From assembly GCA_944381625.1 (NCBI GenBank), contig CALWLW010000002.1:1-64000 (forward strand): DNA of 64,000 nucleotides. The letters run 5' to 3'. The stretch's first letter is position 1; each line of letters starts with the position of its first letter. Of this stretch, positions 1 to 64,000 are shown piece after piece. The stretch comes from an uncultured Lachnoclostridium sp. (lineage in GTDB: Bacteria; Bacillota; Clostridia; Lachnospirales; Lachnospiraceae). Made by a program: the position numbers and the translations under genes. Below the pieces are notes generated by a model. That model did no database searches, had not been told where the DNA came from, and worked only from the letters and a program-made list of their open reading frames with translations.

Positions 1-25
1 ATCTTTTTTCCTGACGACATGAAAT

Positions 26-68
26 AACCCCTTTCATTAGACTTCTGTTTTGTCTAACAAAAGGGGTT
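26..68 (-). terminator. Hairpin terminator downstream of azlD
   Basis: Nested inverted repeat: outer arms AACCCCTTT (26-34) and AAAGGGGTT (60-68), inner arms TTAGAC (37-42) and GTCTAA (52-57). Read on the minus strand it follows the azlD stop and is followed by TTATTT, so it probably ends the azlCD transcript. The U-tract is imperfect. Confidence 0.55.
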
Positions 69-97
69 CACTTCACAGTGATTTGCGGGAGCGGCTT

Positions 98-424
98 TTA
101 AAATACAAACTGCACCAGAAGCATGTAGCATATGGTCCCGCCGGCGATGGACAGGAGCATCTGCCGTTTCCAGAGATGAAGCAGGACAACGAGTACGATG
201 GACAGCATCTCCGGAATGGCGTGATAACCGGTGAAAATGCTCACATTTTTCAGGCAGTACACGACCAGCATGCCGAATACGGCCGGAGGAAGCACGTTTC
301 CCAGATACCGGATATATTTGGGAGTCGGCTTCCCCGCCGGGAATAACAGAAAGGGCAGGAAACGCGTCAGCATTGTGCCCAGTACCACCATGGCGATGGT
401 GATGATCCGCTGTGTCAGCGTCAT
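98..424 (-). CDS. azlD: AzlD-type branched-chain amino acid transport subunit
   Basis: Small integral membrane protein of 108 residues, the usual size for AzlD. It partners the larger AzlC permease to export branched-chain amino acids or their analogues. About four hydrophobic segments are visible, starting with an N-terminal helix containing the typical TRFLPFLLF stretch after a short MTLTQR start, then a [13 protein letters not shown] segment. Its ATG overlaps the TGA of azlC by 4 bases, so the two are translationally coupled in one minus-strand operon. The gene is followed by a hairpin at 26-68. Function is assigned from family resemblance and pairing; the substrate is not proven by sequence. 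Confidence 0.85.
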
Positions 425-1161
425 GAGGGTTCACCGCCTTTCTCCAGAGGTTTTCTAAGAAATGTCAGGACGCCCAGGATGGCGATCATGGACGGGATGA
501 TAAAATTGTCCGCTCCAAAAGCCAGGAGGCAGAGGAAGGAAAGGCCCAGACCCAGAAGAGAGCTGATATGCCGTTCTTCCTTCAGCCATTGATCCATGAA
601 AATGACCACAAACATGGCGGTCATGACGAAATCCAGACCGTCGGTATTGAAGTTGATAAAAGAGCCGAAGACGCTTCCCAGCGTGGCTCCGGTGAACCAG
701 TAGATCTGGTTGAGCATCGTCACGAAGAACATAAACCATCCGGAGTCCACATCCTCCGGAATATCGGCGGAGTAATTGATGGAAAAGCTTTCGTCGCACA
801 TGCCGAAAATCAGATAGAATTTCTTCCATCCGGTCCCCCGGTAGCGGTCCAGCATGGAAAGTCCGTAAAACAGATGCCGCGCGTTGATCATCAGCGTCAT
901 GGCCAGGGCCTGGAGCGGGTTAAATGCGCCCAGGAGCATGTTGACAGCCACAAATTCCACGGAACCCGCAAAAATAGTCAGACTCATCAGCATGGGATAC
1001 CAGGGACTGAAACCGGATACCCTCATATAGATTCCATAGGTAATCCCCAGGAACCAGAACCCTGCGAAAATGGGGATGGTGTGGGGAAACGCCGCCAGAA
1101 ACGCTCTTTTTATCCTGCCGTCTTTGGGTGCGGAGACGGTACCCGCACTTATGTCGTTCAT
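421..1161 (-). CDS. azlC: AzlC family branched-chain amino acid permease
   Basis: Inner-membrane permease of about 246 residues, the large subunit of the AzlCD exporter. Typical features are the early [19 protein letters not shown] helix, the [14 protein letters not shown] segment and the [14 protein letters not shown] motif characteristic of the AzlC family, then several more hydrophobic helices. I chose the ATG at 1161 because GAGGTG lies about 8 bases upstream; the frame also extends to a TTG at 1185 that has no ribosome binding site. It ends 4 bases inside azlD. A TTGATT-18-TACAAT promoter on the same strand lies just upstream. No leader regulatory RNA is visible in the short 5' region. 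Confidence 0.88.
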
Positions 1162-1187
1162 ATCTTTACACCTCGCGTAATGCAACT

Positions 1188-1217
1188 ATTGTACTACAGA
1201 ATCCTGTCTGGAATCAA
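1188..1217 (-). promoter_or_regulatory. Sigma-A type promoter of azlCD
   Basis: On the minus strand TTGATT (1217-1212) and TACAAT (1193-1188) are separated by 18 bases. Transcription would start near 1181, about 20 bases before the azlC ATG. Confidence 0.6.
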
Positions 1218-1234
1218 GCGGTTATGAGCAAAGC

Positions 1235-1263
1235 TTGCAAGTTCCCCATGCCTGTTGTATGAT
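1235..1263 (+). promoter_or_regulatory. Sigma-A type promoter of the Hpt gene
   Basis: TTGCAA (1235-1240) and TATGAT (1258-1263) with 17-base spacing, about 40 bases upstream of the chosen ATG. It is divergent from the azlCD promoter. Confidence 0.6.
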
Positions 1264-1308
1264 GGAAAAAGCAGATTATACAGATAAGATTTGGGATCGG
1301 AGGGCAAG

Positions 1309-1662
1309 ATGACAGCAGAAGAACTTTACAGAGAAATTGGAGCAGATTACCAGACGGCATTGTCCAGAATGATGGGAAATCAGGGCCTTTTGACGCGGAT
1401 GCTGAAAAAGTTCGGCGCGGATAAGAGTTATGCGGCGCTGGAAAAGGCCATGGAAGAACAAAACTTTGAGGAGATTTTTACTGCCGCTCACACGCTCAAA
1501 GGCGTGGCGGGCAACCTGGAACTTTCGCCCCTTTTCAGGGCGAGCGCGGAACTGTCGGACGCTGTCCGCGGCGGGAAGCAGGACGAGCGCGTGCCGGAAC
1601 TCTTCGCGGCGGTAAAAGACGCGTATGAGACGGTGATGGAGAAGATTGGGACGCTGGAGTAA
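1309..1662 (+). CDS. Stand-alone Hpt (histidine phosphotransfer) domain protein
   Basis: Cytoplasmic protein of 117 residues consisting of little more than one Hpt domain, a four-helix bundle that carries a phosphoryl group on histidine between receiver domains in a phosphorelay. The signature AHTLKGVAGN is clear, with the phospho-accepting histidine at residue 61. I chose the ATG at 1309 over the upstream TTG at 1291 because GGAGGG sits directly before it, with a short 4-base spacer. No kinase or response regulator is adjacent, so it must act with partners encoded elsewhere, or as a phosphate sink. It has its own promoter and is followed by a 20-bp-stem hairpin. Confidence 0.85.
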   Translation: MTAEELYREIGADYQTALSRMMGNQGLLTRMLKKFGADKSYAALEKAMEEQNFEEIFTAAHTLKGVAGNLELSPLFRASAELSDAVRGGKQDERVPELFAAVKDAYETVMEKIGTLE

Positions 1663-1670
1663 TACCGTAG

Positions 1671-1723
1671 AAAAAGGAGTATAAAGACAAGGCGGAATTC
1701 ATACGCCTTGTCTTTATACTCCT
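1671..1723 (-). terminator. Perfect 20-bp-stem terminator
   Basis: Arms 1675-1694 and 1704-1723 are perfect reverse complements with a 9-base loop. On the minus strand the stem is followed by a T-run (1674-1671), the arrangement of an intrinsic terminator for the 54-residue gene whose stop codon lies inside the stem. On the plus strand it follows the Hpt gene but has no T-run, so it may act only weakly there. Confidence 0.75.
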
Positions 1724-1878
1724 AATGCGTCGTCCAGTTTTCTGCCAAGATCAAGATGCCCCTCAGCTATCAGCTTTATGTTTCTGTTTGTTTCATTTTC
1801 CAGCGTCAGCTGTATGGACTTTATTTCTCGCTTTAATTCTCCGATAGCATCCATTATCATTTTTGTTTCATCCGTCAT
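1714..1878 (-). CDS. Small helical protein of 54 residues, function unknown
   Basis: The frame starts at ATG 1878-1876 with GGGGGAG about 8 bases upstream and ends at TAA 1716-1714 inside a terminator stem. The product begins MTDETKMIMDAIGELKREIK and ends with LIAEGHLDLGRKLDDALGV. It is predicted to be almost wholly helical, with heptad-like spacing of Ile and Leu suggesting a short coiled coil. The tail, with an AEGHLDLxRKLD pattern, resembles a small-protein group I have seen repeatedly in Clostridia, which has no function I can name. A TTGACT-17-TATGCT promoter lies 74 bases upstream. Start signal, promoter and terminator together support a real gene. Confidence 0.75.
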   Translation of the reverse strand: MTDETKMIMDAIGELKREIKSIQLTLENETNRNIKLIAEGHLDLGRKLDDALGV

Positions 1879-1958
1879 AATTCTCCCCCTTTACGAAAGC
1901 CCTGATTTTATATTGGTTATGGTTTGATACGGTAAAAGATTCCCCTCTTGTATCGCAA

Positions 1959-1987
1959 AGCATAGCATTCCCCTGTAAAAAAGTCAA
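1959..1987 (-). promoter_or_regulatory. Promoter of the 54-residue small protein gene
   Basis: On the minus strand TTGACT (1987-1982) and TATGCT (1964-1959) are separated by 17 bases. This predicts a leader of about 74 bases before the ATG at 1878. Confidence 0.55.
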
Positions 1988-2082
1988 ACATAAATATTTT
2001 ATTTTTTGATCAGCTCAGACAATCTTTTGGAAATATAAAATGACGGCGTTTTGACAGAAGATTCGACTGAAAATTTACTTGC

Positions 2083-2111
2083 TTGACCTGACTATTTTTA
2101 TATGTTTAAAT
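2083..2111 (+). promoter_or_regulatory. Possible promoter of the STAND ATPase gene
   Basis: TTGACC (2083-2088) and TTAAAT (2106-2111) with 17-base spacing. The surrounding gene-free stretch 1988-2189 is AT-rich; apart from this I see nothing in it. Confidence 0.4.
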
Positions 2112-2189
2112 TTACTTATCATATAGTTACAGGTATTGAGCGGTGCTGTCCCTGACGGCATTGGGGTTTTAACATTCTGGGAAAGAACT

Positions 2190-4253
2190 ATGAAGGATTT
2201 TAACTACCGGGAATTATTTTTGCAGTGGAAAAAGAGACTGCTGATCCTGCAGGAGAAATATGCGGATACCCCTCCGGGTTTTTCATCGGAGGAAGAAGAA
2301 AAAGCCGCATGGAAGGTCTGGGAGGAAGAATATGAGCGCTTTATAGAGGAAGAGCGTCCTGCGATTGAAGATGTCGCTCTGCCTGCATTTTCTTTCCCGC
2401 TGATCGGGCGGGATGAGGAGCTTGCCGCCGCGAAAAGGATACTCGACTCTTACCACACTGCTTTCCTGTACGGCATCGGAGGCATCGGGAAAACGGCCAT
2501 CGTCCTTTCGTATATCGCCGGCCACCGCTCCTCATATGACCATATCCTGTACATAGTGGCCGGCAAGGGAATCCTGGAGGCTGTCTGCGACGACGCCTTC
2601 CTTCCCATCTCTACTTTGCGGTATGACCAGAAAAGGTATTCGTCGCGGCGGCAGTATTTTCGGGAAAAGCTGGATGCTCTGAAAAAGATAAGCGAAAGCA
2701 AAAGGATACTGATCGTAATTGACAATATGAATGCGCCCGCAGACCGGGATCTCCGCCAGTTTCTGGAGCTTTCCTGCGATAAAATCATAACCACAAGGAT
2801 AAATTATGAGGCTGTGCCGGAAGAGGAAAAGCTGGCGGTAGGCCCTCTGAAAACACAATACTGGCCGGAACTGATCGGGGTTTATTCCAACAACCTTGAT
2901 TCGTCGAAAACAGAACGTCTTCTGCGCTACGGACAGCAGGTGAAAGGGCATACCCTGAGTATGAAAATGGCGTCCGCTCAGGCATCCTGCAAGGATGCGG
3001 CCGAACAGCCGGCCGGCAGCCATGACATAACTGATCTGCTTTCTTCCTTCCGACTGAAGAAAAAAGAACTGGAGGCTCTCCTGTACCTGTCCGTTCTTGC
3101 GCCGCAGGGCATGGAAAAGGATTTATTTTGTCTGGTGTCCGGCGTATCGGAACAAACGCTTACTTCTCTTCAGAATTATCTTTTGATCGACGTTTTCGGG
3201 TCTGTCCTGCGGGTACATCCGCTGATCGCCGAGGCAGTGAAGCGTATCCTGCCGCCCACATGTGTCCGCTGCAGCCGCCTGCTGCGCGGCTTCGAGGAAT
3301 ATTTATATGGGGAAACGGCAGGAATCGGTACATGGCACCGCACCTATGAAGAAAACCGCGCCCTTGAACCCCATGTGCTGGCGCTTTACGAAGCATTTCC
3401 CCGGCCTGCCCCGCGGCTTGCCACCGCTTTTGAGGAGATCGCAACCTTCCTGTGGGTACAGGGCTATTATGAGGAAGCGCTTTCTTATGCCATAAAGATA
3501 TACGAAGCGGTTATGGGTTATTATGGTCCAGACCATGTACTGTCCGGCAGGGAAGCCCTGCGGGTGGCGGCTGTCTATCATAACAGCGTCGATCATGACA
3601 ACGCGCTTTTATGGTACCAAAAGGGATATGAGCTTTTGAAGGCGGCGAAGCCCCGGAACTTTGAGGTTATGAAACAGCTCAGTACCGCTTGCACGAAGCT
3701 GGCAAGGGAATACAGTCATCGCAGGGATACGGAAGCCCAGAAAAAGTACGCGGACGAATACAGGCAGATCTTTCAGGATATGATGGGTCTGTACGGCGCG
3801 AATCTTGCCGGGCATGAGAAAGAGGCGGTTTTGCTTCAGCATCTGTATTTCCTGGTAGAGGAAGCAAAGCACACGCTGCGCGAAGGGCGCGTGGGGGACG
3901 CCCAGAGGATCTATGCGTCGATTGAAAAATGGATGGAAGGCCGGGAGGAAGACCTGGCATACCGAAAAGCGCCCGTCAAAGAGCTGCAGATCGAACTTCT
4001 GCTCCGTGAAAACCGGCTGGAGGAAGCGGAAGCCGCGGCCCGCGAAAGCGTACAGACCGCGCTTATGTACCGGGGCGAGAAATACAAGGACTATCTTGCG
4101 GGACTGGAAACCCTGGCGGATGTGCTTGCGCTGGAAAATAAAACGGCAGAGGCCTGTTCCATATACGAAAAGATACTGGTGCGCCTGCAGAGGGATTATC
4201 CATATGAGACAAAATGGTGCCGGAATATTGAAGAGAGGATAGAGAAAATTTAG
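2190..4253 (+). CDS. STAND-class NTPase with C-terminal TPR-like repeats
   Basis: Cytoplasmic protein of about 687 residues. Residues 1-75 are a charged helical segment. A nucleotide-binding domain follows with Walker A GIGGIGKTA (from residue 95) and Walker B ILIVIDN (about 173-179), then a TTR sensor-like motif, as in NB-ARC/STAND switches. From about residue 370 the chain is helical with tandem TPR-like pairs (for example EEALSYAIKIYEAVMGYYG). STAND proteins are ligand-triggered ATPase switches, often in signalling or phage defence. No effector domain is recognisable, unless it is the short N-terminal segment. I prefer ATG 2190 to the in-frame TTG at 2136. It sits upstream of a YhcG-type nuclease gene, but an operon is not proven. 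Confidence 0.8.
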   Translation: MKDFNYRELFLQWKKRLLILQEKYADTPPGFSSEEEEKAAWKVWEEEYERFIEEERPAIEDVALPAFSFPLIGRDEELAAAKRILDSYHTAFLYGIGGIGKTAIVLSYIAGHRSSYDHILYIVAGKGILEAVCDDAFLPISTLRYDQKRYSSRRQYFREKLDALKKISESKRILIVIDNMNAPADRDLRQFLELSCDKIITTRINYEAVPEEEKLAVGPLKTQYWPELIGVYSNNLDSSKTERLLRYGQQVKGHTLSMKMASAQASCKDAAEQPAGSHDITDLLSSFRLKKKELEALLYLSVLAPQGMEKDLFCLVSGVSEQTLTSLQNYLLIDVFGSVLRVHPLIAEAVKRILPPTCVRCSRLLRGFEEYLYGETAGIGTWHRTYEENRALEPHVLALYEAFPRPAPRLATAFEEIATFLWVQGYYEEALSYAIKIYEAVMGYYGPDHVLSGREALRVAAVYHNSVDHDNALLWYQKGYELLKAAKPRNFEVMKQLSTACTKLAREYSHRRDTEAQKKYADEYRQIFQDMMGLYGANLAGHEKEAVLLQHLYFLVEEAKHTLREGRVGDAQRIYASIEKWMEGREEDLAYRKAPVKELQIELLLRENRLEEAEAAARESVQTALMYRGEKYKDYLAGLETLADVLALENKTAEACSIYEKILVRLQRDYPYETKWCRNIEERIEKI

Positions 4254-4275
4254 CTCGTGAGTATTTCCGATGACT

Positions 4276-4342
4276 ACAAGACACGCTTTCGGAGGCGATG
4301 TTGCAGCAATGCGGGGGGAAAATAGGATGGATAGACTTATAG
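4276..4342 (+). pseudogene. Remnant of a TetM-like GTPase gene (G1 region)
   Basis: The 18 bases at 4283-4300 are identical to 5661-5678 in the complete TetM-like gene downstream. In the frame starting at 4283 the translation is TLSEAMLQQCG, then GKIGWIDL and a stop at 4340-4342. This matches the TTLSEAMLYQCG...GRVD segment after the P-loop. Just upstream, CAAGAC lacks one base relative to the intact P-loop codons, giving a frameshift. It is a fragment of a paralogue or partial duplication, and it now supplies the ribosome binding site of the following nuclease gene. Confidence 0.6.
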
Positions 4343-5418
4343 ACCATGGACAAAATATTTTTATGAAGAACTTTTCCAAGACAGATGATATTGTAAAAGA
4401 TATGCGGAAAATTATCGAAACATCGAGAAATACCGCATATAAAGCTGTAAATACTGTGTTGCTGCAAAGAAACTGGATGATTGGCTATCGGATTGCAGAG
4501 GAAGGTTTTCAGGGAGCAGACCGGGCAGAGTATGGAGCGAGTATAATTGAAAAACTTTCCAGGACGCTTACCGCTGAATATGGGAAAGGCTTTACAAAAA
4601 CCAATTTGTATCATTTCTATTCTTTTTACAGAGAGTATCCAGAGATTTTCCACTCAGTGAGTGGAAAATCTCTGCCGCTTCTTTCCTGGACACATTATCG
4701 TATTCTGCTACAGGTAAATGATAAGCAAGCCCGTGGCTGGTACGAAAAGGAGGCTATCAGCCAGTCGTGGAGTGCGAGAACATTGCAAAGAAATGTCTCT
4801 TCCCAATATTATTATCGTATGCTGAAAACACAAAAGAAAGATATGGTTGAAAGAGAAATGCAGGAATTAACAGCCGGATATCAGCAGAATAGACTGGAGT
4901 TTATAAAAAATCCAGTGATTGCGGAATTTCTGGGGTTTTCTTCGGATACCGATTATACAGAAAGCGATCTGGAAAAAAGCATTCTTTCAAATCTGCAGAA
5001 ATTTTTGATGGAATTGGGAAAAGGATATGCTTTTGTGGCAAGACAGCAGCACATCCATACAGAAAAACAGGATTATTATATTGACCTTGTCTTTTACAAT
5101 TATATTCTCAAATGCTTTGTTTTGATTGATCTGAAAACAAACAAAATTACCCATCAGGATGTGGGACAGATGGATATGTATATACGGATGTATGATGAAT
5201 TAAAAAGGAGCGCGGGAGATAATCCAACTATCGGGATTGTACTATGCGCAGATACAGATGAGGATATAGCCAGGTATTCCGTAATGAACGGAAACGAACA
5301 ACTTTTCGCATCCAAATATAAACTATATCTTCCGACAGAAGAGGAGCTGAGAGCAGAGATAGAAACACAAAAAATGATGTTTTATTTACAGCAGAATGAG
5401 CAGAAAGCATCTTCATAG
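4327..5418 (+). CDS. YhcG/DUF1016-type PD-(D/E)XK nuclease
   Basis: Cytoplasmic protein of about 363 residues. The N-terminal half is the DUF1016 helical region (AVNTVLLQRNWMIGYRIAEE, then a GFTKTNLYHFYSFYREYP segment). The C-terminal half has the nuclease core: YYIDLVFYN supplies the first acidic residue, and FVLIDLK gives D-x-K in place of the common E-x-K, followed by GQMDMY. Family members are found near restriction or defence genes; exact substrates are not established. The frame opens at 4270, but those first codons are TetM-like remnant sequence. ATG 4327 has a G-rich GCGGGGGG about 9 bases upstream; ATG 4363 is another possibility. It lies behind a STAND ATPase and looks AT-richer than the following genes. 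Confidence 0.8.
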   Translation: MDRLIDHGQNIFMKNFSKTDDIVKDMRKIIETSRNTAYKAVNTVLLQRNWMIGYRIAEEGFQGADRAEYGASIIEKLSRTLTAEYGKGFTKTNLYHFYSFYREYPEIFHSVSGKSLPLLSWTHYRILLQVNDKQARGWYEKEAISQSWSARTLQRNVSSQYYYRMLKTQKKDMVEREMQELTAGYQQNRLEFIKNPVIAEFLGFSSDTDYTESDLEKSILSNLQKFLMELGKGYAFVARQQHIHTEKQDYYIDLVFYNYILKCFVLIDLKTNKITHQDVGQMDMYIRMYDELKRSAGDNPTIGIVLCADTDEDIARYSVMNGNEQLFASKYKLYLPTEEELRAEIETQKMMFYLQQNEQKASS

Positions 5419-5493
5419 ATAATAGACTGCCAGGTCTGTACAGCAGCATGGTTAGCACAGTGGCGACGGCGCTTTTGTAAATGTAAACCTCCG

Positions 5494-5522
5494 TCGACTT
5501 ATACCCTTTTCTGTGATATGAT
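5494..5522 (+). promoter_or_regulatory. Probable promoter of the TetM-Rae1 fusion gene
   Basis: TCGACT (5494-5499) and TATGAT (5517-5522), 17 bases apart, about 40 bases before the ATG at 5562. The -35 box is imperfect. Confidence 0.45.
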
Positions 5523-5561
5523 AGTTGGGACAATGATTATATTGCAGAAAGGGGTATTTTC

Positions 5562-8324
5562 ATGGGAAATACGTCTGGAAATAGAGAAGACAGCACGAAA
5601 AATAATCGGCCGTTCAGCATCTGCCTGGGCATCCTGGCCCACGTGGACGCGGGCAAGACGACGCTTTCGGAGGCGATGCTGTACCAGTGTGGGGCGATCC
5701 GTAAGTTGGGGCGGGTGGACAACCAGGACGCGTTTCTGGACACCTATGAGCTGGAGCGCAGCCGGGGCATCACGATCTTTTCCAAGCAGGCCAGGCTCCC
5801 TCTGGGAGAAACGCAGGTGACGCTTCTGGATACGCCGGGTCATGTGGATTTTTCCTCCGAGATGGAGCGCACGCTGCAGGTGATGGATTACGCGGTGCTG
5901 GTGATCAGCGGGGCGGACGGGGTGCAGGGACACACCAGGACTCTGTGGAAACTGTTAAAGCGCTACAGGGTGCCGGTGTTTTTGTTTGTCAACAAGATGG
6001 ATCAGCCGGGGACGGACCGGGAGCGTTTGATGGAGGAACTTCGCCGTCTGCTGGACGACGGGTGCGTGGATTTTGACGGAGGGCAGGACCGGGAGGCGTT
6101 CCTGGAGAATGTGGCGCTCTGCGAGGAACGCGTCATGGAGGGCTATCTGGAGACGGGGGATATTCCCCAGGCGGAGATCAACCGGCTGATCCGGGAGCGG
6201 AAGCTCTTCCCCTGCTGGTTCGGTTCGGCGCTCAGGCTGGAGGGGGTGGAAGAGTTCCTTCGGGGGCTGGAGACCTGTATGGAGCCGCCCCGCGGCCGGG
6301 AGGCTTTTGGCGCGCGGGTCTATAAGATCGGCAGGGACGAGCAGGGGAACCGGCTGACCTACCTGAAAGTGACCGGAGGCGTCCTGAAGGTGAAGGAGCT
6401 TCTGAAAGGGCGCAACAAGGAAGAACAGTGGGAGGAGAAGATCAATCAGATCCGCCTGTATTCCGGGGACAAGTATGAGGCGGTGCAGGAGGCGCCCGCC
6501 GGTACGGTCTGCGCCGTCACCGGCCTGGCCAGGACATATCCGGGAGAAGGTCTGGGGGCGGAAGAAGGCTCCAACCTGCCGGTGCTGGAGCCGGTGCTGT
6601 CCTGCAGCGTCCTTTTGCCCAGGGACTGCGATCCGGTGCAGATGCTGGGAAAACTGCGGCTTCTGGAAGAAGAAGAGCCGGAGCTTCATATCTGCTGGGA
6701 CGAGAAACGAAGAGAGATCCAGGCGCAGTTCATGGGCGAGGTACAGAAGGAAGTGCTGAAGACCCTGATCCGGGAACGGTTCGATGTGTCGGTGGATTTC
6801 GGGGAAGGGAGCATCGTGTACAAGGAAACCATTGCCGATACGGTGGAAGGCGTGGGACATTTTGAACCCCTGCGCCATTATGCGGAAGTGCACCTCCTGC
6901 TGGAACCAGGAGAGCCGGGCAGCGGCCTGCAGTTTGCCTCTGTCTGCAGCGAGGATGTGCTGGACCGGAACTGGCAGAGGCTGATCCTGACCCATCTGGA
7001 GGAAAAAGTCCATCTGGGTGTGCTGACCGGCTCGGAGCTGACCGATGTGCGGATCACACTGACGGCAGGGAAAGCGCACCTGAAACATACCGAAGGCGGG
7101 GATTTCCGCCAGGCCACTTACCGCGCGGTGCGTCAGGGTCTGATGCAGGCCCGGAGTGTGCTGCTGGAGCCCTGTTATGAATTCCGTCTGGAGATCCCGC
7201 TGGAAAATGTGGGACGGGCCATGACGGATCTGGAGAAGATGCACGCCGTATTTGAACAGCCGGAGACAGAAGGTGATATGTCTGTGCTGACGGGCACGGC
7301 GCCTGTGTCCGCCATGAGAAACTATCAGCAGGAGGTAGTTTCTTATACCAGGGGCCGGGGACGGCTGGCCTGTATGCCGGGAGGGTACGCGCCCTGCCAG
7401 GATGCGGAAGAGGTCGTCCGCCGGATCGGTTATGACCCGGAAGCGGATGTGGAAAATACGCCGGATTCGGTCTTCTGTTATCACGGGGCAGGGGCGGTGA
7501 TCCCCTGGTACGAAGTGAAAGAACATATGCATCTGGAGCATACGCTGGAGGACAGCCCGAAGCAGGACAGGGAGCCGGAAACGCCGTCCCGCCGCAGGGA
7601 GCGGGCACCGCTGGGGACCGTAGAGGAAGAAAAAGAACTGGAAGAGATCTTCGCCCGGACGTTTGGTGCGCCCAAACGGCGGCTGCCCGGAGGGGAGGAG
7701 AAAGTCCGCGTGTATGGGGAAGAAGGAACCGGGGAATCCCGGCGTCCCGCGTTTGCAAAGCCCCGGCCGTCCAGAACCAAAGAAGCGCCGGTGGAGTACC
7801 TGCTGGTGGACGGCTACAACGTGATCTTTGCCTGGGATGAACTGAGCGAGATGGCGAAGACCAATATCGACGGGGCCAGAGGAAAGCTTATGGATATCCT
7901 GTGCAATTATCAGGGCTACCAGAAATGCCGCCTGATCCTGGTGTTTGACGCTTACCGGGTGGAGGGACACGCGGAAGAAACCGTAAAATACCACAACATT
8001 TATGTGGTTTATACGAAGGAAGCGGAGACGGCGGATCAGTACATCGAGCGGACGGCCCATGAGATGGGGCGGAAATACCAGGTGACGGTGGCCACCTCCG
8101 ACGGACTGGAACAGATCATCATCCGGGGCCAGGGATGCCGCACCATGTCGGCGCGGGAACTGAAGGAAGAGACGGAACGCATCAGCAGGGAGATCCGCGC
8201 GGAGTATCTGGAACGTCAGCCCAGAAACGGCAATTACCTGTTCGACGACCTGCCGGACGATCTGGCGGCGGAACTGAATGATGTGCGGCTGGGCAGGAAG
8301 ACTCTGGGAGAGGAAGAGGAGTAG
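5562..8324 (+). CDS. TetM/EF-G-like ribosomal GTPase fused to a YacP/Rae1 NYN nuclease
   Basis: Cytoplasmic protein of 920 residues, whereas TetM-type proteins have about 640. It begins with an EF-G-like GTPase: G1 AHVDAGKTT (26-34), RGIT (68-71), DTPGH (90-94) and NKMD (144-147), followed by EF-G domains II-V to about residue 650. A charged linker (about 665-740) leads to a C-terminal NYN/PIN-like domain beginning EYLLVDGYNVIFAWDEL near residue 742, with FDAYRVEG and a late TSDGLEQ motif. This tail matches YacP/Rae1, a ribosome-associated endoribonuclease of Bacillus that cuts mRNA in the A site. TetM relatives act on stalled or drug-bound ribosomes, so the fusion suggests coupled ribosome remodelling and mRNA cleavage (inference). 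Tetracycline resistance should not be assumed. The YkgJ gene follows after 3 bases. Confidence 0.85.
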   Translation: MGNTSGNREDSTKNNRPFSICLGILAHVDAGKTTLSEAMLYQCGAIRKLGRVDNQDAFLDTYELERSRGITIFSKQARLPLGETQVTLLDTPGHVDFSSEMERTLQVMDYAVLVISGADGVQGHTRTLWKLLKRYRVPVFLFVNKMDQPGTDRERLMEELRRLLDDGCVDFDGGQDREAFLENVALCEERVMEGYLETGDIPQAEINRLIRERKLFPCWFGSALRLEGVEEFLRGLETCMEPPRGREAFGARVYKIGRDEQGNRLTYLKVTGGVLKVKELLKGRNKEEQWEEKINQIRLYSGDKYEAVQEAPAGTVCAVTGLARTYPGEGLGAEEGSNLPVLEPVLSCSVLLPRDCDPVQMLGKLRLLEEEEPELHICWDEKRREIQAQFMGEVQKEVLKTLIRERFDVSVDFGEGSIVYKETIADTVEGVGHFEPLRHYAEVHLLLEPGEPGSGLQFASVCSEDVLDRNWQRLILTHLEEKVHLGVLTGSELTDVRITLTAGKAHLKHTEGGDFRQATYRAVRQGLMQARSVLLEPCYEFRLEIPLENVGRAMTDLEKMHAVFEQPETEGDMSVLTGTAPVSAMRNYQQEVVSYTRGRGRLACMPGGYAPCQDAEEVVRRIGYDPEADVENTPDSVFCYHGAGAVIPWYEVKEHMHLEHTLEDSPKQDREPETPSRRRERAPLGTVEEEKELEEIFARTFGAPKRRLPGGEEKVRVYGEEGTGESRRPAFAKPRPSRTKEAPVEYLLVDGYNVIFAWDELSEMAKTNIDGARGKLMDILCNYQGYQKCRLILVFDAYRVEGHAEETVKYHNIYVVYTKEAETADQYIERTAHEMGRKYQVTVATSDGLEQIIIRGQGCRTMSARELKEETERISREIRAEYLERQPRNGNYLFDDLPDDLAAELNDVRLGRKTLGEEEE

Positions 8325-8327
8325 GTT

Positions 8328-8963
8328 ATGGAACGGGAAATCAATATGAACGAGGTGTCGGACGGCAGGCTGTATACGGCCAACGACCTGGTGAAAGCAG
8401 ACTGCCAGGGATGCGCGGGCTGTTCCGCATGCTGCAAAGGGATGGGAAGCTCCATCACGCTGGACCCGCTGGATGTATTTCGGCTGTGCGAAGCGGCGGG
8501 ATGCGGCTTCGAGGCTCTGCTGGATACGAGGGTGGAACTGAATATTGTGGACGGCATGATCCTTCCCAACCTGAAGATGTCCGGGCCGGAGGAGCGCTGT
8601 ACCTTCCTGGATGAGAACGGGCGGTGCAGCGTCCATCCGTACCGTCCGGGCATCTGCAGGCTGTTTCCATTGGGCAGGATCTATGAGGACGGAGATTTCC
8701 GGTATTTTCTGCAGGTGCATGAATGTCCGAAGAAAAAGACCAAGGTGAAGGTGAAAAAATGGCTGGACACGCCGGATCTGGCACGGTATGAGCAGTTTGT
8801 CAGGGACTGGCATTATTACCTGAAGGATCTGCAGAAAGAAACAGAAAAAGACCCGGCCCGGATCAAGGAACTGAGCATGGACGTGCTGAGACGCTTCTAT
8901 ATGCTCCCCTATGACCGGAACCGGGACTTCTATGAACAGTTTTATGAGCGTTTCCGCCGGTAA
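8328..8963 (+). CDS. YkgJ-family cysteine cluster protein
   Basis: Soluble protein of 211 residues with the YkgJ zinc/iron-binding cysteine cluster. The early CQGCAGCSACCKGMG segment (about residues 26-41) and the later CTFLDENGRCSVHPYRPGICRLFP stretch carry the conserved Cys set, with CPKKK further on. The family is thought to bind a metal or an Fe-S cluster; no reaction is established for most members. It starts 3 bases after the TetM-Rae1 gene, with its ribosome binding site inside the end of that gene, so the two are almost certainly co-transcribed. Whether this links it to ribosome rescue is only a suggestion from context. Confidence 0.85.
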   Translation: MEREINMNEVSDGRLYTANDLVKADCQGCAGCSACCKGMGSSITLDPLDVFRLCEAAGCGFEALLDTRVELNIVDGMILPNLKMSGPEERCTFLDENGRCSVHPYRPGICRLFPLGRIYEDGDFRYFLQVHECPKKKTKVKVKKWLDTPDLARYEQFVRDWHYYLKDLQKETEKDPARIKELSMDVLRRFYMLPYDRNRDFYEQFYERFRR

Positions 8964-8968
8964 AACCA

Positions 8969-8990
8969 GGGCGGAACGATTCTGCCGCCC
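8969..8990. terminator. Possible hairpin between converging genes
   Basis: GGGCGG (8969-8974) can pair with CCGCCC (8985-8990). An alternative overlapping palindrome GCCGCC/GGCGGC lies at 8984-8996. It sits between the ends of converging ykgJ and dapL genes. There is no T-run on either side, so termination is uncertain. Confidence 0.3.
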
Positions 8991-8999
8991 GGCGGCGGA

Positions 9000-10214
9000 T
9001 CAGCCCTTCTGTCCGAACAGCTCTTTGAAACGTTCCATGGCTTCCGCTGTTTTCTCATAGGTGCCGAAGGACGTGAGACGGAAATAATTCTTTCCGTTTT
9101 CACCGAAGCCCGCGCCGGGCGTCCCCACCACCTGGATGTTTTCCAGCAGATAGTCGAAGCATTCCCAGGACTCCATCCCGTTCGGGCACTCGAACCAGAT
9201 ATACGGGGAATTGATGCCGCCGAAGAAGCGGATGCCAAGCTCCGTGAACGTGTCGGCGATGAGCTTCGCGTTTTTCTTATAATACTCAATATTATCCCTG
9301 CATTCCCGGACGCCCTCGCCGGAGAATACCGCCTCCGCGCCCCTCTGGACGATGTAGGATACTCCGTTGAACTTGGTGCTCTGGCGGCGGTTCCACATGG
9401 CGTTCAGGGACATTTCCTGTCCATCGGAGGCCTGGAAGACCAGTTCCCTGGGAACGACGGTATAGCCGCAGCGGGTTCCGGTGAAGCCTGCGGTCTTGGA
9501 CAGGGAGCAGAACTCAATGGCGCATTTTTTCGCGCCTTCCACCGCGTAGATGCTCCTGGGAAGCTCCGGGTCGGACACGAAGGCTTCGTAGGCGGAGTCG
9601 AACAGGATGACCGCCTGGTTGTCCAGCGCGTAGTCCACCCATTCCTTTAACTGGGCTTTGGTGTAGCAGGCGCCGGTGGGATTGTTGGGGGAGCAGATAT
9701 AGATGATATCCGCGTGCTGGGCAGGATCCGGCATGGGAAGAAAATCATTCCCGGCGTTCCCCGCAATATAGGTGACCTGATTGCCGCACATGATGTTGGA
9801 ATCCACATAGACCGGATAGACCGGGTCCGGGATCAGGATCACGTTGCCGGGTCCGAACAGGTCGGTGATATTTCCGGTGTCGCTTTTGGCTCCGTCGGAG
9901 ATAAAGATATCTCCCGGATCCACATCCACGCCGTTCTCTTTGTAATAAGCGGCGATGGCATTCCTGGTGGATTCATACCCCTGCTCCGGACCGTAGCCGC
10001 GGAACGTGGAGGCGTCGCCCATGGCGTTCACCCCATCGTGGAGGGCGTCCAGCACAGCTTTGCCCAGGGGTCTGGTCACATCGCCGATGCCCAGGCGGAT
10101 GATGCGCGCGCCTTTGTCCGGATATTTCTCCGCGTAGGCCGCCGTGCGGTGGGCGATTTCCGAAAACAGATAGCTTTCTTTCAGATTCAGATAATTCTCG
10201 TTTAATCTTGGCAT
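9000..10214 (-). CDS. dapL: LL-diaminopimelate aminotransferase
   Basis: PLP-dependent enzyme of 404 residues, the normal length for DapL. It converts tetrahydrodipicolinate directly to LL-2,6-diaminopimelate, a step of lysine and peptidoglycan precursor synthesis. The N-terminus MPRLNENYLNLKESYLFSEI and the IRLGIGDVTRPL motif are characteristic. The PLP-binding lysine is K240 in SLSKTAGFTGTRCGY. ATG 10214 is preceded by an AAAGGA ribosome binding site. A TTGACA-17-TTAAAA promoter overlaps an inverted repeat upstream. The gene stands alone and converges with ykgJ. No lysine riboswitch fits in the short leader. Confidence 0.95.
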   Translation of the reverse strand: MPRLNENYLNLKESYLFSEIAHRTAAYAEKYPDKGARIIRLGIGDVTRPLGKAVLDALHDGVNAMGDASTFRGYGPEQGYESTRNAIAAYYKENGVDVDPGDIFISDGAKSDTGNITDLFGPGNVILIPDPVYPVYVDSNIMCGNQVTYIAGNAGNDFLPMPDPAQHADIIYICSPNNPTGACYTKAQLKEWVDYALDNQAVILFDSAYEAFVSDPELPRSIYAVEGAKKCAIEFCSLSKTAGFTGTRCGYTVVPRELVFQASDGQEMSLNAMWNRRQSTKFNGVSYIVQRGAEAVFSGEGVRECRDNIEYYKKNAKLIADTFTELGIRFFGGINSPYIWFECPNGMESWECFDYLLENIQVVGTPGAGFGENGKNYFRLTSFGTYEKTAEAMERFKELFGQKG

Positions 10215-10264
10215 ATGATCAATCCTTTCTCAAAAGAAGTATTTGTGACTGATATTCATGGGTA

Positions 10265-10305
10265 TTTTAACAAAGGGCCGGCAAGAGTGTCAATAAACTT
10301 GCCGG
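10265..10305 (-). promoter_or_regulatory. dapL promoter overlapped by an inverted repeat
   Basis: On the minus strand TTGACA (10293-10288) and TTAAAA (10270-10265) are 17 bases apart. The perfect 8-bp inverted repeat CCGGCAAG (10278-10285) / CTTGCCGG (10298-10305) encloses the -35 box. This could be an operator or a leftover hairpin. Confidence 0.5.
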
Positions 10306-10434
10306 AAAACCGTGCGTTCTGAAAAATTTTCTGTTATACTGGTCTGGGCGGCCGCCGGTTTTCATATTGTAACTATTCAGCCATGCGTCTATAGTTACTT
10401 CATATTTTGGCGCGCCGGTCCTGGAGGAGAGACT

Positions 10435-11280
10435 ATGGAAAAAAATACAGAGAGAAACATCCGCCTGGTGGCGCTGGATCTGGATGATACGACCCTGGGA
10501 GCAGGGGGCGTCCTTTCGGATGAAACCCGCCGGGCGCTGGAGGAAGCGGATCGGGCGGGCATCCGCATCGTGGTGGCCAGCGGCAGGGCGTTCGCGGCGC
10601 TGCCGGAGGCGGTGATGAGCCTGCCGTTTATCGAATACGCCATCGCTTCCAATGGAGCCAACACCTATGAGGCGAAGACCGGGAAACGGGTGATGGAAAA
10701 ATTCCTGGACAAAGAAGCGGCCCTGCACATCCTGGACATTGCCAGGGAGGAAGGGCTGCTGGTGGAAGGCTTCATCGACGGAATCCCCTATTCCCAGCGG
10801 GACTATATGGAGGATACGGACCGGCTGAACCGGACCGGGCGAAACGCGGCGTACGTGCAGAGCACCAGAAAACCGGTGGAGGATATTTTTGATTTCCTGA
10901 GCAGGGCGGACCGCCTGGACAGCGTCAATCTGCTGGTGGAAGATCCTGAGAGAAAACCTGCCGTCCGCAGGCGGGTGGAGGAGGAAGTGAAGGATATCTA
11001 TCTGACCACCTCGGCGGACGTCCTGCTGGAGACGGCTCATAAGGACGCGGGGAAAGGCTCTGCCCTTCGGGAGCTGGCCGGGATGCTGGGCGTTCCCAGG
11101 GAGCAGATCGCCGCGTTCGGCAACGCGGAGAACGACATCGACATGATCCGTTTCGCAGGAACCGGGGTCGCGGTGGCGAACGCGGCAGAGATTGTGCGGG
11201 ACGCGGCGGACGAGGTGACGGAATCCAACGTGGAGGACGGCGTGGCCAGATGGCTGTTCCGGTATTTGGAAAAATTGTAG
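10435..11280 (+). CDS. Cof-type HAD-IIB family phosphatase
   Basis: Cytoplasmic hydrolase of 281 residues. Motif I is ALDLDDTTL (residues about 13-21), with the nucleophile Asp and the acid-base Asp two residues on. Motif II is in IRIVVASGRAF, the C2B cap lies in the middle, the motif III lysine is in KDAGKGSALRELA, and motif IV is FGNAENDIDMI. These features place it with Cof/YidA-like sugar phosphate or nucleotide phosphatases; the substrate cannot be read from sequence. ATG 10435 has GGAGGAGA close upstream, although the frame is open from 10312. A strong terminator follows at 11311. Confidence 0.9.
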   Translation: MEKNTERNIRLVALDLDDTTLGAGGVLSDETRRALEEADRAGIRIVVASGRAFAALPEAVMSLPFIEYAIASNGANTYEAKTGKRVMEKFLDKEAALHILDIAREEGLLVEGFIDGIPYSQRDYMEDTDRLNRTGRNAAYVQSTRKPVEDIFDFLSRADRLDSVNLLVEDPERKPAVRRRVEEEVKDIYLTTSADVLLETAHKDAGKGSALRELAGMLGVPREQIAAFGNAENDIDMIRFAGTGVAVANAAEIVRDAADEVTESNVEDGVARWLFRYLEKL

Positions 11281-11310
11281 TAAAAGGAAGGCGGCATACG
11301 TTTTATAGTT

Positions 11311-11351
11311 AGAATCACCACCCGTAAGAGAACGGGGCGGTGATTCTTTTT
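11311..11351 (+). terminator. Intrinsic terminator after the HAD phosphatase gene
   Basis: AGAATCACC (11311-11319) pairs with GGTGATTCT (11339-11347), with further inner pairing of CCCGT and ACGGGG, followed by a run of T. Confidence 0.85.
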
Positions 11352-11417
11352 GCATAGCAGCCCGCCGCACATGTCGGCACGGGACATCTGAAGCGTATCA
11401 GAGGGGAGGATCAGACG

Positions 11418-13577
11418 ATGAAAAATTTACGGGAAAAATGCACGGCGGCGGCTTTGGCGGCGGCCCTGGCATCGACGTTTATGCTGGGCGGATGCGGTGC
11501 GCGGCAAGGGGAGACAACCGGCGGCAGAGACGAAAGTCTTACAGAGGTGGAACTGCCGGAGGGCATCTCCTGGGAGGATACCAAAGCACAGCTTGCCTGG
11601 CAGGAGGAAAACCAGACACCGGAAAGTTTTGAGGAAGCGGTAAAGCAGTTTTCCTGGAAGACGGCGTCGGCGCTTCTGGCTGAGACGGAGGGGAACCGGA
11701 ACTATTCGCCGCTGTCTCTTTATTATGCGCTGGCGCTGACAGCGCAGGGGGCTTCCGGCTCCACAGAGACAGAGCTTTTGCAGTTGCTGGGAGTGGATAA
11801 GAAGGAGGAACTGGCCGACGCCTGTGGAAAACTGTTCCGTCTGCTGTACAGGGAAAATGAGACCGGACGGCTGATGCTGGCGGATTCTCTGTGGATGCAG
11901 GAAGAGAGCCAGTTTAAAAAGAATTTTATCCGCATCGCCCAGGAGGATTTCTACGCGGACCTGTTCCGGGTGGATTTCACGGACGGAAGTACGGGACAGG
12001 CCATGGGCGAATGGGTGTCGGAACACACAGGAGGAACGCTGGCTCCGGAATGGGAGGATGTGGAAGAACTTGTACTGGCGGTACTGAATACGGTCTGGCT
12101 ACAGGATGAGTGGTCGGTGAAATTTTCTGAGGACTGGAACACGGAAGGCCCCTTCGCCGCCCTCGCGGGAGGGGAGACGGACGCGGTCTATATGAACCAG
12201 GAATATGATTTCCTGCCCTGGCTGGTGGGAGAGGGATACACGGGAACCCGTCTGGGTCTGAAAAATACAGGGGGCATGGTGCTGATCCTGCCGGAAGAGG
12301 GGACGGATATCCGGGATCTGCTCACGGAAGAAAAACTGGAGGAGATCTTTGCCGGGCCGGAAGCGGACTCCGGGAAAGTGGAGCTGAAGCTGCCGAAATT
12401 CACGTTCGGGGACCGTATGGAACTGGTTCCCCTGCTGAAAGAGCTGGGGGTGACGTCCGCGTTTGGCCTGGAGGCGGATTTTTCCGCCATGACTGACGGG
12501 CAGGTGTTTATCTCCCAGATCCGGCAGGAGACGCATGTGGGCGTAAATGAAGACGGAGTGGAGGCTTCTGCATTCACAGAGGTGATGCTGGCCGGAGGCT
12601 CCGCGCCTGCGGCACCCGCGGATGTCCTGCGGCTGGAGCTGGACCGCCCGTTCCTGTATGGAATCGTGGACGACAGCGGGCTCCCGCTGTTTCTGGGAAT
12701 CTGCGGCAATCCCCAGGGAGATGCCGGAGAGGCGTCTTTGACAGCGCCGCCTGCCGGGGACGGAGACTCTGAAACAGCGCCGCCTGCCGGGGACGGAGAC
12801 TCTGAAACGGTGCCGCATGCCGGGGGAGAAGACTCTGAAACGGCGCTGCCTGCCAGGGCCGGAGACACCGGGGCGGTCCGGTTCGACTGTGAGGGCACGG
12901 CAGATCCGGCGGGCGGCGTGTTCCGGCTGTCCATGGAGGACGGCTTCGGAGAAGAAGCATGGTATTATGATGAATTTTTCCTGGTGGAACGGTACGAAGA
13001 CGGGGAATGGCTTCCCCTCCCCATTACAGGAGGTTTCTGCGGCAACACCAGTTATTGGCGGATCGGGGAAGACCCGGAGCAGGATGAACTGCAGATTACC
13101 TGGGAATATATCTATGAAAAGCTGACGGCGGGAACCTACTGCCTGGTAAAAGAGGTATTCCCGGAGCAGGCCAGGGGCGGGCCGGATCTGGAGCGAGGCG
13201 AAAACGTATATGCCGTCTTTGTGGTGGAAGACCCGCTGGGGCTGAGTCTGGAAGTACGGGATGTGAGCCCGGAGGGGCTGACCATGCAGTTCCTGCGGGA
13301 CGGCGGCAGTCCCACAGGGGAACTGCAGTACGGAGAAGAATACTGGGTGGAACGCCTGGAGGGCAGACGCTGGGTCCGCCTGGAAGGAGACATGGTCTGG
13401 GTGGCGGTTGCCATCATGATGAACGAGGACGGTTCGGCGGCGCAGACCGTGGACTGGCGGAATTATTATGGAACTCTGCCGGAGGGACGCTACCGCTTCT
13501 GCAAGGAAGTGATGGATTACCGGGCGCCGGGGGACTATGATACTTATGAATACCGGACGGAGTTTGAGATTCCGTAG
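11418..13577 (+). CDS. Lipoprotein serpin with tandem C-terminal Ig-like domains
   Basis: Predicted surface lipoprotein of 719 residues. A signal peptide with an LGGC lipobox is followed by a serpin fold from about residue 75 to 435. The reactive-centre hinge EDGVEASAFTE is present; counting P15 as G380 places P1-P1' at G394-S395, which suggests inhibition of elastase-like proteases preferring small residues. The serpin C-terminal signature is DRPFLYGIVDDSGLPLFLG. Four 11-residue repeats (about 442-484) form a linker to two similar beta-rich modules of about 110 residues, each ending in a GxYxxxKEV pattern, resembling bacterial Ig-like Big_14 domains. Related gut serpins inhibit host or bacterial proteases. 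It appears to be a single-gene unit. Confidence 0.88.
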   Translation: MKNLREKCTAAALAAALASTFMLGGCGARQGETTGGRDESLTEVELPEGISWEDTKAQLAWQEENQTPESFEEAVKQFSWKTASALLAETEGNRNYSPLSLYYALALTAQGASGSTETELLQLLGVDKKEELADACGKLFRLLYRENETGRLMLADSLWMQEESQFKKNFIRIAQEDFYADLFRVDFTDGSTGQAMGEWVSEHTGGTLAPEWEDVEELVLAVLNTVWLQDEWSVKFSEDWNTEGPFAALAGGETDAVYMNQEYDFLPWLVGEGYTGTRLGLKNTGGMVLILPEEGTDIRDLLTEEKLEEIFAGPEADSGKVELKLPKFTFGDRMELVPLLKELGVTSAFGLEADFSAMTDGQVFISQIRQETHVGVNEDGVEASAFTEVMLAGGSAPAAPADVLRLELDRPFLYGIVDDSGLPLFLGICGNPQGDAGEASLTAPPAGDGDSETAPPAGDGDSETVPHAGGEDSETALPARAGDTGAVRFDCEGTADPAGGVFRLSMEDGFGEEAWYYDEFFLVERYEDGEWLPLPITGGFCGNTSYWRIGEDPEQDELQITWEYIYEKLTAGTYCLVKEVFPEQARGGPDLERGENVYAVFVVEDPLGLSLEVRDVSPEGLTMQFLRDGGSPTGELQYGEEYWVERLEGRRWVRLEGDMVWVAVAIMMNEDGSAAQTVDWRNYYGTLPEGRYRFCKEVMDYRAPGDYDTYEYRTEFEIP
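12741..12869 (+). repeat. 33-bp tandem repeats inside the serpin gene
   Basis: Units begin at 12741, 12774, 12807 and 12840; the first two are identical, the third is diverged and the fourth diverged and incomplete. They encode APPAGDGDSET-like units of the linker between the serpin and Ig-like domains. Because units are multiples of three, copy number can change in frame. Confidence 0.85.
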
Positions 13578-13652
13578 AATAACATTTCCGCCATGCATTC
13601 ATAATCTGGCAGATCTTGTAACACCGGCTGGTAATAGTTCCGCGGGGGCGGC

Positions 13653-13681
13653 TTGTGCGGGAAAAGGGATTGTAGTAAAAT
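13653..13681 (+). promoter_or_regulatory. Promoter of the Fe-S protein gene
   Basis: TTGTGC (13653-13658) and TAAAAT (13676-13681), 17 bases apart, about 85 bases before the ATG at 13767. Confidence 0.45.
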
Positions 13682-13766
13682 AGATGCCATGAGGAAGGTT
13701 CTTCAATCTTATAAAGAACTGCTTCTGACAAGGAACCGATTTTAATGAAAGAAAGGACGGATCATC

Positions 13767-15080
13767 ATGGGACATCTGACCACACGGGACGCGTACAAGA
13801 ACCTGGAAGACCGGATCAACTGGTTCACCCAGGGAGCGCCGCCCTCGGAAACGTTATATAAGATTTTGCAGGTACTGTACACGGAGAAAGAGGCCAAATG
13901 GGTGGCTCTGCTGCCGGTGAGGCCGTTTACGCTGAAAAAAGCGGCGCGCATCTGGGGGACGACGGAAGCGAAGGCGGAGAAGCTGCTGGACCATCTCTGC
14001 GAGAAAGCTCTGCTGGTGGACTCGGAATACAAAGGACAGCGCCAGTTCGTCATGCCGCCGCCCATGGCCGGGTTCATCGAATTTGCCCTGATGCGCACCA
14101 GAGGCGACATCGACCAGAAATACTTAAGCGAGTTGTACTGGCAGTATATGAACGTGGAGGAAGACTTTGTCAAGGATCTGTTCTTCGCCACGGAGACCAG
14201 GCTGGGGCGCGTGTATGTGCAGGAGCCGGTGCTGACCAACGAGCAGACCAATCACATCCTGGACTATGAGAGAGCCACGCATATTGTGGAGGAAGCAAAA
14301 TATATCGGCCTGGGACTCTGTTACTGCCGCCATAAGGCCTATCATGCGGGGCATCCCTGTGAGATCGACGCTCCCTGGGATGTGTGCCTGACCTTCGACA
14401 ATGTGGCGCGTTCCCTGAACGAGCACGGGGAGTATGCCCGGCTGATCTCCAAGGAAGAGGCCAAGGAGGTCCTTCAGCGCTCCTATGAGAGCAATCTGGT
14501 GCAGATCGGTGAGAATGTGCGGGAGCATCCGGCGTTTATCTGCAACTGCTGCGGCTGCTGCTGCGAGGCGCTGCAGGCGGCGAGGCGGTTCAGCCCCATG
14601 CAGCCCGTGGCCACCACCAACTATCTCCCGGATATTTCCCTGGACAAATGCATTGCCTGCGGGAAATGCGCGAAGGTCTGTCCGATCCTGGCCATCGCCA
14701 TGAAAGAGGCGAAGGAGAATCCCGACGGGACGAAGACGAAGAAACATCCGGTGATCGACAAGGAGATCTGCCTGGGATGCGGCGTCTGCGCGCGCAACTG
14801 CCCCACGAAGGCGATTGAGCTTAAACGGCGCCCGGTACAGGTGATCACGCCGGTGAACAGCACCCACCGTTTCGTCCTGCAGGCCATTGAAAAAGGCACT
14901 CTGCAGAACCTGATCTTCGACAATCAGGCGTTTGCCAACCACCGGGCCATGGCGGCCGTCTTCGGCGTCATCCTGAAGCTGCCTCCCATGAAACAGGCCC
15001 TGGCCAGCAAGCAGTTCAAATCCATATACCTGGATAAACTGCTCTCCATGTATCAGAAGAGGAAAGATAAAAAAGAATGA
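13767..15080 (+). CDS. Multi-cluster 4Fe-4S ferredoxin-like protein
   Basis: Cytoplasmic protein of 437 residues. The N-terminal 100 residues are helical and look like a winged-helix region. A middle cysteine-rich part has CYCRHKAYHAGHPC and later CNCCGCCC. The C-terminal part is a classic two-cluster ferredoxin domain, CIACGKCAKVCP and CLGCGVCARNCP, each binding one 4Fe-4S cluster. The role is likely electron transfer or redox sensing; no partner oxidoreductase is adjacent, and the reaction is unknown. ATG 13767 has a weak AGGA site. Its TGA overlaps the ATG of yaaA by 4 bases, which argues for coupled expression with that peroxide stress gene. Confidence 0.8.
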   Translation: MGHLTTRDAYKNLEDRINWFTQGAPPSETLYKILQVLYTEKEAKWVALLPVRPFTLKKAARIWGTTEAKAEKLLDHLCEKALLVDSEYKGQRQFVMPPPMAGFIEFALMRTRGDIDQKYLSELYWQYMNVEEDFVKDLFFATETRLGRVYVQEPVLTNEQTNHILDYERATHIVEEAKYIGLGLCYCRHKAYHAGHPCEIDAPWDVCLTFDNVARSLNEHGEYARLISKEEAKEVLQRSYESNLVQIGENVREHPAFICNCCGCCCEALQAARRFSPMQPVATTNYLPDISLDKCIACGKCAKVCPILAIAMKEAKENPDGTKTKKHPVIDKEICLGCGVCARNCPTKAIELKRRPVQVITPVNSTHRFVLQAIEKGTLQNLIFDNQAFANHRAMAAVFGVILKLPPMKQALASKQFKSIYLDKLLSMYQKRKDKKE

Positions 15081-15889
15081 GAATCATCATATCGCCCGCG
15101 AAAAAAATGAATGTGGATACAGACACGGCCCCCGTCAGGGGGCTGCCCTGTTTTCTGGAGCAGACCAGGCCCCTGATGGAATATCTGCAGGGACTTGACC
15201 GGGAGCAGTTAAAAAAGATCTGGAAATGCAATGAGAAAATCGCGGAACTGAACGACCGCCGCCTGCGGGAGATGGACCTGGAACGGCGGCTGACCCCGGC
15301 CATCCTGTCCTACGAGGGGATCCAGTACCAGTACATGGCCCCGAAGGTGATGGAGGAGAACGCGCTGGAATGGCTTCAGGAACATGTGCGGATCTTGTCC
15401 GGTTTTTACGGCATATTGAAGCCTTTTGACGGCGTGACCCCGTACCGGCTGGAGATGCAGGCCAGGCTGGGCGGCGAAACGCCGGGTGGCAGAACAATGG
15501 ACGGTGGAACGCCGGGCAACGAAACGCCGGGTGGCGAAATACTGGATTCCCTGTACGCATATTGGGGCTCGAAGCTCGCAATGCGGCTGTTTTCCGAGAC
15601 GTCCCTGATTCTGAACCTGGCGTCGAAGGAATACAGCAAATGCATTTCCGCTTACCTGTCCCATTTCCCGGAGAAACGGTTCGTCACCTGTGTGTTCGGA
15701 GAATTGTCCGGGGACCGGATTGTGGAGAAAGGGACGCTGGCGAAGATGGCCAGGGGAGAGATGGTGCGTTTCCTGGCGGAACGGCAGGCAGACCGCCTGG
15801 AGACGGTGAAAGCGTTTGACAGGCTGGACTACCGGTTCTGCGAAGAACGGTCGTCGGAGGACAGACTGGTGTTTATAAAGGGAAATTAG
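15077..15889 (+). CDS. yaaA: Peroxide stress protein YaaA (UPF0246)
   Basis: Cytoplasmic protein of 270 residues. The start MRIIISPAKKM, then LTPAILSYEGIQYQYM, RILSGFYGILKPFDGVTPYRLEM, and the late YWGSKL and LILNLASKEYSK segments identify the UPF0246 family. Escherichia coli YaaA limits damage by free iron during peroxide stress and binds DNA. An extra 24 residues rich in GETPGG-like units (residues 132-155) are inserted in a loop between PYRLEMQARL and DSLYAYWG; this is not usual for the family and keeps the frame. The gene overlaps the Fe-S protein gene by 4 bases, consistent with a joint redox role. Confidence 0.92.
   Translation: MRIIISPAKKMNVDTDTAPVRGLPCFLEQTRPLMEYLQGLDREQLKKIWKCNEKIAELNDRRLREMDLERRLTPAILSYEGIQYQYMAPKVMEENALEWLQEHVRILSGFYGILKPFDGVTPYRLEMQARLGGETPGGRTMDGGTPGNETPGGEILDSLYAYWGSKLAMRLFSETSLILNLASKEYSKCISAYLSHFPEKRFVTCVFGELSGDRIVEKGTLAKMARGEMVRFLAERQADRLETVKAFDRLDYRFCEERSSEDRLVFIKGN
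15470..15541 (+). repeat. In-frame repetitive insertion in yaaA
   Basis: A 72-base insertion made of imperfect units around ACGCCGGG flanked by GGTGGC or GGCAAC. It encodes Gly-Thr-Pro-Gly-rich sequence at a position where YaaA proteins normally run straight from PYRLEM into the LYxYWG segment. Confidence 0.7.
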
Positions 15890-15921
15890 AGAACAGATTT
15901 TATTTAAAAAAGTCGAATTTT

Positions 15922-15984
15922 GTTTCCTAAAATTATTTTAGTGAACAGTTTTTTGCTTAAATCTTGATTTTTGTTCACTAAAAT
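15922..15984 (+). promoter_or_regulatory. Operator-like triple repeat before the AlbA_2 gene
   Basis: A 12-bp perfect inverted repeat, ATTTTAGTGAAC (15935-15946) and GTTCACTAAAAT (15973-15984), plus a third half-site GTTTCCTAAAAT (15922-15933) matching 10 of 12 bases. The right arm lies in the spacer of a possible TTGATT-17-TATTTT promoter (15964-15992). This is well placed for repression, perhaps by the downstream protein itself. Confidence 0.6.
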
Positions 15985-16016
15985 GCTATTTTATTAACAA
16001 AAGGAGGCGATATCAT

Positions 16017-17474
16017 ATGTTACCCTCAGAATTAGTGAACTTAGTTCAGGAAGTGGTCGGCCGCAGATGCGAGCGGCAAAATATAGAATTAAAACGGGCC
16101 AGTCAGGGAACGCCAGAAAGACTGTATGACACCTTGTCCAGTTTTTCCAATCAGGTGGGCGGCGGGATCATCTTATTTGGCATTGATGAAAAGAATGATT
16201 TCCAGATCACCGGCGTATATGACGCGCAGGATCTGCAGACGAAAGTTACCAATCAGTCGCTCCAGATGGAGCCGGTTGTCCGTCCTGTGTTTACGGTTGC
16301 GGAGGTGGAAGGGCATACCATTGTAAGTGCGGAGATTTCTGAATGCGACATTTTTGACAAGCCTTGTTTTTACAAGGGAGCGGGAAGGCTGAGAGGCTCT
16401 TTTATCCGTGTGGGCGAAGCGGATATGCCCATGACGGAATACGAGATTTACAGCTATGAGGTGTTCAAAAGGAAGATCCAGGATGAACTTCGTATCGTAG
16501 AGAGGGCTGATATGGACTCTTTTGACAAGGACACTCTGGCAGAGTATTTTATCAGATTGCGGAAAACCAAACCCAACCTGGCGAAACAGCCCAATGAGAA
16601 GATCCTGCAGCTGCAGGGCATCGTGGATCATGGGCGGCCTACGGTTGCCGGAATCATGATGCTGGGGGAGTACCCTCAGGCATATTTTCCCCAGCTCAGT
16701 GTGACCGCCATGGTGGTCGACGGAACAGAGATTGGGGAACTGGGCGTCAACGGTGAGCGGTTTATTGACAATCAGAGGATAGAAGGAACATTGACGCAGA
16801 TGCTGGAGGATACCCTTGCCTTTGTCCGACGGAATATGCGAAATGCCACGATCGTGGATGCCGAAGGCCGGAGGGCGGACAGAAGCGAATATCCGATGGT
16901 GGCGGTCAGGGAAATCATACTGAACGCATTGATTCACCGGGACTATAGTATCCATACGGACCATTCTCCCATTCGGGTGGTTTTGTACCGGGACCGCCTG
17001 GAGGTGGAAAACCCCGGCGGGCTGTATGGCCGGATTACAGTGGATGACCTGGGAAAGGTATCCGCCGATACCCGTAATCCGTTTATTGCCGGCGGGCTGG
17101 AGGTGATGCTGGGAACGGAAAACCGCTTTTCCGGTATTCCCACAATCATGCACGAGATGAAAAAAGCGGGGCTTGCTCCGGCTGTATTTGAGAGCCGGCG
17201 CGGCGTATTCAAAGTGACGTTATATAACCGGCGCGAGAGTGAGCGGAGAGCCGAAGGGACTGCAGTGTCCGTGACGGAACCCATGCAGAAAATACTCGCC
17301 TTCTGTTCACAGCCGCGCAGCCGCAATGAGATTGCGGATTATATGGAGATTGAAACGCCTTCGTATGTTGTAAAAAAATATCTCCGGCCTTTGCTGGATA
17401 TGGGAAAGCTTCGGTTAACGATCCCGGAAGCGCCTAAAAGCAAAAACCAGAGATATGTCGCGGCTCTCGCGTAA
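16017..17474 (+). CDS. AlbA_2/Schlafen-like ATP-binding transcriptional regulator
   Basis: Cytoplasmic protein of 485 residues. Residues 10-130 form an AlbA_2 (Schlafen-type) domain, with IELKRASQG and a GGGIILFGIDEK motif. From about residue 270 there is a GHKL ATPase-like domain of the HATPase_c_4 type: AVREIILNALIHRDYS, then VENPGGLYG and a FSGIPTIMHEMKKAGL lid-like segment. The last 70 residues resemble a winged helix (SRNEIADYMEIETPSYVVKKYLRPLLDMGKL). Such proteins are usually called putative transcriptional regulators, with unknown ligand. ATG 16017 follows a perfect AAAGGAGG. Repeated half-sites upstream suggest autoregulation. It appears to be a single-gene unit. Confidence 0.85.
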   Translation: MLPSELVNLVQEVVGRRCERQNIELKRASQGTPERLYDTLSSFSNQVGGGIILFGIDEKNDFQITGVYDAQDLQTKVTNQSLQMEPVVRPVFTVAEVEGHTIVSAEISECDIFDKPCFYKGAGRLRGSFIRVGEADMPMTEYEIYSYEVFKRKIQDELRIVERADMDSFDKDTLAEYFIRLRKTKPNLAKQPNEKILQLQGIVDHGRPTVAGIMMLGEYPQAYFPQLSVTAMVVDGTEIGELGVNGERFIDNQRIEGTLTQMLEDTLAFVRRNMRNATIVDAEGRRADRSEYPMVAVREIILNALIHRDYSIHTDHSPIRVVLYRDRLEVENPGGLYGRITVDDLGKVSADTRNPFIAGGLEVMLGTENRFSGIPTIMHEMKKAGLAPAVFESRRGVFKVTLYNRRESERRAEGTAVSVTEPMQKILAFCSQPRSRNEIADYMEIETPSYVVKKYLRPLLDMGKLRLTIPEAPKSKNQRYVAALA

Positions 17475-17506
17475 AGGCAAGGCAGCCTGAGCATGCGGCT
17501 GTTCAC

Positions 17507-18037
17507 CTACGATACCCTCTCCAGTATCCTCCCCACAGCCTCCCTGGCCGTCCGGTTCTCCTGATCGGCGGGAAATTCTCTTAGGCGGGCGCCGAAGGCG
17601 TCCGCCTGTCTGCGGTAATCGTCCGCCGTCATCCGCGGGATACCATCGTCCGACCGCGTGTCGTCTGCCGTCTGTGTGCCGTCCGCCGTCTGCGAGCCAC
17701 CTGCGGCCTCTGCAGGTTCCAGGTTTTCAGCCGCTTCCCTGGCGGCCAGGTATCTGCAGTACAGGTGCCAGGCTTCGGTCACGTCCCAGAAATCCTCGTA
17801 TTTTTCATCGTACAGATCATACAAAACCAGATAATCGTACAGCCTTGAATAATCGTCTTCGGCGGTCAGCTCCTGCAGATGAGAGTCCCGATAGCTTTCA
17901 TCGTCGTAGGAGATATCTTCCGCGACGGTGGCAGAGAAGAAGGTGAGAGTGAGATAATTCAGGCCCAGCAGGATGAGGATAAGCAGTCCCTTAATAAGAA
18001 ACCGGGGAATATGGATATCAGGTCTGTTCTTCGACAT
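17507..18037 (-). CDS. Hypothetical single-pass membrane protein
   Basis: Protein of 176 residues, not recognised. It has a short basic N-terminus, one membrane helix (about residues 13-34, FLIKGLLILILLGLNYLTL), and then an acidic extracellular or cytoplasmic tail rich in Tyr, Asp and Glu (YSRLYDYLVLYDLYDEKYEDF). A low-complexity Gln-Thr-Ala-Asp repeat lies near residues 113-127. Its start overlaps the end of the preceding zinc-ribbon gene by 20 bases, so it is the last gene of a three-gene operon. The tail composition resembles that of its two neighbours, which suggests a shared role at the membrane; the function is unknown. Confidence 0.75.
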   Translation of the reverse strand: MSKNRPDIHIPRFLIKGLLILILLGLNYLTLTFFSATVAEDISYDDESYRDSHLQELTAEDDYSRLYDYLVLYDLYDEKYEDFWDVTEAWHLYCRYLAAREAAENLEPAEAAGGSQTADGTQTADDTRSDDGIPRMTADDYRRQADAFGARLREFPADQENRTAREAVGRILERVS

Positions 18038-18791
18038 AGCCGGCCTCCTTTAATCGATCTTTAATCAGCTCCATGAGCTGTTCCGAGTCTTCATAAGACA
18101 AATATCCGTCATTTTCCTCCGAGGGATACAGGATGGCGGCTTCCTCGCGGGTGAGATTCAGCGTTCCAAAAAGGTAAGCTTCGACCTCATCCCGATAGCC
18201 CTCCAGTGCAGCCTGGTTTTCCGGATAGGTCTCCGGATAGGCAGGCAGATCCGGGCAGAACAGATCCGCGGCCTGTCTGAGGGAATACTCCAGATAAAAA
18301 TCTTCGGGGATCTTTCCGTTCTCCAGCGATTGTGTACAGTCCATACTGTACTGGACAAAATCCGCATAGTCGACATGGTACAGGCACATCTGCATATACA
18401 GGGGATAATCCTCCCCCTCGATGCCGTAGCGGCTCATATACCGGTACAGTTCTTCGTAGCGCCCTTCCGTGTAAAGGGTTTCCATCTGCGCCTCAAAGTC
18501 CGAGGGACGTCCCAGACCCAGCGCGTCCCGGTCCCTGAACAGACTCCACATCAGGCCCAGGGCGAGGGACAGAACCAGCAGAAGGGACAGAATTACAATG
18601 GACAGGTTCATGATCCGCTGCGCCAGGGGAAGACGCATCTGTGAGCGTACCTTCTGACGCAGGTATTCGTTGAGATTTCTCCGGCGGCGGAACTCCCCCT
18701 GGAAAGCGGCTCCTTCCGGGTTGAGACTGCCGCAGTACGGACAGCGGGTATCGTTGACGGAGACCTCTCCGCCGCAGTTAGGACATTTCAT
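18018..18791 (-). CDS. Zinc-ribbon membrane protein, second of three
   Basis: Protein of 257 residues with an N-terminal zinc ribbon (CPNCGG and CPYCGS, residues 3-21), a basic stretch, one membrane helix at about residues 62-86 (IMNLSIVILSLLLVLSLALGL), and a long acidic helical tail with many Tyr and Glu. Zinc ribbon plus one helix is a common but functionally uncharacterised design in Clostridia. It starts 3 bases after the upstream zinc-ribbon gene, which has the same architecture, and it overlaps the next gene by 20 bases. The three are probably made together and may interact. Confidence 0.8.
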   Translation of the reverse strand: MKCPNCGGEVSVNDTRCPYCGSLNPEGAAFQGEFRRRRNLNEYLRQKVRSQMRLPLAQRIMNLSIVILSLLLVLSLALGLMWSLFRDRDALGLGRPSDFEAQMETLYTEGRYEELYRYMSRYGIEGEDYPLYMQMCLYHVDYADFVQYSMDCTQSLENGKIPEDFYLEYSLRQAADLFCPDLPAYPETYPENQAALEGYRDEVEAYLFGTLNLTREEAAILYPSEENDGYLSYEDSEQLMELIKDRLKEAGYVEEQT

Positions 18792-18794
18792 AGG

Positions 18795-19547
18795 CTACTC
18801 CAATCGCTCCAGACTTAACGACGCGTAAGGCAGGAATAAGGTTTCGTCGTAAATGATGGTGGTATTTTCGTAAAAAACGGACATTTCTTCTATCTCTGCT
18901 TCTGTCATTTTCAGGTCCTCCGTGAGCAGGCGGCGTGCCTGATCCTGAAGATCCTGAAGAGCCTCCTCGTTGCCCAGGTACAGGTCGTCCTCCAGGCCGT
19001 TTTCCGTCTCCACCACAACATTCATGGCGCTGCATAGTGCAAAAGAAAGGCTTTGCAGAAGATAATCCCCCAACAGCCCGTTCTCCAGATCCGATTGGAA
19101 CCATTCCAGGTCCTGCCGTGCCCAGGTCAGGTTCTGAAAAGCGGTCTCTACCGGATAGTAAGGCTTATAGGCGGAATCATAGGCATCGATCTCATCCAGA
19201 AGCTGACAGAGACTATCGTAGTCCTTGTCCAGCAGATAAGCGTTCAGTGATTCCACGTTCCGGGCAAGCCGGTAAGATTTCCATTGCTTCCAGGCGAAGT
19301 TGCCGGCCACAGTCAGGATTGCTGATACAAGGACGCCGGCAAAAAGCCGGACCCCGATTCTGGCAGCGGTACGGTTGGCCTGCTTCATCACTCTTTCCGG
19401 TTCCCTGTGGATCGCTTTTTGTTCTTCTGTCAGCGCATGCAGGGCTTCCTGCTGGTGTTCCCTGGCTTTGGCCGTATTTTCCGCGCCGCAGTGAGGGCAC
19501 CGCAGCAGGCCGTCCCCATATTCAAAGCCGCAGTAAGGGCAGATCAT
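18795..19547 (-). CDS. Zinc-ribbon membrane protein, first of three
   Basis: Protein of 250 residues: zinc ribbon (CPYCGFEYGDGLLRCPHCG, residues 3-21), a charged helix, one membrane helix at about residues 67-90, and a helical acidic tail. The frame is open much further upstream, but the ATG at 19547 has GGAGGA about 9 bases upstream and starts exactly at the zinc ribbon. A TTGCCC-17-TACAAT promoter lies on the same strand. It heads a three-gene operon of similar proteins. Function unknown. Confidence 0.8.
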   Translation of the reverse strand: MICPYCGFEYGDGLLRCPHCGAENTAKAREHQQEALHALTEEQKAIHREPERVMKQANRTAARIGVRLFAGVLVSAILTVAGNFAWKQWKSYRLARNVESLNAYLLDKDYDSLCQLLDEIDAYDSAYKPYYPVETAFQNLTWARQDLEWFQSDLENGLLGDYLLQSLSFALCSAMNVVVETENGLEDDLYLGNEEALQDLQDQARRLLTEDLKMTEAEIEEMSVFYENTTIIYDETLFLPYASLSLERLE

Positions 19548-19601
19548 AGATGTGTTCCTCCGTATCTCCTGCGGAGCCGCAGCGCCGCGTGTGATAAGCA
19601 T

Positions 19602-19630
19602 ATTGTAGCAGAGAATGGGAAACAGGGCAA
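19602..19630 (-). promoter_or_regulatory. Promoter of the zinc-ribbon operon
   Basis: On the minus strand TTGCCC (19630-19625) and TACAAT (19607-19602), 17 bases apart, about 55 bases before the first ATG. Confidence 0.5.
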
Positions 19631-19673
19631 TTGGATGATGCACCTGCAGGCCGGAGATTTTCAAAGGAACCCT

Positions 19674-19701
19674 TTGCATGCCCCGCGGGATGTGATATAT
19701 T
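19674..19701 (+). promoter_or_regulatory. Promoter of the alaX operon
   Basis: TTGCAT (19674-19679) and TATATT (19696-19701), 16 bases apart, 35 bases before the ATG at 19736. Confidence 0.5.
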
Positions 19702-19735
19702 GGATGGAGAAAACAACAGGAAGCAGGAGAGATAC

Positions 19736-20926
19736 ATGGAAGAGAAGCATTTGGAACAGGGCGGGGCCGTGCGGCTGTATGAGAAAGACAGCCATCTGAG
19801 CGAGTTCCGGGCAGCCGTCCTGGCCTGTGAACCATATGAGAAGGGATATCGCGTGAGCCTGGATCAGACGGCGTTTTTCCCGGAGGGCGGCGGACAGTCC
19901 GGCGACCGGGGGTGGCTTGATGGCGTGGAGGTCTTCGACACTCAGGAAGATAAGAGCGGCGTGATCTGGCATCTGACAAAGGAACCGGTTCCGGTGGGAA
20001 CGGAGGCGGAAGGACGTCTGGATTACGAGCTGCGTTTTTCCCGTATGCAGCAGCACACGGGGGAACATATTGTATCCGGGCTGGCGCACAGCCTGTACGG
20101 ATATGACAATGTGGGCTTCCACCTGGGCGAAGAACTGACCACGCTGGATTTCAACGGGGAACTGTCGGGAGAACAGATCCTGGAGCTGGAGCGCAGGGCC
20201 AACCAGGCGGTCTGGGAGAACATAGAGGTTCAGGTGCGCTACCCGGATGGCAGGGAGCTGGAGGACATGGAATACCGCAGTAAGATCCAGATCGAAGGCC
20301 AGGTGCGTATCGTATCCATCCCCGGCTACGACATGTGTGCCTGCTGCGCGCCCCATGTGAAACGGACCGGCGAGATCGGACTCATCAAGCTCATTGGCTG
20401 TGAGCGCCACCGGGGCGGATGCCGGGTGACGATGGTATGCGGCGGACGAGCGCTGAAGGACTATCAGGAGAAACAGCGCGGCGTGGGAGAGGTGTCCGCG
20501 GAACTTTCGGCAAAGCCGGATCAGATCGGGGAGGCGGTGCGCCGCCTGAAAGAACAGCAGGCCCGCACTCAGGAGCATCTGAACCGCATCCAGGCGGTTT
20601 ATCTGGCGGAGAAGCTGGAACAGATCCGGCCGGGACAGCAGAACGTGTGCATTTTTGGGGAAGATCTGGACAATATTGCCGTGCGGAACTTCGTCAACGG
20701 TGCCATGGAGCGGTGCCCCGGCGTCTGTGCGGCGTTTGTGGGATCGGACGGCGCAGGCTATCGCTATATCCTGGGAAGCAGGAACGTGGATCTGCGGGTA
20801 TTTGTAAAAGAACTGAACGCCAGGTTCCAGGGCAGGGGCGGCGGGAAGCCGGAGATGGTGCAGGGCTCCCTGACAGGAAACAGAGACGAGATAGAAAAAA
20901 TGATCATGGAGGAACAGAAGAGATGA
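19736..20926 (+). CDS. Alanyl-tRNA editing protein, AlaX-L type
   Basis: Cytoplasmic trans-editing enzyme of 396 residues that hydrolyses mischarged Ser- or Gly-tRNA(Ala). The AlaRS-like editing domain carries both zinc-binding pairs: HTGEH (residues 107-111) and CACCAPH (C203 and H207). The N-terminal part has FFPEGGGQSGDRG, typical of the family. After about residue 250 a helical linker leads to a DHHA1-like C-terminal region (ending RGGGKPEMVQGS), which identifies the long AlaX form. ATG 19736 has an AGGAGA site; the frame is open from 19631. The TGA overlaps the next ATG by 4 bases. Confidence 0.92.
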   Translation: MEEKHLEQGGAVRLYEKDSHLSEFRAAVLACEPYEKGYRVSLDQTAFFPEGGGQSGDRGWLDGVEVFDTQEDKSGVIWHLTKEPVPVGTEAEGRLDYELRFSRMQQHTGEHIVSGLAHSLYGYDNVGFHLGEELTTLDFNGELSGEQILELERRANQAVWENIEVQVRYPDGRELEDMEYRSKIQIEGQVRIVSIPGYDMCACCAPHVKRTGEIGLIKLIGCERHRGGCRVTMVCGGRALKDYQEKQRGVGEVSAELSAKPDQIGEAVRRLKEQQARTQEHLNRIQAVYLAEKLEQIRPGQQNVCIFGEDLDNIAVRNFVNGAMERCPGVCAAFVGSDGAGYRYILGSRNVDLRVFVKELNARFQGRGGGKPEMVQGSLTGNRDEIEKMIMEEQKR

Positions 20927-21915
20927 AGAAACCGGTACTGGTGATTATGGCGGCAGGCATGGGAAGCCGTTACGGAGGACTGAAACAGATCGACCCGGTG
21001 GACGAACAGGGACATATTATCATGGATTTTTCCATTTATGACGCGGTGCAGGCCGGATTCGAGAAGGTGGTTTTCATTATTAAAAAAGAAAATGAAAAAG
21101 ATTTCCGGGAGCGCATCGGGAACCGCCTGGAGGGACATATCCAGACGGAATACGTCTTCCAGGATCTGTACAATCTGCCGGAGGGATTCGCCGTGCCGGA
21201 AGGCCGCGTAAAACCCTGGGGCACGGGCCACGCGGTGTTAAGCTGCGCGGACGTGGTGGACGGACCGTTTGCGGTGATCAATGCCGACGATTTCTACGGA
21301 AGGGAAGCCTTCCGCCTGATCTATGATTATCTCACCACCCATGAGGACGGGGAAAAATACGCCTACACCATGGTGGGATATCTTCTGAAAAATACCCTGA
21401 CGGAGAACGGTTATGTGGCCAGGGGCGTGTGTCAGGTGGATGGGGAGGATATGCTGACGGATATTCATGAGCGCACCCGCATCGAGAAACAGGCCGACGG
21501 CAGCGCCGCGTATACGGAGGATGACGGGGCGAGCTGGACTGCCCTGCCGGACGAAGCGGTGGTGTCCATGAACATGTGGGGCTTTACGGAGAGCATGCTG
21601 AAGGAACTGAAGGACCGTTTCCCCAAAGCGCTGGAGGAAGGGCTGCGTATCAATCCCCTGAAATGCGAATACTTCCTGCCCTTCGTGGTGGACGAGCTGA
21701 TCCGGGAGGACAGGGCGGAGGTGAAAGTCCTGACCAGCAAGGACCGCTGGTACGGCGTGACCTACAAGGAGGATAAGCCCATGGTGATGCAGGCGGTGCG
21801 GGATATGAAGGCCCGCGGCCTCTATCCCGAACTTCTGTGGAACGGCGAAAAGGAGACGGCGCAGAGCGGCGAAGAGAAGGTGGCGCGGGACGGCGAAGAG
21901 GGGCCGAAAGCATGA
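20923..21915 (+). CDS. NDP-sugar pyrophosphorylase-like nucleotidyltransferase
   Basis: Cytoplasmic protein of 330 residues with a GT-A nucleotidyltransferase fold. The N-terminal LVIMAAGMGSRYGGLKQID is the activated-NTP binding loop, and VINADDFYG supplies the metal-binding acidic residues. Such enzymes join an NTP to a sugar or other phosphate; the substrate here is unknown. The last 20 residues are a charged low-complexity tail. The start ATGA overlaps the alaX stop and the end overlaps the GNAT gene by 4 bases, so translation of the three genes is coupled. Confidence 0.88.
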   Translation: MKKPVLVIMAAGMGSRYGGLKQIDPVDEQGHIIMDFSIYDAVQAGFEKVVFIIKKENEKDFRERIGNRLEGHIQTEYVFQDLYNLPEGFAVPEGRVKPWGTGHAVLSCADVVDGPFAVINADDFYGREAFRLIYDYLTTHEDGEKYAYTMVGYLLKNTLTENGYVARGVCQVDGEDMLTDIHERTRIEKQADGSAAYTEDDGASWTALPDEAVVSMNMWGFTESMLKELKDRFPKALEEGLRINPLKCEYFLPFVVDELIREDRAEVKVLTSKDRWYGVTYKEDKPMVMQAVRDMKARGLYPELLWNGEKETAQSGEEKVARDGEEGPKA

Positions 21916-22475
21916 GTTTGACACTTCGCACGGCTGAACCAGGGGACGCGCAGCGTCTCCTGGATATCTACGCGCCGTACGTACTCCGCACGGCGGTGAC
22001 GTTTGAATACGAGGTTCCTTCCCTGGAAGAATTCCGACGCAGGATTGATAACGTCCTGAAAAAGTACCCGTACCTGGCGGCGGAGGAGGACGGGCAGATC
22101 GTAGGCTACGCCTACCTGTCGGCTTTCCATCCCCGCGCGGCCTACGGCTGGTGCGCGGAGACCAGCGTGTATGTGGACATGGACCGGAGAGGGCGCGGCG
22201 CGGGAAGGATGCTGTATGAGGAACTGGAGCGTATCGCCGCCGCGCAGCATCTGACGAACCTGATCGCATGCATCGCCTACGCTCCGGAGGAGGACACTCA
22301 TCTGAGCAACGACAGCGTCCGGTTCCATGAGCATATGGGCTACCGCATGGCGGCCCGTCTCCATCAGTGTGGATATAAATTCGACACCTGGTACGATATG
22401 GTATATATGGAAAAAATGATTGGAGCGCATAAAAAGGCTCCGGAAACAGTGACGCCGTTTCCGGAGCTTTGGTAG
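21912..22475 (+). CDS. GNAT family N-acetyltransferase, phosphinothricin acetyltransferase-like
   Basis: Cytoplasmic acetyltransferase of 187 residues. The start SLTLRTAEPGDAQRLLDIYAPYV, the FEYEVPSLEEF segment and the acetyl-CoA loop YVDMDRRGRGAGRML follow the phosphinothricin/methionine sulfoximine N-acetyltransferase pattern. The late HEHMGYRMAARLHQCGYKFDTWYDM motif also fits. The natural substrate is not known. The frame is open from 21837, but the ATG at 21912 overlaps the previous stop (ATGA), the usual coupling seen in this operon. The gene's last codons are part of a terminator hairpin. Confidence 0.88.
   Translation: MSLTLRTAEPGDAQRLLDIYAPYVLRTAVTFEYEVPSLEEFRRRIDNVLKKYPYLAAEEDGQIVGYAYLSAFHPRAAYGWCAETSVYVDMDRRGRGAGRMLYEELERIAAAQHLTNLIACIAYAPEEDTHLSNDSVRFHEHMGYRMAARLHQCGYKFDTWYDMVYMEKMIGAHKKAPETVTPFPELW
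22437..22470 (+). terminator. Terminator embedded in the end of the GNAT gene
   Basis: GCTCCGGAAAC (22437-22447) and GTTTCCGGAGC (22457-22467) form a perfect 11-bp stem followed by TTT. The stem lies inside the coding sequence just before the stop codon. Confidence 0.75.
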
Positions 22476-22536
22476 AATGTGGACTGCACTTTGCTAAAAC
22501 TAGCCAGCTAAAATTAAAAATAGCATTTACAGAATG

Positions 22537-22565
22537 TCAATTAGAAGTGAAATATGTAATATAAT
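22537..22565 (+). promoter_or_regulatory. Promoter of the unknown metalloprotease cassette
   Basis: TCAATT (22537-22542) and TATAAT (22560-22565), 17 bases apart. Transcription would begin near 22572, on or next to the ATG, so the mRNA may be leaderless, or the true start is the ATG at 22608. Confidence 0.5.
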
Positions 22566-22571
22566 GAAGGC

Positions 22572-23942
22572 ATGAAAAGCATAGGGGAACTAAAAGAAAA
22601 AAACAGAATGTTTAAGGAAGCAACATCCAGGTATGAGAAGAGACTGGCGCCGGGCTGGTTCTTGTCGATTCCTTTATCGCTGCTTGCCCTTATGCTTATC
22701 TGGATCTGGGGCTGTGGCTGGATTCGCCGCCTGTTGAGGGCGGTCTGCGACTATGATCTGCTTTATTCCAATCTGCGGAATAAGATGGACTTCCTGGGTA
22801 CGGCGGTATGGACGCTGACGACGATCCTTTCTGCGTTCGTAACCTTGTATTATAGTTCCTTGGGCTCCAGGAATTACGGCCTACAGAACCGGAAGATTAT
22901 TTCCTACTCCTATGGTTCTGTGTTTATTCCTTTTCTGGTCATATGGAATGGTATAGTCGCATGCGGAATGACGTACTATTATTATACAGGCGGTCTCAGA
23001 GGTTTTTATCTGTTGTCAGGGTATTCTTTTTTTCTGCAGGCGTACTTGATTTCCTTGTGCGTGTATTCTACCACCCGGTATAAGGCGTTTAAGACGATTA
23101 TCAGGATCGAGCAGGCGGAGTTTGGCGAACTGTGTATGAAAGAGAGGGAAGCCATACTGGCGCCGGATTCCGCCGGAGCGGAGGCTGGGTTCCAGAGAGA
23201 AAAGGAGAGGTTCGTATACCATCTGGACAGCGTGCTGAGATGGAACGAGCCCATGACGGAGAAACAGGAGATGATACGCCATATTCTCCTCCTGCCCCTT
23301 GGGGATACGATGCTTGAGGTGCATCGCGTTCCGCGTGCGATGTATGCGTATCTCTATCATAATTTCCGTCTGATCGTGAGCCATATGAAAGGGAGAGTCA
23401 GGACAGACTCCGATATGAATGATATATTGGAGATTGAAGAAATCTATAACATTATATACAAAAGCCTTCCTCAGACGGGGGAGAACCCTGCGGCGGATCC
23501 GAATATGCTGAAAATAGCGGGCGTATATTATGGGGCGTTTTTTAACGCGTTTCTGGCGGAGAAGATGCTGAGTGACCGATGGAAAGCGATATCATATATT
23601 ATGAATGAGATCGTGAAAGACGATGAGCTCAGGCGGTTCTTGATATTGGAACTGATCATAGCCGCCCAGCTGCAGGCATCCCTTGAAAATCTTTCGTTGG
23701 ATGGGGATACGATGGAGGAGATGATTCTGGCTGTCAGGTCCATGCGGGGAGCGGATGCCGTCCGGCAGAAGGCCGCCCGGCTGTCTGAGGAGGAACATGC
23801 CTTTTATGGCTCGTTTGTGCGGATGGCTCTTGAGGAAACCACGGAAAATAGCCTCTCCCGGTATTCCATCTGGATAGAGATTGAGAAGGGACTGAGAGGA
23901 GAGGGCAGGCACGACGTTATGGACGTTCTGCTGAATCTCTGA
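22572..23942 (+). CDS. Uncharacterised membrane protein of the metalloprotease cassette
   Basis: Protein of 456 residues that I do not recognise. The N-terminus is basic and helical. Hydrophobic segments lie near residues 28-50 (GWFLSIPLSLLALMLIWIW), 74-95, 115-140 and 148-168, so about four membrane helices. A large C-terminal cytoplasmic helical region of about 280 residues follows. No catalytic motif is evident. The TATAAT box ends only 6 bases before the ATG and no good ribosome binding site is visible, so the start is uncertain (ATG 22608 is an alternative). The next gene follows after 14 bases. It is probably the membrane component of the 22572-26574 operon. Confidence 0.7.
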   Translation: MKSIGELKEKNRMFKEATSRYEKRLAPGWFLSIPLSLLALMLIWIWGCGWIRRLLRAVCDYDLLYSNLRNKMDFLGTAVWTLTTILSAFVTLYYSSLGSRNYGLQNRKIISYSYGSVFIPFLVIWNGIVACGMTYYYYTGGLRGFYLLSGYSFFLQAYLISLCVYSTTRYKAFKTIIRIEQAEFGELCMKEREAILAPDSAGAEAGFQREKERFVYHLDSVLRWNEPMTEKQEMIRHILLLPLGDTMLEVHRVPRAMYAYLYHNFRLIVSHMKGRVRTDSDMNDILEIEEIYNIIYKSLPQTGENPAADPNMLKIAGVYYGAFFNAFLAEKMLSDRWKAISYIMNEIVKDDELRRFLILELIIAAQLQASLENLSLDGDTMEEMILAVRSMRGADAVRQKAARLSEEEHAFYGSFVRMALEETTENSLSRYSIWIEIEKGLRGEGRHDVMDVLLNL

Positions 23943-23956
23943 GAGGAGAGATACAA

Positions 23957-24862
23957 ATGATAGAGACACCAATGATAAAGGAACCAATGATAGCAAGGGT
24001 GTTTCACCTGAAAAATACTTATATGAGCCAGAAGTCGGAGACGGTTTCTGCTCCGTACAGCGTATTTGGATATTTCGATGGGCTGTCCATGGAGGTGTAT
24101 CGGGAGAAGGACGGATCCCTTCAGGATGCCTTTAAGGATACACATCTTACGGAGAGGGGAGCGCAGGAGGATTGCGACTATTTCGATATCGTCGGGTTGC
24201 GGCGTGGTGAAAAGAAGGACAGCGAGTTCTGGAATACAAGACGGGAGCCCTACATCTTTGTTTCCTGTCTTCGTTTCGAGAAAGCGTCTTCCCAGCTGGA
24301 AGCGATGATGGATGAACTGGAGAATGAATATAGAGCAGTGACCTATACTACGCTGGACAACAGCGATCTGGTAGTCTGCACCCGCACAGATACTTATAAA
24401 GAAGGATACCTTCGCGCAGAGCGGTATTATGAGGTTCTCAAAAAACATGATCCGGATAATGAGCTTCGGAAGGGTTTTTCTTTTATGACGGTCTCCCAGG
24501 CGCTTCTCGATGCGATAGCCAGGAAGCGGACGGAGCAGCCGGGTGCGGAACAGGAGGAGCGGGCGGAGGAGGAGCTGGCGCTTCTCAAGAAAGAGTTGTT
24601 TTTCTGTTCCCTCAAAGGGGTCGTCGCCAATTGGGACAGAGTAGATGGGTTTCAGAGAGAGCTGTGCAGTGCGCTGGGTGTCCCTGTGAAACGGTACGGG
24701 ATGCTTGGAAGCGAGGACGTCGCCTTCTTGATGACGGTTGACAGCAAGGAGTTCCTTAAGCAGTTCTGTACCGGCGGTCTCCTGACGCACGGCAATCCGG
24801 TGTATAAAGCGGCTCTGCTCAACATAAAGTCAGATATATTGGTTCTGGAGAGGGAGAGATGA
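23957..24862 (+). CDS. Protein with two ferredoxin-like/dimeric barrel-like repeats
   Basis: Soluble protein of 301 residues, not recognised. Two segments share a beta-alpha-beta-beta layout like AsnC-type dimeric alpha/beta barrels. In the first, YIFVSCLRF, a helix, VTYTTLDNSDLVVCTRTD; in the second, LKGVVANWD, a helix, VKRYGMLGSEDVAFLMTVD. Both end with a strand-turn-strand pattern in which Asp follows a short Gly or Asn-Ser turn. A charged, possibly coiled segment joins them. This suggests a sensor or scaffold rather than an enzyme; it is an inference from pattern only. It is expressed between the membrane protein (14-base gap) and the putative metalloprotease (4-base ATGA overlap). The GAGGAGAG site fits ATG 23957. 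Confidence 0.65.
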   Translation: MIETPMIKEPMIARVFHLKNTYMSQKSETVSAPYSVFGYFDGLSMEVYREKDGSLQDAFKDTHLTERGAQEDCDYFDIVGLRRGEKKDSEFWNTRREPYIFVSCLRFEKASSQLEAMMDELENEYRAVTYTTLDNSDLVVCTRTDTYKEGYLRAERYYEVLKKHDPDNELRKGFSFMTVSQALLDAIARKRTEQPGAEQEERAEEELALLKKELFFCSLKGVVANWDRVDGFQRELCSALGVPVKRYGMLGSEDVAFLMTVDSKEFLKQFCTGGLLTHGNPVYKAALLNIKSDILVLERER

Positions 24863-26574
24863 TGGAAAAACAGTCTGAAAAAGAGGTCCTGTATCATAGA
24901 TTGTTGGCGCAGAAAGAGCGATGTAAGAATCTGAAGGAGTATACGTTGGAATACTATGTGGACTGTCTGCTGAAGCTCTACAAAGAGTTTGACAAAGTGG
25001 AGCGCACAGATCTGCTCTTTTATCTTAATGAGATGATCGATTCCGCGGTATCGCTGGTGATAAAGCATTTTCTCCACCGCCTGGATGAGTATTTCAACAC
25101 GGAGGGCGTGAGCGAGAAAGCCAGGATCCTGAAGGACATCAAGATCTCCGTGGAGGATTTCAACGAGGTCTGGGAGACGCTGATCTTGTCTTCCAATGTG
25201 GCTGACCATATGCTAATTCAGTCGGCGCCCATCGAGCCCAATATTCGTACGGTTCCGATTAAGCTCTGCGCATATTATGCCCGGCTGCTGAACGATATGG
25301 CGGAGCTCTATCAAAATAACCAGGATGAGGGGAAGGGCTATGCGTTCTTCGTTTATCCGTCTCTGGGGATTCGTCCGGAAGCCCGTCTTTTATTTATGGG
25401 AATGCGCAAAAGAGGAAAGGTGGGTATTGTCCGTATCCCTGAAAAGGATATGGAGGACGTTTCCTACGTAAGATTGTTGATACTGCATGAATTTTTCCAT
25501 ATCCTCCCTGGGTCGGTGCTGAGAAGCCGCAGAGAGCGGGCGGTTTTTATGGCGAAAATTCTACTGTACGATATCTGCGCCCAGCTGCTGGCAGGAGTGG
25601 ACCTGGGAAAAGAAATTGAGAGAAAAGATATAGAGAAATATTTGTTTGAGGGAGTCATAACTGAGATCGAAGAAAAATTCAGGAACAAAGGGCCGGAGGA
25701 TCGGTGCTTCTACAGTACGGAGATTTCAGAGACATATACGGACTGCTTTATTAAGTGCGTTAAACAGCTGCTTGGGAGAGATGTAAAGGGGCTTCGGAAA
25801 GAACTGATTCCTGATGAGCGACTGGACAGCTTCGAGAAATATATGGAGTCCATGGACTGGACGCAGGACACATACAATACCATATCTAATAATATTTTGG
25901 ATATAATGGCAAGGCGGACGATTTATAAGAACTGCTTATTTTACATGGAGATATTCAGAGAGGTCTTTGCTGACCTGCTCAGCATTTGGTGTCTGCGCTC
26001 CGGGCCTGAGGATTATTTTGCTTCCTTTCGCTACCGGCCTCAAGTGAAGGGCGATTTTTACAGGAAGCCCGACCTGTATCTGCGGGTCTGCCTCGTGCTT
26101 CAGATCATGAGCGAGGAGGAAGCTTCCGGCTATCTGGATGAGGATCTTTTAAAAAAATGGAGAAGTTGGAGAGTTGTTCAGCTGGGTCGGATGGATCAGA
26201 CGAAGCTGGAGGACCAGTCTGATTTGGTGGTCTCATTTGTCAACGAGGCCTTGACTTTTTTGGGATATATACTCGGTCAGAGAAAGGCCGGGGATGAGCC
26301 TCCAGCCCTGGAAGGGCCGGAGGCCGACCGCCGTATCTATACGCTGCCCAATAAAAACATATGGAATAATTATATGGCTTATTTTCGGGTCTGCAGGAAT
26401 AAATACCGGGAGTTTGAGCACGACCATGCGGATAAGATCGAAGAATTACGCAGTCGGTACTCCCTGACCCCGGATCGATCTAATGCGGAACTGCTTATGG
26501 AGATCAGCCAGAGAATCTGGGAACAGAGAAGCGGGGAGCGTGCTGACAGCAAAGCACCAATGGGGATGTATTGA
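24859..26574 (+). CDS. Putative zinc metalloprotease (HExxH) of an unknown cassette
   Basis: Protein of 571 residues without a membrane helix or signal peptide. The middle has LLILHEFFHILPG, a zinc-protease HExxH motif at residues 210-214. About 155 residues later EVFADLLSIW (E368 to D372) offers the ExxAD-type third ligand seen in many gluzincin-like peptidases. The N-terminal 130 residues are helical. I cannot place it in a named family. It overlaps the upstream gene by 4 bases and is the third gene of an operon with a membrane protein and a barrel-like protein. This context suggests regulated proteolysis near the membrane, or a conflict system. Its stop codon overlaps the -35 box of the next gene. 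Confidence 0.65.
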   Translation: MMEKQSEKEVLYHRLLAQKERCKNLKEYTLEYYVDCLLKLYKEFDKVERTDLLFYLNEMIDSAVSLVIKHFLHRLDEYFNTEGVSEKARILKDIKISVEDFNEVWETLILSSNVADHMLIQSAPIEPNIRTVPIKLCAYYARLLNDMAELYQNNQDEGKGYAFFVYPSLGIRPEARLLFMGMRKRGKVGIVRIPEKDMEDVSYVRLLILHEFFHILPGSVLRSRRERAVFMAKILLYDICAQLLAGVDLGKEIERKDIEKYLFEGVITEIEEKFRNKGPEDRCFYSTEISETYTDCFIKCVKQLLGRDVKGLRKELIPDERLDSFEKYMESMDWTQDTYNTISNNILDIMARRTIYKNCLFYMEIFREVFADLLSIWCLRSGPEDYFASFRYRPQVKGDFYRKPDLYLRVCLVLQIMSEEEASGYLDEDLLKKWRSWRVVQLGRMDQTKLEDQSDLVVSFVNEALTFLGYILGQRKAGDEPPALEGPEADRRIYTLPNKNIWNNYMAYFRVCRNKYREFEHDHADKIEELRSRYSLTPDRSNAELLMEISQRIWEQRSGERADSKAPMGMY

Positions 26575-26599
26575 CTTAAAAATATCCAGGTGCTATAAT
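26571..26599 (+). promoter_or_regulatory. Strong promoter of the 65-residue protein gene
   Basis: TTGACT (26571-26576) and TATAAT (26594-26599) with exact 17-base spacing, overlapping the stop codon of the metalloprotease gene. Transcription would start near 26606, which rules out the ATG at 26598 as a start on this transcript. Confidence 0.8.
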
Positions 26600-26648
26600 G
26601 CCCGTAAAATGGGTGGATTTTAGCTGTGAAAGGAGGGGGCCGGAAAAA

Positions 26649-26846
26649 GTGGAAGCAACCAGGAGAGCAGAGGAACAGTACCGTGACAGTATCATAGAGA
26701 GGATAAGGCCGATAAAAGGACCGATCGTCTCTTTTGAACGGCAGAGGAGTGATATGTATCTGGATGAAACAAAAAATCTGGAATATTATTGTGACTGCAG
26801 ATTCGATGACAATCCGTCAGAATTGTTTGAGAGTATCAGCTTTTAA
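26649..26846 (+). CDS. Small protein of 65 residues, function unknown
   Basis: The frame is open from ATG 26598, but that ATG lies in the -10 box. GTG 26649 is preceded by AAAGGAGGGGG about 9 bases away, so it is the likely start. The product has a charged helical N-terminal half (RRAEEQYRDSIIERIRPI) and an acidic C-terminal half with two cysteines (YYCDCRFDDNPSELF). It has its own strong promoter although it follows the metalloprotease operon directly; this would allow high constant supply, as for an antitoxin, inhibitor or substrate of the protease. That role is speculation. A hairpin follows. Confidence 0.6.
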   Translation: MEATRRAEEQYRDSIIERIRPIKGPIVSFERQRSDMYLDETKNLEYYCDCRFDDNPSELFESISF

Positions 26847-26872
26847 AAGAATAAGCAAGCGGAACTGTGACA

Positions 26873-26919
26873 CAGGCGGCGCGCTTGATCTCCATGATGG
26901 AGGTTGAGAACGCCGCCTG
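26873..26919. terminator. Hairpin between converging genes
   Basis: CAGGCGGCG (26873-26881) pairs with CGCCGCCTG (26911-26919), with an inner CTCC/GGAG stem. It could end the small-protein transcript on the plus strand and pyrG on the minus strand. T-rich sequence follows about 20 bases later on the plus side. Confidence 0.55.
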
Positions 26920-26943
26920 CGGGTTTATCTGAATATTTTTATT

Positions 26944-28548
26944 TTACTGCCTCTTGTCCACTGCCGCTTTCACAAACCCTGCGAACAGGGGATGGGGACG
27001 GTTGGGCCGGGACTTGAGTTCCGGGTGGGCCTGGGTTGCCAGGAAGAAGGGATGGTCCTTCAGTTCGATCATCTCCACGATCCGCCCGTCGGGGGAGAGG
27101 CCGGACAGGGTCATGCCCTTTTCCGTCAGCAGGGCGCGGAAATCATTGTTGACCTCATAGCGGTGGCGGTGGCGCTCGTGGATCAGCTCCTGGCCGTAGA
27201 GCTCATAGGCTTTGGTGGACTTGTCCAGGACGCAGGGGCAGGAGCCCAGGCGCAGGGTGCCGCCGATGTCCTCCACGCCGTTCTGGTCCGGCATCAGGGC
27301 GATGACCGGGTAGGGGGTGGACGGGTCCAGTTCGATGCTGTGGGCGCCGGCCAGTCCCGCCGCATGGCGGGCGTATTCCACGATGGCAAGCTGCATGCCC
27401 AGGCACAGGCCCAGGAACGGGATCTTATGCTCCCGGGCGTACTGGATGGCGTTGATCTTGCCCTCAATGCCCCGGTCGCCGAAGCCGCCCGGAACCAGGA
27501 CGCCGCTCACGCCGTCCAGGAGTTCTCCCACATTTTCCGGTGTCACCAGCTCGGAATCGATCCATTTGATGTTGACGACGGCACGGTTGGCGATGCCCCC
27601 GTGCTTGAGCGCTTCCACCACGGAGATGTAGGCGTCGTGGAGCTGGATGTATTTGCCCACCAGGGCGACCGTTACCTCGGTCACCGGATGGCGCAGTTTG
27701 TTCACCATCTCGATCCAGTCGGTAAGATCCGGTTCGGGACAGGGCAGGTTCAGGCATTCGCAGACCACCTGGGCCAGATGCTCCTCCTCCATGGCCAGCG
27801 GCGCTTCGTAGAGATATTCCACGTCCAGGTTCTGCAGTACATGCTCTTTGGGCACGTTGCAGAACAGGGAGATCTTGTCCTTGATCCCCCGTTCCAGGGG
27901 CAGCTCCGTGCGGCACACGATGACGTCGGGCTGGATGCCCATGCCCTGCAGGGCTTTGACGGAAGCCTGGGTGGGCTTCGTCTTCATCTCCCCGGAAGCC
28001 TTCAGGTAGGGGATCAGCGTCACATGGATGAGAGCGGCGTTCTCGCGGCCCACCTCATGCTGGAACTGGCGGATGGCCTCCAGGAAGGGCTGGCTCTCAA
28101 TGTCGCCCACCGTGCCGCCGATCTCGATGATGGCGATATGCATGTCGTCGGAGGTGTAATTGCGGTAGAAACGGTTCTTGATCTCGTTGGTGATGTGAGG
28201 GATGACCTGGACCGTGCCGCCGCCGTAGTCGCCGCGACGCTCCTTCTGGAGTACGCTCCAGTACACCTTTCCCGTGGTCACGTTGGAGTTCCGGTCCAGG
28301 TTCTCGTCGATGAAACGCTCGTAATGCCCCAGATCCAGGTCGGTCTCGGTGCCGTCGTCGGTGACGAAGACCTCCCCGTGCTGAACCGGATTCATAGTGC
28401 CCGGGTCGATGTTGATATACGGATCGAATTTCTGCATGGTGATTTTATAGCCGCGGGCTTTCAGAAGACGGCCCAGGGAAGCTGCCGTGATCCCTTTTCC
28501 CAGGCCCGATACGACGCCTCCGGTGACAAATACATATTTTACTGGCAT
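26944..28548 (-). CDS. pyrG: CTP synthase
   Basis: Cytoplasmic enzyme of 534 residues, the usual length. It aminates UTP to CTP using ATP and glutamine. The start [20 protein letters not shown] is the synthetase P-loop region; [21 protein letters not shown] and the C-terminal glutamine amidotransferase nucleophile motif FLGLCLGMQ are all present. ATG 28548 has a GGAGAG site. A terminator-like hairpin lies between the upstream DUF1846 gene and pyrG. Because any promoter must be either in the 33 bases after the hairpin or before it, the hairpin might also serve as an attenuator, but I see no GGG initiation site of the Bacillus type. Confidence 0.97.
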
Positions 28549-28581
28549 GATGATCTCTCCTTCTTGGTTTGTGGTTTATAT

Positions 28582-28627
28582 AAAAAGAGAGCAAAAGGCC
28601 TCGCGGATGGGAGCGCCTTTGCTCTCT
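28582..28627 (-). terminator. Terminator or attenuator upstream of pyrG
   Basis: Read on the minus strand, AGAGAGCAAAGGC (28627-28615) pairs with GCC-TTTT-GCTCTCT (28599-28586, one bulged base), followed by TTTT. It lies after the DUF1846 gene and 34 bases before pyrG. A possible promoter on the same strand (CTGCAC, 17 bases, TATATT) lies before the stem. Confidence 0.7.
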
Positions 28628-28724
28628 TTCGTTATCTGATACAATATAATATAGGAAATGCTCCTGTGCAGGCCGCATCCGTCCTTTCCTGCGGGAACTG
28701 GCTTGCTTTCTCCTGCGGCGGGCG

Positions 28725-30209
28725 TTACCGGTGGTACAGCGCCTGGGACTGATAGGAAGGCTCGCAGGTCAGGTTCACGCCCAGCTTGCGGAAGACCCCG
28801 GTGTCCACCTGGGACAGAATCACGCTGGAATGGACCTCAGAACCCTGCAGGTTCTGCAGCTGATCCATGGCGCGCTTCGCCAGCTCGTCGGTGGCGGCGC
28901 AGATGGACAATGCGATCAGCACCTCGTCCGTGTGGAGGCGGGGATTCTTATTATGCAGATGCGACACCTTCAGAGCCTGGATGGGCTCGATGATGGTGGG
29001 CGCGATCAGTTTCACATCGTCGTCGATGCCGGCCAGTACCTTCAGCGCATTCAGAAGCAGGGCAGAAGCGGCTCCCAGAAGGGCGCTGGTCTTGCCGGTG
29101 ATGATGCGTCCGTCGGGCAGTTCGATGGCCGCGGCCGGTTCCTGAGTGGTCTCGGCCTTCAGGTTGGCGGCGCTGATCACGGGCCGGTCGGCCGCGCTGA
29201 TGCCCGCCTGCTTCATAAGCAGCTCGATCTTCATGATCTGCGCATCGGTGGCCGTTCCCTGACGCTTCAGGCACAGGGTCTGGTAATACCGGCGGATGAT
29301 CTCCTGGCAGGCGGCCTCCTGTACGGCTTCGTCGTCGCAGATGCCGTAGCCCGCCATATTGACGCCCATGTCCGTGGGGGATTTGTAAGGGCATTCGCCC
29401 ATGATGGTCTCGAAGATCGCCTTCAGCACCGGAAATACCTCCACGTCCCGGTTGTAGTTGATGGCGGTGCTGCCGTAGGCTTCCAGGTGGAACGGGTCGA
29501 TCATGTTCACATCGTCCAGATCCGCCGTGGCGGCTTCATAGGCCAGGTTGACCGGGTGCTTCAGCGGGATGTTCCAGATGGGGAAGGTCTCGTATTTGGC
29601 GTATCCGGCCTGGATGCCCCGTTTGTACTCATGATAGAGCTGGGACAGGCAGGTGGCCATCTTGCCGCTGCCGGGTCCCGGCGCGGTGATGACGACCAGG
29701 GAGCGGGACGTCTCTATGTATTCGTTGCGTCCGTAGCCCTCGTCGCTGACGATGTAGGATACATTATAAGGATAGCCTTCAATGGGGTAGTGGCGGTAGA
29801 CCTTGACGCCCAGGGCTTCCAGCTTCCGCTGATAGGCTGCGGCGCTGGGCTGCCCGGCGTACTGGGTCAGGCACACGCTGCCCACGTACAGGCCGTAGTC
29901 CCGGAAAGTGTCGATCAGGCGCAGCACGTCCATGTCGTAGGTGATCCCCAGGTCGGAACGCACCTTGCTCTTCTCGATGTCCGCCGCGTTGATCACGATG
30001 ATGATCTCCGCCTGATCCTTCAGCTGCACCAGCATGTTGATCTTGCTGTCCGGCTTGAAGCCCGGCAGCACTCTGGAGGCGTGGTAATCGTCGAAAAGCT
30101 TGCCGCCAAATTCCAGATAGAGTTTGCCGCCAAAGCTCTGGATCCGTTCCCGGATCTTCTCAGACTGCATTTTCAGATATTTATCATTGTCAAAACCAGT
30201 TTTTTTCAT
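28725..30209 (-). CDS. DUF1846 family protein
   Basis: Cytoplasmic protein of 494 residues, the full length for DUF1846. The start [23 protein letters not shown], the [37 protein letters not shown] region and [24 protein letters not shown] (P-loop-like) identify the family. Its biochemical role is not established, although the fold has a nucleotide-binding appearance. I chose ATG 30209, preceded by GGAGG; the frame extends to 30251. A TTGATT-17-TATGAT promoter lies upstream, divergent from ftsH. Confidence 0.93.
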
Positions 30210-30242
30210 GTGAGCCTCCGTAAAAAGCAAATATCTTTCCCT

Positions 30243-30271
30243 ATCATACAAAAAATGCAGGGCAAAATCAA
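30243..30271 (-). promoter_or_regulatory. Promoter of the DUF1846 gene
   Basis: On the minus strand TTGATT (30271-30266) and TATGAT (30248-30243), 17 bases apart. Confidence 0.65.
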
Positions 30272-30335
30272 TGGATTTATCGCCGAAATTTATATTTATT
30301 TAAGAAAATGGACTTCCGAAATTCACAAAGGCGTA

Positions 30336-30364
30336 TTGATTTATATTTGAAGGTTTACTATAAT
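30336..30364 (+). promoter_or_regulatory. Promoter of ftsH
   Basis: TTGATT (30336-30341) and a consensus TATAAT (30359-30364), 17 bases apart, 29 bases before the ATG. Confidence 0.75.
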
Positions 30365-30393
30365 AAAGTGTGCTATGCGCAAGGAGGAAAAAG

Positions 30394-32307
30394 ATGAATA
30401 ACAACATGACTCCAAATAACAATAATGGAGACAAAGATAATAAAGGCCCCGGTAATTCCGGGAACAGACAGAACATCCTGATGTTCTTTATTTTAGTGGC
30501 TGCGGCGTTTCTGGTGTTTACGTTTCTGCAGCAGAAATTCTCCGAGGCTACGACCCGGGAGGTTACCTACAACGAATTTCTGGATATGCTGGAGGCGGGC
30601 GAGATAGCCAAGGTGGAGGACACCTACAGCACCTGGAAGATCACCCCCAAGGATCAGCCTTTCGGGGAAAATGGCATCGAGCTTACTTATTATACAGGCA
30701 AGATGGACGATCCGGATCTGCTCGCTCTGATGGAAGAGCAGGATATTGAGATCATTCCGTATATACCGGATGCCATGTCGTCCATTATCTATCAGATTCT
30801 GTCCATCGTACTGCCCATCCTTCTGATGCTCCTGGCTTTCAACTTTCTCATGCGGCGTGTGGGCGGCGGAGGCATGATGGGCGTGGGCAAGAGCAAGGCC
30901 AAGGTCTATATCGAGAAGGAGACCGGCGTCACGTTCAAAGATGTGGCCGGAGAAGAAGAGGCCAAGGAATCTTTGGTAGAGGTGGTGGATTTCCTCCACA
31001 ATCCGGGGAAATACACGGAGATCGGGGCCAAGCTGCCCAAAGGTGCCCTGCTGGTGGGCCCGCCCGGTACCGGCAAGACGCTGTTAGCCAAGGCGGTGGC
31101 AGGAGAGGCTCACGTGCCGTTCTTCTCCCTGGCCGGGTCGGATTTTGTGGAGATGTTCGTGGGCGTGGGCGCGTCCCGTGTCCGCGACCTGTTTGAAGAA
31201 GCCAAGAAAAATGCGCCGTGTATCATCTTTATCGACGAGATCGATGCCATCGGCAAGAGCCGGGATTCCCGCCTGGGCGGCAACGACGAGCGGGAGCAGA
31301 CGCTGAACCAGCTTCTGGCCGAGATGGACGGATTTGACAGCAACAAAGCCTGCATCGTGCTGGCGGCCACCAACCGTCCGGAGATTCTGGACCAGGCGCT
31401 TCTGCGTCCGGGACGTTTCGACCGCAGGATCATCGTGGAGCGCCCGGACCTGAAGGGACGCGTGGAGATCCTGAAGGTGCATTCCAAGAACGTGAAGATG
31501 GACGAGACCGTGGATCTGGAAGCGCTGGGCCTGGCCACCAGCGGTGCGGTGGGCGCGGATCTGGCCAATATGATCAACGAGGCCGCGATCCTGGCTGTGA
31601 AGAACGGCAGGAAGGCCATCTGCCAGAAGGATCTGTTCGAGGCCATGGAAGTGGTGCTCATGGGCAAGGAGAAGAAGGACCGGATCCTCAGTACGGAAGA
31701 GCGGAAGATCGTCTCTTACCATGAGGTGGGCCACGCGCTGGTGAGCGCCCTGCAGAAAGACGCGGAGCCGGTGCAGAAGATCACCATCGTACCCCGTACC
31801 ATGGGCGCGCTGGGCTACGTGCTCCAGACGCCGGAGGAAGAGAAATACCTGCTGAGCAAGAAGGAGATCGAAGCGCGGCTGGTGGTCTGCCTGGGCGGAC
31901 GGGCGGCTGAAGAGATCGTCTTCGAGACGGTGACCACTGGAGCTTCCAACGACATCGAGCAGGCCACCCGCCTGGCCAGGGCCATGGTGACCCAGTACGG
32001 CATGTCGGAGAAATTCGGCCTGATCGGGCTGGAGACCAGAGAGAGCATGTACCTGAACAACGGCACCGTGCTCAACTGCAGCGACCAGACGGCCACGGAC
32101 GTGGACAGCGAGGTCATGCGGATTCTCAGGGAATCCTACGAGGAAGCCAAACGTCTTCTGCTGGAGAACCGGGAATGTCTGGACAAGATCGCGGATTTCC
32201 TGATCGAGAAGGAATCCATCACCGGTAAGGAATTCATGGAGATCCTCCGCAAAGTGCGGGAGGATCAGGAAGAATATCATCAGGAAGAGCTGATATTCGC
32301 AGAATAG
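30394..32307 (+). CDS. ftsH: ATP-dependent zinc metalloprotease FtsH
   Basis: Membrane-bound hexameric AAA+ protease of 637 residues that degrades misassembled membrane proteins and regulatory proteins. After an Asn-rich start there is a first membrane helix (about 29-49), a short extracellular domain and a second helix (about 132-155). The AAA module has Walker A GPPGTGKT (222-229), Walker [12 protein letters not shown] and the arginine-rich [11 protein letters not shown]. The protease zinc site is HEVGH (443-447), with the distal Asp in the [12 protein letters not shown] region. ATG 30394 follows AAGGAGG. It has its own promoter and a strong terminator after the stop. Confidence 0.98.
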
Positions 32308-32362
32308 TACGTCGCTGCCGGCGGGACTGCCCGCGGACAGCAGTCATCATACAGGAAGAGAG

Positions 32363-32389
32363 CGGGGCCTGGAGCGGGGCCCCGTTTTT
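32363..32389 (+). terminator. Intrinsic terminator after ftsH
   Basis: CGGGGCC (32363-32369) and GGCCCCG (32378-32384) form the stem, followed by TTTTT (32385-32389). Confidence 0.85.
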
Positions 32390-32469
32390 CACAGAGGGCA
32401 GCGGGTAGACATGCCCGCGCGACGGCAAGGATTTTTGCAGGCCCCGAATCCGGCGGGTCAGGAGGATAT

Positions 32470-34287
32470 ATGGCATTTGATATTGAAGAAGAACTGAAAA
32501 AGCTCCCGGCGAAGCCGGGCGTCTATCTGATGCATGACGAGAAAGACACCATCATCTACGTGGGAAAGGCCATCTCCCTGAAAAACCGGGTGCGCCAGTA
32601 TTTCCAGGCCAGCCGGAACCGGGGCGTGAAGATCGACCAGATGGTGTCCCACATCGCCAGGTTCGAGTACATCATCACGGACTCGGAACTGGAGGCGCTG
32701 GTGCTGGAGTGCAATCTGATCAAGGAGCACCGGCCCAAGTACAACACCATGCTCATGGACGACAAGACCTATCCCTTCATCAAGGTGACCGTGCAGGAAG
32801 ACTATCCCAGGGTGCTTTTCTCCCGCCGCATGAGCAAGGATCGGGCCAAATACTTCGGCCCTTACACCAGCGCGGGGGCTGTGAAGGATACCATAGACCT
32901 GATCCACAAGCTGTACGGGATTCGCTCCTGTTCCAGAGCCCTGCCCAAGACCATGGGGAAGGACCGTCCCTGCCTGAATTACCATATCCATCAGTGCCCC
33001 GCTCCCTGCCAGAGCTATATTTCCAAAGAAGCCTACGGGGAGTCGGTGAAGAAAGCCCTGTCCTTCCTGAATGGAAATTATGCCCCGGTGCTGAAGGAAC
33101 TGGAAGAGAAGATGAACCAGGCGTCGGAGGCGCTGGATTTCGAGAAGGCCATCGAATACCGGGAACTTCTGAACAGCGTAAGCCAGATCGCCCAGAAGCA
33201 GAAGATTACCAGCAGTGACATGGGCGACCGGGATATTGTGGCGCTGGCGGCGGAGAAAGAGGACGCGGTGGTGCAGATCTTCTTCGTCCGGGACGGCCGG
33301 CTGATCGGAAGGGATCATTTCTGCGTGCGGATCATGGAAGATGAGAGCCCTCAGGAGGTACTGGGAACCTTCCTGAAACAGTTCTACGCGGGCACGCCCT
33401 ACATTCCCCGCACGATCATGCTCCAGTACGAAGTTCCGGATCAGGAACTGATCCAGGAGTGGCTGACCGGGCGGCGGGGGCAGAAGGTGCACATCCAGGT
33501 GCCCCGGAAGGGGGAGAAAGAGAAGCTGGTGGAGCTGGCCTGCAAGAACGCCCAGATGGTGCTGACCCAGGACCGGGAACGCATCCGCCGGGAGGAAGGC
33601 CGGACCATCGGCGCCATGAAGGAGATCGCGAAGCTTCTGGGCCTGGAGAAACTGGAGCGGGTGGAAGCCTACGACATCTCCAATATCAGCGGCTTCCAGA
33701 CAGTGGGCTCCATGGTGGTGTACGAAAAAGGGCGGCCCAAGCGTTCCGACTACCGGAAATTCCGCATCCGGGGCGTGCAGGGGGCGGACGACTACGCCAG
33801 CATGGAGGAGATGCTGACCAGGCGGCTGTCCCACTATGAAAATTATCCGGATCTGATCATGATGGACGGCGGCAAGGGCCAGGTGAACGTGGCGCTGAGG
33901 GTGATGGAGGCTCTGCAGCTCCAGATTCCGGTGTGCGGCATGGTCAAGGACGACCGCCACCGCACCCGCGGGATCTATTTTCGCAATCAGGAGATCCCCA
34001 TCAGCCGGGACAGCGAGGGCTTCCGGCTGGTGACCAGGATTCAGGATGAGGCGCACCGTTTCGCCATCGAGTATCACCGTTCCCTGCGTAGCAAGGAACA
34101 GGTGCATTCGGTGCTGGACGACATCCCCGGCATCGGCCCGGCCCGGAGAAAGGCGCTGATGAAGGCGTTCCAGACCCTGGAGGATATCCGCGCCGCTGAT
34201 GTGGAGACTCTGGCGTCGGTGGACGGGATGAACGCCAGGGCGGCCGCCCAGGTGTATGAATTTTTCCACGCGGGGGCGGAGGAATAG
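32470..34287 (+). CDS. uvrC: Excinuclease ABC subunit C
   Basis: DNA repair nuclease subunit of 605 residues, normal length. It makes both incisions around bulky lesions with UvrA and UvrB. The N-terminal GIY-YIG domain ([20 protein letters not shown], with [15 protein letters not shown] further on), the UVR motif ([21 protein letters not shown]), the UvrC RNase H-like endonuclease region ([26 protein letters not shown]) and C-terminal helix-hairpin-helix motifs ([13 protein letters not shown]) are all seen. ATG 32470 has AGGAGGA upstream. It begins the uvrC-hprK-glcK block. Confidence 0.97.
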
Positions 34288-34298
34288 CCTCCAGTTCC

Positions 34299-34327
34299 TT
34301 GAAATCACCGCTGAAAAATGATATGAT
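34299..34327 (+). promoter_or_regulatory. Promoter of hprK-glcK
   Basis: TTGAAA (34299-34304) and TATGAT (34322-34327), 17 bases apart, in the gap after uvrC. Confidence 0.6.
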
Positions 34328-34399
34328 ATTCCCAAATACGGCTGTCCGGGACGCAGACGGGACGGCCGGTAAGACCCCAGGGGAAAAGGAGAACAGAGC

Positions 34400-35329
34400 A
34401 TGCAGAGTGTAACATTGAATAAAATGATCGAAAAGCTGGAACTGAAGAACCTGGTGCCGGAGGTGGAGACGGACGGGATCGAGATCACCAGCCCGGACAT
34501 CAACCGCCCGGCGCTTCAGCTGGCAGGGTATTTCGCCCATTTCGCCAGCGAGCGGGTGCAGATCATCGGATATGTGGAATATACCTATCTGAAGAGCCTG
34601 CCCAGGGTGGAGAAGCTGAACAATTATGAGCGGTTCCTCTCCAGCGAGATTCCGTGCGTGATCTTCTCGTCCAGGACGAAGCCGGACGACGACATGATCG
34701 AACTGGCCCGCAGATACAAGAAGCCGCTTCTGCACAGCGGCCGCACCACCACCTCCCTGATGGCGGAAGTGATCCGCTGGCTGGGCGTGGAACTGGCGCC
34801 CTGCATCTCCATCCACGGCGTGCTGGTGGACGTGTACGGCGAGGGCGTGCTGATCATGGGCGAGAGCGGCATCGGCAAGAGCGAGGCGGCGCTGGAACTG
34901 ATCAAGAGGGGCCACCGCCTGATTACCGACGACGTGGTGGAGATCCACAAGGTGAGCGACGACACGCTGGTGGGTACGGCGCCGGAGATCACCCGCCACT
35001 TCATCGAGCTGAGAGGCATCGGCATCATCGACGTGAAGACCCTGTACGGCGTGGAGAGTGTTAAGGAGACCCAGGGTATCGACATGGTCATCAAGCTGGA
35101 AGAGTGGGACAAGGACAAGGACTACGACCGCCTGGGCCTGAACGAAGAGTACACGGAATTCCTGGGCAACAAGGTGGTATGCCATTCCATCCCCATCCGT
35201 CCGGGCCGTAACCTGGCCATCATCGTGGAATCCGCGGCAGTGAACCACCGTCAGAAGAAGATGGGCTACAACGCGGCGCAGGAGCTGTACCGCAGAGTAC
35301 AGGCGAGCATCGCCAAGAATAAGAAATAA
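34400..35329 (+). CDS. hprK: HPr kinase/phosphorylase
   Basis: Cytoplasmic regulatory enzyme of 309 residues that phosphorylates HPr on Ser46 and removes the phosphate again, controlling carbon catabolite repression. The Walker A is GESGIGKS (154-161), preceded by the HGVLVDVYGEGVLI strand region. HRLITDDVVEI and the signature ELRGIGIIDVKTLYG follow, and the C-terminal helix ends in a lysine-rich tail. ATG 34400 has AAGGAG upstream. A TTGAAA-17-TATGAT promoter precedes it. glcK follows after 17 bases and probably shares the transcript. Confidence 0.97.
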   Translation: MQSVTLNKMIEKLELKNLVPEVETDGIEITSPDINRPALQLAGYFAHFASERVQIIGYVEYTYLKSLPRVEKLNNYERFLSSEIPCVIFSSRTKPDDDMIELARRYKKPLLHSGRTTTSLMAEVIRWLGVELAPCISIHGVLVDVYGEGVLIMGESGIGKSEAALELIKRGHRLITDDVVEIHKVSDDTLVGTAPEITRHFIELRGIGIIDVKTLYGVESVKETQGIDMVIKLEEWDKDKDYDRLGLNEEYTEFLGNKVVCHSIPIRPGRNLAIIVESAAVNHRQKKMGYNAAQELYRRVQASIAKNKK

Positions 35330-35346
35330 TATCGGGGGACGAGACT

Positions 35347-36288
35347 ATGAAAGAGTATTGTTTTGGGATCGATATCGGGGGGACTACAGTAAAGATGGGA
35401 CTGTTCCGCACGGACGGAACCCTTTTGGACAAGTGGGAGATTCCCACCAGGACGGAGAACGGCGGGGAGGCGGTTCTGCCTGACATCGCGGCGTCCGCTC
35501 TGTCCCGCCTGGGCAAGATGGGAATAAAGAAGGACGATGTGGAAGGCATCGGCATCGACGTGCCGGGGCCGATCAATGAGGAAGGCGTCGTGCCCCACAC
35601 CGCCAACCTGGGCTGGGGTTACAAGGAAGTGACCAGAGAACTGGAGGAACTGACCGGGCTTCCCTGCAGAGCCGGCAACGACGCCAACGTGGCGGCCCTG
35701 GGCGAGATGTGGAAGGGCGCGGCTGCCGGGCATAAGAGCGGTGTCATGGTGACACTGGGCACCGGCGTGGGCGGCGGCATCATCATCGGCGGGAAGATCA
35801 TCTCCGGCGCCAACGGCGCGGGCGGCGAGATCGGACACATCCATGTGGACGACAATATCCCCGGCGTCTGCGGCTGCGGCAACCACGGCTGTCTGGAACA
35901 GGTGGCTTCCGCCAACGGTATCGTCCGCCTGGCCAGATGGATGATGGAAGAGAAGGGCGAGATCCGCACCTCCATCGATACCGAGACCATGACCGCCAAG
36001 GAGATCTGGGACGCGGTGAAATCCGGAGATGAATTTGCCATGGAAGTGGCCGAGCGCTTTGGGAAATACCTGGGTCTGGCTCTGGCCAACATCGCCAGCA
36101 CTGTGGACCCGGAGGTGTTCGTCATCGGCGGCGGCGTATCCAAGGCCGGACAGGTGGTGCTGGACTATATCCGCAAATATTACGTACAGTACACCTTCAG
36201 AAGCTGCCGGGACGCCAAATTCGTGCTGGCTTCCCTGGGCAACGACGCGGGGATCTACGGCTCGGCGAAACTGGTGATCGACGGCTGA
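35347..36288 (+). CDS. glcK: ROK family glucokinase
   Basis: Cytoplasmic sugar kinase of 313 residues, probably making glucose 6-phosphate from glucose. The N-terminal phosphate loop GIDIGGTTVKMGLF, the GIGIDVPGPI motif and the zinc-binding CGCGNHGCLEQVAS (about residues 175-188) are typical of ROK glucokinases. ATG 35347 has GGGGGA upstream. It lies 17 bases after hprK, consistent with joint control of carbon metabolism. A strong terminator follows, after which the gene content changes abruptly to a defence-like cassette. Confidence 0.93.
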   Translation: MKEYCFGIDIGGTTVKMGLFRTDGTLLDKWEIPTRTENGGEAVLPDIAASALSRLGKMGIKKDDVEGIGIDVPGPINEEGVVPHTANLGWGYKEVTRELEELTGLPCRAGNDANVAALGEMWKGAAAGHKSGVMVTLGTGVGGGIIIGGKIISGANGAGGEIGHIHVDDNIPGVCGCGNHGCLEQVASANGIVRLARWMMEEKGEIRTSIDTETMTAKEIWDAVKSGDEFAMEVAERFGKYLGLALANIASTVDPEVFVIGGGVSKAGQVVLDYIRKYYVQYTFRSCRDAKFVLASLGNDAGIYGSAKLVIDG

Positions 36289-36337
36289 GGTGACGGCTGA
36301 GTTAAAATACAGATCAGGACGTCAGGGCTGAAAAGAG

Positions 36338-36369
36338 GGACGCTTCACACAGGGAAGCGTCCTTTTTTT
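36338..36369 (+). terminator. Intrinsic terminator after glcK
   Basis: GGACGCTTC (36338-36346) and GAAGCGTCC (36354-36362) form a 9-bp stem followed by seven T. Confidence 0.9.
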
Positions 36370-36381
36370 CAAAATACAAAA

Positions 36382-36423
36382 TGTCAATAATATTATTGAC
36401 ACAGTAAAGAGGATGGATATACT
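36382..36423 (+). promoter_or_regulatory. Palindromic operator and promoter of the AbiL-like pair
   Basis: A perfect 20-bp palindrome (36382-36401, half-site TGTCAATAAT) ends exactly on the -35 box TTGACA (36396-36401). TATACT (36418-36423) follows at 16 bases. A dimeric regulator bound here would block RNA polymerase. No regulator gene is adjacent. Confidence 0.7.
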
Positions 36424-36458
36424 TATTACATAAAACACTATATTTGGAGGTAAAGCCA

Positions 36459-37730
36459 ATGCTGCTGATGTTTAAAGTAAAGAATTATACCTCATTTAAA
36501 AATGAATCTATACTTGACATGAGAGCCACCTCCTACGTTCAGCATCCAACCCATGTAATACAGGTGAATAATGATCTTGGCCTTTTAAAAACGACAGCCG
36601 TGTATGGTGCTAATGCGTCAGGAAAATCGAATCTCATTTCTGCAATGTTCTTTTTTGAACAATATATCTTTTCCCAGTTTATTAACAAGAAGGAAAATGA
36701 AAATTTCGAAAATGGTGAAATCGGAATGAAAATGAAGCTGGAACCGTTCAGCTTATCAGATAATATTAATGACGCTTCAGAATTTGATATTATATTTTTA
36801 CACAACAATAAACAAATACAGTATGGTTTCGAATGCACTCCCGAAGAAGTCGTCAATGAGTGGCTGTTTATTGACGATATAAAGGTTTTTGAAAGGAATG
36901 GCACAGAACTTTCTTTTGGCAATAAATATCAGAAAATGCTGTCAAGTTACAAAAAGCTTCCTGCCGGAAGGCTCTATATCGCTGTGCTTGAGTATTTTCT
37001 TGATGATGAGGCAAAAGATATTATATTGGGTGACTTTATTGAGTTCTTCAATAAAGAGTACAATGTTTACACGGAGATTCTTTTTGAATCCACAGTAAAA
37101 GGTCTGGCCGGAACGGTTGGCCTTTCTAAAAAGTTAGTCAATGACAGGGCCTTCAGAAAAAGGATAGAGCACTATCTCCGCTTGATTGACGTAGGGATTA
37201 AGCGTCTGGATGTGCAGACAGAGACAATTCTTGATGAATATGGGAAAAAGAAGAAAGAAAAGGTCATCCGCACGGTACACGATATATACAATGAGGAAGG
37301 GAATGCGGCCGGCGAGAAATATTTTGACCTGCGTCAAGAATCCACAGGTACGCTTCGTTTTCTGGCCTATATTCAAAATATAGTTGATATGATCTCTAAT
37401 GGAGGCGTGTTTATCGTGGATGAAATGTCTGCAAGACTGCATCCGCTGTTGACGAAGCTGATTGTGGACATATTTTGCTCAGAGCACAATAAGAAAGCTC
37501 AGCTGATTTTTACCACACATGATATTTCCTTGCTGAATAATAATCAGTTTCGCCGTGACGAGGTAGTATTTGTGGATAAAAACGAGAGGGGAGAATCCAG
37601 TTTATACGCACTTTCCGATCTGAAGGTGAAAGAAGGGGCAAGTTTTAGTAAGGAATATCTGCAGGGGAAATATGGAGCGATTCCCATTTTCCAATATGAT
37701 AAAATTATGGATGGTGGACTGGATGGGTAG
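36459..37730 (+). CDS. AAA ATPase of an AbiL/RloA-like defence pair
   Basis: Cytoplasmic ABC/SMC-like ATPase of about 423 residues. After the MFKVKNYTSFKNESIL start, typical of the family, Walker A is GANASGKS (50-57). Late motifs are ESTGTLRFLAYI (signature-like) and Walker B FIVDE (D321, E322) with nearby ARLHP, then FTTHD. Proteins of this type pair with RloB-like Toprim proteins in RloAB and AbiL abortive-infection loci. ATG 36459 has GGAGG 8 bases upstream; the frame also runs back to TTG 36444. It overlaps the RloB gene by 8 bases. The AT-rich codons differ from the flanking GC-rich genes, a sign of acquisition. Confidence 0.85.
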   Translation: MLLMFKVKNYTSFKNESILDMRATSYVQHPTHVIQVNNDLGLLKTTAVYGANASGKSNLISAMFFFEQYIFSQFINKKENENFENGEIGMKMKLEPFSLSDNINDASEFDIIFLHNNKQIQYGFECTPEEVVNEWLFIDDIKVFERNGTELSFGNKYQKMLSSYKKLPAGRLYIAVLEYFLDDEAKDIILGDFIEFFNKEYNVYTEILFESTVKGLAGTVGLSKKLVNDRAFRKRIEHYLRLIDVGIKRLDVQTETILDEYGKKKKEKVIRTVHDIYNEEGNAAGEKYFDLRQESTGTLRFLAYIQNIVDMISNGGVFIVDEMSARLHPLLTKLIVDIFCSEHNKKAQLIFTTHDISLLNNNQFRRDEVVFVDKNERGESSLYALSDLKVKEGASFSKEYLQGKYGAIPIFQYDKIMDGGLDG

Positions 37731-38367
37731 AACAGTGCTGTCGCCGCAGCGGCTCTCGGAGATAAAAAGGACCAATATAGGAAGGATTATCATATTCTGC
37801 GAAGGAAAAACAGAGAAATATTATTTTGACTACTTTGCGGAAATTATCAGGAAAAATAAATATACAGATATAGAAGTTATTTTGCAGACGGCCAGTGGAA
37901 ATGCGCGGGCTGTCCTGAACTGTGCCAATAAATTTATGACTGAGGAGACACATATTCAGAAATATGGTACTTATGGGAAATATCTTGCGTTCGATTGCGA
38001 TGCGCCGCCGGATGTTCAGTCCGTGATCTTAGAAGCTGAAGGATATGAACTGCTGATTTCCAATTATTTGTTTGAAACCTGGCTGTTGATGCATTTTGAG
38101 GATGTGGAAGAGAAGATCTCCAAAGGAGAAATATATCGGCGTTTAGCCATGCATATGGGCGATCCTTATATCAAAGGGCGTAAGGGAAAGATCCGCGAAA
38201 TCATCCAGAAGGGTGAGATAGAAAAAGCCATTGACAATGCAAAAAAGTTGGAAGAACGATATGAGGCAGAAGGAAAAAATATTTTTGCGGATATAGAAAA
38301 TATGAATCCATTTACTAATGTATATAAACTGACAGAACAGTTCATGGCTGAGATTTCCCAGCCATAA
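37723..38367 (+). CDS. RloB family Toprim-like protein of a defence pair
   Basis: Cytoplasmic protein of about 214 residues. The Toprim-like core begins IIIFCEGKTEKYYFDYF (conserved Glu at residue 27), and the metal-binding Asp pair is in LAFDCDAP (D91 and D93). The later SNYLFETWLLMHF is a hallmark of RloB. The family is the presumed nuclease or effector partner of the AAA ATPase in RloAB/AbiL abortive infection. The start is uncertain: the frame opens at 37672; I favour ATG 37723 with GGTGG close upstream, inside the end of the ATPase gene, and 37711 is possible. It is the last gene of the cassette. Confidence 0.85.
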   Translation: MGRTVLSPQRLSEIKRTNIGRIIIFCEGKTEKYYFDYFAEIIRKNKYTDIEVILQTASGNARAVLNCANKFMTEETHIQKYGTYGKYLAFDCDAPPDVQSVILEAEGYELLISNYLFETWLLMHFEDVEEKISKGEIYRRLAMHMGDPYIKGRKGKIREIIQKGEIEKAIDNAKKLEERYEAEGKNIFADIENMNPFTNVYKLTEQFMAEISQP

Positions 38368-38559
38368 AGGAGCGAAAAGCGAAACATCCGGAGGAAGGGG
38401 CGCGCCCTGTACTTGACCGGTAATCCTGGCAGCAGGTTTGATATCTGAAAATACTGGCAATATTTTACTTTATTCCGCCTAATTGTTGAAAAGGCTGAAA
38501 AATAAGACAGAAAAAGATTCAGAACTTGTTAAAACGTATGTGTTTCCACTAAAAAATAT

Positions 38560-38589
38560 TTGCTATCCTGCATTAGATTGCCATATAAT
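38560..38589 (+). promoter_or_regulatory. Promoter of the rotary-ATPase/surface-protein operon
   Basis: TTGCTA (38560-38565) and TATAAT (38584-38589) with 18-base spacing, about 60 bases before the first ATG at 38651. It is the only good promoter I found before the twelve-gene cluster. The rest of the stretch 38368-38650 shows nothing else clear. Confidence 0.6.
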
Positions 38590-38650
38590 ACATACTAGAT
38601 TAATTGGGTGTACTGGGCATGGTCCAGGAAACAATGGAAGGAAATTTTTC

Positions 38651-41032
38651 ATGGGAGTAAAGAAGAGAAATCTGATGTTGGCCGGCCTTGCGGCCCTGGC
38701 TGCCATACTGGCAGGCGGCGTGATCGGATGGCAGGCCTGGCGTACCAGAAAAGGACTGGAACAGGACGGATACATAGACTGGGTCAGTGAGTCGCAGGAG
38801 TATGAGCAGATCCACGTTCCGGCAGGCCGGGGCTGGAAGTATGTATACCCGGACAAGATGACGGTCAGGGATCAGGAAGGGGTAAAGTATGTTGTCGATA
38901 AGGCAAGCTTTATCCATTATACGGATGGTTCCGTAGGTGCATTTTCCGGAGGAATCGTTCTGGATACGAACCGTATCGGGGCCGGGATGGTACAGCCCTA
39001 CTACCTGCAGGAAGGGATCATGCTGGTCAAAAGGGACAGTTCCTATTACATAGAGAATAACGGCGCGGAGATTGAATTCCGCGATTTTGTCTGGAAGCTG
39101 TCAAAAGACCATTATCTGCTGTCCGGCGAATCCATGGCACTGGAGCTGCCGGAAGATACCGGGCTGGTGCCGGAGGAATATGTGGAACTGCGATGGGTGG
39201 AAGACGGGATCGTGCAGGTGATCACCGGCGGTCAGATGTGGCAGGGCGTCACCGGGGACGCGCGGGTTACCTGGGGCGGAGGCGTCCTGGATCTGTCGGA
39301 CCGGATCCTGTCTGATGAAGACGGGAGTTTTCAGATATCCCTGGACGCCCTGTCTGTGGACGACGAGGACGTGATCCCGGTGGCCAGCACGGCGGAAAGC
39401 TACAGCACGGAACATCCCTCCTGGAATTTTACCGTGATAGACGGAACGGACGGCGCGGACGGCGAGGCCGGGGAAGCCGGTGAAGACGGCGCCGCGGGAG
39501 AAGCGGGCCAGCAGGGAGCCGACGGGGAGACCGGAAGCGACGGAGACGCCGGAGCAGCCGGGGAAGCCGGGGCTCAGGGAGAGCGGGGGAGCACCGCGTT
39601 TTCCCAGCTGGATACGGAAGCGGTGATAGACGCGCAGGTGGAGATGAACGCGTATGAGCCGGGACTCCATGGGATTGCGGGAGCTCTCCGGCTGACCGTG
39701 GGGGACTGGGAGCTGCGAAACCTCTCCCTGGCCATCCGCCGGGAAAGCGGCGGTCTGGAGGCCGCGTCGGTCTCCTTCGAGATGGAAGACGGTTTGTATC
39801 TGAACAGCGGCGGCTGGATACTGGAGGGGGCCTTCTCCCAGGAAGACGATGAAGTTTATGAGCTTGTCTTTTCCTATGGGGATGATCTGGAAGAGGACAC
39901 CCAGTACCATCTGGTGCTGGCGGCAGATTATTATAACGAAGAAGTACATATGGGAAACAAGGTGTTCCTGAACCGTTCGTTCTATACGGATTCCAGGGGC
40001 GTGAACATCCGGCAGGAGGGCGTGACGGAGCAGACGGCTTCGTTCCTTCTGAGCAGGCAGGATACGGATGAGGCCATCAGCCTGACGCTGTATGACAGCG
40101 GCAGGAATGAACTGTACCAGATTCCCACAGACCTGGGAAAGGGTACCGGAGGGCTGAGCGCCGCAGTAGAGCTGGACGGGCTGGAGCCGGACAGCACCTA
40201 TTACCTGGGCGTGCTTCATGACGGCGTGGAAGGAGAAGTATGGGAGTTCCTCACCCTGAAACGCCTGCCGGAACTGGGAGTCATGAAAGCCCAGCTGGGC
40301 GTGGGCCGGTATACCCTGTACTATGAAGGGAATTCCGATCCGGACGGCGCCATCGTGGGCTATACCTATGAGATATATGACGAGAACCTGGGCGACAGCG
40401 CGGTGAAGGAACTGTCCAGTTCGGCGAAGGACGGAGCCGCCAGGGCGATCATCGACAACCAGATCCTCTATTACAACACAGAGTACCGCGCAAGAGGGCA
40501 GGTGATCTGCTATGACAATGAAAAGTACGTGCGCTGGGATATGGAACTGGAGGACGATCCCAATACGGTGGATTACGACGAAGGGGTGCTGCGCATCGCG
40601 GAACTGGAGTTCCCGTCGTTTGCCCCGATAGCCGGACAGTATGAGCTGGAGCCGGATTCCTTCGGCGGATGGCTCCGCCTGCAGATTCCCGCGGATACCG
40701 TTTACCAGGTGTATTACGGGGGACGGGATGAAAATCCCATCTATCTGATGGTATTGTCCTATTCGGGCGAGTACCGGGAACCGGTGACCTTTACCTATAC
40801 CTGGGAGGCGCTGCTGGATCCGGCGTCCGTAAAAATCGATTATCCCGCAGGCGGAGGCGGCCGGGTGAATCTGGACGTGTATGTGGAACTGGATGATCTG
40901 GATCCGGAGACGGACTATTATCTGTATCTGTATGGAGATTATGCGAACCTGGCCATGATCGAGCAGGATATGCCTTATGCCAGCGGCTTCGGGCTGCTGG
41001 GAAGCTGCAAGATCACCACAGGGAAAGAATAG
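38651..41032 (+). CDS. Surface protein 1 with collagen-like triplets (rotary cluster)
   Basis: Type II membrane protein of 793 residues. A basic start (MGVKKRN) and membrane helix (about 8-27) are followed by DGYIDWV, a first extracellular domain of about 230 residues (SFIHYTDGSVGAFSGG, FVWKLSKDHYLLSG), then exactly 17 Gly-X-Y triplets (265-315). The rest is Fn3-like beta modules with LEPDSTYYLGV and YTDSRGVNI motifs. The triplets lack proline, as in other bacterial collagen-like proteins, and are acidic. No LPxTG anchor is present, so the protein is held by its N-terminal helix. The frame opens earlier, but ATG 38651 follows GGAAGGAAA. It is the first gene after the promoter and 30 bases before a related giant gene. 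Confidence 0.8.
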   Translation: MGVKKRNLMLAGLAALAAILAGGVIGWQAWRTRKGLEQDGYIDWVSESQEYEQIHVPAGRGWKYVYPDKMTVRDQEGVKYVVDKASFIHYTDGSVGAFSGGIVLDTNRIGAGMVQPYYLQEGIMLVKRDSSYYIENNGAEIEFRDFVWKLSKDHYLLSGESMALELPEDTGLVPEEYVELRWVEDGIVQVITGGQMWQGVTGDARVTWGGGVLDLSDRILSDEDGSFQISLDALSVDDEDVIPVASTAESYSTEHPSWNFTVIDGTDGADGEAGEAGEDGAAGEAGQQGADGETGSDGDAGAAGEAGAQGERGSTAFSQLDTEAVIDAQVEMNAYEPGLHGIAGALRLTVGDWELRNLSLAIRRESGGLEAASVSFEMEDGLYLNSGGWILEGAFSQEDDEVYELVFSYGDDLEEDTQYHLVLAADYYNEEVHMGNKVFLNRSFYTDSRGVNIRQEGVTEQTASFLLSRQDTDEAISLTLYDSGRNELYQIPTDLGKGTGGLSAAVELDGLEPDSTYYLGVLHDGVEGEVWEFLTLKRLPELGVMKAQLGVGRYTLYYEGNSDPDGAIVGYTYEIYDENLGDSAVKELSSSAKDGAARAIIDNQILYYNTEYRARGQVICYDNEKYVRWDMELEDDPNTVDYDEGVLRIAELEFPSFAPIAGQYELEPDSFGGWLRLQIPADTVYQVYYGGRDENPIYLMVLSYSGEYREPVTFTYTWEALLDPASVKIDYPAGGGGRVNLDVYVELDDLDPETDYYLYLYGDYANLAMIEQDMPYASGFGLLGSCKITTGKE
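39443..39595 (+). repeat. Collagen-like region, 17 Gly-X-Y triplets
   Basis: Seventeen uninterrupted codon triplets with Gly first, from GTD GAD to GER GST, residues 265-315 of surface protein 1. X and Y are mostly Glu, Ala and Asp. Confidence 0.9.
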
Positions 41033-41062
41033 AGGATTCCGGCAACGGAGAAGGAGGAAAGT

Positions 41063-44000
41063 ATGCGGAAGAACAGAGGACTTCTTGGAATCGTGCTGCT
41101 TGGCCTGTGCTGTCTGATCGTTATGGTGGCCGGGGCAGTGTTCTTAAGCCGCAGGAGCGCGGCGGCGTTCCGGGCGGACGGATATGTGATGGCAGTGGAT
41201 TCCCGGGAGGAGGAATTGACAGCCGTGATGCAGCAGTTCGCGGCGGGAAGCCCGTACCGGGATTATGGCCTGGGGACGGTGAGCCTGCGCGACCTGGAAG
41301 GGGATCACATCAGCACAAAAAGAGAAAGCTTTATCCATTACAGTGATGAATCGTTAAGTGCATTTTCTGACGGTGTGATTGTCAATATGGACGATGTGAA
41401 CGGCGGCATCATGAACTATTACAATGTGGAAGCGGGAACCGTGCTGGCGGATTCCCCCAACGGCTACGTGACGGACAACAACACCTATGAGCTGGCGTTC
41501 GCCCATCTTCTGTGGAAGCTGGGAGACGCGGATTATCTGGCGGCTTCGGACACCCTGACCATCCATCTGGCCGGAGGTGTGGAAGAGACGGCGGAAGGAT
41601 TTGTGGAGTTTACCTATCTGGAAAAAGGCATCGTTCAGCTGGTGACCAGAGACCGTGCATGGCAGGTGCTGGCAGAAGGCTCCTGGATCGATCTGGCCAA
41701 CGGCGTCCGGATCTATCTGGATACCCAGGAGATCGCGGACCGCACCGGCAGTTCGCAGATCACGCTGGCGGAGATCCAGCCGGACAGCGCGGCGGCAGTC
41801 CAGGTGGCGGCTTCCGAGGAATGGGTGCCTCCGGTATTCAATATTACGACCATCGACGGTGAGGACGGCGAAGCCGGGGAACAGGGCGAGGCCGGGGAAC
41901 AGGGAGAAGCCGGCGCCCAGGGTGAGTCCGGCGGCGACGGCGAATCCGGTGAGGACGGCCAGGCCGGTGAAGACGGCGAGACCGGAGCCACCGGGGCCAC
42001 CGGCGGGAACCGCAACAACGGCCTCGGCAATTCCGGCGGATCTGCCGTCACCATGCCCACCATGAACCTGACGGATCTGGATGTGACCGCAGGCAGCGTC
42101 AGCTTCCGGATCGAAGTGGGCGAAGGCGGCTGGGAACTGGAAGACCCGGAACGGCCGGGCGAGGAAGCCGGTACCGTACAGCTGATCAATGTCCAGAGCG
42201 GGGATGTGATATATACCTGGAACGTGAATTTCAACACCGGGGACACCGTGTATCCGGAGGATGGGACTTATTATTCTTTCAATGAACTGTCCGCGGATAC
42301 TCAGTACCGGATCGTGGTGACGTCGCCCTACCATTATGAGATCACGGTGGAAGAAGAGACCGTGACCCGCAGCGGGACCAAGGCGTTCATCGACCGGACG
42401 ATCTATACCGACGCCACCGGCGTCTATCTGAACTCCGTGGCGGCAGAGGAGACCAGCATCACCGGAGTCATCGAGGTGAAACCCTACGCGCTGACCAGTT
42501 CGGACGCGGCGTATCTGATGCTGGAAGTGGTGGACGCCAACGGAGACGTGGTCAGCACCTCCATGCCTTTCGTCCAGAGGATCAGCGAGATCCCGCAGAC
42601 GGCGGGGATCGGATGGGAACAGGCTGAGGACGGCAGCTGGCGGTATACCTTTACCTGCAGCGCGGCGGCCGGCGATACCATCACGGCAGATACCACATAT
42701 AAAGTGCGCCTCTACACCAGCAGCTCGTCCTCCGCGCCTTCGGGGCCGGATGATCCGGGCGTGGTGCTGAAAGAGGAAAAAGAGGTCCGCACCCTGAAGA
42801 CACTGCCCACAGTGGGAAGTCTGATCGCGGACGCCCATTCCGGATACTTCGACCTGTATATCGACAGTATCCAGGTGAACGGTGCCCAGGATACCAGCTC
42901 CGTGATTCAGTGGACCTACTACATATACAATGACAGGGGCGAACTGGTGAAGACGCTCACGTCCAGGACTGCGGACGCCGTGCAGCTGAGCGTGGACGGG
43001 GAAAGCATCCAGTACGGCCAGACTTATACGGCAAAAGCAGAGATCACGGTCTATGACAATGAGAAAAATGTGGTGCTGCCTTCCACGGAGGCCACGGCGG
43101 TGAACCTGATCCTGTACGCGTCGGGAGAATCCTTCGTCTACTTTACGGAGGATGAGGCCGCGGATACGGACGGCGACGGCACGGCAGACCTGCCGGGCGT
43201 TACGTTCAACAGCCTGTCCGGTGTTCTGACCATCATCCCCAACGAGAGGGAGATCCTGGTGGGAGACGGGCACAATATCTACGCCCAGGTGGAGAACACC
43301 AGCGGCACATACCGGAACGATCAGTCAGTGATCTATGAACTTCCCGGCAACGTGGCGGTGACGAGAACCGGAAATCAGACCATCTCCACCCAGATCAGCC
43401 TGCAGGGGCTGGCCCAGGGCTCCGACTATATCATCAGTGTCTACGGAGACTACTATGACAAGCACGGAGATACGGACAGCCTGACAGAAGGCGGACTGCT
43501 GGGCAAATATGTGGTGTCGACCCCGGAACCCATGCCGCTGTACATGATGCTGGAGGAGGCCGAAGGAGATGAGGTGGCCACCCACCGCCTGGCTCTGGCT
43601 CTGCGGCTGCCGGATGAGGATGCTCTGAAAGGGCTTAACTGGTACACGTCCGAGGACGAGGCGCAGGTGAACTGGGATGAGGAAGAACGGCTGCAGTACC
43701 AGTACCTGCTGTCCCAGCTGAGCCGGCTGGAGGTGACACTGTATAAAGGTGCGTCTGCCAACGAGAGCAACCAGGTGGGATCGGTCTGTGTGATCCAGGG
43801 AAGCCAGGCGGCGGCCCTGTATGGGAGCGGCGAGGGCCTGACGATCACAGAGACCTCTTTCGGCCTTACGTCCGACGCCATCAACGGCACCTACTATGTG
43901 AAAGTGACGGCGGTCTATGACGGCACCTATGACGACTACGGCCAGGAACCGAACCTGGGCTACCGCAACCTGATCACCGGCATGATGCCGGTGGATGAAC

Positions 44001-47000
44001 AGGGCACCAACCGGTGGACCCTGACAGAGGAAGTGGCGATTACGACCACGGCGCAGGCGGCTGTGCCCGAACTCCCGGGAGCGGAACAGGGCGTCACGGC
44101 AGTGCCGATCTACAACGGACCGGGTACGAACGCCAACAAGATGTACGCGGCGGATTACGGGCTGAAGGTGGATACCGAACTGGCGGAGGATACCATCGTG
44201 GGCTATTTCCTGCAGGCACAGTATGGAACCACCTGCGAGCGGGTGGAGTCGGTGACCTACTACATCATGCCCTCGGAGACCGCGGAGGATTACTACATCG
44301 ACAAGAGCAATTACGGCGTGGCGGGCGACCCCATCGCCATGTATGACAATGAAGAAGGTAAGATCCCGGTGAAATTTACGATCCCGGTGGGCAAGAACGC
44401 GTCCTGGACCATGCCCGCGCTGATCGTGTACTTTGGTGGACTGCCGGCCGACGGCCAGGGTATCGAGGGAAAGTTTGACTATGTGGATTTTGGCGCGACG
44501 ACAGCATACAATGACGCGGAAAAGAGCATAGTGGACGCCTATGGCGGAAGCCGTACGGTCAACGACATCTACGGGGGGCTGACAGAGAATGAGAGGAACA
44601 ACGGCTACCGCGGACTGGAGACGGAGAATGGGGAGTACCGGTTTTACCATATCAGACGGGATAATACGACCACGGCAGTGCTCTGTACGCCCGAACTCAG
44701 CCGGGGACATCACTATACCTTTGCCTACAAGGCACGGATCGATATGGAGACGGGAAGCGATTATATCTATCCGGACAGCGTTACTTCCTATTATCAGGGC
44801 GGAAACAGGAATTCGTTCCTGAGCAGTCCCGTCATCTCCGTATGGAAACAGCCGGTGTCGGTGAATACCTATCTGTACCAGTCCGGGTTATCGGGAATGG
44901 CCGGGGCTGATGGGCTGACAGTGAGCGGCGGGACGCTGGTGAAGCCGTCCGGCCTGCAAATGGAATACAACGGTGACAACTGGAATCCGCTGGGAGACTA
45001 TGCAAATTATGACAACCGTATTGAGGTAAAGGACTTCTTCGTCTGGAAATACCATATCAACGACCCGGACAAAGCCCAGAGCGATGCGGGCTTTAAGAAG
45101 CCCACTACCGGCACCGGGGCGGATCTGATCGGATACTACGCAGACCCGGACGGGAAGACATATGGGGAGCTGTTCTTTGAATCAAGAGATGCTGCCAGCG
45201 CGTTGGAGACGGACTGCACCGTACAGGTGGACCAGATCCTGTTCCAGGAGGACGACCGGTATGTCGTGGATTATCTGGAGAATGATCTTTCCAGAGAAAA
45301 ATGGAACTGCGGGGATTCCACCAATCAATATACCATCGCCTATTCGGCCTCCGGAGGGTATCTTGCGGCGCAGACGGTGGATCTGATCGGCGGGAATAAC
45401 CGGACGCCGAAGATTACCCGGAAGATCGATATGGACGCGCTGGAGTGGACAGCAGAGATCAACAACAATATCGCCACGCTGACCGTAAAAATCGAACAGG
45501 ATAAAGTCGATATATATTCTGCGCAATCGATCGGAGAATTCATGGAAAGGCTCCTGTATCTGGATGTGGAAGCCAGACTTACGAAAGCCAATGGAAGCAC
45601 GGCGACAGCCACCCGGCGGTTCACCTCCAACGGAGGCGTCTACTCGCTGGAAAAGGCGGACGATACCAGCTACCGGATCCGCTGGGATGTGACCATGCTG
45701 CCGCAGATCAGCGTAAACGACAAGGTGGAGTTTTCGATCTACTGTTATTACGATACCGGATACGGGACGATGGATCTGGGACTTCTGGAGTGTGACACGG
45801 ACGAAACCAACGGAGGAACAATCCCAAAAGCAGGAGAAGAAAAGGAGACCTTTACCGGCGCCTACGCCCTGCAGAATCTGGTGGACAACAGTTATGTAAG
45901 GCCGGTGAATGTGACGGATACGGACTCCTGGTCCACATCCGCCCAGACGACGCCCGGCAAGATATCGTTCTATGAATTGAGTGAACCGGAAGAGCCGGAG
46001 GAGAATGTCCTGCGCGTCCAGGCAGAGGGATGGACTTACAATAATTACGCGACAGGCGCGTCAGATCAGGAGCCGGAGAACGGTGTAGCCTGGTGGCACG
46101 TGAGCGATATCAATCCGCTGCAGATGGATTTCTACCGGGAAACCGGCGGCATGAAGCTGGTGGAAGGCGGGGATCTGAATTACGCATGGAAGAAGGTGGG
46201 TTACCATACATTTACATCGGATGCCAGCGTGGATGTGAAGACCCTGATCCCGTCCATGACGCATACCACCCACCGTACCGGACTGAATTACCTGGATTAC
46301 TATATCTCGTGCGGCAGCTACAACCTGGTGACCGCTTCGGATTATAAGATTTATCTGAAAATCTATGAGATCGATGACTCATCGGATACTGAAACAGATG
46401 TCACAAATCAGGTGACAGCCCAGCTGAGAGGAAGCAGCACTGATAAGTTGCCAATAGTGACTATTAATGAGGAGAAATACATTGAGTGGACATTAAAAGA
46501 AAATCAGACGGATTATATCCTCCGGTTTTCCGGCCTGAAATCGGACACCCTGTATGCGCTGGCGGCGTTTGCTTATCCGGATGAGGTCGATGGCAATGAT
46601 GTGGAAAGGGGAGACTGGACTTCGGTTGTAGACGGCGCGGCCGAGTCGGGAGATTCTCATCCGAATGTTACATCGGATAATGAAAATTTCCGGCTCCGTA
46701 CCAACAAGGGCGTGACCCTGGACAGTATCCGGGTGAACTACATCAATGAATCTTATGATAAGAAGGGGCTGGAGATCCAGTTTGGCACGGATGTGTACGA
46801 GGGGTATGAGATCCAGTGTTTCATCTATCGGGATGTGGTGAACGGGAACCTGGAGGATGCAGAGCTTGTTTACAACAATCAGCAATTGATAGGTCAGTAT
46901 ACCCCAGAGAATAATAAAAAGTTTGATCTGAAAGAGGACTACAACTATCTGGAGCCTTCAGAGGATAAATCCTACAGCACCGGCACCAACACGTTTTATA

Positions 47001-47965
47001 TTCCCTTCCCTCCGGGAACAGAGAACAGGCTGATCGGCGGTCATAACTATACGGTTGTGCTGAAGGCCGTGGATGCAGAAGGAAACCTTGTAAATAATCC
47101 GGCCGAAGGCGCGGATGATCCGACAGGCTGGGAATTCTTCAGCCAGCCGGTGGTGATCAGCGGAACAGCGGCTTACGCCATTACGAACCCGGCCAAAGCG
47201 TCTGTGACGGACGGAAACGATCCGGAAAATGTATTGACGATCAACCTGCAGGCATCGGACGAGATGCACCAGATTGTGAACGACCAGTATTCCCTGTTTG
47301 TGAAGTATGTCCGGGACGGGGACGGGAATCCGGTGGAATCCCCCAATATTCTGGGAATGGGATCAGACGAGAATCTGTACTGGATGGCTTCCGAGACGGC
47401 CGGAACCGGGAAGCTGGCAGAAGGGATCACCCTCGGAGGCCAAGGGTCATCGTTCTGGAAGCAGCTGATCAGCGTAGGAGATACGCAGATTCAGCGTGAG
47501 ATTACACTGACCGGCCTGGGGGGCGGCACCTACGAGGTCTATACCATGGCGCAGATCGATCTGACCGCGAACGGCCCCGATACCGAGGTGATGGTGAAGC
47601 AGGAGCTGTACAGCCAGACGGTATACACGCTTACCGGCGATGTGATGGAAGGCCAGGTGTTCACGAATGCGGGAATGGAAAACAGCGTGTCCGTGATGAC
47701 GTTGACACTGAAAAACTGGGAGAACCTGGACCAGGTGGGCAGCGTCATGTGTACGGTGACCAACGCAGAGACAGGAGCCCTCATCCGTACCTTCGCGGAC
47801 GCCGTGATCACAGACGCGGACGGGAACAATCCTACGATCAAGCTTACCTTCGACTCGAAGCTGGATCCGGGCTTCTATCTGATCACGATGAGTATGACGG
47901 AGAAGAACGGCGCGCCGCTGGACCTGTCCGACAGGAACAGGAGCCTGACTGTGACCGTAAACTAG
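41063..47965 (+). CDS. Giant surface protein 2 with collagen-like triplets (rotary cluster)
   Basis: Type II membrane protein of 2300 residues. Membrane helix at about 7-27, then DGYVMAV and a first extracellular domain similar in layout to surface protein 1 (ESFIHYSDESLSAFSDGVI, HLLWKLGDADYLAAS, IVQLVTRDRAWQ). Seventeen Gly-X-Y triplets follow (266-316), at almost the same residue number as in protein 1. About 1950 residues of Fn3-like beta modules come next, with recurring LSADTQYRIVV and YTDATGVYLNS-like motifs. No cysteine-rich, enzymatic or LPxTG motif was seen. AAGGAGGAAA precedes ATG 41063. It is translated in the same operon 16 bases before surface protein 3. Its length could span well beyond the cell wall. 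Confidence 0.82.
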   Translation: MRKNRGLLGIVLLGLCCLIVMVAGAVFLSRRSAAAFRADGYVMAVDSREEELTAVMQQFAAGSPYRDYGLGTVSLRDLEGDHISTKRESFIHYSDESLSAFSDGVIVNMDDVNGGIMNYYNVEAGTVLADSPNGYVTDNNTYELAFAHLLWKLGDADYLAASDTLTIHLAGGVEETAEGFVEFTYLEKGIVQLVTRDRAWQVLAEGSWIDLANGVRIYLDTQEIADRTGSSQITLAEIQPDSAAAVQVAASEEWVPPVFNITTIDGEDGEAGEQGEAGEQGEAGAQGESGGDGESGEDGQAGEDGETGATGATGGNRNNGLGNSGGSAVTMPTMNLTDLDVTAGSVSFRIEVGEGGWELEDPERPGEEAGTVQLINVQSGDVIYTWNVNFNTGDTVYPEDGTYYSFNELSADTQYRIVVTSPYHYEITVEEETVTRSGTKAFIDRTIYTDATGVYLNSVAAEETSITGVIEVKPYALTSSDAAYLMLEVVDANGDVVSTSMPFVQRISEIPQTAGIGWEQAEDGSWRYTFTCSAAAGDTITADTTYKVRLYTSSSSSAPSGPDDPGVVLKEEKEVRTLKTLPTVGSLIADAHSGYFDLYIDSIQVNGAQDTSSVIQWTYYIYNDRGELVKTLTSRTADAVQLSVDGESIQYGQTYTAKAEITVYDNEKNVVLPSTEATAVNLILYASGESFVYFTEDEAADTDGDGTADLPGVTFNSLSGVLTIIPNEREILVGDGHNIYAQVENTSGTYRNDQSVIYELPGNVAVTRTGNQTISTQISLQGLAQGSDYIISVYGDYYDKHGDTDSLTEGGLLGKYVVSTPEPMPLYMMLEEAEGDEVATHRLALALRLPDEDALKGLNWYTSEDEAQVNWDEEERLQYQYLLSQLSRLEVTLYKGASANESNQVGSVCVIQGSQAAALYGSGEGLTITETSFGLTSDAINGTYYVKVTAVYDGTYDDYGQEPNLGYRNLITGMMPVDEQGTNRWTLTEEVAITTTAQAAVPELPGAEQGVTAVPIYNGPGTNANKMYAADYGLKVDTELAEDTIVGYFLQAQYGTTCERVESVTYYIMPSETAEDYYIDKSNYGVAGDPIAMYDNEEGKIPVKFTIPVGKNASWTMPALIVYFGGLPADGQGIEGKFDYVDFGATTAYNDAEKSIVDAYGGSRTVNDIYGGLTENERNNGYRGLETENGEYRFYHIRRDNTTTAVLCTPELSRGHHYTFAYKARIDMETGSDYIYPDSVTSYYQGGNRNSFLSSPVISVWKQPVSVNTYLYQSGLSGMAGADGLTVSGGTLVKPSGLQMEYNGDNWNPLGDYANYDNRIEVKDFFVWKYHINDPDKAQSDAGFKKPTTGTGADLIGYYADPDGKTYGELFFESRDAASALETDCTVQVDQILFQEDDRYVVDYLENDLSREKWNCGDSTNQYTIAYSASGGYLAAQTVDLIGGNNRTPKITRKIDMDALEWTAEINNNIATLTVKIEQDKVDIYSAQSIGEFMERLLYLDVEARLTKANGSTATATRRFTSNGGVYSLEKADDTSYRIRWDVTMLPQISVNDKVEFSIYCYYDTGYGTMDLGLLECDTDETNGGTIPKAGEEKETFTGAYALQNLVDNSYVRPVNVTDTDSWSTSAQTTPGKISFYELSEPEEPEENVLRVQAEGWTYNNYATGASDQEPENGVAWWHVSDINPLQMDFYRETGGMKLVEGGDLNYAWKKVGYHTFTSDASVDVKTLIPSMTHTTHRTGLNYLDYYISCGSYNLVTASDYKIYLKIYEIDDSSDTETDVTNQVTAQLRGSSTDKLPIVTINEEKYIEWTLKENQTDYILRFSGLKSDTLYALAAFAYPDEVDGNDVERGDWTSVVDGAAESGDSHPNVTSDNENFRLRTNKGVTLDSIRVNYINESYDKKGLEIQFGTDVYEGYEIQCFIYRDVVNGNLEDAELVYNNQQLIGQYTPENNKKFDLKEDYNYLEPSEDKSYSTGTNTFYIPFPPGTENRLIGGHNYTVVLKAVDAEGNLVNNPAEGADDPTGWEFFSQPVVISGTAAYAITNPAKASVTDGNDPENVLTINLQASDEMHQIVNDQYSLFVKYVRDGDGNPVESPNILGMGSDENLYWMASETAGTGKLAEGITLGGQGSSFWKQLISVGDTQIQREITLTGLGGGTYEVYTMAQIDLTANGPDTEVMVKQELYSQTVYTLTGDVMEGQVFTNAGMENSVSVMTLTLKNWENLDQVGSVMCTVTNAETGALIRTFADAVITDADGNNPTIKLTFDSKLDPGFYLITMSMTEKNGAPLDLSDRNRSLTVTVN
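41858..42010 (+). repeat. Collagen-like region, 17 Gly-X-Y triplets
   Basis: Seventeen uninterrupted triplets from GED GEA to GAT GGN, residues 266-316 of surface protein 2, directly after TTID; the matching region of surface protein 1 follows TVID. Confidence 0.9.
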
Positions 47966-47981
47966 AAAGGCAGGGAGAGAG

Positions 47982-50144
47982 ATGAGAGTTCTGAATCAGA
48001 AAGTAAAGAGATATATGCTCCTGTTCGGGGCGGCGGCCGTCGCGTGTCTGGCGGCCGTGGGCGCCTGCGTGGGCATGGTGGTAAGCGCCCAGAGCGAGCA
48101 GTACACCATCGCGGCGGGCAGCACCGTGTTCGACAACGCCTACAATCAGGTGGCCATGGACAACGAAGGCTATATCAGCCGCGGCTGGGACAGAGAGTAT
48201 TCCCTGACAACAGAGGGGGACAAGAAGAGCCTGGGCCGGCAGACGGTGGTCTATGAGCCGTCGGGAAGCCTGGTGAAGATCTTCGGTTCCGGCTACCGGT
48301 TTTACCAGGACGGCACCGTATCCATGCTGGAACATTATACGCCGGTGGAGAACCTGAACGAGACCGCGTTCTTCAAGCTGTCCGACCGCATGTACCTGAT
48401 CACGGGGAGCCGGATTTGGGACAATACGGGCGTGGTGAATACGGGGAATTACCTGTTTATCATCCTGGATGACGCCGGCAACGCCAGGCTTCTGAACGAT
48501 GTGATGAACGTGGTGGCGGTGGAGGACGGCATGGTGCTGTACAGCGACGGCCTGGAATTCGCCCTGCAGGAACAGAGCGCGGTGGTGGGCGGCAATGCCG
48601 TCGACCTGACCACGGTGATCGGGAGCATCGGGGCGCTGGGCAGCAGCCGTACCACGGAGGCAGGCGGAGAAGTCTATGACATCACCGTCCGCGGCGGCGA
48701 CGGCGGCAACGGCGGAACCGGAGGAACCGGCGGCGTGGGAGGAACCGGAGGAACCGGCGGCGTGGGCGGAACCGGAGGAACCGGCGGCGTGGGCGGCGTC
48801 GGAGGCATCGGCGGCGTGGGCGGCATCGGAGGAACCGGAGGAACCGGCGTCAGCGGCATGGGCGGCGGCCTGACCAGCGCGGGCAGGACCTACATGGTGC
48901 TGAAAAGTGTGGCGGCGGATCCGGTATCCCTGGATATCGATTATCAGATCGCCGACCCCTTCGGCAACTACGGCGTGGGCTACATACTGGTGTACGACGC
49001 GGCCGCGGGGCTGGACGGATACAGCGACACCCAGACCTATACCATGCCGGTGAGCCTGGACGACACCAGCATCCGGATCACCCAGTATACGGCGGGCGTG
49101 AACGAGGACGGCACGCCCAGGCTGGAGAGTATCCAGCCGAACACCCAGTACACGGTGGAGATCGGTTATTACAGCGGAGAGGACGCGGACGCTCCCTACC
49201 GTTACCTGGACATCATGAGGACGGCCACCACCAGCGTGGAATCCTCCCTCAGGATCACGCAGCTGCAGGTTTCCGGGCTGACCGCCCAGGTGACGCTGGA
49301 CGCGGATACGTCCATGAGCGAAGTCTACCTGAAGGTGATTCAGGCGGATGAGAGCGGCGGCGCCATGGCCGAGGGGGTATATGCCCTCAGCGGAAGCGAG
49401 ATCTCGGCGGCGAAATCAGGCGGCGGCCTGACCCTGGCGGTGGCTCTGGACGGGCTGTTCGAGGAAGAGACCTTCCAGTCCCTGAATAATGAGTCGTCGC
49501 TCCTGAAGCTGGAGCTGTGGGTGAAATATACAGGTACGGAGAGCGGATACGGAAGCCGCCTGAACAGCTGTACCTCATCGAACCCCTATACCAGCATCGA
49601 GGTGGGCGGATATTCTCTGTTCCAGGCCATGATGGAGGACGGGGAAGAGGATGCGTCCACAGACAGCCTGCAGAAGATCCAGGATTCCGTGAACGGGGTG
49701 CTGGAGCAGGTGAAGATCCTGTCAGAAGCCCAGCAGGTGACGAAAGGCCAGCTGGACAGCCTGCAGGCGGGAGGAAACGTCTCCGCGGACAGCGGGGAGG
49801 TGGCGCAGCTGCAGAGCCAGCTGGCGGAACAGCAGAGACAGAACCAGGAACTTATGGGTCAGCTGGAGAGCCTGAACGCCCAGCTGGAAGCCCTGAAACA
49901 GGGCGCGTCAGACTCCGGGGAGGAGGATGCGGGCGGAGAAGATGAGCCTGCGGAACCGGAGCCGTCAGAGCCGTCAGAACCGTCCGCGCCGGAGCCGTCA
50001 GAACCGGAGGCGCCGGAACCGTCAGTGCCGGAGCCATCGGAGCCGGAGCCCCCGGCGTCTTCAGAGGCGCCGGCGTCCGGCAGTGAGACAGGTACGGCAG
50101 AGACAGGGAGCAGCCAGACATCGGAAGCGGCTCCCGCAGAATAA
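47982..50144 (+). CDS. Surface protein 3 with Gly-Gly-X triplets and coiled coil (rotary cluster)
   Basis: Type II membrane protein of 720 residues. Membrane helix at about 11-33, then NEGYISRG and a first domain (YRFYQDGTVSMLEHY, FFKLSDRMYLITGS) related in layout to surface proteins 1 and 2. It is followed by 17 Gly-Gly-X triplets (238-288), then GVS GMG. Fn3-like modules (IQPNTQYTVEIGYY) lead to a coiled coil (about 562-641, with QSQLAEQQRQNQELMGQLE), and a C-terminal tail of Pro, Glu and Ser (PEPSEP repeats, about 643-720). Such a tail suggests an extended wall-spanning or spacer segment. It lies between the giant gene and the c-subunit-like gene, linking the surface proteins to the ATPase genes. 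Confidence 0.8.
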   Translation: MRVLNQKVKRYMLLFGAAAVACLAAVGACVGMVVSAQSEQYTIAAGSTVFDNAYNQVAMDNEGYISRGWDREYSLTTEGDKKSLGRQTVVYEPSGSLVKIFGSGYRFYQDGTVSMLEHYTPVENLNETAFFKLSDRMYLITGSRIWDNTGVVNTGNYLFIILDDAGNARLLNDVMNVVAVEDGMVLYSDGLEFALQEQSAVVGGNAVDLTTVIGSIGALGSSRTTEAGGEVYDITVRGGDGGNGGTGGTGGVGGTGGTGGVGGTGGTGGVGGVGGIGGVGGIGGTGGTGVSGMGGGLTSAGRTYMVLKSVAADPVSLDIDYQIADPFGNYGVGYILVYDAAAGLDGYSDTQTYTMPVSLDDTSIRITQYTAGVNEDGTPRLESIQPNTQYTVEIGYYSGEDADAPYRYLDIMRTATTSVESSLRITQLQVSGLTAQVTLDADTSMSEVYLKVIQADESGGAMAEGVYALSGSEISAAKSGGGLTLAVALDGLFEEETFQSLNNESSLLKLELWVKYTGTESGYGSRLNSCTSSNPYTSIEVGGYSLFQAMMEDGEEDASTDSLQKIQDSVNGVLEQVKILSEAQQVTKGQLDSLQAGGNVSADSGEVAQLQSQLAEQQRQNQELMGQLESLNAQLEALKQGASDSGEEDAGGEDEPAEPEPSEPSEPSAPEPSEPEAPEPSVPEPSEPEPPASSEAPASGSETGTAETGSSQTSEAAPAE
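48693..48845 (+). repeat. Gly-Gly-X region, 17 triplets
   Basis: Seventeen uninterrupted GGX triplets from GGD GGN to GGT GGT, with X mostly Thr, Val or Ile, residues 238-288 of surface protein 3. The nucleotide repeats are GC-rich 9- to 27-base units. Confidence 0.9.
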
Positions 50145-50432
<288 letters not shown>

Positions 50433-50444
50433 GGAGGAAGCGGG

Positions 50445-51242
50445 ATGGTGCAGTATGTGATTCTGTTCCTCGTCATCCTCGCGGTGATGGCGGTGATGAA
50501 CGGATTCCTGTTCCTGATGCTCCGCAGTCTGGCCAGACAGTTGAAAGAACAGGTGGGGGCATGCTTCCTGCGGCAGATGGAATTTGCCGATGAGCTGTAT
50601 GAGGAGAAGGCGGTCCGCCTGGCGAAGCTGAGAGAAGAAGAGGAGATGTATCTGGGCAGGGCCACCGCGGGACCGCTGGAAAAACAGCTGGCGAAAGAGG
50701 AAGCCGCGCCCGGGATGAGGGAAGTTCCCGCCCAGGCCCCGGCCCCGCTGCGGGTGCAGGGCGGCCGGAGGGCCGGGTATATCAATCCCAACCTGATCCG
50801 GGACTACCGCTATATCAAGGAGAATTTCCGGATCGATACCGGCAGGGCCTACGCGGATGTGATGAAAGAGCCGGTGGATCCCCGGGCGGTGCATTACGGG
50901 GACATATGCCGGCATATGTATGAGGTCCTGGATTTTGACACGGTGTACCAGGTGGGGCTTCTCCCGGTGGAGCAGCAGCATGAGATTCTCTATGAGATCT
51001 TTGACGACGAGGAGGATGCGGTGCTGAGGTCCTATGTGGAGCAGCACCCGGATTTCCTGATTGTGGATTTCCGCGATTATCTGCGGATGGAAGCGGAGAT
51101 GTACCAGGACCGCACCGTGGTGCTGGCGGCGGACCCCGCGTTTGCCAGAGAGCATCCGGAGGCTGAGGTCCGTGTGGACGAGAGCCTGGGAGAAGGGATC
51201 CGTGTCCTCAGGGGAAGCAGGATGTATGACTATAGTATCTGA
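50445..51242 (+). CDS. Stator-like protein in the b(-delta) position
   Basis: Protein of 265 residues with one N-terminal membrane helix (about 4-27) and a charged helix (LKEQVGACFLRQMEFADELYEEKAVRLAKLREEEE), as in F-type b subunits but shorter. A Pro-Ala linker and a soluble C-terminal domain of about 150 residues follow (YINPNLIRDYRYIKENFRID to the end). Its place between c and alpha is where b and delta genes stand in atp operons, so it could be a b-delta-like stator fusion. Sequence similarity to delta is not evident by eye, so this rests on gene order and topology. AAGGAGGAA precedes the ATG. Confidence 0.6.
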   Translation: MVQYVILFLVILAVMAVMNGFLFLMLRSLARQLKEQVGACFLRQMEFADELYEEKAVRLAKLREEEEMYLGRATAGPLEKQLAKEEAAPGMREVPAQAPAPLRVQGGRRAGYINPNLIRDYRYIKENFRIDTGRAYADVMKEPVDPRAVHYGDICRHMYEVLDFDTVYQVGLLPVEQQHEILYEIFDDEEDAVLRSYVEQHPDFLIVDFRDYLRMEAEMYQDRTVVLAADPAFAREHPEAEVRVDESLGEGIRVLRGSRMYDYSI

Positions 51243-51271
51243 ATTGAGGAATTGGAGATAAAGGTGAAGAG

Positions 51272-52603
51272 ATGGAACAGTATGTAGAGACCATTATCCG
51301 GGATAAGATGGATAAGATCAACAGCAGGGGAAATGTATACGAGGTGGGCCGTGTCATTTCCGTCACGGATTATATTCTGGAGGTTTCCGGGCTGATCCAG
51401 GTGGGATTCAATGAGAAAGTGCTGATCGGGGGACATTCCACCGGTTATGTGAGCATGATCCGCAGGAATTCCATCCTGGTGTCGGTGCTGAAATCGGAGA
51501 AGAGCATATTTATCGGGGACGAAGTGGTGGCCACAGGCGAACCCTTCCGGGCCAGTTTTTCCCCGTCCAGCATTTCTCATGTGGTGGACATCTTCGGTAC
51601 GGACCGGATGTGCGACGAGACCTTTGACGACTGCATGGAGCTGGAAGTGGAGAATGAGACGATACCCATCATGGACCGCCGGGCGGTCTGCCGTCCCCTG
51701 GAGACGGGCATCGCGGGCATCGACCTGATCTATCCCATAGGAAAGGGACAGCGCCAGCTGATCATAGGGGACAAGAAGACCGGCAAGACCCAGATCGGGC
51801 TGGACGCCATCGTGAACCAGAAGGGCAAGGATGTGATCTGCATCTATGTGCCGGTGGGGAAGATCAAGAAGAATGTAAAAGCCGTTTACCAGGAGCTTCT
51901 GAGAAGAGGGGCGATGGATTATACCATCATCCTGGCCGCGTTCAACGACGACCTGCCTCCGGCGCTGTTCCTGACGCCGTATGTGGCCGCGTCGGTGGCG
52001 GAGTATTACATGATGCAGGGGAAAGACGTGCTGATGGTGATCGACGACCTGAAACGCCACGCCAACGTACACCGGGAGATCAGCCTGCTGTCCGGGAAGG
52101 TGCCCGGCAGGGACGCGTATCCGCCGGATATCTTTTATGTACATTCCCGCCTGCTGGAGAGAGGCTGCCAGCACAAATGCGGCGGCTCCATCACCATCCT
52201 TCCCATCGTGGAGACCAAGGGAGGGGATATCACCGGTTACATATCCACGAATATCATCTCCATCACGGACGGGCAGCTGGTGCTCTCCAAGAAGAACTTT
52301 GACAAAGGGGAGAAACCCGCGATCCATTACGGCCTGTCGGTATCCCGCCTGGGCGGCGCGGTGCAGACGCCGGAGGTGAAGAAGCTGGGGGCGTCGGTGC
52401 GCAGGGAGCTTTTGTCCTACCTGGATACCAGGGAGGTCTATGAGCTGGCCAATGTGGACGAGATGGCGCCGGAGATGAAGAAGAAGCTGTTCCGCGGGGC
52501 GGATATCATCCGGGGCTTAAAGCAGAGCAAATACGCGGGACGTACGCCGGAGCAGATTATCCGGACTTTTACCGGCATCATGAAAGGCCAGGAGGAAGTA
52601 TGA
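51272..52603 (+). CDS. F1 ATPase alpha-like subunit
   Basis: Protein of 443 residues, about 60 shorter than normal AtpA. An N-terminal helix (VETIIRDKMDKI) resembles the delta-binding helix of alpha. The beta barrel (VGRVISVTDYILEVSG) follows, then Walker A GDKKTGKT (166-173), HSRLLERG, GDITGYISTNIISITDGQ, and GLSVSRLGGAVQ with the arginine finger R359. All are recognisable F1 alpha features, so the alpha side of the catalytic interface is intact. The C-terminal helical domain is reduced. The gene overlaps the gamma-like gene by 4 bases. It is not the cell's housekeeping alpha, because its partner c ring lacks the ion-binding residue. Confidence 0.9.
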   Translation: MEQYVETIIRDKMDKINSRGNVYEVGRVISVTDYILEVSGLIQVGFNEKVLIGGHSTGYVSMIRRNSILVSVLKSEKSIFIGDEVVATGEPFRASFSPSSISHVVDIFGTDRMCDETFDDCMELEVENETIPIMDRRAVCRPLETGIAGIDLIYPIGKGQRQLIIGDKKTGKTQIGLDAIVNQKGKDVICIYVPVGKIKKNVKAVYQELLRRGAMDYTIILAAFNDDLPPALFLTPYVAASVAEYYMMQGKDVLMVIDDLKRHANVHREISLLSGKVPGRDAYPPDIFYVHSRLLERGCQHKCGGSITILPIVETKGGDITGYISTNIISITDGQLVLSKKNFDKGEKPAIHYGLSVSRLGGAVQTPEVKKLGASVRRELLSYLDTREVYELANVDEMAPEMKKKLFRGADIIRGLKQSKYAGRTPEQIIRTFTGIMKGQEEV

Positions 52604-53373
52604 GTGTACGCAATATTGTGCGGGTCATGAATTTCCACGCGCTGATCCGGGTGGACAACGCCAAAAAGCAGGCGATGAAATACCAGCGCATGCAGGAAAA
52701 GCTGATGGAGATGATGTCCGCCATTACCAACAACCGGAATTTCCGGCTGGACAAGAAGATCCTGGAGCCGCCCGCGGACGGCAGCGTGCTTCATATCTAT
52801 CTGGGCAGCGACTATGGCTTCTGCGGCAATTACAACTCCCAGGTCAGCGACCAGCTCCGCAAGGATACGGAGTCTCAGAAGATCGTAATCGGAAAGAAGC
52901 TCCACGTGCCGGAGGGGACGGAGGTGCTGCTGCGCATGTACCGCAAGGAGCTGCCGGAGGCGTTCGGACAGCTGGAGGAGGTTCTGACAGCGGCGATCAA
53001 AAGCCGGTCCTGCAGGAAGATCCTGCTGACCTACAACCATTATGAAAATACCAGTACGATTTATCTGAAAAAGGTCCAGATCTACCCGGTGAAGCCCGCG
53101 GAGGGAGAAGCTTACATCGAGGATTTTGCCGTGGAGGGCAATATCAACGATCTGTATGAGGATATGCTGTCCGCTTATGTGAACTATGAGATGCTGCTGG
53201 CGGCGGTGATCAGCAGCGCCGCGGAGAACGTGCTGCGGCAGAACGCCACCACGGAGTCGCTGAAGAAGATCGACGAACTGGAAGAAGAGAAGCTGATGCA
53301 GAGCCGCCGGGAAAAAAGGGATAAGGAATTCAGGAAGGTCATCGACAGCTTCGTGAAGAAACGCATGTACTGA
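52600..53373 (+). CDS. F1 ATPase gamma-like subunit
   Basis: Protein of 257 residues, slightly shorter than AtpG. It has an N-terminal helix, a central Rossmann-like region with SDYGFCGNYNS (70-80, compare the GLCGxxN motif of gamma), and a long C-terminal helix (NVLRQNATTESLKKIDELEEEKL). This is the layout of the rotating shaft. The first 30 residues differ strongly from normal gamma (NFHALIRVDNAKKQAM), and the charged C-terminus is extended. Start ATG overlaps the alpha stop by 4 bases. The order alpha-gamma-beta matches canonical operons. Confidence 0.85.
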   Translation: MSVRNIVRVMNFHALIRVDNAKKQAMKYQRMQEKLMEMMSAITNNRNFRLDKKILEPPADGSVLHIYLGSDYGFCGNYNSQVSDQLRKDTESQKIVIGKKLHVPEGTEVLLRMYRKELPEAFGQLEEVLTAAIKSRSCRKILLTYNHYENTSTIYLKKVQIYPVKPAEGEAYIEDFAVEGNINDLYEDMLSAYVNYEMLLAAVISSAAENVLRQNATTESLKKIDELEEEKLMQSRREKRDKEFRKVIDSFVKKRMY

Positions 53374-54747
<1,374 letters not shown>

Positions 54748-54756
54748 GAGAGCCTG

Positions 54757-55017
54757 ATGGGAAAGATAAACGCGACGGTACTGGGCATGGAGGAAGGACT
54801 CCGGAATTTTACCGGTGTGGATATGATCCGGATCAAGAGCGGCGACTATACCATCCTGATCATGGAAGACTATATGCCGGTGATCGGAAGAGTGGACGGA
54901 AGCGTGGAGATCGTGGAGGGAGAGAAGGTCAGCGCTTTCCCCTCCATCCATGGTTTCTATACGCACCGGAAAAATATGTTTGAATTGTTGATAAAAGAGG
55001 ATTCAGATGCTGAGTAA
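54757..55017 (+). CDS. Epsilon-like subunit lacking the C-terminal domain
   Basis: Protein of 86 residues in the position of epsilon directly after beta. Its strand-rich sequence (INATVLGMEEGLRNFTGVDMIRI, YTILIMEDYMPVIGRVDGSVEI) fits the N-terminal beta sandwich of AtpC, but the usual C-terminal helical domain of about 50 residues is absent. That domain inhibits hydrolysis in many bacteria, so its loss would leave the motor free to hydrolyse ATP. Similarity is weak, and gene order carries much of the call. The end overlaps the following membrane gene by 11 bases. Confidence 0.65.
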   Translation: MGKINATVLGMEEGLRNFTGVDMIRIKSGDYTILIMEDYMPVIGRVDGSVEIVEGEKVSAFPSIHGFYTHRKNMFELLIKEDSDAE

Positions 55018-55546
55018 TATGATATCGGTGATACTGCAGTTTCAGCGGTTTATCCTGCTGAACCTGGGAGTAACGCTGGCAGTGGGGATCATTCTGTGGT
55101 TCGGCACGGAGAAATTTGGTTTCCAGAGGAGGAACCGTTATATATTTGCATTTTTCATGGGCATGACGTCCAGGCAGATCCTGTGGGTCACCGTATCCTG
55201 GACGTGGCTGATGTTCGTCCTGTCCCTGGCCCTGACAGGGGAGGAGATGACGATGGTTCATCTGATCTTCCTGCTGCTGCTGGCTTTTGCCCGCCTGGGG
55301 ATCCGCAGGGATGTGAAGGCGCTGCCCATGGATCTGGCAGGCGGCGTCCTTCTGTATCTGGCGCTTCTGACAGCGGGCGTCATGAGGGAGTATCTGAGGA
55401 TGACCCGGTTCGACTGGATGATCCTTCTGGTATGTATCGCGCTGACGTTGACGGCAGTGCATTATACGCTGTATCAGTTTATGAAGGATATGCTGTATAT
55501 CGCAGAGGAGAGGAGCAAAGCGCATGAAAAAACTGATGAAATATAA
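55007..55546 (+). CDS. Multi-helix membrane protein of the rotary cluster
   Basis: Protein of 179 residues with about five hydrophobic helices (near residues 16-35, 45-75 as one long or two helices, 82-98, 105-125, 137-160). It is not recognisable as the ATP synthase a subunit: the LSLRLFGN-like arginine motif is missing. A single intramembrane Arg occurs in GMTSRQILW. It might be a stator or scaffold for the c-like ring. The start overlaps the epsilon-like gene by 11 bases and the end overlaps surface protein 4 by 23 bases, so expression is tightly coupled. AGAGGA precedes ATG 55007. Confidence 0.7.
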   Translation: MLSNMISVILQFQRFILLNLGVTLAVGIILWFGTEKFGFQRRNRYIFAFFMGMTSRQILWVTVSWTWLMFVLSLALTGEEMTMVHLIFLLLLAFARLGIRRDVKALPMDLAGGVLLYLALLTAGVMREYLRMTRFDWMILLVCIALTLTAVHYTLYQFMKDMLYIAEERSKAHEKTDEI

Positions 55547-56246
55547 GTGGGCGGCCGGAGCAGCGGTCATCGCGGCGCTGGCGCTGGCAGTAACGGGAAG
55601 CGTGCTGTTCCTCGGAAGCGGACGCCGCATGCGGGTGGAGCATGCGTATTATGTGGAAGACGGAAAACTGGTGGAGAGCCAGGGCAGCTGGTCCCTGGCC
55701 TACCGGGAAGACAGAGGGACTGTCCTGAGCGGTTCGGGAGAGAAGAAGAATATGACGGAAGACGGGACGGTCCTCTACCTGAAAGAAGAAGACAAGGTCC
55801 TGCTGCCGCAGCCGTATGTGCTGCAGTTTGCGGCGGACAATTATATATACCGTATGGAATATTTCAGCACGGCGCAGAAGACGGAGGAGGGCATCCTGCT
55901 TCGGGACGGCGCGGACAGCGTCCTGGCGCCGGGCGGTATCCTGTATGACGGAAAGGATACCTATGTGTTTCTGGAGGACGTAAGGCTTACGGTGGACGGG
56001 GAGAGCAGGGAGCTTCCGGCGCTCTCGTCGGTCCACGCCGTGTACGCCAACCGCCTGGAGATCTGCAGCTACCCGGGGGGAGCGGAGGAGATACCGCTGT
56101 ATGTGGACTCACAGGTGGAGATTTCCTTTTCCGAAGGGCGGCTGTTGATGCCCCTGACGGACAGGGTGCTTCTGGCAAACCAGAGCTGGCAGCTGATGGT
56201 CGGTTCTGCGGACTATCTGCCCAGGATCAACGCATGGAAAGAGTGA
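55524..56246 (+). CDS. Surface protein 4, first-domain-only member (rotary cluster)
   Basis: Type II membrane protein of 240 residues. A basic start (MKKLMKYKW), one membrane helix (about 9-31), then an extracellular domain of about 205 residues rich in strands (HAYYVEDGKLVESQG, GTVLYLKEEDKVLLPQPYVLQF, YIYRMEYFSTAQ, DTYVFLEDVRLTVDG). It has the size and strand layout of the first extracellular domain of surface proteins 1-3, but carries no triplet region or Fn3-like tail. It may complete a ring or cap of such domains above the membrane. AGGAGAGGAG precedes the ATG, and the next gene starts 11 bases after its stop. Confidence 0.7.
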   Translation: MKKLMKYKWAAGAAVIAALALAVTGSVLFLGSGRRMRVEHAYYVEDGKLVESQGSWSLAYREDRGTVLSGSGEKKNMTEDGTVLYLKEEDKVLLPQPYVLQFAADNYIYRMEYFSTAQKTEEGILLRDGADSVLAPGGILYDGKDTYVFLEDVRLTVDGESRELPALSSVHAVYANRLEICSYPGGAEEIPLYVDSQVEISFSEGRLLMPLTDRVLLANQSWQLMVGSADYLPRINAWKE

Positions 56247-56257
56247 GGTGACGCAGG

Positions 56258-59200
56258 ATGAAGAAAAAGAAGAAAGCGCTGGCAGGCGCGGTCCTGCTGC
56301 TGAAAAGCGGCTGGGGGAGATCGCTTCTGCTGGCCGCGGCAATCATACTGGCGCTGGCCGGTGCGGCCATGCTGCGGATGAAAGAGTGGTCACAGATCAC
56401 GGAAGACGGCTATGTGGTGACGGAGGAAGTGGCGGATACGCTGAAAAACGGCATGGAGGACCCGGAGGCGGAGTATGTGGACCTGTACCCGGTCTCGGCC
56501 TGGGACGGGGTGTACAGCAGGCTGGGGAGCCTGTATGTGGGAGAAGACCTGCAGAGATTCCTGCAGGCGTATCCCCAGATTCTGGGAAGCGGCAGCGGCG
56601 TGCGGTTCCTGACGGACAGCATGGAGCTGATCGCGGAGGATATGACCACGCGCCTGTCCACCTATGACGGCCTCCGCATGAATGGGGGCATCACTTTCAA
56701 TGAGGATGGAAGCCAGGCCGATGTGGAGAATTTTGTGCTGGTTGGGCTGCCCAACGGGCTTTATCTCAATGCCCGGAATATGGAACTGTCCTACGCGTCC
56801 GTGAGCACCGTGGTGCCTGCGGACAGCATCGTATATTTTGGCGAGAGCGAGGTGCGCTGTTATGTGCGCCGGGAGTCGGAACTGGTGTATCAGGAGATCG
56901 GGAGCCTTATGGCGGCCAGGATCCGCATCGGCAATCTGGATATGGATTACCGGGATTTCCTGGAGCTTCTGGAGAGCAGCTCCGGTTCCGGCGTGGATGT
57001 ACCCAGGGAAGAACCTGCCCGCTGGGAGGAGATCCAGGCAGTGGAGAGCGTGGTGATCGATTCTCAGGGCGGCACAGGCGGACATACGGAGCAGGGCGGC
57101 CGGGAGGAAGGCGGCGCGGACAGTGAAGACCAGGCGGGAACTCAGGGCAGCGGCTCTGCTTCCTCCGCGTCTCAGGACGGCGCCCAGGCCGGCCAGGGAA
57201 GCCAGGCGGGAGCGTCTCAGGACGGCGCGTCCGCGGGCACGGACGGCAGCGCAGACGGATCTTCCGGCGACGGAGGCTCCGGCAGCGGCTCGGGAGGAAA
57301 CGCGGACGGTACGTCCGGCGACCAGGACTCCAGCCGGCATCCCGAGGGAGGTTCCGGCAGTTCCGGAGAATCCAGTGACGCCGTGGCGGAGCCCGGCGGA
57401 GAGACCGGAGAGGAAGACGGAGATATCGTGGACGGCGGCGAGCTGGATCTGGGGGACCATGTCCCCGAGGTCACGTCCGGGGACTTCCGGGCGGAGGTCT
57501 ATCATATCTACAGCGACGTGACGCTGGACGACGAGTACGGCCAGCTCTATAAACTGACTTATAAATTATACTGGGGCGGGGACCTGCAGACGATCCGCAT
57601 GCGGAAATCCGTGCGCTCCAGCCAGGTGAATGAGGACGGGAAGCTGGATATCGACCTGTCCCTGGTTCCGCCCGGAAGTAAGGTGCGGATCGAGGCTACC
57701 TATACCTATTATGACAGCAACGGCGAGAAGATAGAGAAAGATTTCCTGCCGGAAGGCGGCGTGACGGTGGAGACCATGACGCTGGAGGAAGGCCTGGAGG
57801 CCGGTCTCATCGACCGGATCGGCGTGTCCTTTGACTCCGGCGCTGAGATCGTGCCGCGTCTGACGAACCAGCTGCAGCTCCCGGAACTGAAGCTGGAGGT
57901 ATCGGACATCATGCAGGAATACCTCTACCGGACGGCGGTGCATGCACAGAAACAGGGAACGGACGATTTTCTGGACATTCCGTTCTCCTCCTCCGATCTG
58001 CGGAAGCTGAAACGGGGAGAGGGCGTTTCCTGGGTGTCGGAGAATACCGTGGCCAATACAGATTTCCTGTCCAGCGATACGGTCTTTGACTGCGGAATCC
58101 TGATCCAGGACAAATTCGGCAACAGCCTGCCGCTTAAGCGGCTGGACGGAACCGGGACCGCGGATATGGAAGCGTATCTGAGCGCTGTCGCCGGTACGGC
58201 GAAGAGGGCTCCTTCGGTGACGGTCACGGAGAAACGGGTGACGGATCCGGACGCGGAGACCATCGGTACGAAGCAGCTGACGCTGAAGCTGACCAATCCG
58301 GACGGCGCGCCCCTGCTCACCGAACAGGTGACGACTTCGGAGGGGACCGTGGGACGGAAGCTGTACCTGCGCGTCTTCGCCCTGAAGGCGGGGGAAGAGA
58401 CGCCCATGGCCATCGATATGGTGGCCAACGGACATCTGGACACTTTATATGACGGAACCTTTATTGTCCTGGATCCGGAAGCCATGCAGGAGAGCGGCGG
58501 GCAGGAGCTGGTGATCAACAATCTGCCGGCTGACCGCAGTACCAGCTACAGCTTCCGTATCTACGGCAATTATAACCTGACCCCGGAAAATGATCTGGGG
58601 CTGACCCCGGAGGAGGACGTATGGAACGCCTCCGTGGGAACCTATCAGAGCGCGTCCATGGCCATCACGCGGCTGGGCTACGCCTTTGCCTCCCTGGAAG
58701 CGGAGGCGGCGGATACCACGGCAGTGGTGAGGGGCGGACTGACCAATTCCACAGGAGAGGCGCTCCGGGATCTGTTCACCCGTTTTGAGATCCAGCTTCT
58801 GGAAGGAAATGCCTCCAGCGTACGGGGCGGCGTGGAAAAATACACGGCGCAGCTTCGCAAAGAGGACTTTTATGAGAACGGATCCGCCAGGACATTCCCG
58901 GACAGCGGGACCTATACCCTGTGCAGGGAGAGCGGCAAGTACACAGTGACCGTGCAGGGAACCGCCGGGGAAGAGATCTGGAAGACGCTCTGCTACGGGG
59001 CGCAGCTGACAATCTCTTATGAAAACCTGAATTCGACCCTGTACTACCAGACGAAGCTCAGCGCTTTTGTAGAGCAGGGCTATACCGGACAGGGAACGAT
59101 GGAGCACGATGTGAGCGGCTCCTCCAACACCTGTACCTTCCGTATGCTGAAGCTGACCCCGAAGGTGAGCCGGACGAACTTCTATACAGTGTCGGATTTT

Positions 59201-62200
59201 ATCGAGATCCGCGGACTGCAGATCTACGACAAGGACGGCGTGATCACCGGGACCAGCTCGGACATCAACACGGGAACGTCGGGCAATGTGATCGTGCAGC
59301 TGCAGACCAGGAACGGCAGCGACTGGCAGACGACCCAGAGCCGTGTGGTGAACACCACGGCGGATCCGAACCAGCGTCTGGACAACATCCGTTTCCAGGG
59401 ACTGGGCCGCGATCAGGAATACCGGGTGCGCTTTGTGGCGGTGTCCTATAATACCACCTGGTCGGCCATCAACGAACAGGCTTCCAGAGTGCTGGATGTG
59501 GCGGAGGCGGAATGGACGCTGACCACCGGCACCGGCGTGACCAGCAGCCTGGCGCTTCTGGGCGCTTCGGAGGCGCTGAACCTGGTGGAAGGCAGCGTGG
59601 ACAGCCTGAATCTGATTGAGACGGATCAGGTGCAGAAGGGATACGTTGTCAATCCAGACGGAACGCTTGCGGTCAATTCGGGCTGGTGGACTACCGGGTT
59701 TATCCCGGTGGAGGAAGGGGATATCCTCATGTTCTACCGGGTGAGCCGCACCAATGGCGCGCCCTACCTGGCATTCTATAAGGAGGCTGATGAGGAGAGC
59801 GCGCTGATGCTCACAGGAGGGACCACCTCGGCACGGAGGATCCTGTATACGTCCACTTACGAGAGCAATTATGCGGAAGCCTACGGGACGATGGATTATA
59901 ACCTGATTCCGGTTCCCGAAGGCGCGAAATATATACGTCTGTCCAGCGTCACTAATGTAATTTATCAGGCGGGACCCAATTCCTCCAAACTGCTTTCCCT
60001 GAAACAGATGGGAATGCTGGATGGAAACAGCGGGGAGAGCCTGTTCAACGGCGGCGCGCTCAGCTGGGATAAGGCTGACATAAAGACGGGTTACGCTTTC
60101 AATAAGTCGGGTAAGACGGAGGTGGTCAATGGCAGCTACTCCCTGACCGGAAGGATATCTGTAACGCCGGGAGAGTATTATATGGCTCTGGGCGGCCATC
60201 CCACGAACGCAGGATATGTGGGCTTTTATAATGAAGAGGACGCGGTCATAGATGTGCTGGATAATCTGCACAGCGGCTTCCGCTTCCAGGCGCCGGAAGG
60301 GGCGTCCTATATGCGGCTGGCGGATACGCCCGCCGCGGTGGATGGCTCCAATAAGCTGATTGAACTGACCGTCCGCCATCTGAACAGGAACATGCTGGAT
60401 TCCGGCCAGATCCTGCAGGCGGACGAGGGCGGGAACTTCTATGCCAACGTGCGCGCGGACGTGAGCGATCCCGGCGGGGACCTGAAGGTGAATCCTGCGG
60501 ATCAGAGCTCCGAAGTGCGGAGGTTCGTCATGCGCTGGTACCAGCGGGAGGGCATCGACGGGGCGGATACCTCGGACAAATTAGTCTATGAGGACACGGT
60601 GTCCTTTGACGGGACGTCCTACCGGGGCACGCACCAGAAGGAGCTGGATGGGTACTGCAGCTACTGCGTGACCATCTGGGCAGATCTGTACGGGGAGGAG
60701 ATCCTCCTGTCGGATCTGTATTTCACCACCGAGGAGGTGACGTACAGCATCGCCTGCGACGAGGATCTGGACCTGCTGAATATGTTCCCCTATGGGAAGT
60801 TTACTGTAGTGGAGGACTTTACCACGGCAAGGACCGGCGTGGTAACCAGTAACTTTTACGGCAAGATCGACGGTCAGGGGCATACCATCACCAACGCGGG
60901 GCAGATGTATCTGATCAGCAACCTGAGAGACGGGGCGGAGATCAGCAACCTGATCATCAACTGGGATACGGACCTGAACAGCGGCCTGAGAGACCGTTCG
61001 GCACTGATAAGCGATAATTACGGGACGCTGCGCAATATCATTGTGAGAATCAATCTGTCCGGTGCGTTCCCTAATGTTCAAACTGGTGGAATTGTGCGGA
61101 TGAACCGGCCGTCCGGCCTGATTGAGAATTTCGCGGTGCTCTATGAGAATGACCTGACGGCAAACAGATACTGGGGCGGCATCTGCGGATATAACCAAGG
61201 GACCGTGCAGAACGGTTACGCCTACATATCCTCCAGCGCCCGCGTGAATTTCGCGTCAGCCCAGTATCTGGGCAATTCTGCGAACGTGGTTTATGACAAC
61301 GGCGTCATCGTGGGGCATAACTATGCGGAGGGTACGGTACGGAACGTGTATACGGTGGGCGACATCAATGTGGAAAAGCAGAATACCAATTCTTACACCG
61401 GCAGGAATGGGCTGGCCGTGGGATATAGTCTGGGAACGGTGCAGAACGTGCTGACCCGGGGAGACCGGTACGCGTACACCATCAGCTCCACCACCAACGT
61501 GCAGGGGCCCAGTACGCTCTTTGCTGCATCCGGGGGCATCAGCGTGGGCATGCATGCCGGAAGCTGGAGGGAGGAAGATGTCTACTATATTTCACCTCAG
61601 GGGGCGGTCTATCCCTATACGAACCAGACGGCGGCGGAGGATTCGGACCTGTGGAATGTGGCGGTGATGAGCAATCTGCTCAACGGGGACGGACAGTTCC
61701 AGGTGGAGGAGATGATCCCGTCCGGATACTATCCCAAGATCCTGATGAACGATGTGATGCTGGAGGCGCAGCCGGCGATCCCGCTGCCGTCGGGCGTGGG
61801 CCTGTCGGCGCCGGAGGTGCTGGACGCGCGGCCGGTGGAAGAAGGGACGGATGAGAACGGACAGGACTATGTGATCGCCAGCATCCGGTTCATCAACAAT
61901 CGCCAGCGGCAGATCACCGAACTGGTGCTGGATGGGCTGGACTGCGAGATCCTGAGCCAGCAGATGGGGCAGGATTATTATGAGGTAACAGTGAAGCTGA
62001 CCAATCCTCAATACTGCCACTCTTCCTATGAACTGAAGAGCTTCTCCTACCGGGCCTCCGCCATCGGAGACGCCACCAGGACGGAGAGCTTCGGCGCGGG
62101 CACGCCCAACGGGGAGAAATATCTGGATATTGAGTTCTGGAGGAAGATACGGACTACGGCGGAGTGGAACCGGTACCTGTCCGCGGATCAGATCGACATG

Positions 62201-64000
62201 ATCGGGAATTATGAGATAGCCGCGGATCTGGATTTTGCCGGCATGAGCGGAAGCCAGACGGCGGAGCTTGGCCGGAAGAACCTGGGCGGAGGGGAATATC
62301 AGGCATTTTCCGGAGCGGTCCGCGGAGCTCAGGTGTCGGACGGAGCCGGCGGCACCCGCCCGGCGTCCATCCGGAACTACCCGGCGGAGAAGGGCTATGT
62401 GATCGAGAGCATGGACGGCGGCCGGGTGGAGAATCTGCTGGTGGAGAACATCAGTTTTGAAGGCGCGCCTGCCGCTCAGGCCAGCAGAGGCTTTCTGGCT
62501 CAGGCTTCCGGCAGTGAACTGAGTCACGTGCGCATGGAAGGCGTATCCATGCCGGGCGCGGCGGGCAGTGCGGGAGCGCTGGCGGGAACGCTTACGGAGT
62601 GTACGGTGGAATACTGCTCTGCATCTGATGTGGAGATGGAATCCGCGGATTCGGAGCAGGGCGGAACCCTGATTCTGGGAGGCCTGCTGGGCAGTGCGGA
62701 GAGAAGCACCGTTCAGCGCTGCTTCGTGTCCGGCCTGACGATGACGGCCAGGGCAGGCTCTGCCGCCGGCGGAATCGGCGGCCTGGCGGGCTGTCTCACC
62801 GGCAACGGCGGGAAGCTCCAGGAGTGCTACGCGCAGGGGTCGATCGACAGCAGCTTCAGCGGCACCGGCGGCCTGGTGGGCATCGGCGGCAACAATATCA
62901 GTCAGGTGTGGACGGACGTGTCCGTGCGGTCTTCCGCCAGCGGCATCGGCGGCATCCTGGGAAGTGCGGAGAGTTCGCTGTCCCTGAAGAGCGCGTTTGC
63001 GGCCGGGGAAGTATATTCCCAGACCGGTTCTCTGGACAATGTGGGCCGGCTCTACGGAAATGAGCTGGGCAGCGCGGTGGTAACCGCCAGCCGGGTCTAT
63101 GCGTATGAAGGACAGCTGATGAATGGACAGTCGGTAACTGACCGGCTGGACGCCCTGGCCCTTCTGGCCAGCGAGGACCTGTCCGGCAGCAGTGTGAGGG
63201 CCGGCTGGAGCCGCAGGCTGGGACTGGGCAGCGGCTGGCAGATCCAGGGGGCGGATTCACCGGAGGAGACGCCGGGGATGCTGCCCTGGCTCCTGGATGA
63301 AGACGGAGCGACCCCGCTTCCGGGCCAGAGCGTGACGATTCTCAGGGATCTGTCCCTGGAACTGAATCCGGTTGGATATGTGATTCAATCCGGAGGAGAG
63401 TATCCATACAAACTGTACGTATCCTTTGTACAGCCCATTGCGGACACTTTATATGAATACGGCAGCACGGTGATAGAGGGAATGGAAGCGGCAGATCCGT
63501 CGGATGCCTATCCCCTGAAGCTGAACACCCAGACATCAGTGGCCGACGGCACGGTGACCACAAGCTTTGAACTGTATACCAGGCTGAACAGCTATCAGGA
63601 CAATTACCGGGTGACGGTGCAGGTGAAGAGGGCGGACGGCAGCGTACAGAGTCTGAGCGGCGTACTGCAGTTTGCCGAGGAGGATGTTCCTTATCTGGAA
63701 ATCAGTAATATAGATGAGTGGAAACACTATCTGGGCAGCGGCTCCGGGGAACTGGGGCTTGGCCAGTCGTATCAGAATATTGCCATCACCGGCACAGTGG
63801 ACTTCAGCAGCCTTAGCAATGCGGAGCTGTCCGGTTATCTGAGCATCCGCGCCGGAAAGCTGAAGGGAGCAGGATCAGAGGCTGATCCTGCCATGCTGAC
63901 AGGGCTGGACTATACGGCCAGGAAGAGTGGAGAGGCGGTCTTTTCCGATATTACGGGAGCTGCTTCAGACATTACATTTAAAAATATGAAACTGGATGTC
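56258..64000 (+). CDS. Giant surface protein 5, incomplete at the window end (rotary cluster)
   Basis: Type II membrane protein; 2581 codons are open without a stop to the window edge, so the C-terminus is not seen. A Lys-rich start, one helix (about 20-40) and EDGYVVTEE lead to a first domain as in the other members. A Gly-Ser-Asp-Gln linker (about 268-398) replaces the collagen triplets. Many beta modules follow. From about residue 1500 GLUG-like motifs appear (GGICGYNQGTVQNGYA near 1638; GGLLG, GGIGGLAG and GGLVGIGG near 2140-2210), suggesting right-handed beta-helix parts. GAGGTGA precedes ATG 56258. It could be the distal, adhesive or sensing part of the machine. Confidence 0.8.
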   Translation, partial: MKKKKKALAGAVLLLKSGWGRSLLLAAAIILALAGAAMLRMKEWSQITEDGYVVTEEVADTLKNGMEDPEAEYVDLYPVSAWDGVYSRLGSLYVGEDLQRFLQAYPQILGSGSGVRFLTDSMELIAEDMTTRLSTYDGLRMNGGITFNEDGSQADVENFVLVGLPNGLYLNARNMELSYASVSTVVPADSIVYFGESEVRCYVRRESELVYQEIGSLMAARIRIGNLDMDYRDFLELLESSSGSGVDVPREEPARWEEIQAVESVVIDSQGGTGGHTEQGGREEGGADSEDQAGTQGSGSASSASQDGAQAGQGSQAGASQDGASAGTDGSADGSSGDGGSGSGSGGNADGTSGDQDSSRHPEGGSGSSGESSDAVAEPGGETGEEDGDIVDGGELDLGDHVPEVTSGDFRAEVYHIYSDVTLDDEYGQLYKLTYKLYWGGDLQTIRMRKSVRSSQVNEDGKLDIDLSLVPPGSKVRIEATYTYYDSNGEKIEKDFLPEGGVTVETMTLEEGLEAGLIDRIGVSFDSGAEIVPRLTNQLQLPELKLEVSDIMQEYLYRTAVHAQKQGTDDFLDIPFSSSDLRKLKRGEGVSWVSENTVANTDFLSSDTVFDCGILIQDKFGNSLPLKRLDGTGTADMEAYLSAVAGTAKRAPSVTVTEKRVTDPDAETIGTKQLTLKLTNPDGAPLLTEQVTTSEGTVGRKLYLRVFALKAGEETPMAIDMVANGHLDTLYDGTFIVLDPEAMQESGGQELVINNLPADRSTSYSFRIYGNYNLTPENDLGLTPEEDVWNASVGTYQSASMAITRLGYAFASLEAEAADTTAVVRGGLTNSTGEALRDLFTRFEIQLLEGNASSVRGGVEKYTAQLRKEDFYENGSARTFPDSGTYTLCRESGKYTVTVQGTAGEEIWKTLCYGAQLTISYENLNSTLYYQTKLSAFVEQGYTGQGTMEHDVSGSSNTCTFRMLKLTPKVSRTNFYTVSDFIEIRGLQIYDKDGVITGTSSDINTGTSGNVIVQLQTRNGSDWQTTQSRVVNTTADPNQRLDNIRFQGLGRDQEYRVRFVAVSYNTTWSAINEQASRVLDVAEAEWTLTTGTGVTSSLALLGASEALNLVEGSVDSLNLIETDQVQKGYVVNPDGTLAVNSGWWTTGFIPVEEGDILMFYRVSRTNGAPYLAFYKEADEESALMLTGGTTSARRILYTSTYESNYAEAYGTMDYNLIPVPEGAKYIRLSSVTNVIYQAGPNSSKLLSLKQMGMLDGNSGESLFNGGALSWDKADIKTGYAFNKSGKTEVVNGSYSLTGRISVTPGEYYMALGGHPTNAGYVGFYNEEDAVIDVLDNLHSGFRFQAPEGASYMRLADTPAAVDGSNKLIELTVRHLNRNMLDSGQILQADEGGNFYANVRADVSDPGGDLKVNPADQSSEVRRFVMRWYQREGIDGADTSDKLVYEDTVSFDGTSYRGTHQKELDGYCSYCVTIWADLYGEEILLSDLYFTTEEVTYSIACDEDLDLLNMFPYGKFTVVEDFTTARTGVVTSNFYGKIDGQGHTITNAGQMYLISNLRDGAEISNLIINWDTDLNSGLRDRSALISDNYGTLRNIIVRINLSGAFPNVQTGGIVRMNRPSGLIENFAVLYENDLTANRYWGGICGYNQGTVQNGYAYISSSARVNFASAQYLGNSANVVYDNGVIVGHNYAEGTVRNVYTVGDINVEKQNTNSYTGRNGLAVGYSLGTVQNVLTRGDRYAYTISSTTNVQGPSTLFAASGGISVGMHAGSWREEDVYYISPQGAVYPYTNQTAAEDSDLWNVAVMSNLLNGDGQFQVEEMIPSGYYPKILMNDVMLEAQPAIPLPSGVGLSAPEVLDARPVEEGTDENGQDYVIASIRFINNRQRQITELVLDGLDCEILSQQMGQDYYEVTVKLTNPQYCHSSYELKSFSYRASAIGDATRTESFGAGTPNGEKYLDIEFWRKIRTTAEWNRYLSADQIDMIGNYEIAADLDFAGMSGSQTAELGRKNLGGGEYQAFSGAVRGAQVSDGAGGTRPASIRNYPAEKGYVIESMDGGRVENLLVENISFEGAPAAQASRGFLAQASGSELSHVRMEGVSMPGAAGSAGALAGTLTECTVEYCSASDVEMESADSEQGGTLILGGLLGSAERSTVQRCFVSGLTMTARAGSAAGGIGGLAGCLTGNGGKLQECYAQGSIDSSFSGTGGLVGIGGNNISQVWTDVSVRSSASGIGGILGSAESSLSLKSAFAAGEVYSQTGSLDNVGRLYGNELGSAVVTASRVYAYEGQLMNGQSVTDRLDALALLASEDLSGSSVRAGWSRRLGLGSGWQIQGADSPEETPGMLPWLLDEDGATPLPGQSVTILRDLSLELNPVGYVIQSGGEYPYKLYVSFVQPIADTLYEYGSTVIEGMEAADPSDAYPLKLNTQTSVADGTVTTSFELYTRLNSYQDNYRVTVQVKRADGSVQSLSGVLQFAEEDVPYLEISNIDEWKHYLGSGSGELGLGQSYQNIAITGTVDFSSLSNAELSGYLSIRAGKLKGAGSEADPAMLTGLDYTARKSGEAVFSDITGAASDITFKNMKLDV

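Follow-up and report, generated by a model that had tools for sequence, protein, structure and literature searches.

What does a rotary ATPase do in an operon with genes for giant surface proteins? The question is raised by the window analysed here, a stretch of 64,000 nucleotides from an uncultured Lachnoclostridium sp. (positions 1 to 64,000 of contig CALWLW010000002.1). We think it likely that the locus encodes an extra F1Fo-like ATPase that is uncoupled from ions and predicted to use ATP to turn a c-ring, thereby rotating or twisting surface fibres.

An F1-like ATPase operon that includes surface protein genes

The list of open reading frames contains twelve + strand ORFs, with starts from 38651 to 56258, that form a single co-directional run, neighbouring genes lying 9-42 bases apart or overlapping by 4-23 bases. 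This agrees in position, strand and spacing with the twelve tightly packed genes described in an earlier, sequence-only reading of this DNA. The cluster spans 38651 to contig position 69529, past the window end, in the order surfA-surfB-surfC-c-b-alpha-gamma-beta-epsilon-multi-helix-surfD-surfE:

38560..38589, + strand: promoter-like site, 10/12 matches, upstream of surfA
38651..41032, + strand: surfA, 793 aa; N-terminal membrane helix, first domain, collagen-like Gly-X-Y
41063..47965, + strand: surfB, 2300 aa; N-terminal membrane helix, first domain, collagen-like repeat, long further region
47982..50144, + strand: surfC, 720 aa; N-terminal membrane helix, first domain, Gly-Gly-X repeat
50187..50432, + strand: c-like subunit, 81 aa; PF00137, GxGxG stretch, RNPE loop
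50445..51242, + strand: b-delta-like stalk protein, 265 aa; one N-terminal membrane helix, C-terminus resembling delta/OSCP
51272..52603, + strand: alpha-like subunit, 443 aa; PF00006, P-loop, arginine finger
52600..53373, + strand: gamma-like subunit, 257 aa; PF00231
53389..54747, + strand: beta-like catalytic subunit, 452 aa; PF00006, Walker A, catalytic glutamate
54757..55017, + strand: epsilon-like subunit, 86 aa; from position and family alignment
55007..55546, + strand: multi-helix membrane protein, 179 aa; candidate divergent subunit a, from predicted fold
55524..56246, + strand: surfD, 240 aa; membrane helix and predicted beta-rich extracellular domain
56258..64000, + strand, ending at contig position 69529: surfE, 4423 aa in all; hydrophobic helix at both ends

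Promoter-like sites were no commoner in the region than in shuffled sequence (13 versus 10.1, sd 3.0). The surface genes named in the sequence-only reading are present; the last of them leaves the window and, besides its N-terminal anchor, has a C-terminal hydrophobic helix. The same reading had called the ATPase genetically fused to the surface proteins, which in the window amounts to operon linkage only; a true fusion, of the a-like protein with surfD, occurs in two relatives (see below).

The same genome encodes an ordinary F1Fo ATPase and a second cluster

The 3.43-Mb genome (30 contigs) contains four pairs of rotary ATPase subunits as well as a single weaker hit to that Pfam family. An ordinary F1Fo enzyme that has its own a, c (glutamate intact) and delta subunits accounts for one of the pairs. 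This separate enzyme answers the concern, raised with the sequence-only reading, that the ATPase genes of the window might simply be the cell's ordinary ATP synthase. Another pair was named by eye from its ORFs as a V/A-type ATPase, and the remaining pairs are the window cluster and a second such cluster on another contig (C17). The second cluster has the order surfB, surfC, c, b, alpha, gamma, beta, epsilon, multi-helix, surfD, surfE, and its products share 69% (beta), 65% (alpha), 75% (c), 42% (gamma and epsilon), 30% (b) and 26% (multi-helix protein) identity with those of the window.

The catalytic head is conserved

Pfam family PF00006 was found in alpha (7e-71) and beta (1e-66), and PF00231 in gamma (5e-25), which also resembles F1 gammas of known structure (best E 3e-12). 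In an alignment that included the F1 of the cell's ordinary enzyme, the Walker A motif, the GER catalytic glutamate and the arginine finger of alpha are kept in 12/12 clusters. Alpha lacks about 60 C-terminal residues that its counterpart in the cell's ordinary F1Fo has. The epsilon-like protein matched nothing in Pfam or NCBIfam, and because of its length of 86 residues it probably consists of the N-terminal domain only.

A conserved head could also power an export or assembly ATPase that secretes, folds or anchors the adjoining giant proteins, as FliI/SctN-type enzymes do in type III secretion. Such a role would fit the close genetic linkage to very large exported proteins, and a translocation role has been discussed for the mycoplasma Type 2 and Type 3 ATPases (in the accessible part of PMC3369863). 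We nevertheless regard it as improbable: the cluster includes a gamma-like subunit, ordinary membrane helices stand at the start of the surface proteins, and F1 models outscore FliI/SctN models for both beta (482 vs 211 bits) and alpha (423 vs 173 bits). The best FliI/SctN scores lie below the NCBIfam cut-offs, at 173 of 619 bits for alpha and 211 of 587 for beta.

A possibly Fo-like membrane part without the c ion site

The c-like subunit belongs to Pfam PF00137 (2e-8) and keeps the GxGxG stretch and the RNPE loop. Its second helix contains neither D nor E in any of 16 clusters; as a control, a glutamate was found in helix 2 of 14/14 canonical c subunits (29 loci examined; 13 loci distinct). 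Together with the conserved catalytic sites this bears out the earlier statement that the catalytic residues are intact and the ion path is not.

The b-like, epsilon-like and multi-helix proteins, as well as surfC, surfD and surfE, contain no Pfam family above cut-off. A single N-terminal membrane helix is seen in 11 of 12 copies of the b-like protein; the remaining copy is cut. Aligned with the C-termini of seven canonical deltas, the C-terminus of the b-like protein gave an hhalign E of 0.004 at a probability of 8%, a score reached by 0/150 column shuffles and not by the reversed profile. On this profile evidence it is best described as b-delta-like.

A Foldseek search with the model of the multi-helix protein returned chains of an Fo entry at ranks 1-3 (the 9jc2 chains are listed without a subunit label) and, at rank 6, chain a of a chloroplast enzyme, which we take to be subunit a. 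The ATP synthase chains align over 144-155 of the 179 residues. The protein gave no sequence signal for subunit a and no match to PF00119, and it is a candidate subunit a by resemblance in predicted fold. One column of canonical subunit a is R in 16/16 sequences, and the a-like family (15 sequences) has no R or K column of at least 80% in residues 103-132 and no conserved mid-helix arginine; its only such columns lie at positions 13, 36, 56 and 169 of the window protein. Because of the a-like fold and the delta-like C-terminus of b, an Fo-like frame may be present in the cluster. The c- and b-like parts noticed in the sequence-only reading were found again, and the candidate subunit a and the delta-like end of b had gone unremarked there.

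In two clusters (G134 and G311) the multi-helix protein and surfD form one polypeptide. The N-terminal half of the fused protein matches the multi-helix family (E 5e-4; 0/100 shuffles as high). The multi-helix profile compared by hhalign leaves out the L036 protein owing to an apparent frameshift in its C-terminal part.

Like F1Fo ATP synthase, the cluster encodes alpha, beta, gamma, epsilon, c and a b-like stalk, and it may also have the delta-like stalk end and the fold of subunit a; it differs from that enzyme in having no c carboxylate, no conserved a arginine and no separate delta gene, in the shortness of alpha and epsilon and in the surface proteins of the operon. The presence of both a c-like subunit and an a-like fold might be taken to indicate an unusual ion pump or ATP synthase, with an ion route that dispenses with the usual c glutamate and a arginine. 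This is very unlikely, since helix 2 of c has no acidic residue in 16/16 clusters, residues 103-132 of the a-like family have no R or K column of at least 80%, and the genome already encodes an ordinary F1Fo and a V/A-type ATPase. The N-ATPase (alternate F1F0) is likewise an extra F-type operon beside a main one, but its ion-site glutamate is absent from the c of the cluster, and the NCBIfam cut-offs of TIGR03324 and TIGR03305 were missed widely (356 of 750 and 442 of 752 bits).

The surface proteins carry repeats that may act as stiff shafts

Each of surfA, surfB, surfC and surfD begins with one membrane helix and a first domain, which is predicted to be beta-rich in surfD. In profile comparisons the first domains of A and B match at E 1e-44, those of B and C at 1e-6 and those of B and D at 5e-5; A-E (8e-4) and A-C (2e-3) are weak, and A-D (0.03), B-E, C-D, C-E and D-E are not significant. 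The first domain that all surface proteins had been said to share is thus clear for A and B and good between B and C or D, and for E it is weak or unsupported.

Collagen repeats in surfA score above the Pfam cut-off, and those of surfB just below it (E 7e-6). Each of the two proteins has 17 triplets (Gly-X-Y in surfA) and no C-terminal helix. Collagen-like repeats directly after the first domain of surfB comprise 11-39 triplets in 10 clusters. Four of 10 members of the surfB family contain fn3, which is not found in the window surfB. The window surfC has about 20 Gly-Gly-X triplets, and such repeats, 12-40 triplets long, directly follow the first domain of surfC in 10 of 11 clusters; the eleventh surfC, on fragment L037, is represented without this part of its sequence. 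From helix geometry, the collagen-like and Gly-Gly-X stretches would measure some 10-35 nm, comparable with the Gram-positive wall. By eye, the tail of surfC appears coiled-coil-like and Pro-rich. An additional A/B-type protein is also encoded in L036 and G802.

In the window, surfE has a hydrophobic helix at its N- and C-terminus, and its sole domain match is a weak one to a GLUG-type repeat. Helices at both ends were found in 7 of the 9 copies scanned; the exceptions are L038, truncated where its contig stops, and C17, where two genes, of 3650 aa and 603 aa, take the place of one. The shorter gene encodes the rest of the C-terminal region and has a signal-like start of its own and a C-terminal helix. 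The surfE proteins of G802, G804a and G804b also end in a hydrophobic stretch and a basic tail.

Motor and surface genes are inherited together

Among the best 120 of at least 8000 candidates, the betas of this clade are 66-97% identical to the window or C17 beta and 41-47% identical to the cell's ordinary F1 beta. The matches listed come from Lachnospiraceae, Clostridiales and Eubacteriales MAGs, 'Candidatus Choladocola avistercoris' and Tannockella kyphosi (Erysipelotrichia), whose beta is encoded on a 2.26-Mb contig; Bifidobacterium sp. LC6 and a Thermoguttaceae bacterium are also among them, with binning taken as deposited. A beta profile (22 sequences, threshold E 1e-150) matched 6/397 genomes of the same family, 5/17 of the same genus and 3/398 of a phylum draw, the window genome being included in each.

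A surfC first-domain profile matched 5/397 family genomes, all five among the six with beta. An overlap of five has a hypergeometric probability of 7e-11, with the two draws taken as the same 397 genomes (equal size, matching handles among those listed) and the best 4 first-look candidates per genome scored for beta and the best 7 for surfC. The sixth beta genome, G311 (85% complete), has its contig cut inside b, and no surfC was found in the rest of it. Within the genus, surfC occurs in 6/17 genomes, namely the five with beta, in equal copy numbers, and G801. Co-occurrence of the beta-like gene with first-domain proteins, proposed earlier as a check, is thus borne out: surfC is present in 5/6 beta genomes and in no other of the 397.

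We read 18 clusters or cluster fragments, two in the window genome, three on MAG contigs and thirteen from other genomes, with L038 and G800a counted once as the same locus. A contig end falls inside or next to the cluster in L037, L038, L036, G311, G324, G800b and G801, and G799 meets the edge of the retrieved sequence. Surface genes are present in 17/17 beta-bearing clusters; the eighteenth, G801, reaches a contig edge after surfB and surfC. Nine clusters have the full order surfB-surfC-c-b-alpha-gamma-beta-epsilon-multi-helix-surfD-surfE. In L036, surfC comes first and the cluster closes with two A/B-type genes, and G800b, G802 and G799 are rearranged to b-alpha-gamma-beta-epsilon-multi-helix followed by surfB-surfC-c-surfD-surfE. 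The gene for surfC lies directly upstream of c in 16/16 clusters with both, even where c has left b; the surfC-c gap of 1129 bases in G799 arises because surfC is broken into two ORFs. Divergence correlates with that of beta for surfC (0.85), surfD (0.88) and the multi-helix protein (0.82), with 0/2000 permutations as high (14 clusters, 13 for the multi-helix protein), a correlation to which shared species history contributes.

These data bear on the idea that the locus is a mobile or decaying second ATP synthase operon that came to lie beside adhesin genes by chance. The distribution is patchy, recombinase-like ORFs can be seen by eye beside some copies, and some copies contain broken ORFs. 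Even so, the gene set and its co-occurrence persist across genera and several families, divergence is correlated, the catalytic residues are conserved and three genomes carry two cluster copies each, which makes this explanation extremely unlikely.

A proposed functional analogy with the mycoplasma motors, without membership

F1-like motors put to a new use are described in mycoplasmas, and the accessible part of PMC3369863 knows of no equivalent in other bacteria. The sequence-only reading knew of no description in Clostridia, and our literature search found none of such a system outside mycoplasmas. As far as the accessible parts of the papers go, the Type 2 ATPase is proposed to drive gliding with the giant surface proteins Gli349 and Gli521 (PMC11864180), and the Type 3 ATPase is needed for the antibody-cleaving MIB-MIP system (PMC12994834).

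Type 3, the F1-like X0 ATPase, resembles our cluster in having alpha, beta, gamma and epsilon in one operon, a link to surface proteins and an existence in addition to F1Fo (accessible parts of PMC3369863 and PMC12994834); force transfer across the membrane is proposed for it (PMC12994834, same part), as it is here for our cluster. In those parts of the two papers, its seven genes include a 12-helix protein, a small cytoplasmic protein and an 87-kDa membrane protein of its own and no giant fibres. Type 2, the G1-ATPase, is likewise a proposed motor for giant surface proteins, and GliD of M. mobile, proposed as the descendant of a b-delta fusion, may be compared with the b-delta-like protein of our cluster; Type 2 differs in the large N-terminal extension of G1 beta and in forming motor dimers and chains (accessible part of PMC11864180). 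The extension is absent from the window beta (452 aa). Compared with M. mobile Type 2 as set out in the same part of that paper, only the Clostridia cluster was seen to have a c-like subunit and to include fibre genes in its operon.

The accessible part of PMC3369863 assigns Type 2 and 3 clusters a 12-helix protein, and non-F1 proteins without similarity to a, b or c. No 12-helix protein was found among the surface, multi-helix and b-like proteins scanned, which have at most five hydropathy segments; the remaining ORFs of the cluster encode alpha, beta, gamma, epsilon and c. NCBIfam cut-offs were missed for Type 3 (MSC_0619 and MSC_0618: 293 of 520 and 411 of 570 bits) and Type 2 (MMOB1660 and MMOB1670: 374 of 600 and 388 of 850 bits), and the alpha and beta of the cell's ordinary F1Fo outscore those of the cluster against the Type 2/3 models. 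The analogy with mycoplasma X0 ATPases drawn in the sequence-only reading can stand in the sense of 'works like', and fails as a claim of membership. Judged by sequence, the cluster possibly represents a separate class that would work like the mycoplasma motors.

The mycoplasma systems also suggest that work might be done without rotation, alternating alpha/beta states pulling or clamping the surface proteins via the stalk. In M. mobile, GliD has been considered as the recipient of force from the alpha3beta3gamma part (PMC11864180, accessible part), a conformational change that opens MIB/MIP is proposed for Type 3 (PMC12994834, accessible part), and the stalk of our cluster is b-delta-like too. 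The c-like subunit argues against it, since all 16 clusters in which the position of c can be seen retain this subunit with GxGxG and loop motifs, and the mycoplasma clusters, in the accessible part of PMC3369863, show no similarity to a, b or c. We consider conformational work without rotation unlikely, and prefer a turning c-ring.

A possible mechanism

In the rotary reading, alpha and beta would hydrolyse ATP, gamma and epsilon would turn the c-like ring, and the b-delta-like stalk with the a-like protein would hold the stator. The adjacency of surfC and c and the fusion of the a-like protein with surfD suggest, as gene arrangement can, that surfC belongs with the rotor and surfD with the stator. 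SurfC, and perhaps surfA and surfB, would then be carried by the rotor as stiff shafts whose length roughly equals the thickness of the Gram-positive wall, and surfD and the doubly anchored surfE would sit on the stator side. The use of ATP could thus strain, rotate or reset the distal domains. The most likely outcome, and the least certain step, would be changed adhesion or the release of bound ligands.

The V-ATPase, in which the AP1/AP2 helices lie in the middle of the c-ring, offers a precedent for foreign single membrane helices at that place, the arrangement we infer for surfC; unlike the cluster as read here, the V-ATPase pumps protons (accessible part of PMC10003446).

A fuller and more tentative version, which we hold possible but somewhat short of likely, is that walled Clostridia have a third use of the rotary ATPase, one that arose independently of the mycoplasma motors. 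The Fo-like frame of a-like stator, b-delta stalk and c-ring would be kept as a whole and the ion path deleted, and a c-ring turned by ATP would carry a Gly-Gly-X and collagen-like shaft through the wall, against a stator with surfD and a doubly anchored loop of 3000-4400 residues. If true, this would be a rotary machine of the Gram-positive cell surface.

The membrane part of the mycoplasma F1-like motors is described as being of unknown nature (accessible part of PMC3369863), whereas that of the Clostridia cluster is partly recognisable, with the c ion site lost, and in several families the motor genes are inherited along with the surface genes. Two questions become testable: whether a rotary ATPase uncoupled from ions is nonetheless kept by selection, and how torque crosses the membrane to the outside.

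Clade members pass as ordinary ATP synthases

The window beta scores above the NCBI atpD cut-off (482 vs 463 bits), so that automatic annotation would call the beta-like subunit ordinary. One of four other clade betas passes as well, and three fall just below. Alpha misses the atpA cut-off (386 vs 484 bits), four other clade alphas scoring 359-404 bits. Such systems stand in databases as routine ATP synthases and are easily missed; source names among the listed clade betas read 'F0F1 ATP synthase subunit beta'.

Surface-gene variation and recombinase-like genes beside the clusters

In four of the relatives' clusters of ATPase and surface-protein genes (G804a, G804b, L038, and G799), surfB, surfC, or surfE is split into several ORFs, which may reflect either assembly error or real switching. 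In two others, G134 and G311, an additional surfD-like protein sits between surfE and the fusion that joins the a-like protein and surfD in one polypeptide (joined-locus coordinates):
G134 21979-23376, additional surfD-like protein, 465 aa
G311 5632-7146, additional surfD-like protein, 504 aa

ORFs that we named by eye as recombinase-like adjoin several clusters, including the second cluster of the source genome (on contig C17), and may bear on the patchy distribution of the clusters:
C17:67733-68572, tyrosine-recombinase-like ORF before the C17 cluster
G800b 5255-5884, resolvase-like ORF before this rearranged cluster
G799 16625-17224, resolvase-like ORF before this rearranged cluster

Neighbors of the window cluster

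Pfam matches identified a gene pair just upstream of surfA that looks like a small defence module, and three highly similar ORFs lie downstream of surfE on the same contig, C2 (L010), which we take to resemble Rpn/PD-(D/E)XK-type transposase-associated proteins:
window 36444-37730, AAA_21-type ATPase
window 37672-38367, RloB-like protein
C2:70759-71955, first downstream ORF
C2:72146-73495, second downstream ORF
C2:79102-80226, third downstream ORF

Farther from the cluster, the window encodes an elongation-factor-G-like protein, 69% identical relatives of which are encoded shortly upstream of the rearranged clusters G800b and G799 (joined-locus coordinates), and a serpin with bacterial Ig-like domains, to our knowledge an uncommon pairing:
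window 5562-8324, elongation-factor-G-like protein carrying a YacP/NYN domain
G800b 1710-4400, relative of this protein
G799 13608-16298, relative of this protein
window 11418-13577, serpin with bacterial Ig-like domains

The delta–alpha open frame of the ordinary ATP synthase

The ordinary F1Fo of the source genome has one open frame covering both delta and alpha (C1:191097-193124; L014). The delta match is contained in an open frame of 677-683 aa in 9 of the 17 genus genomes, and in a further five its C-terminal part lies within an open frame of 593-595 aa.
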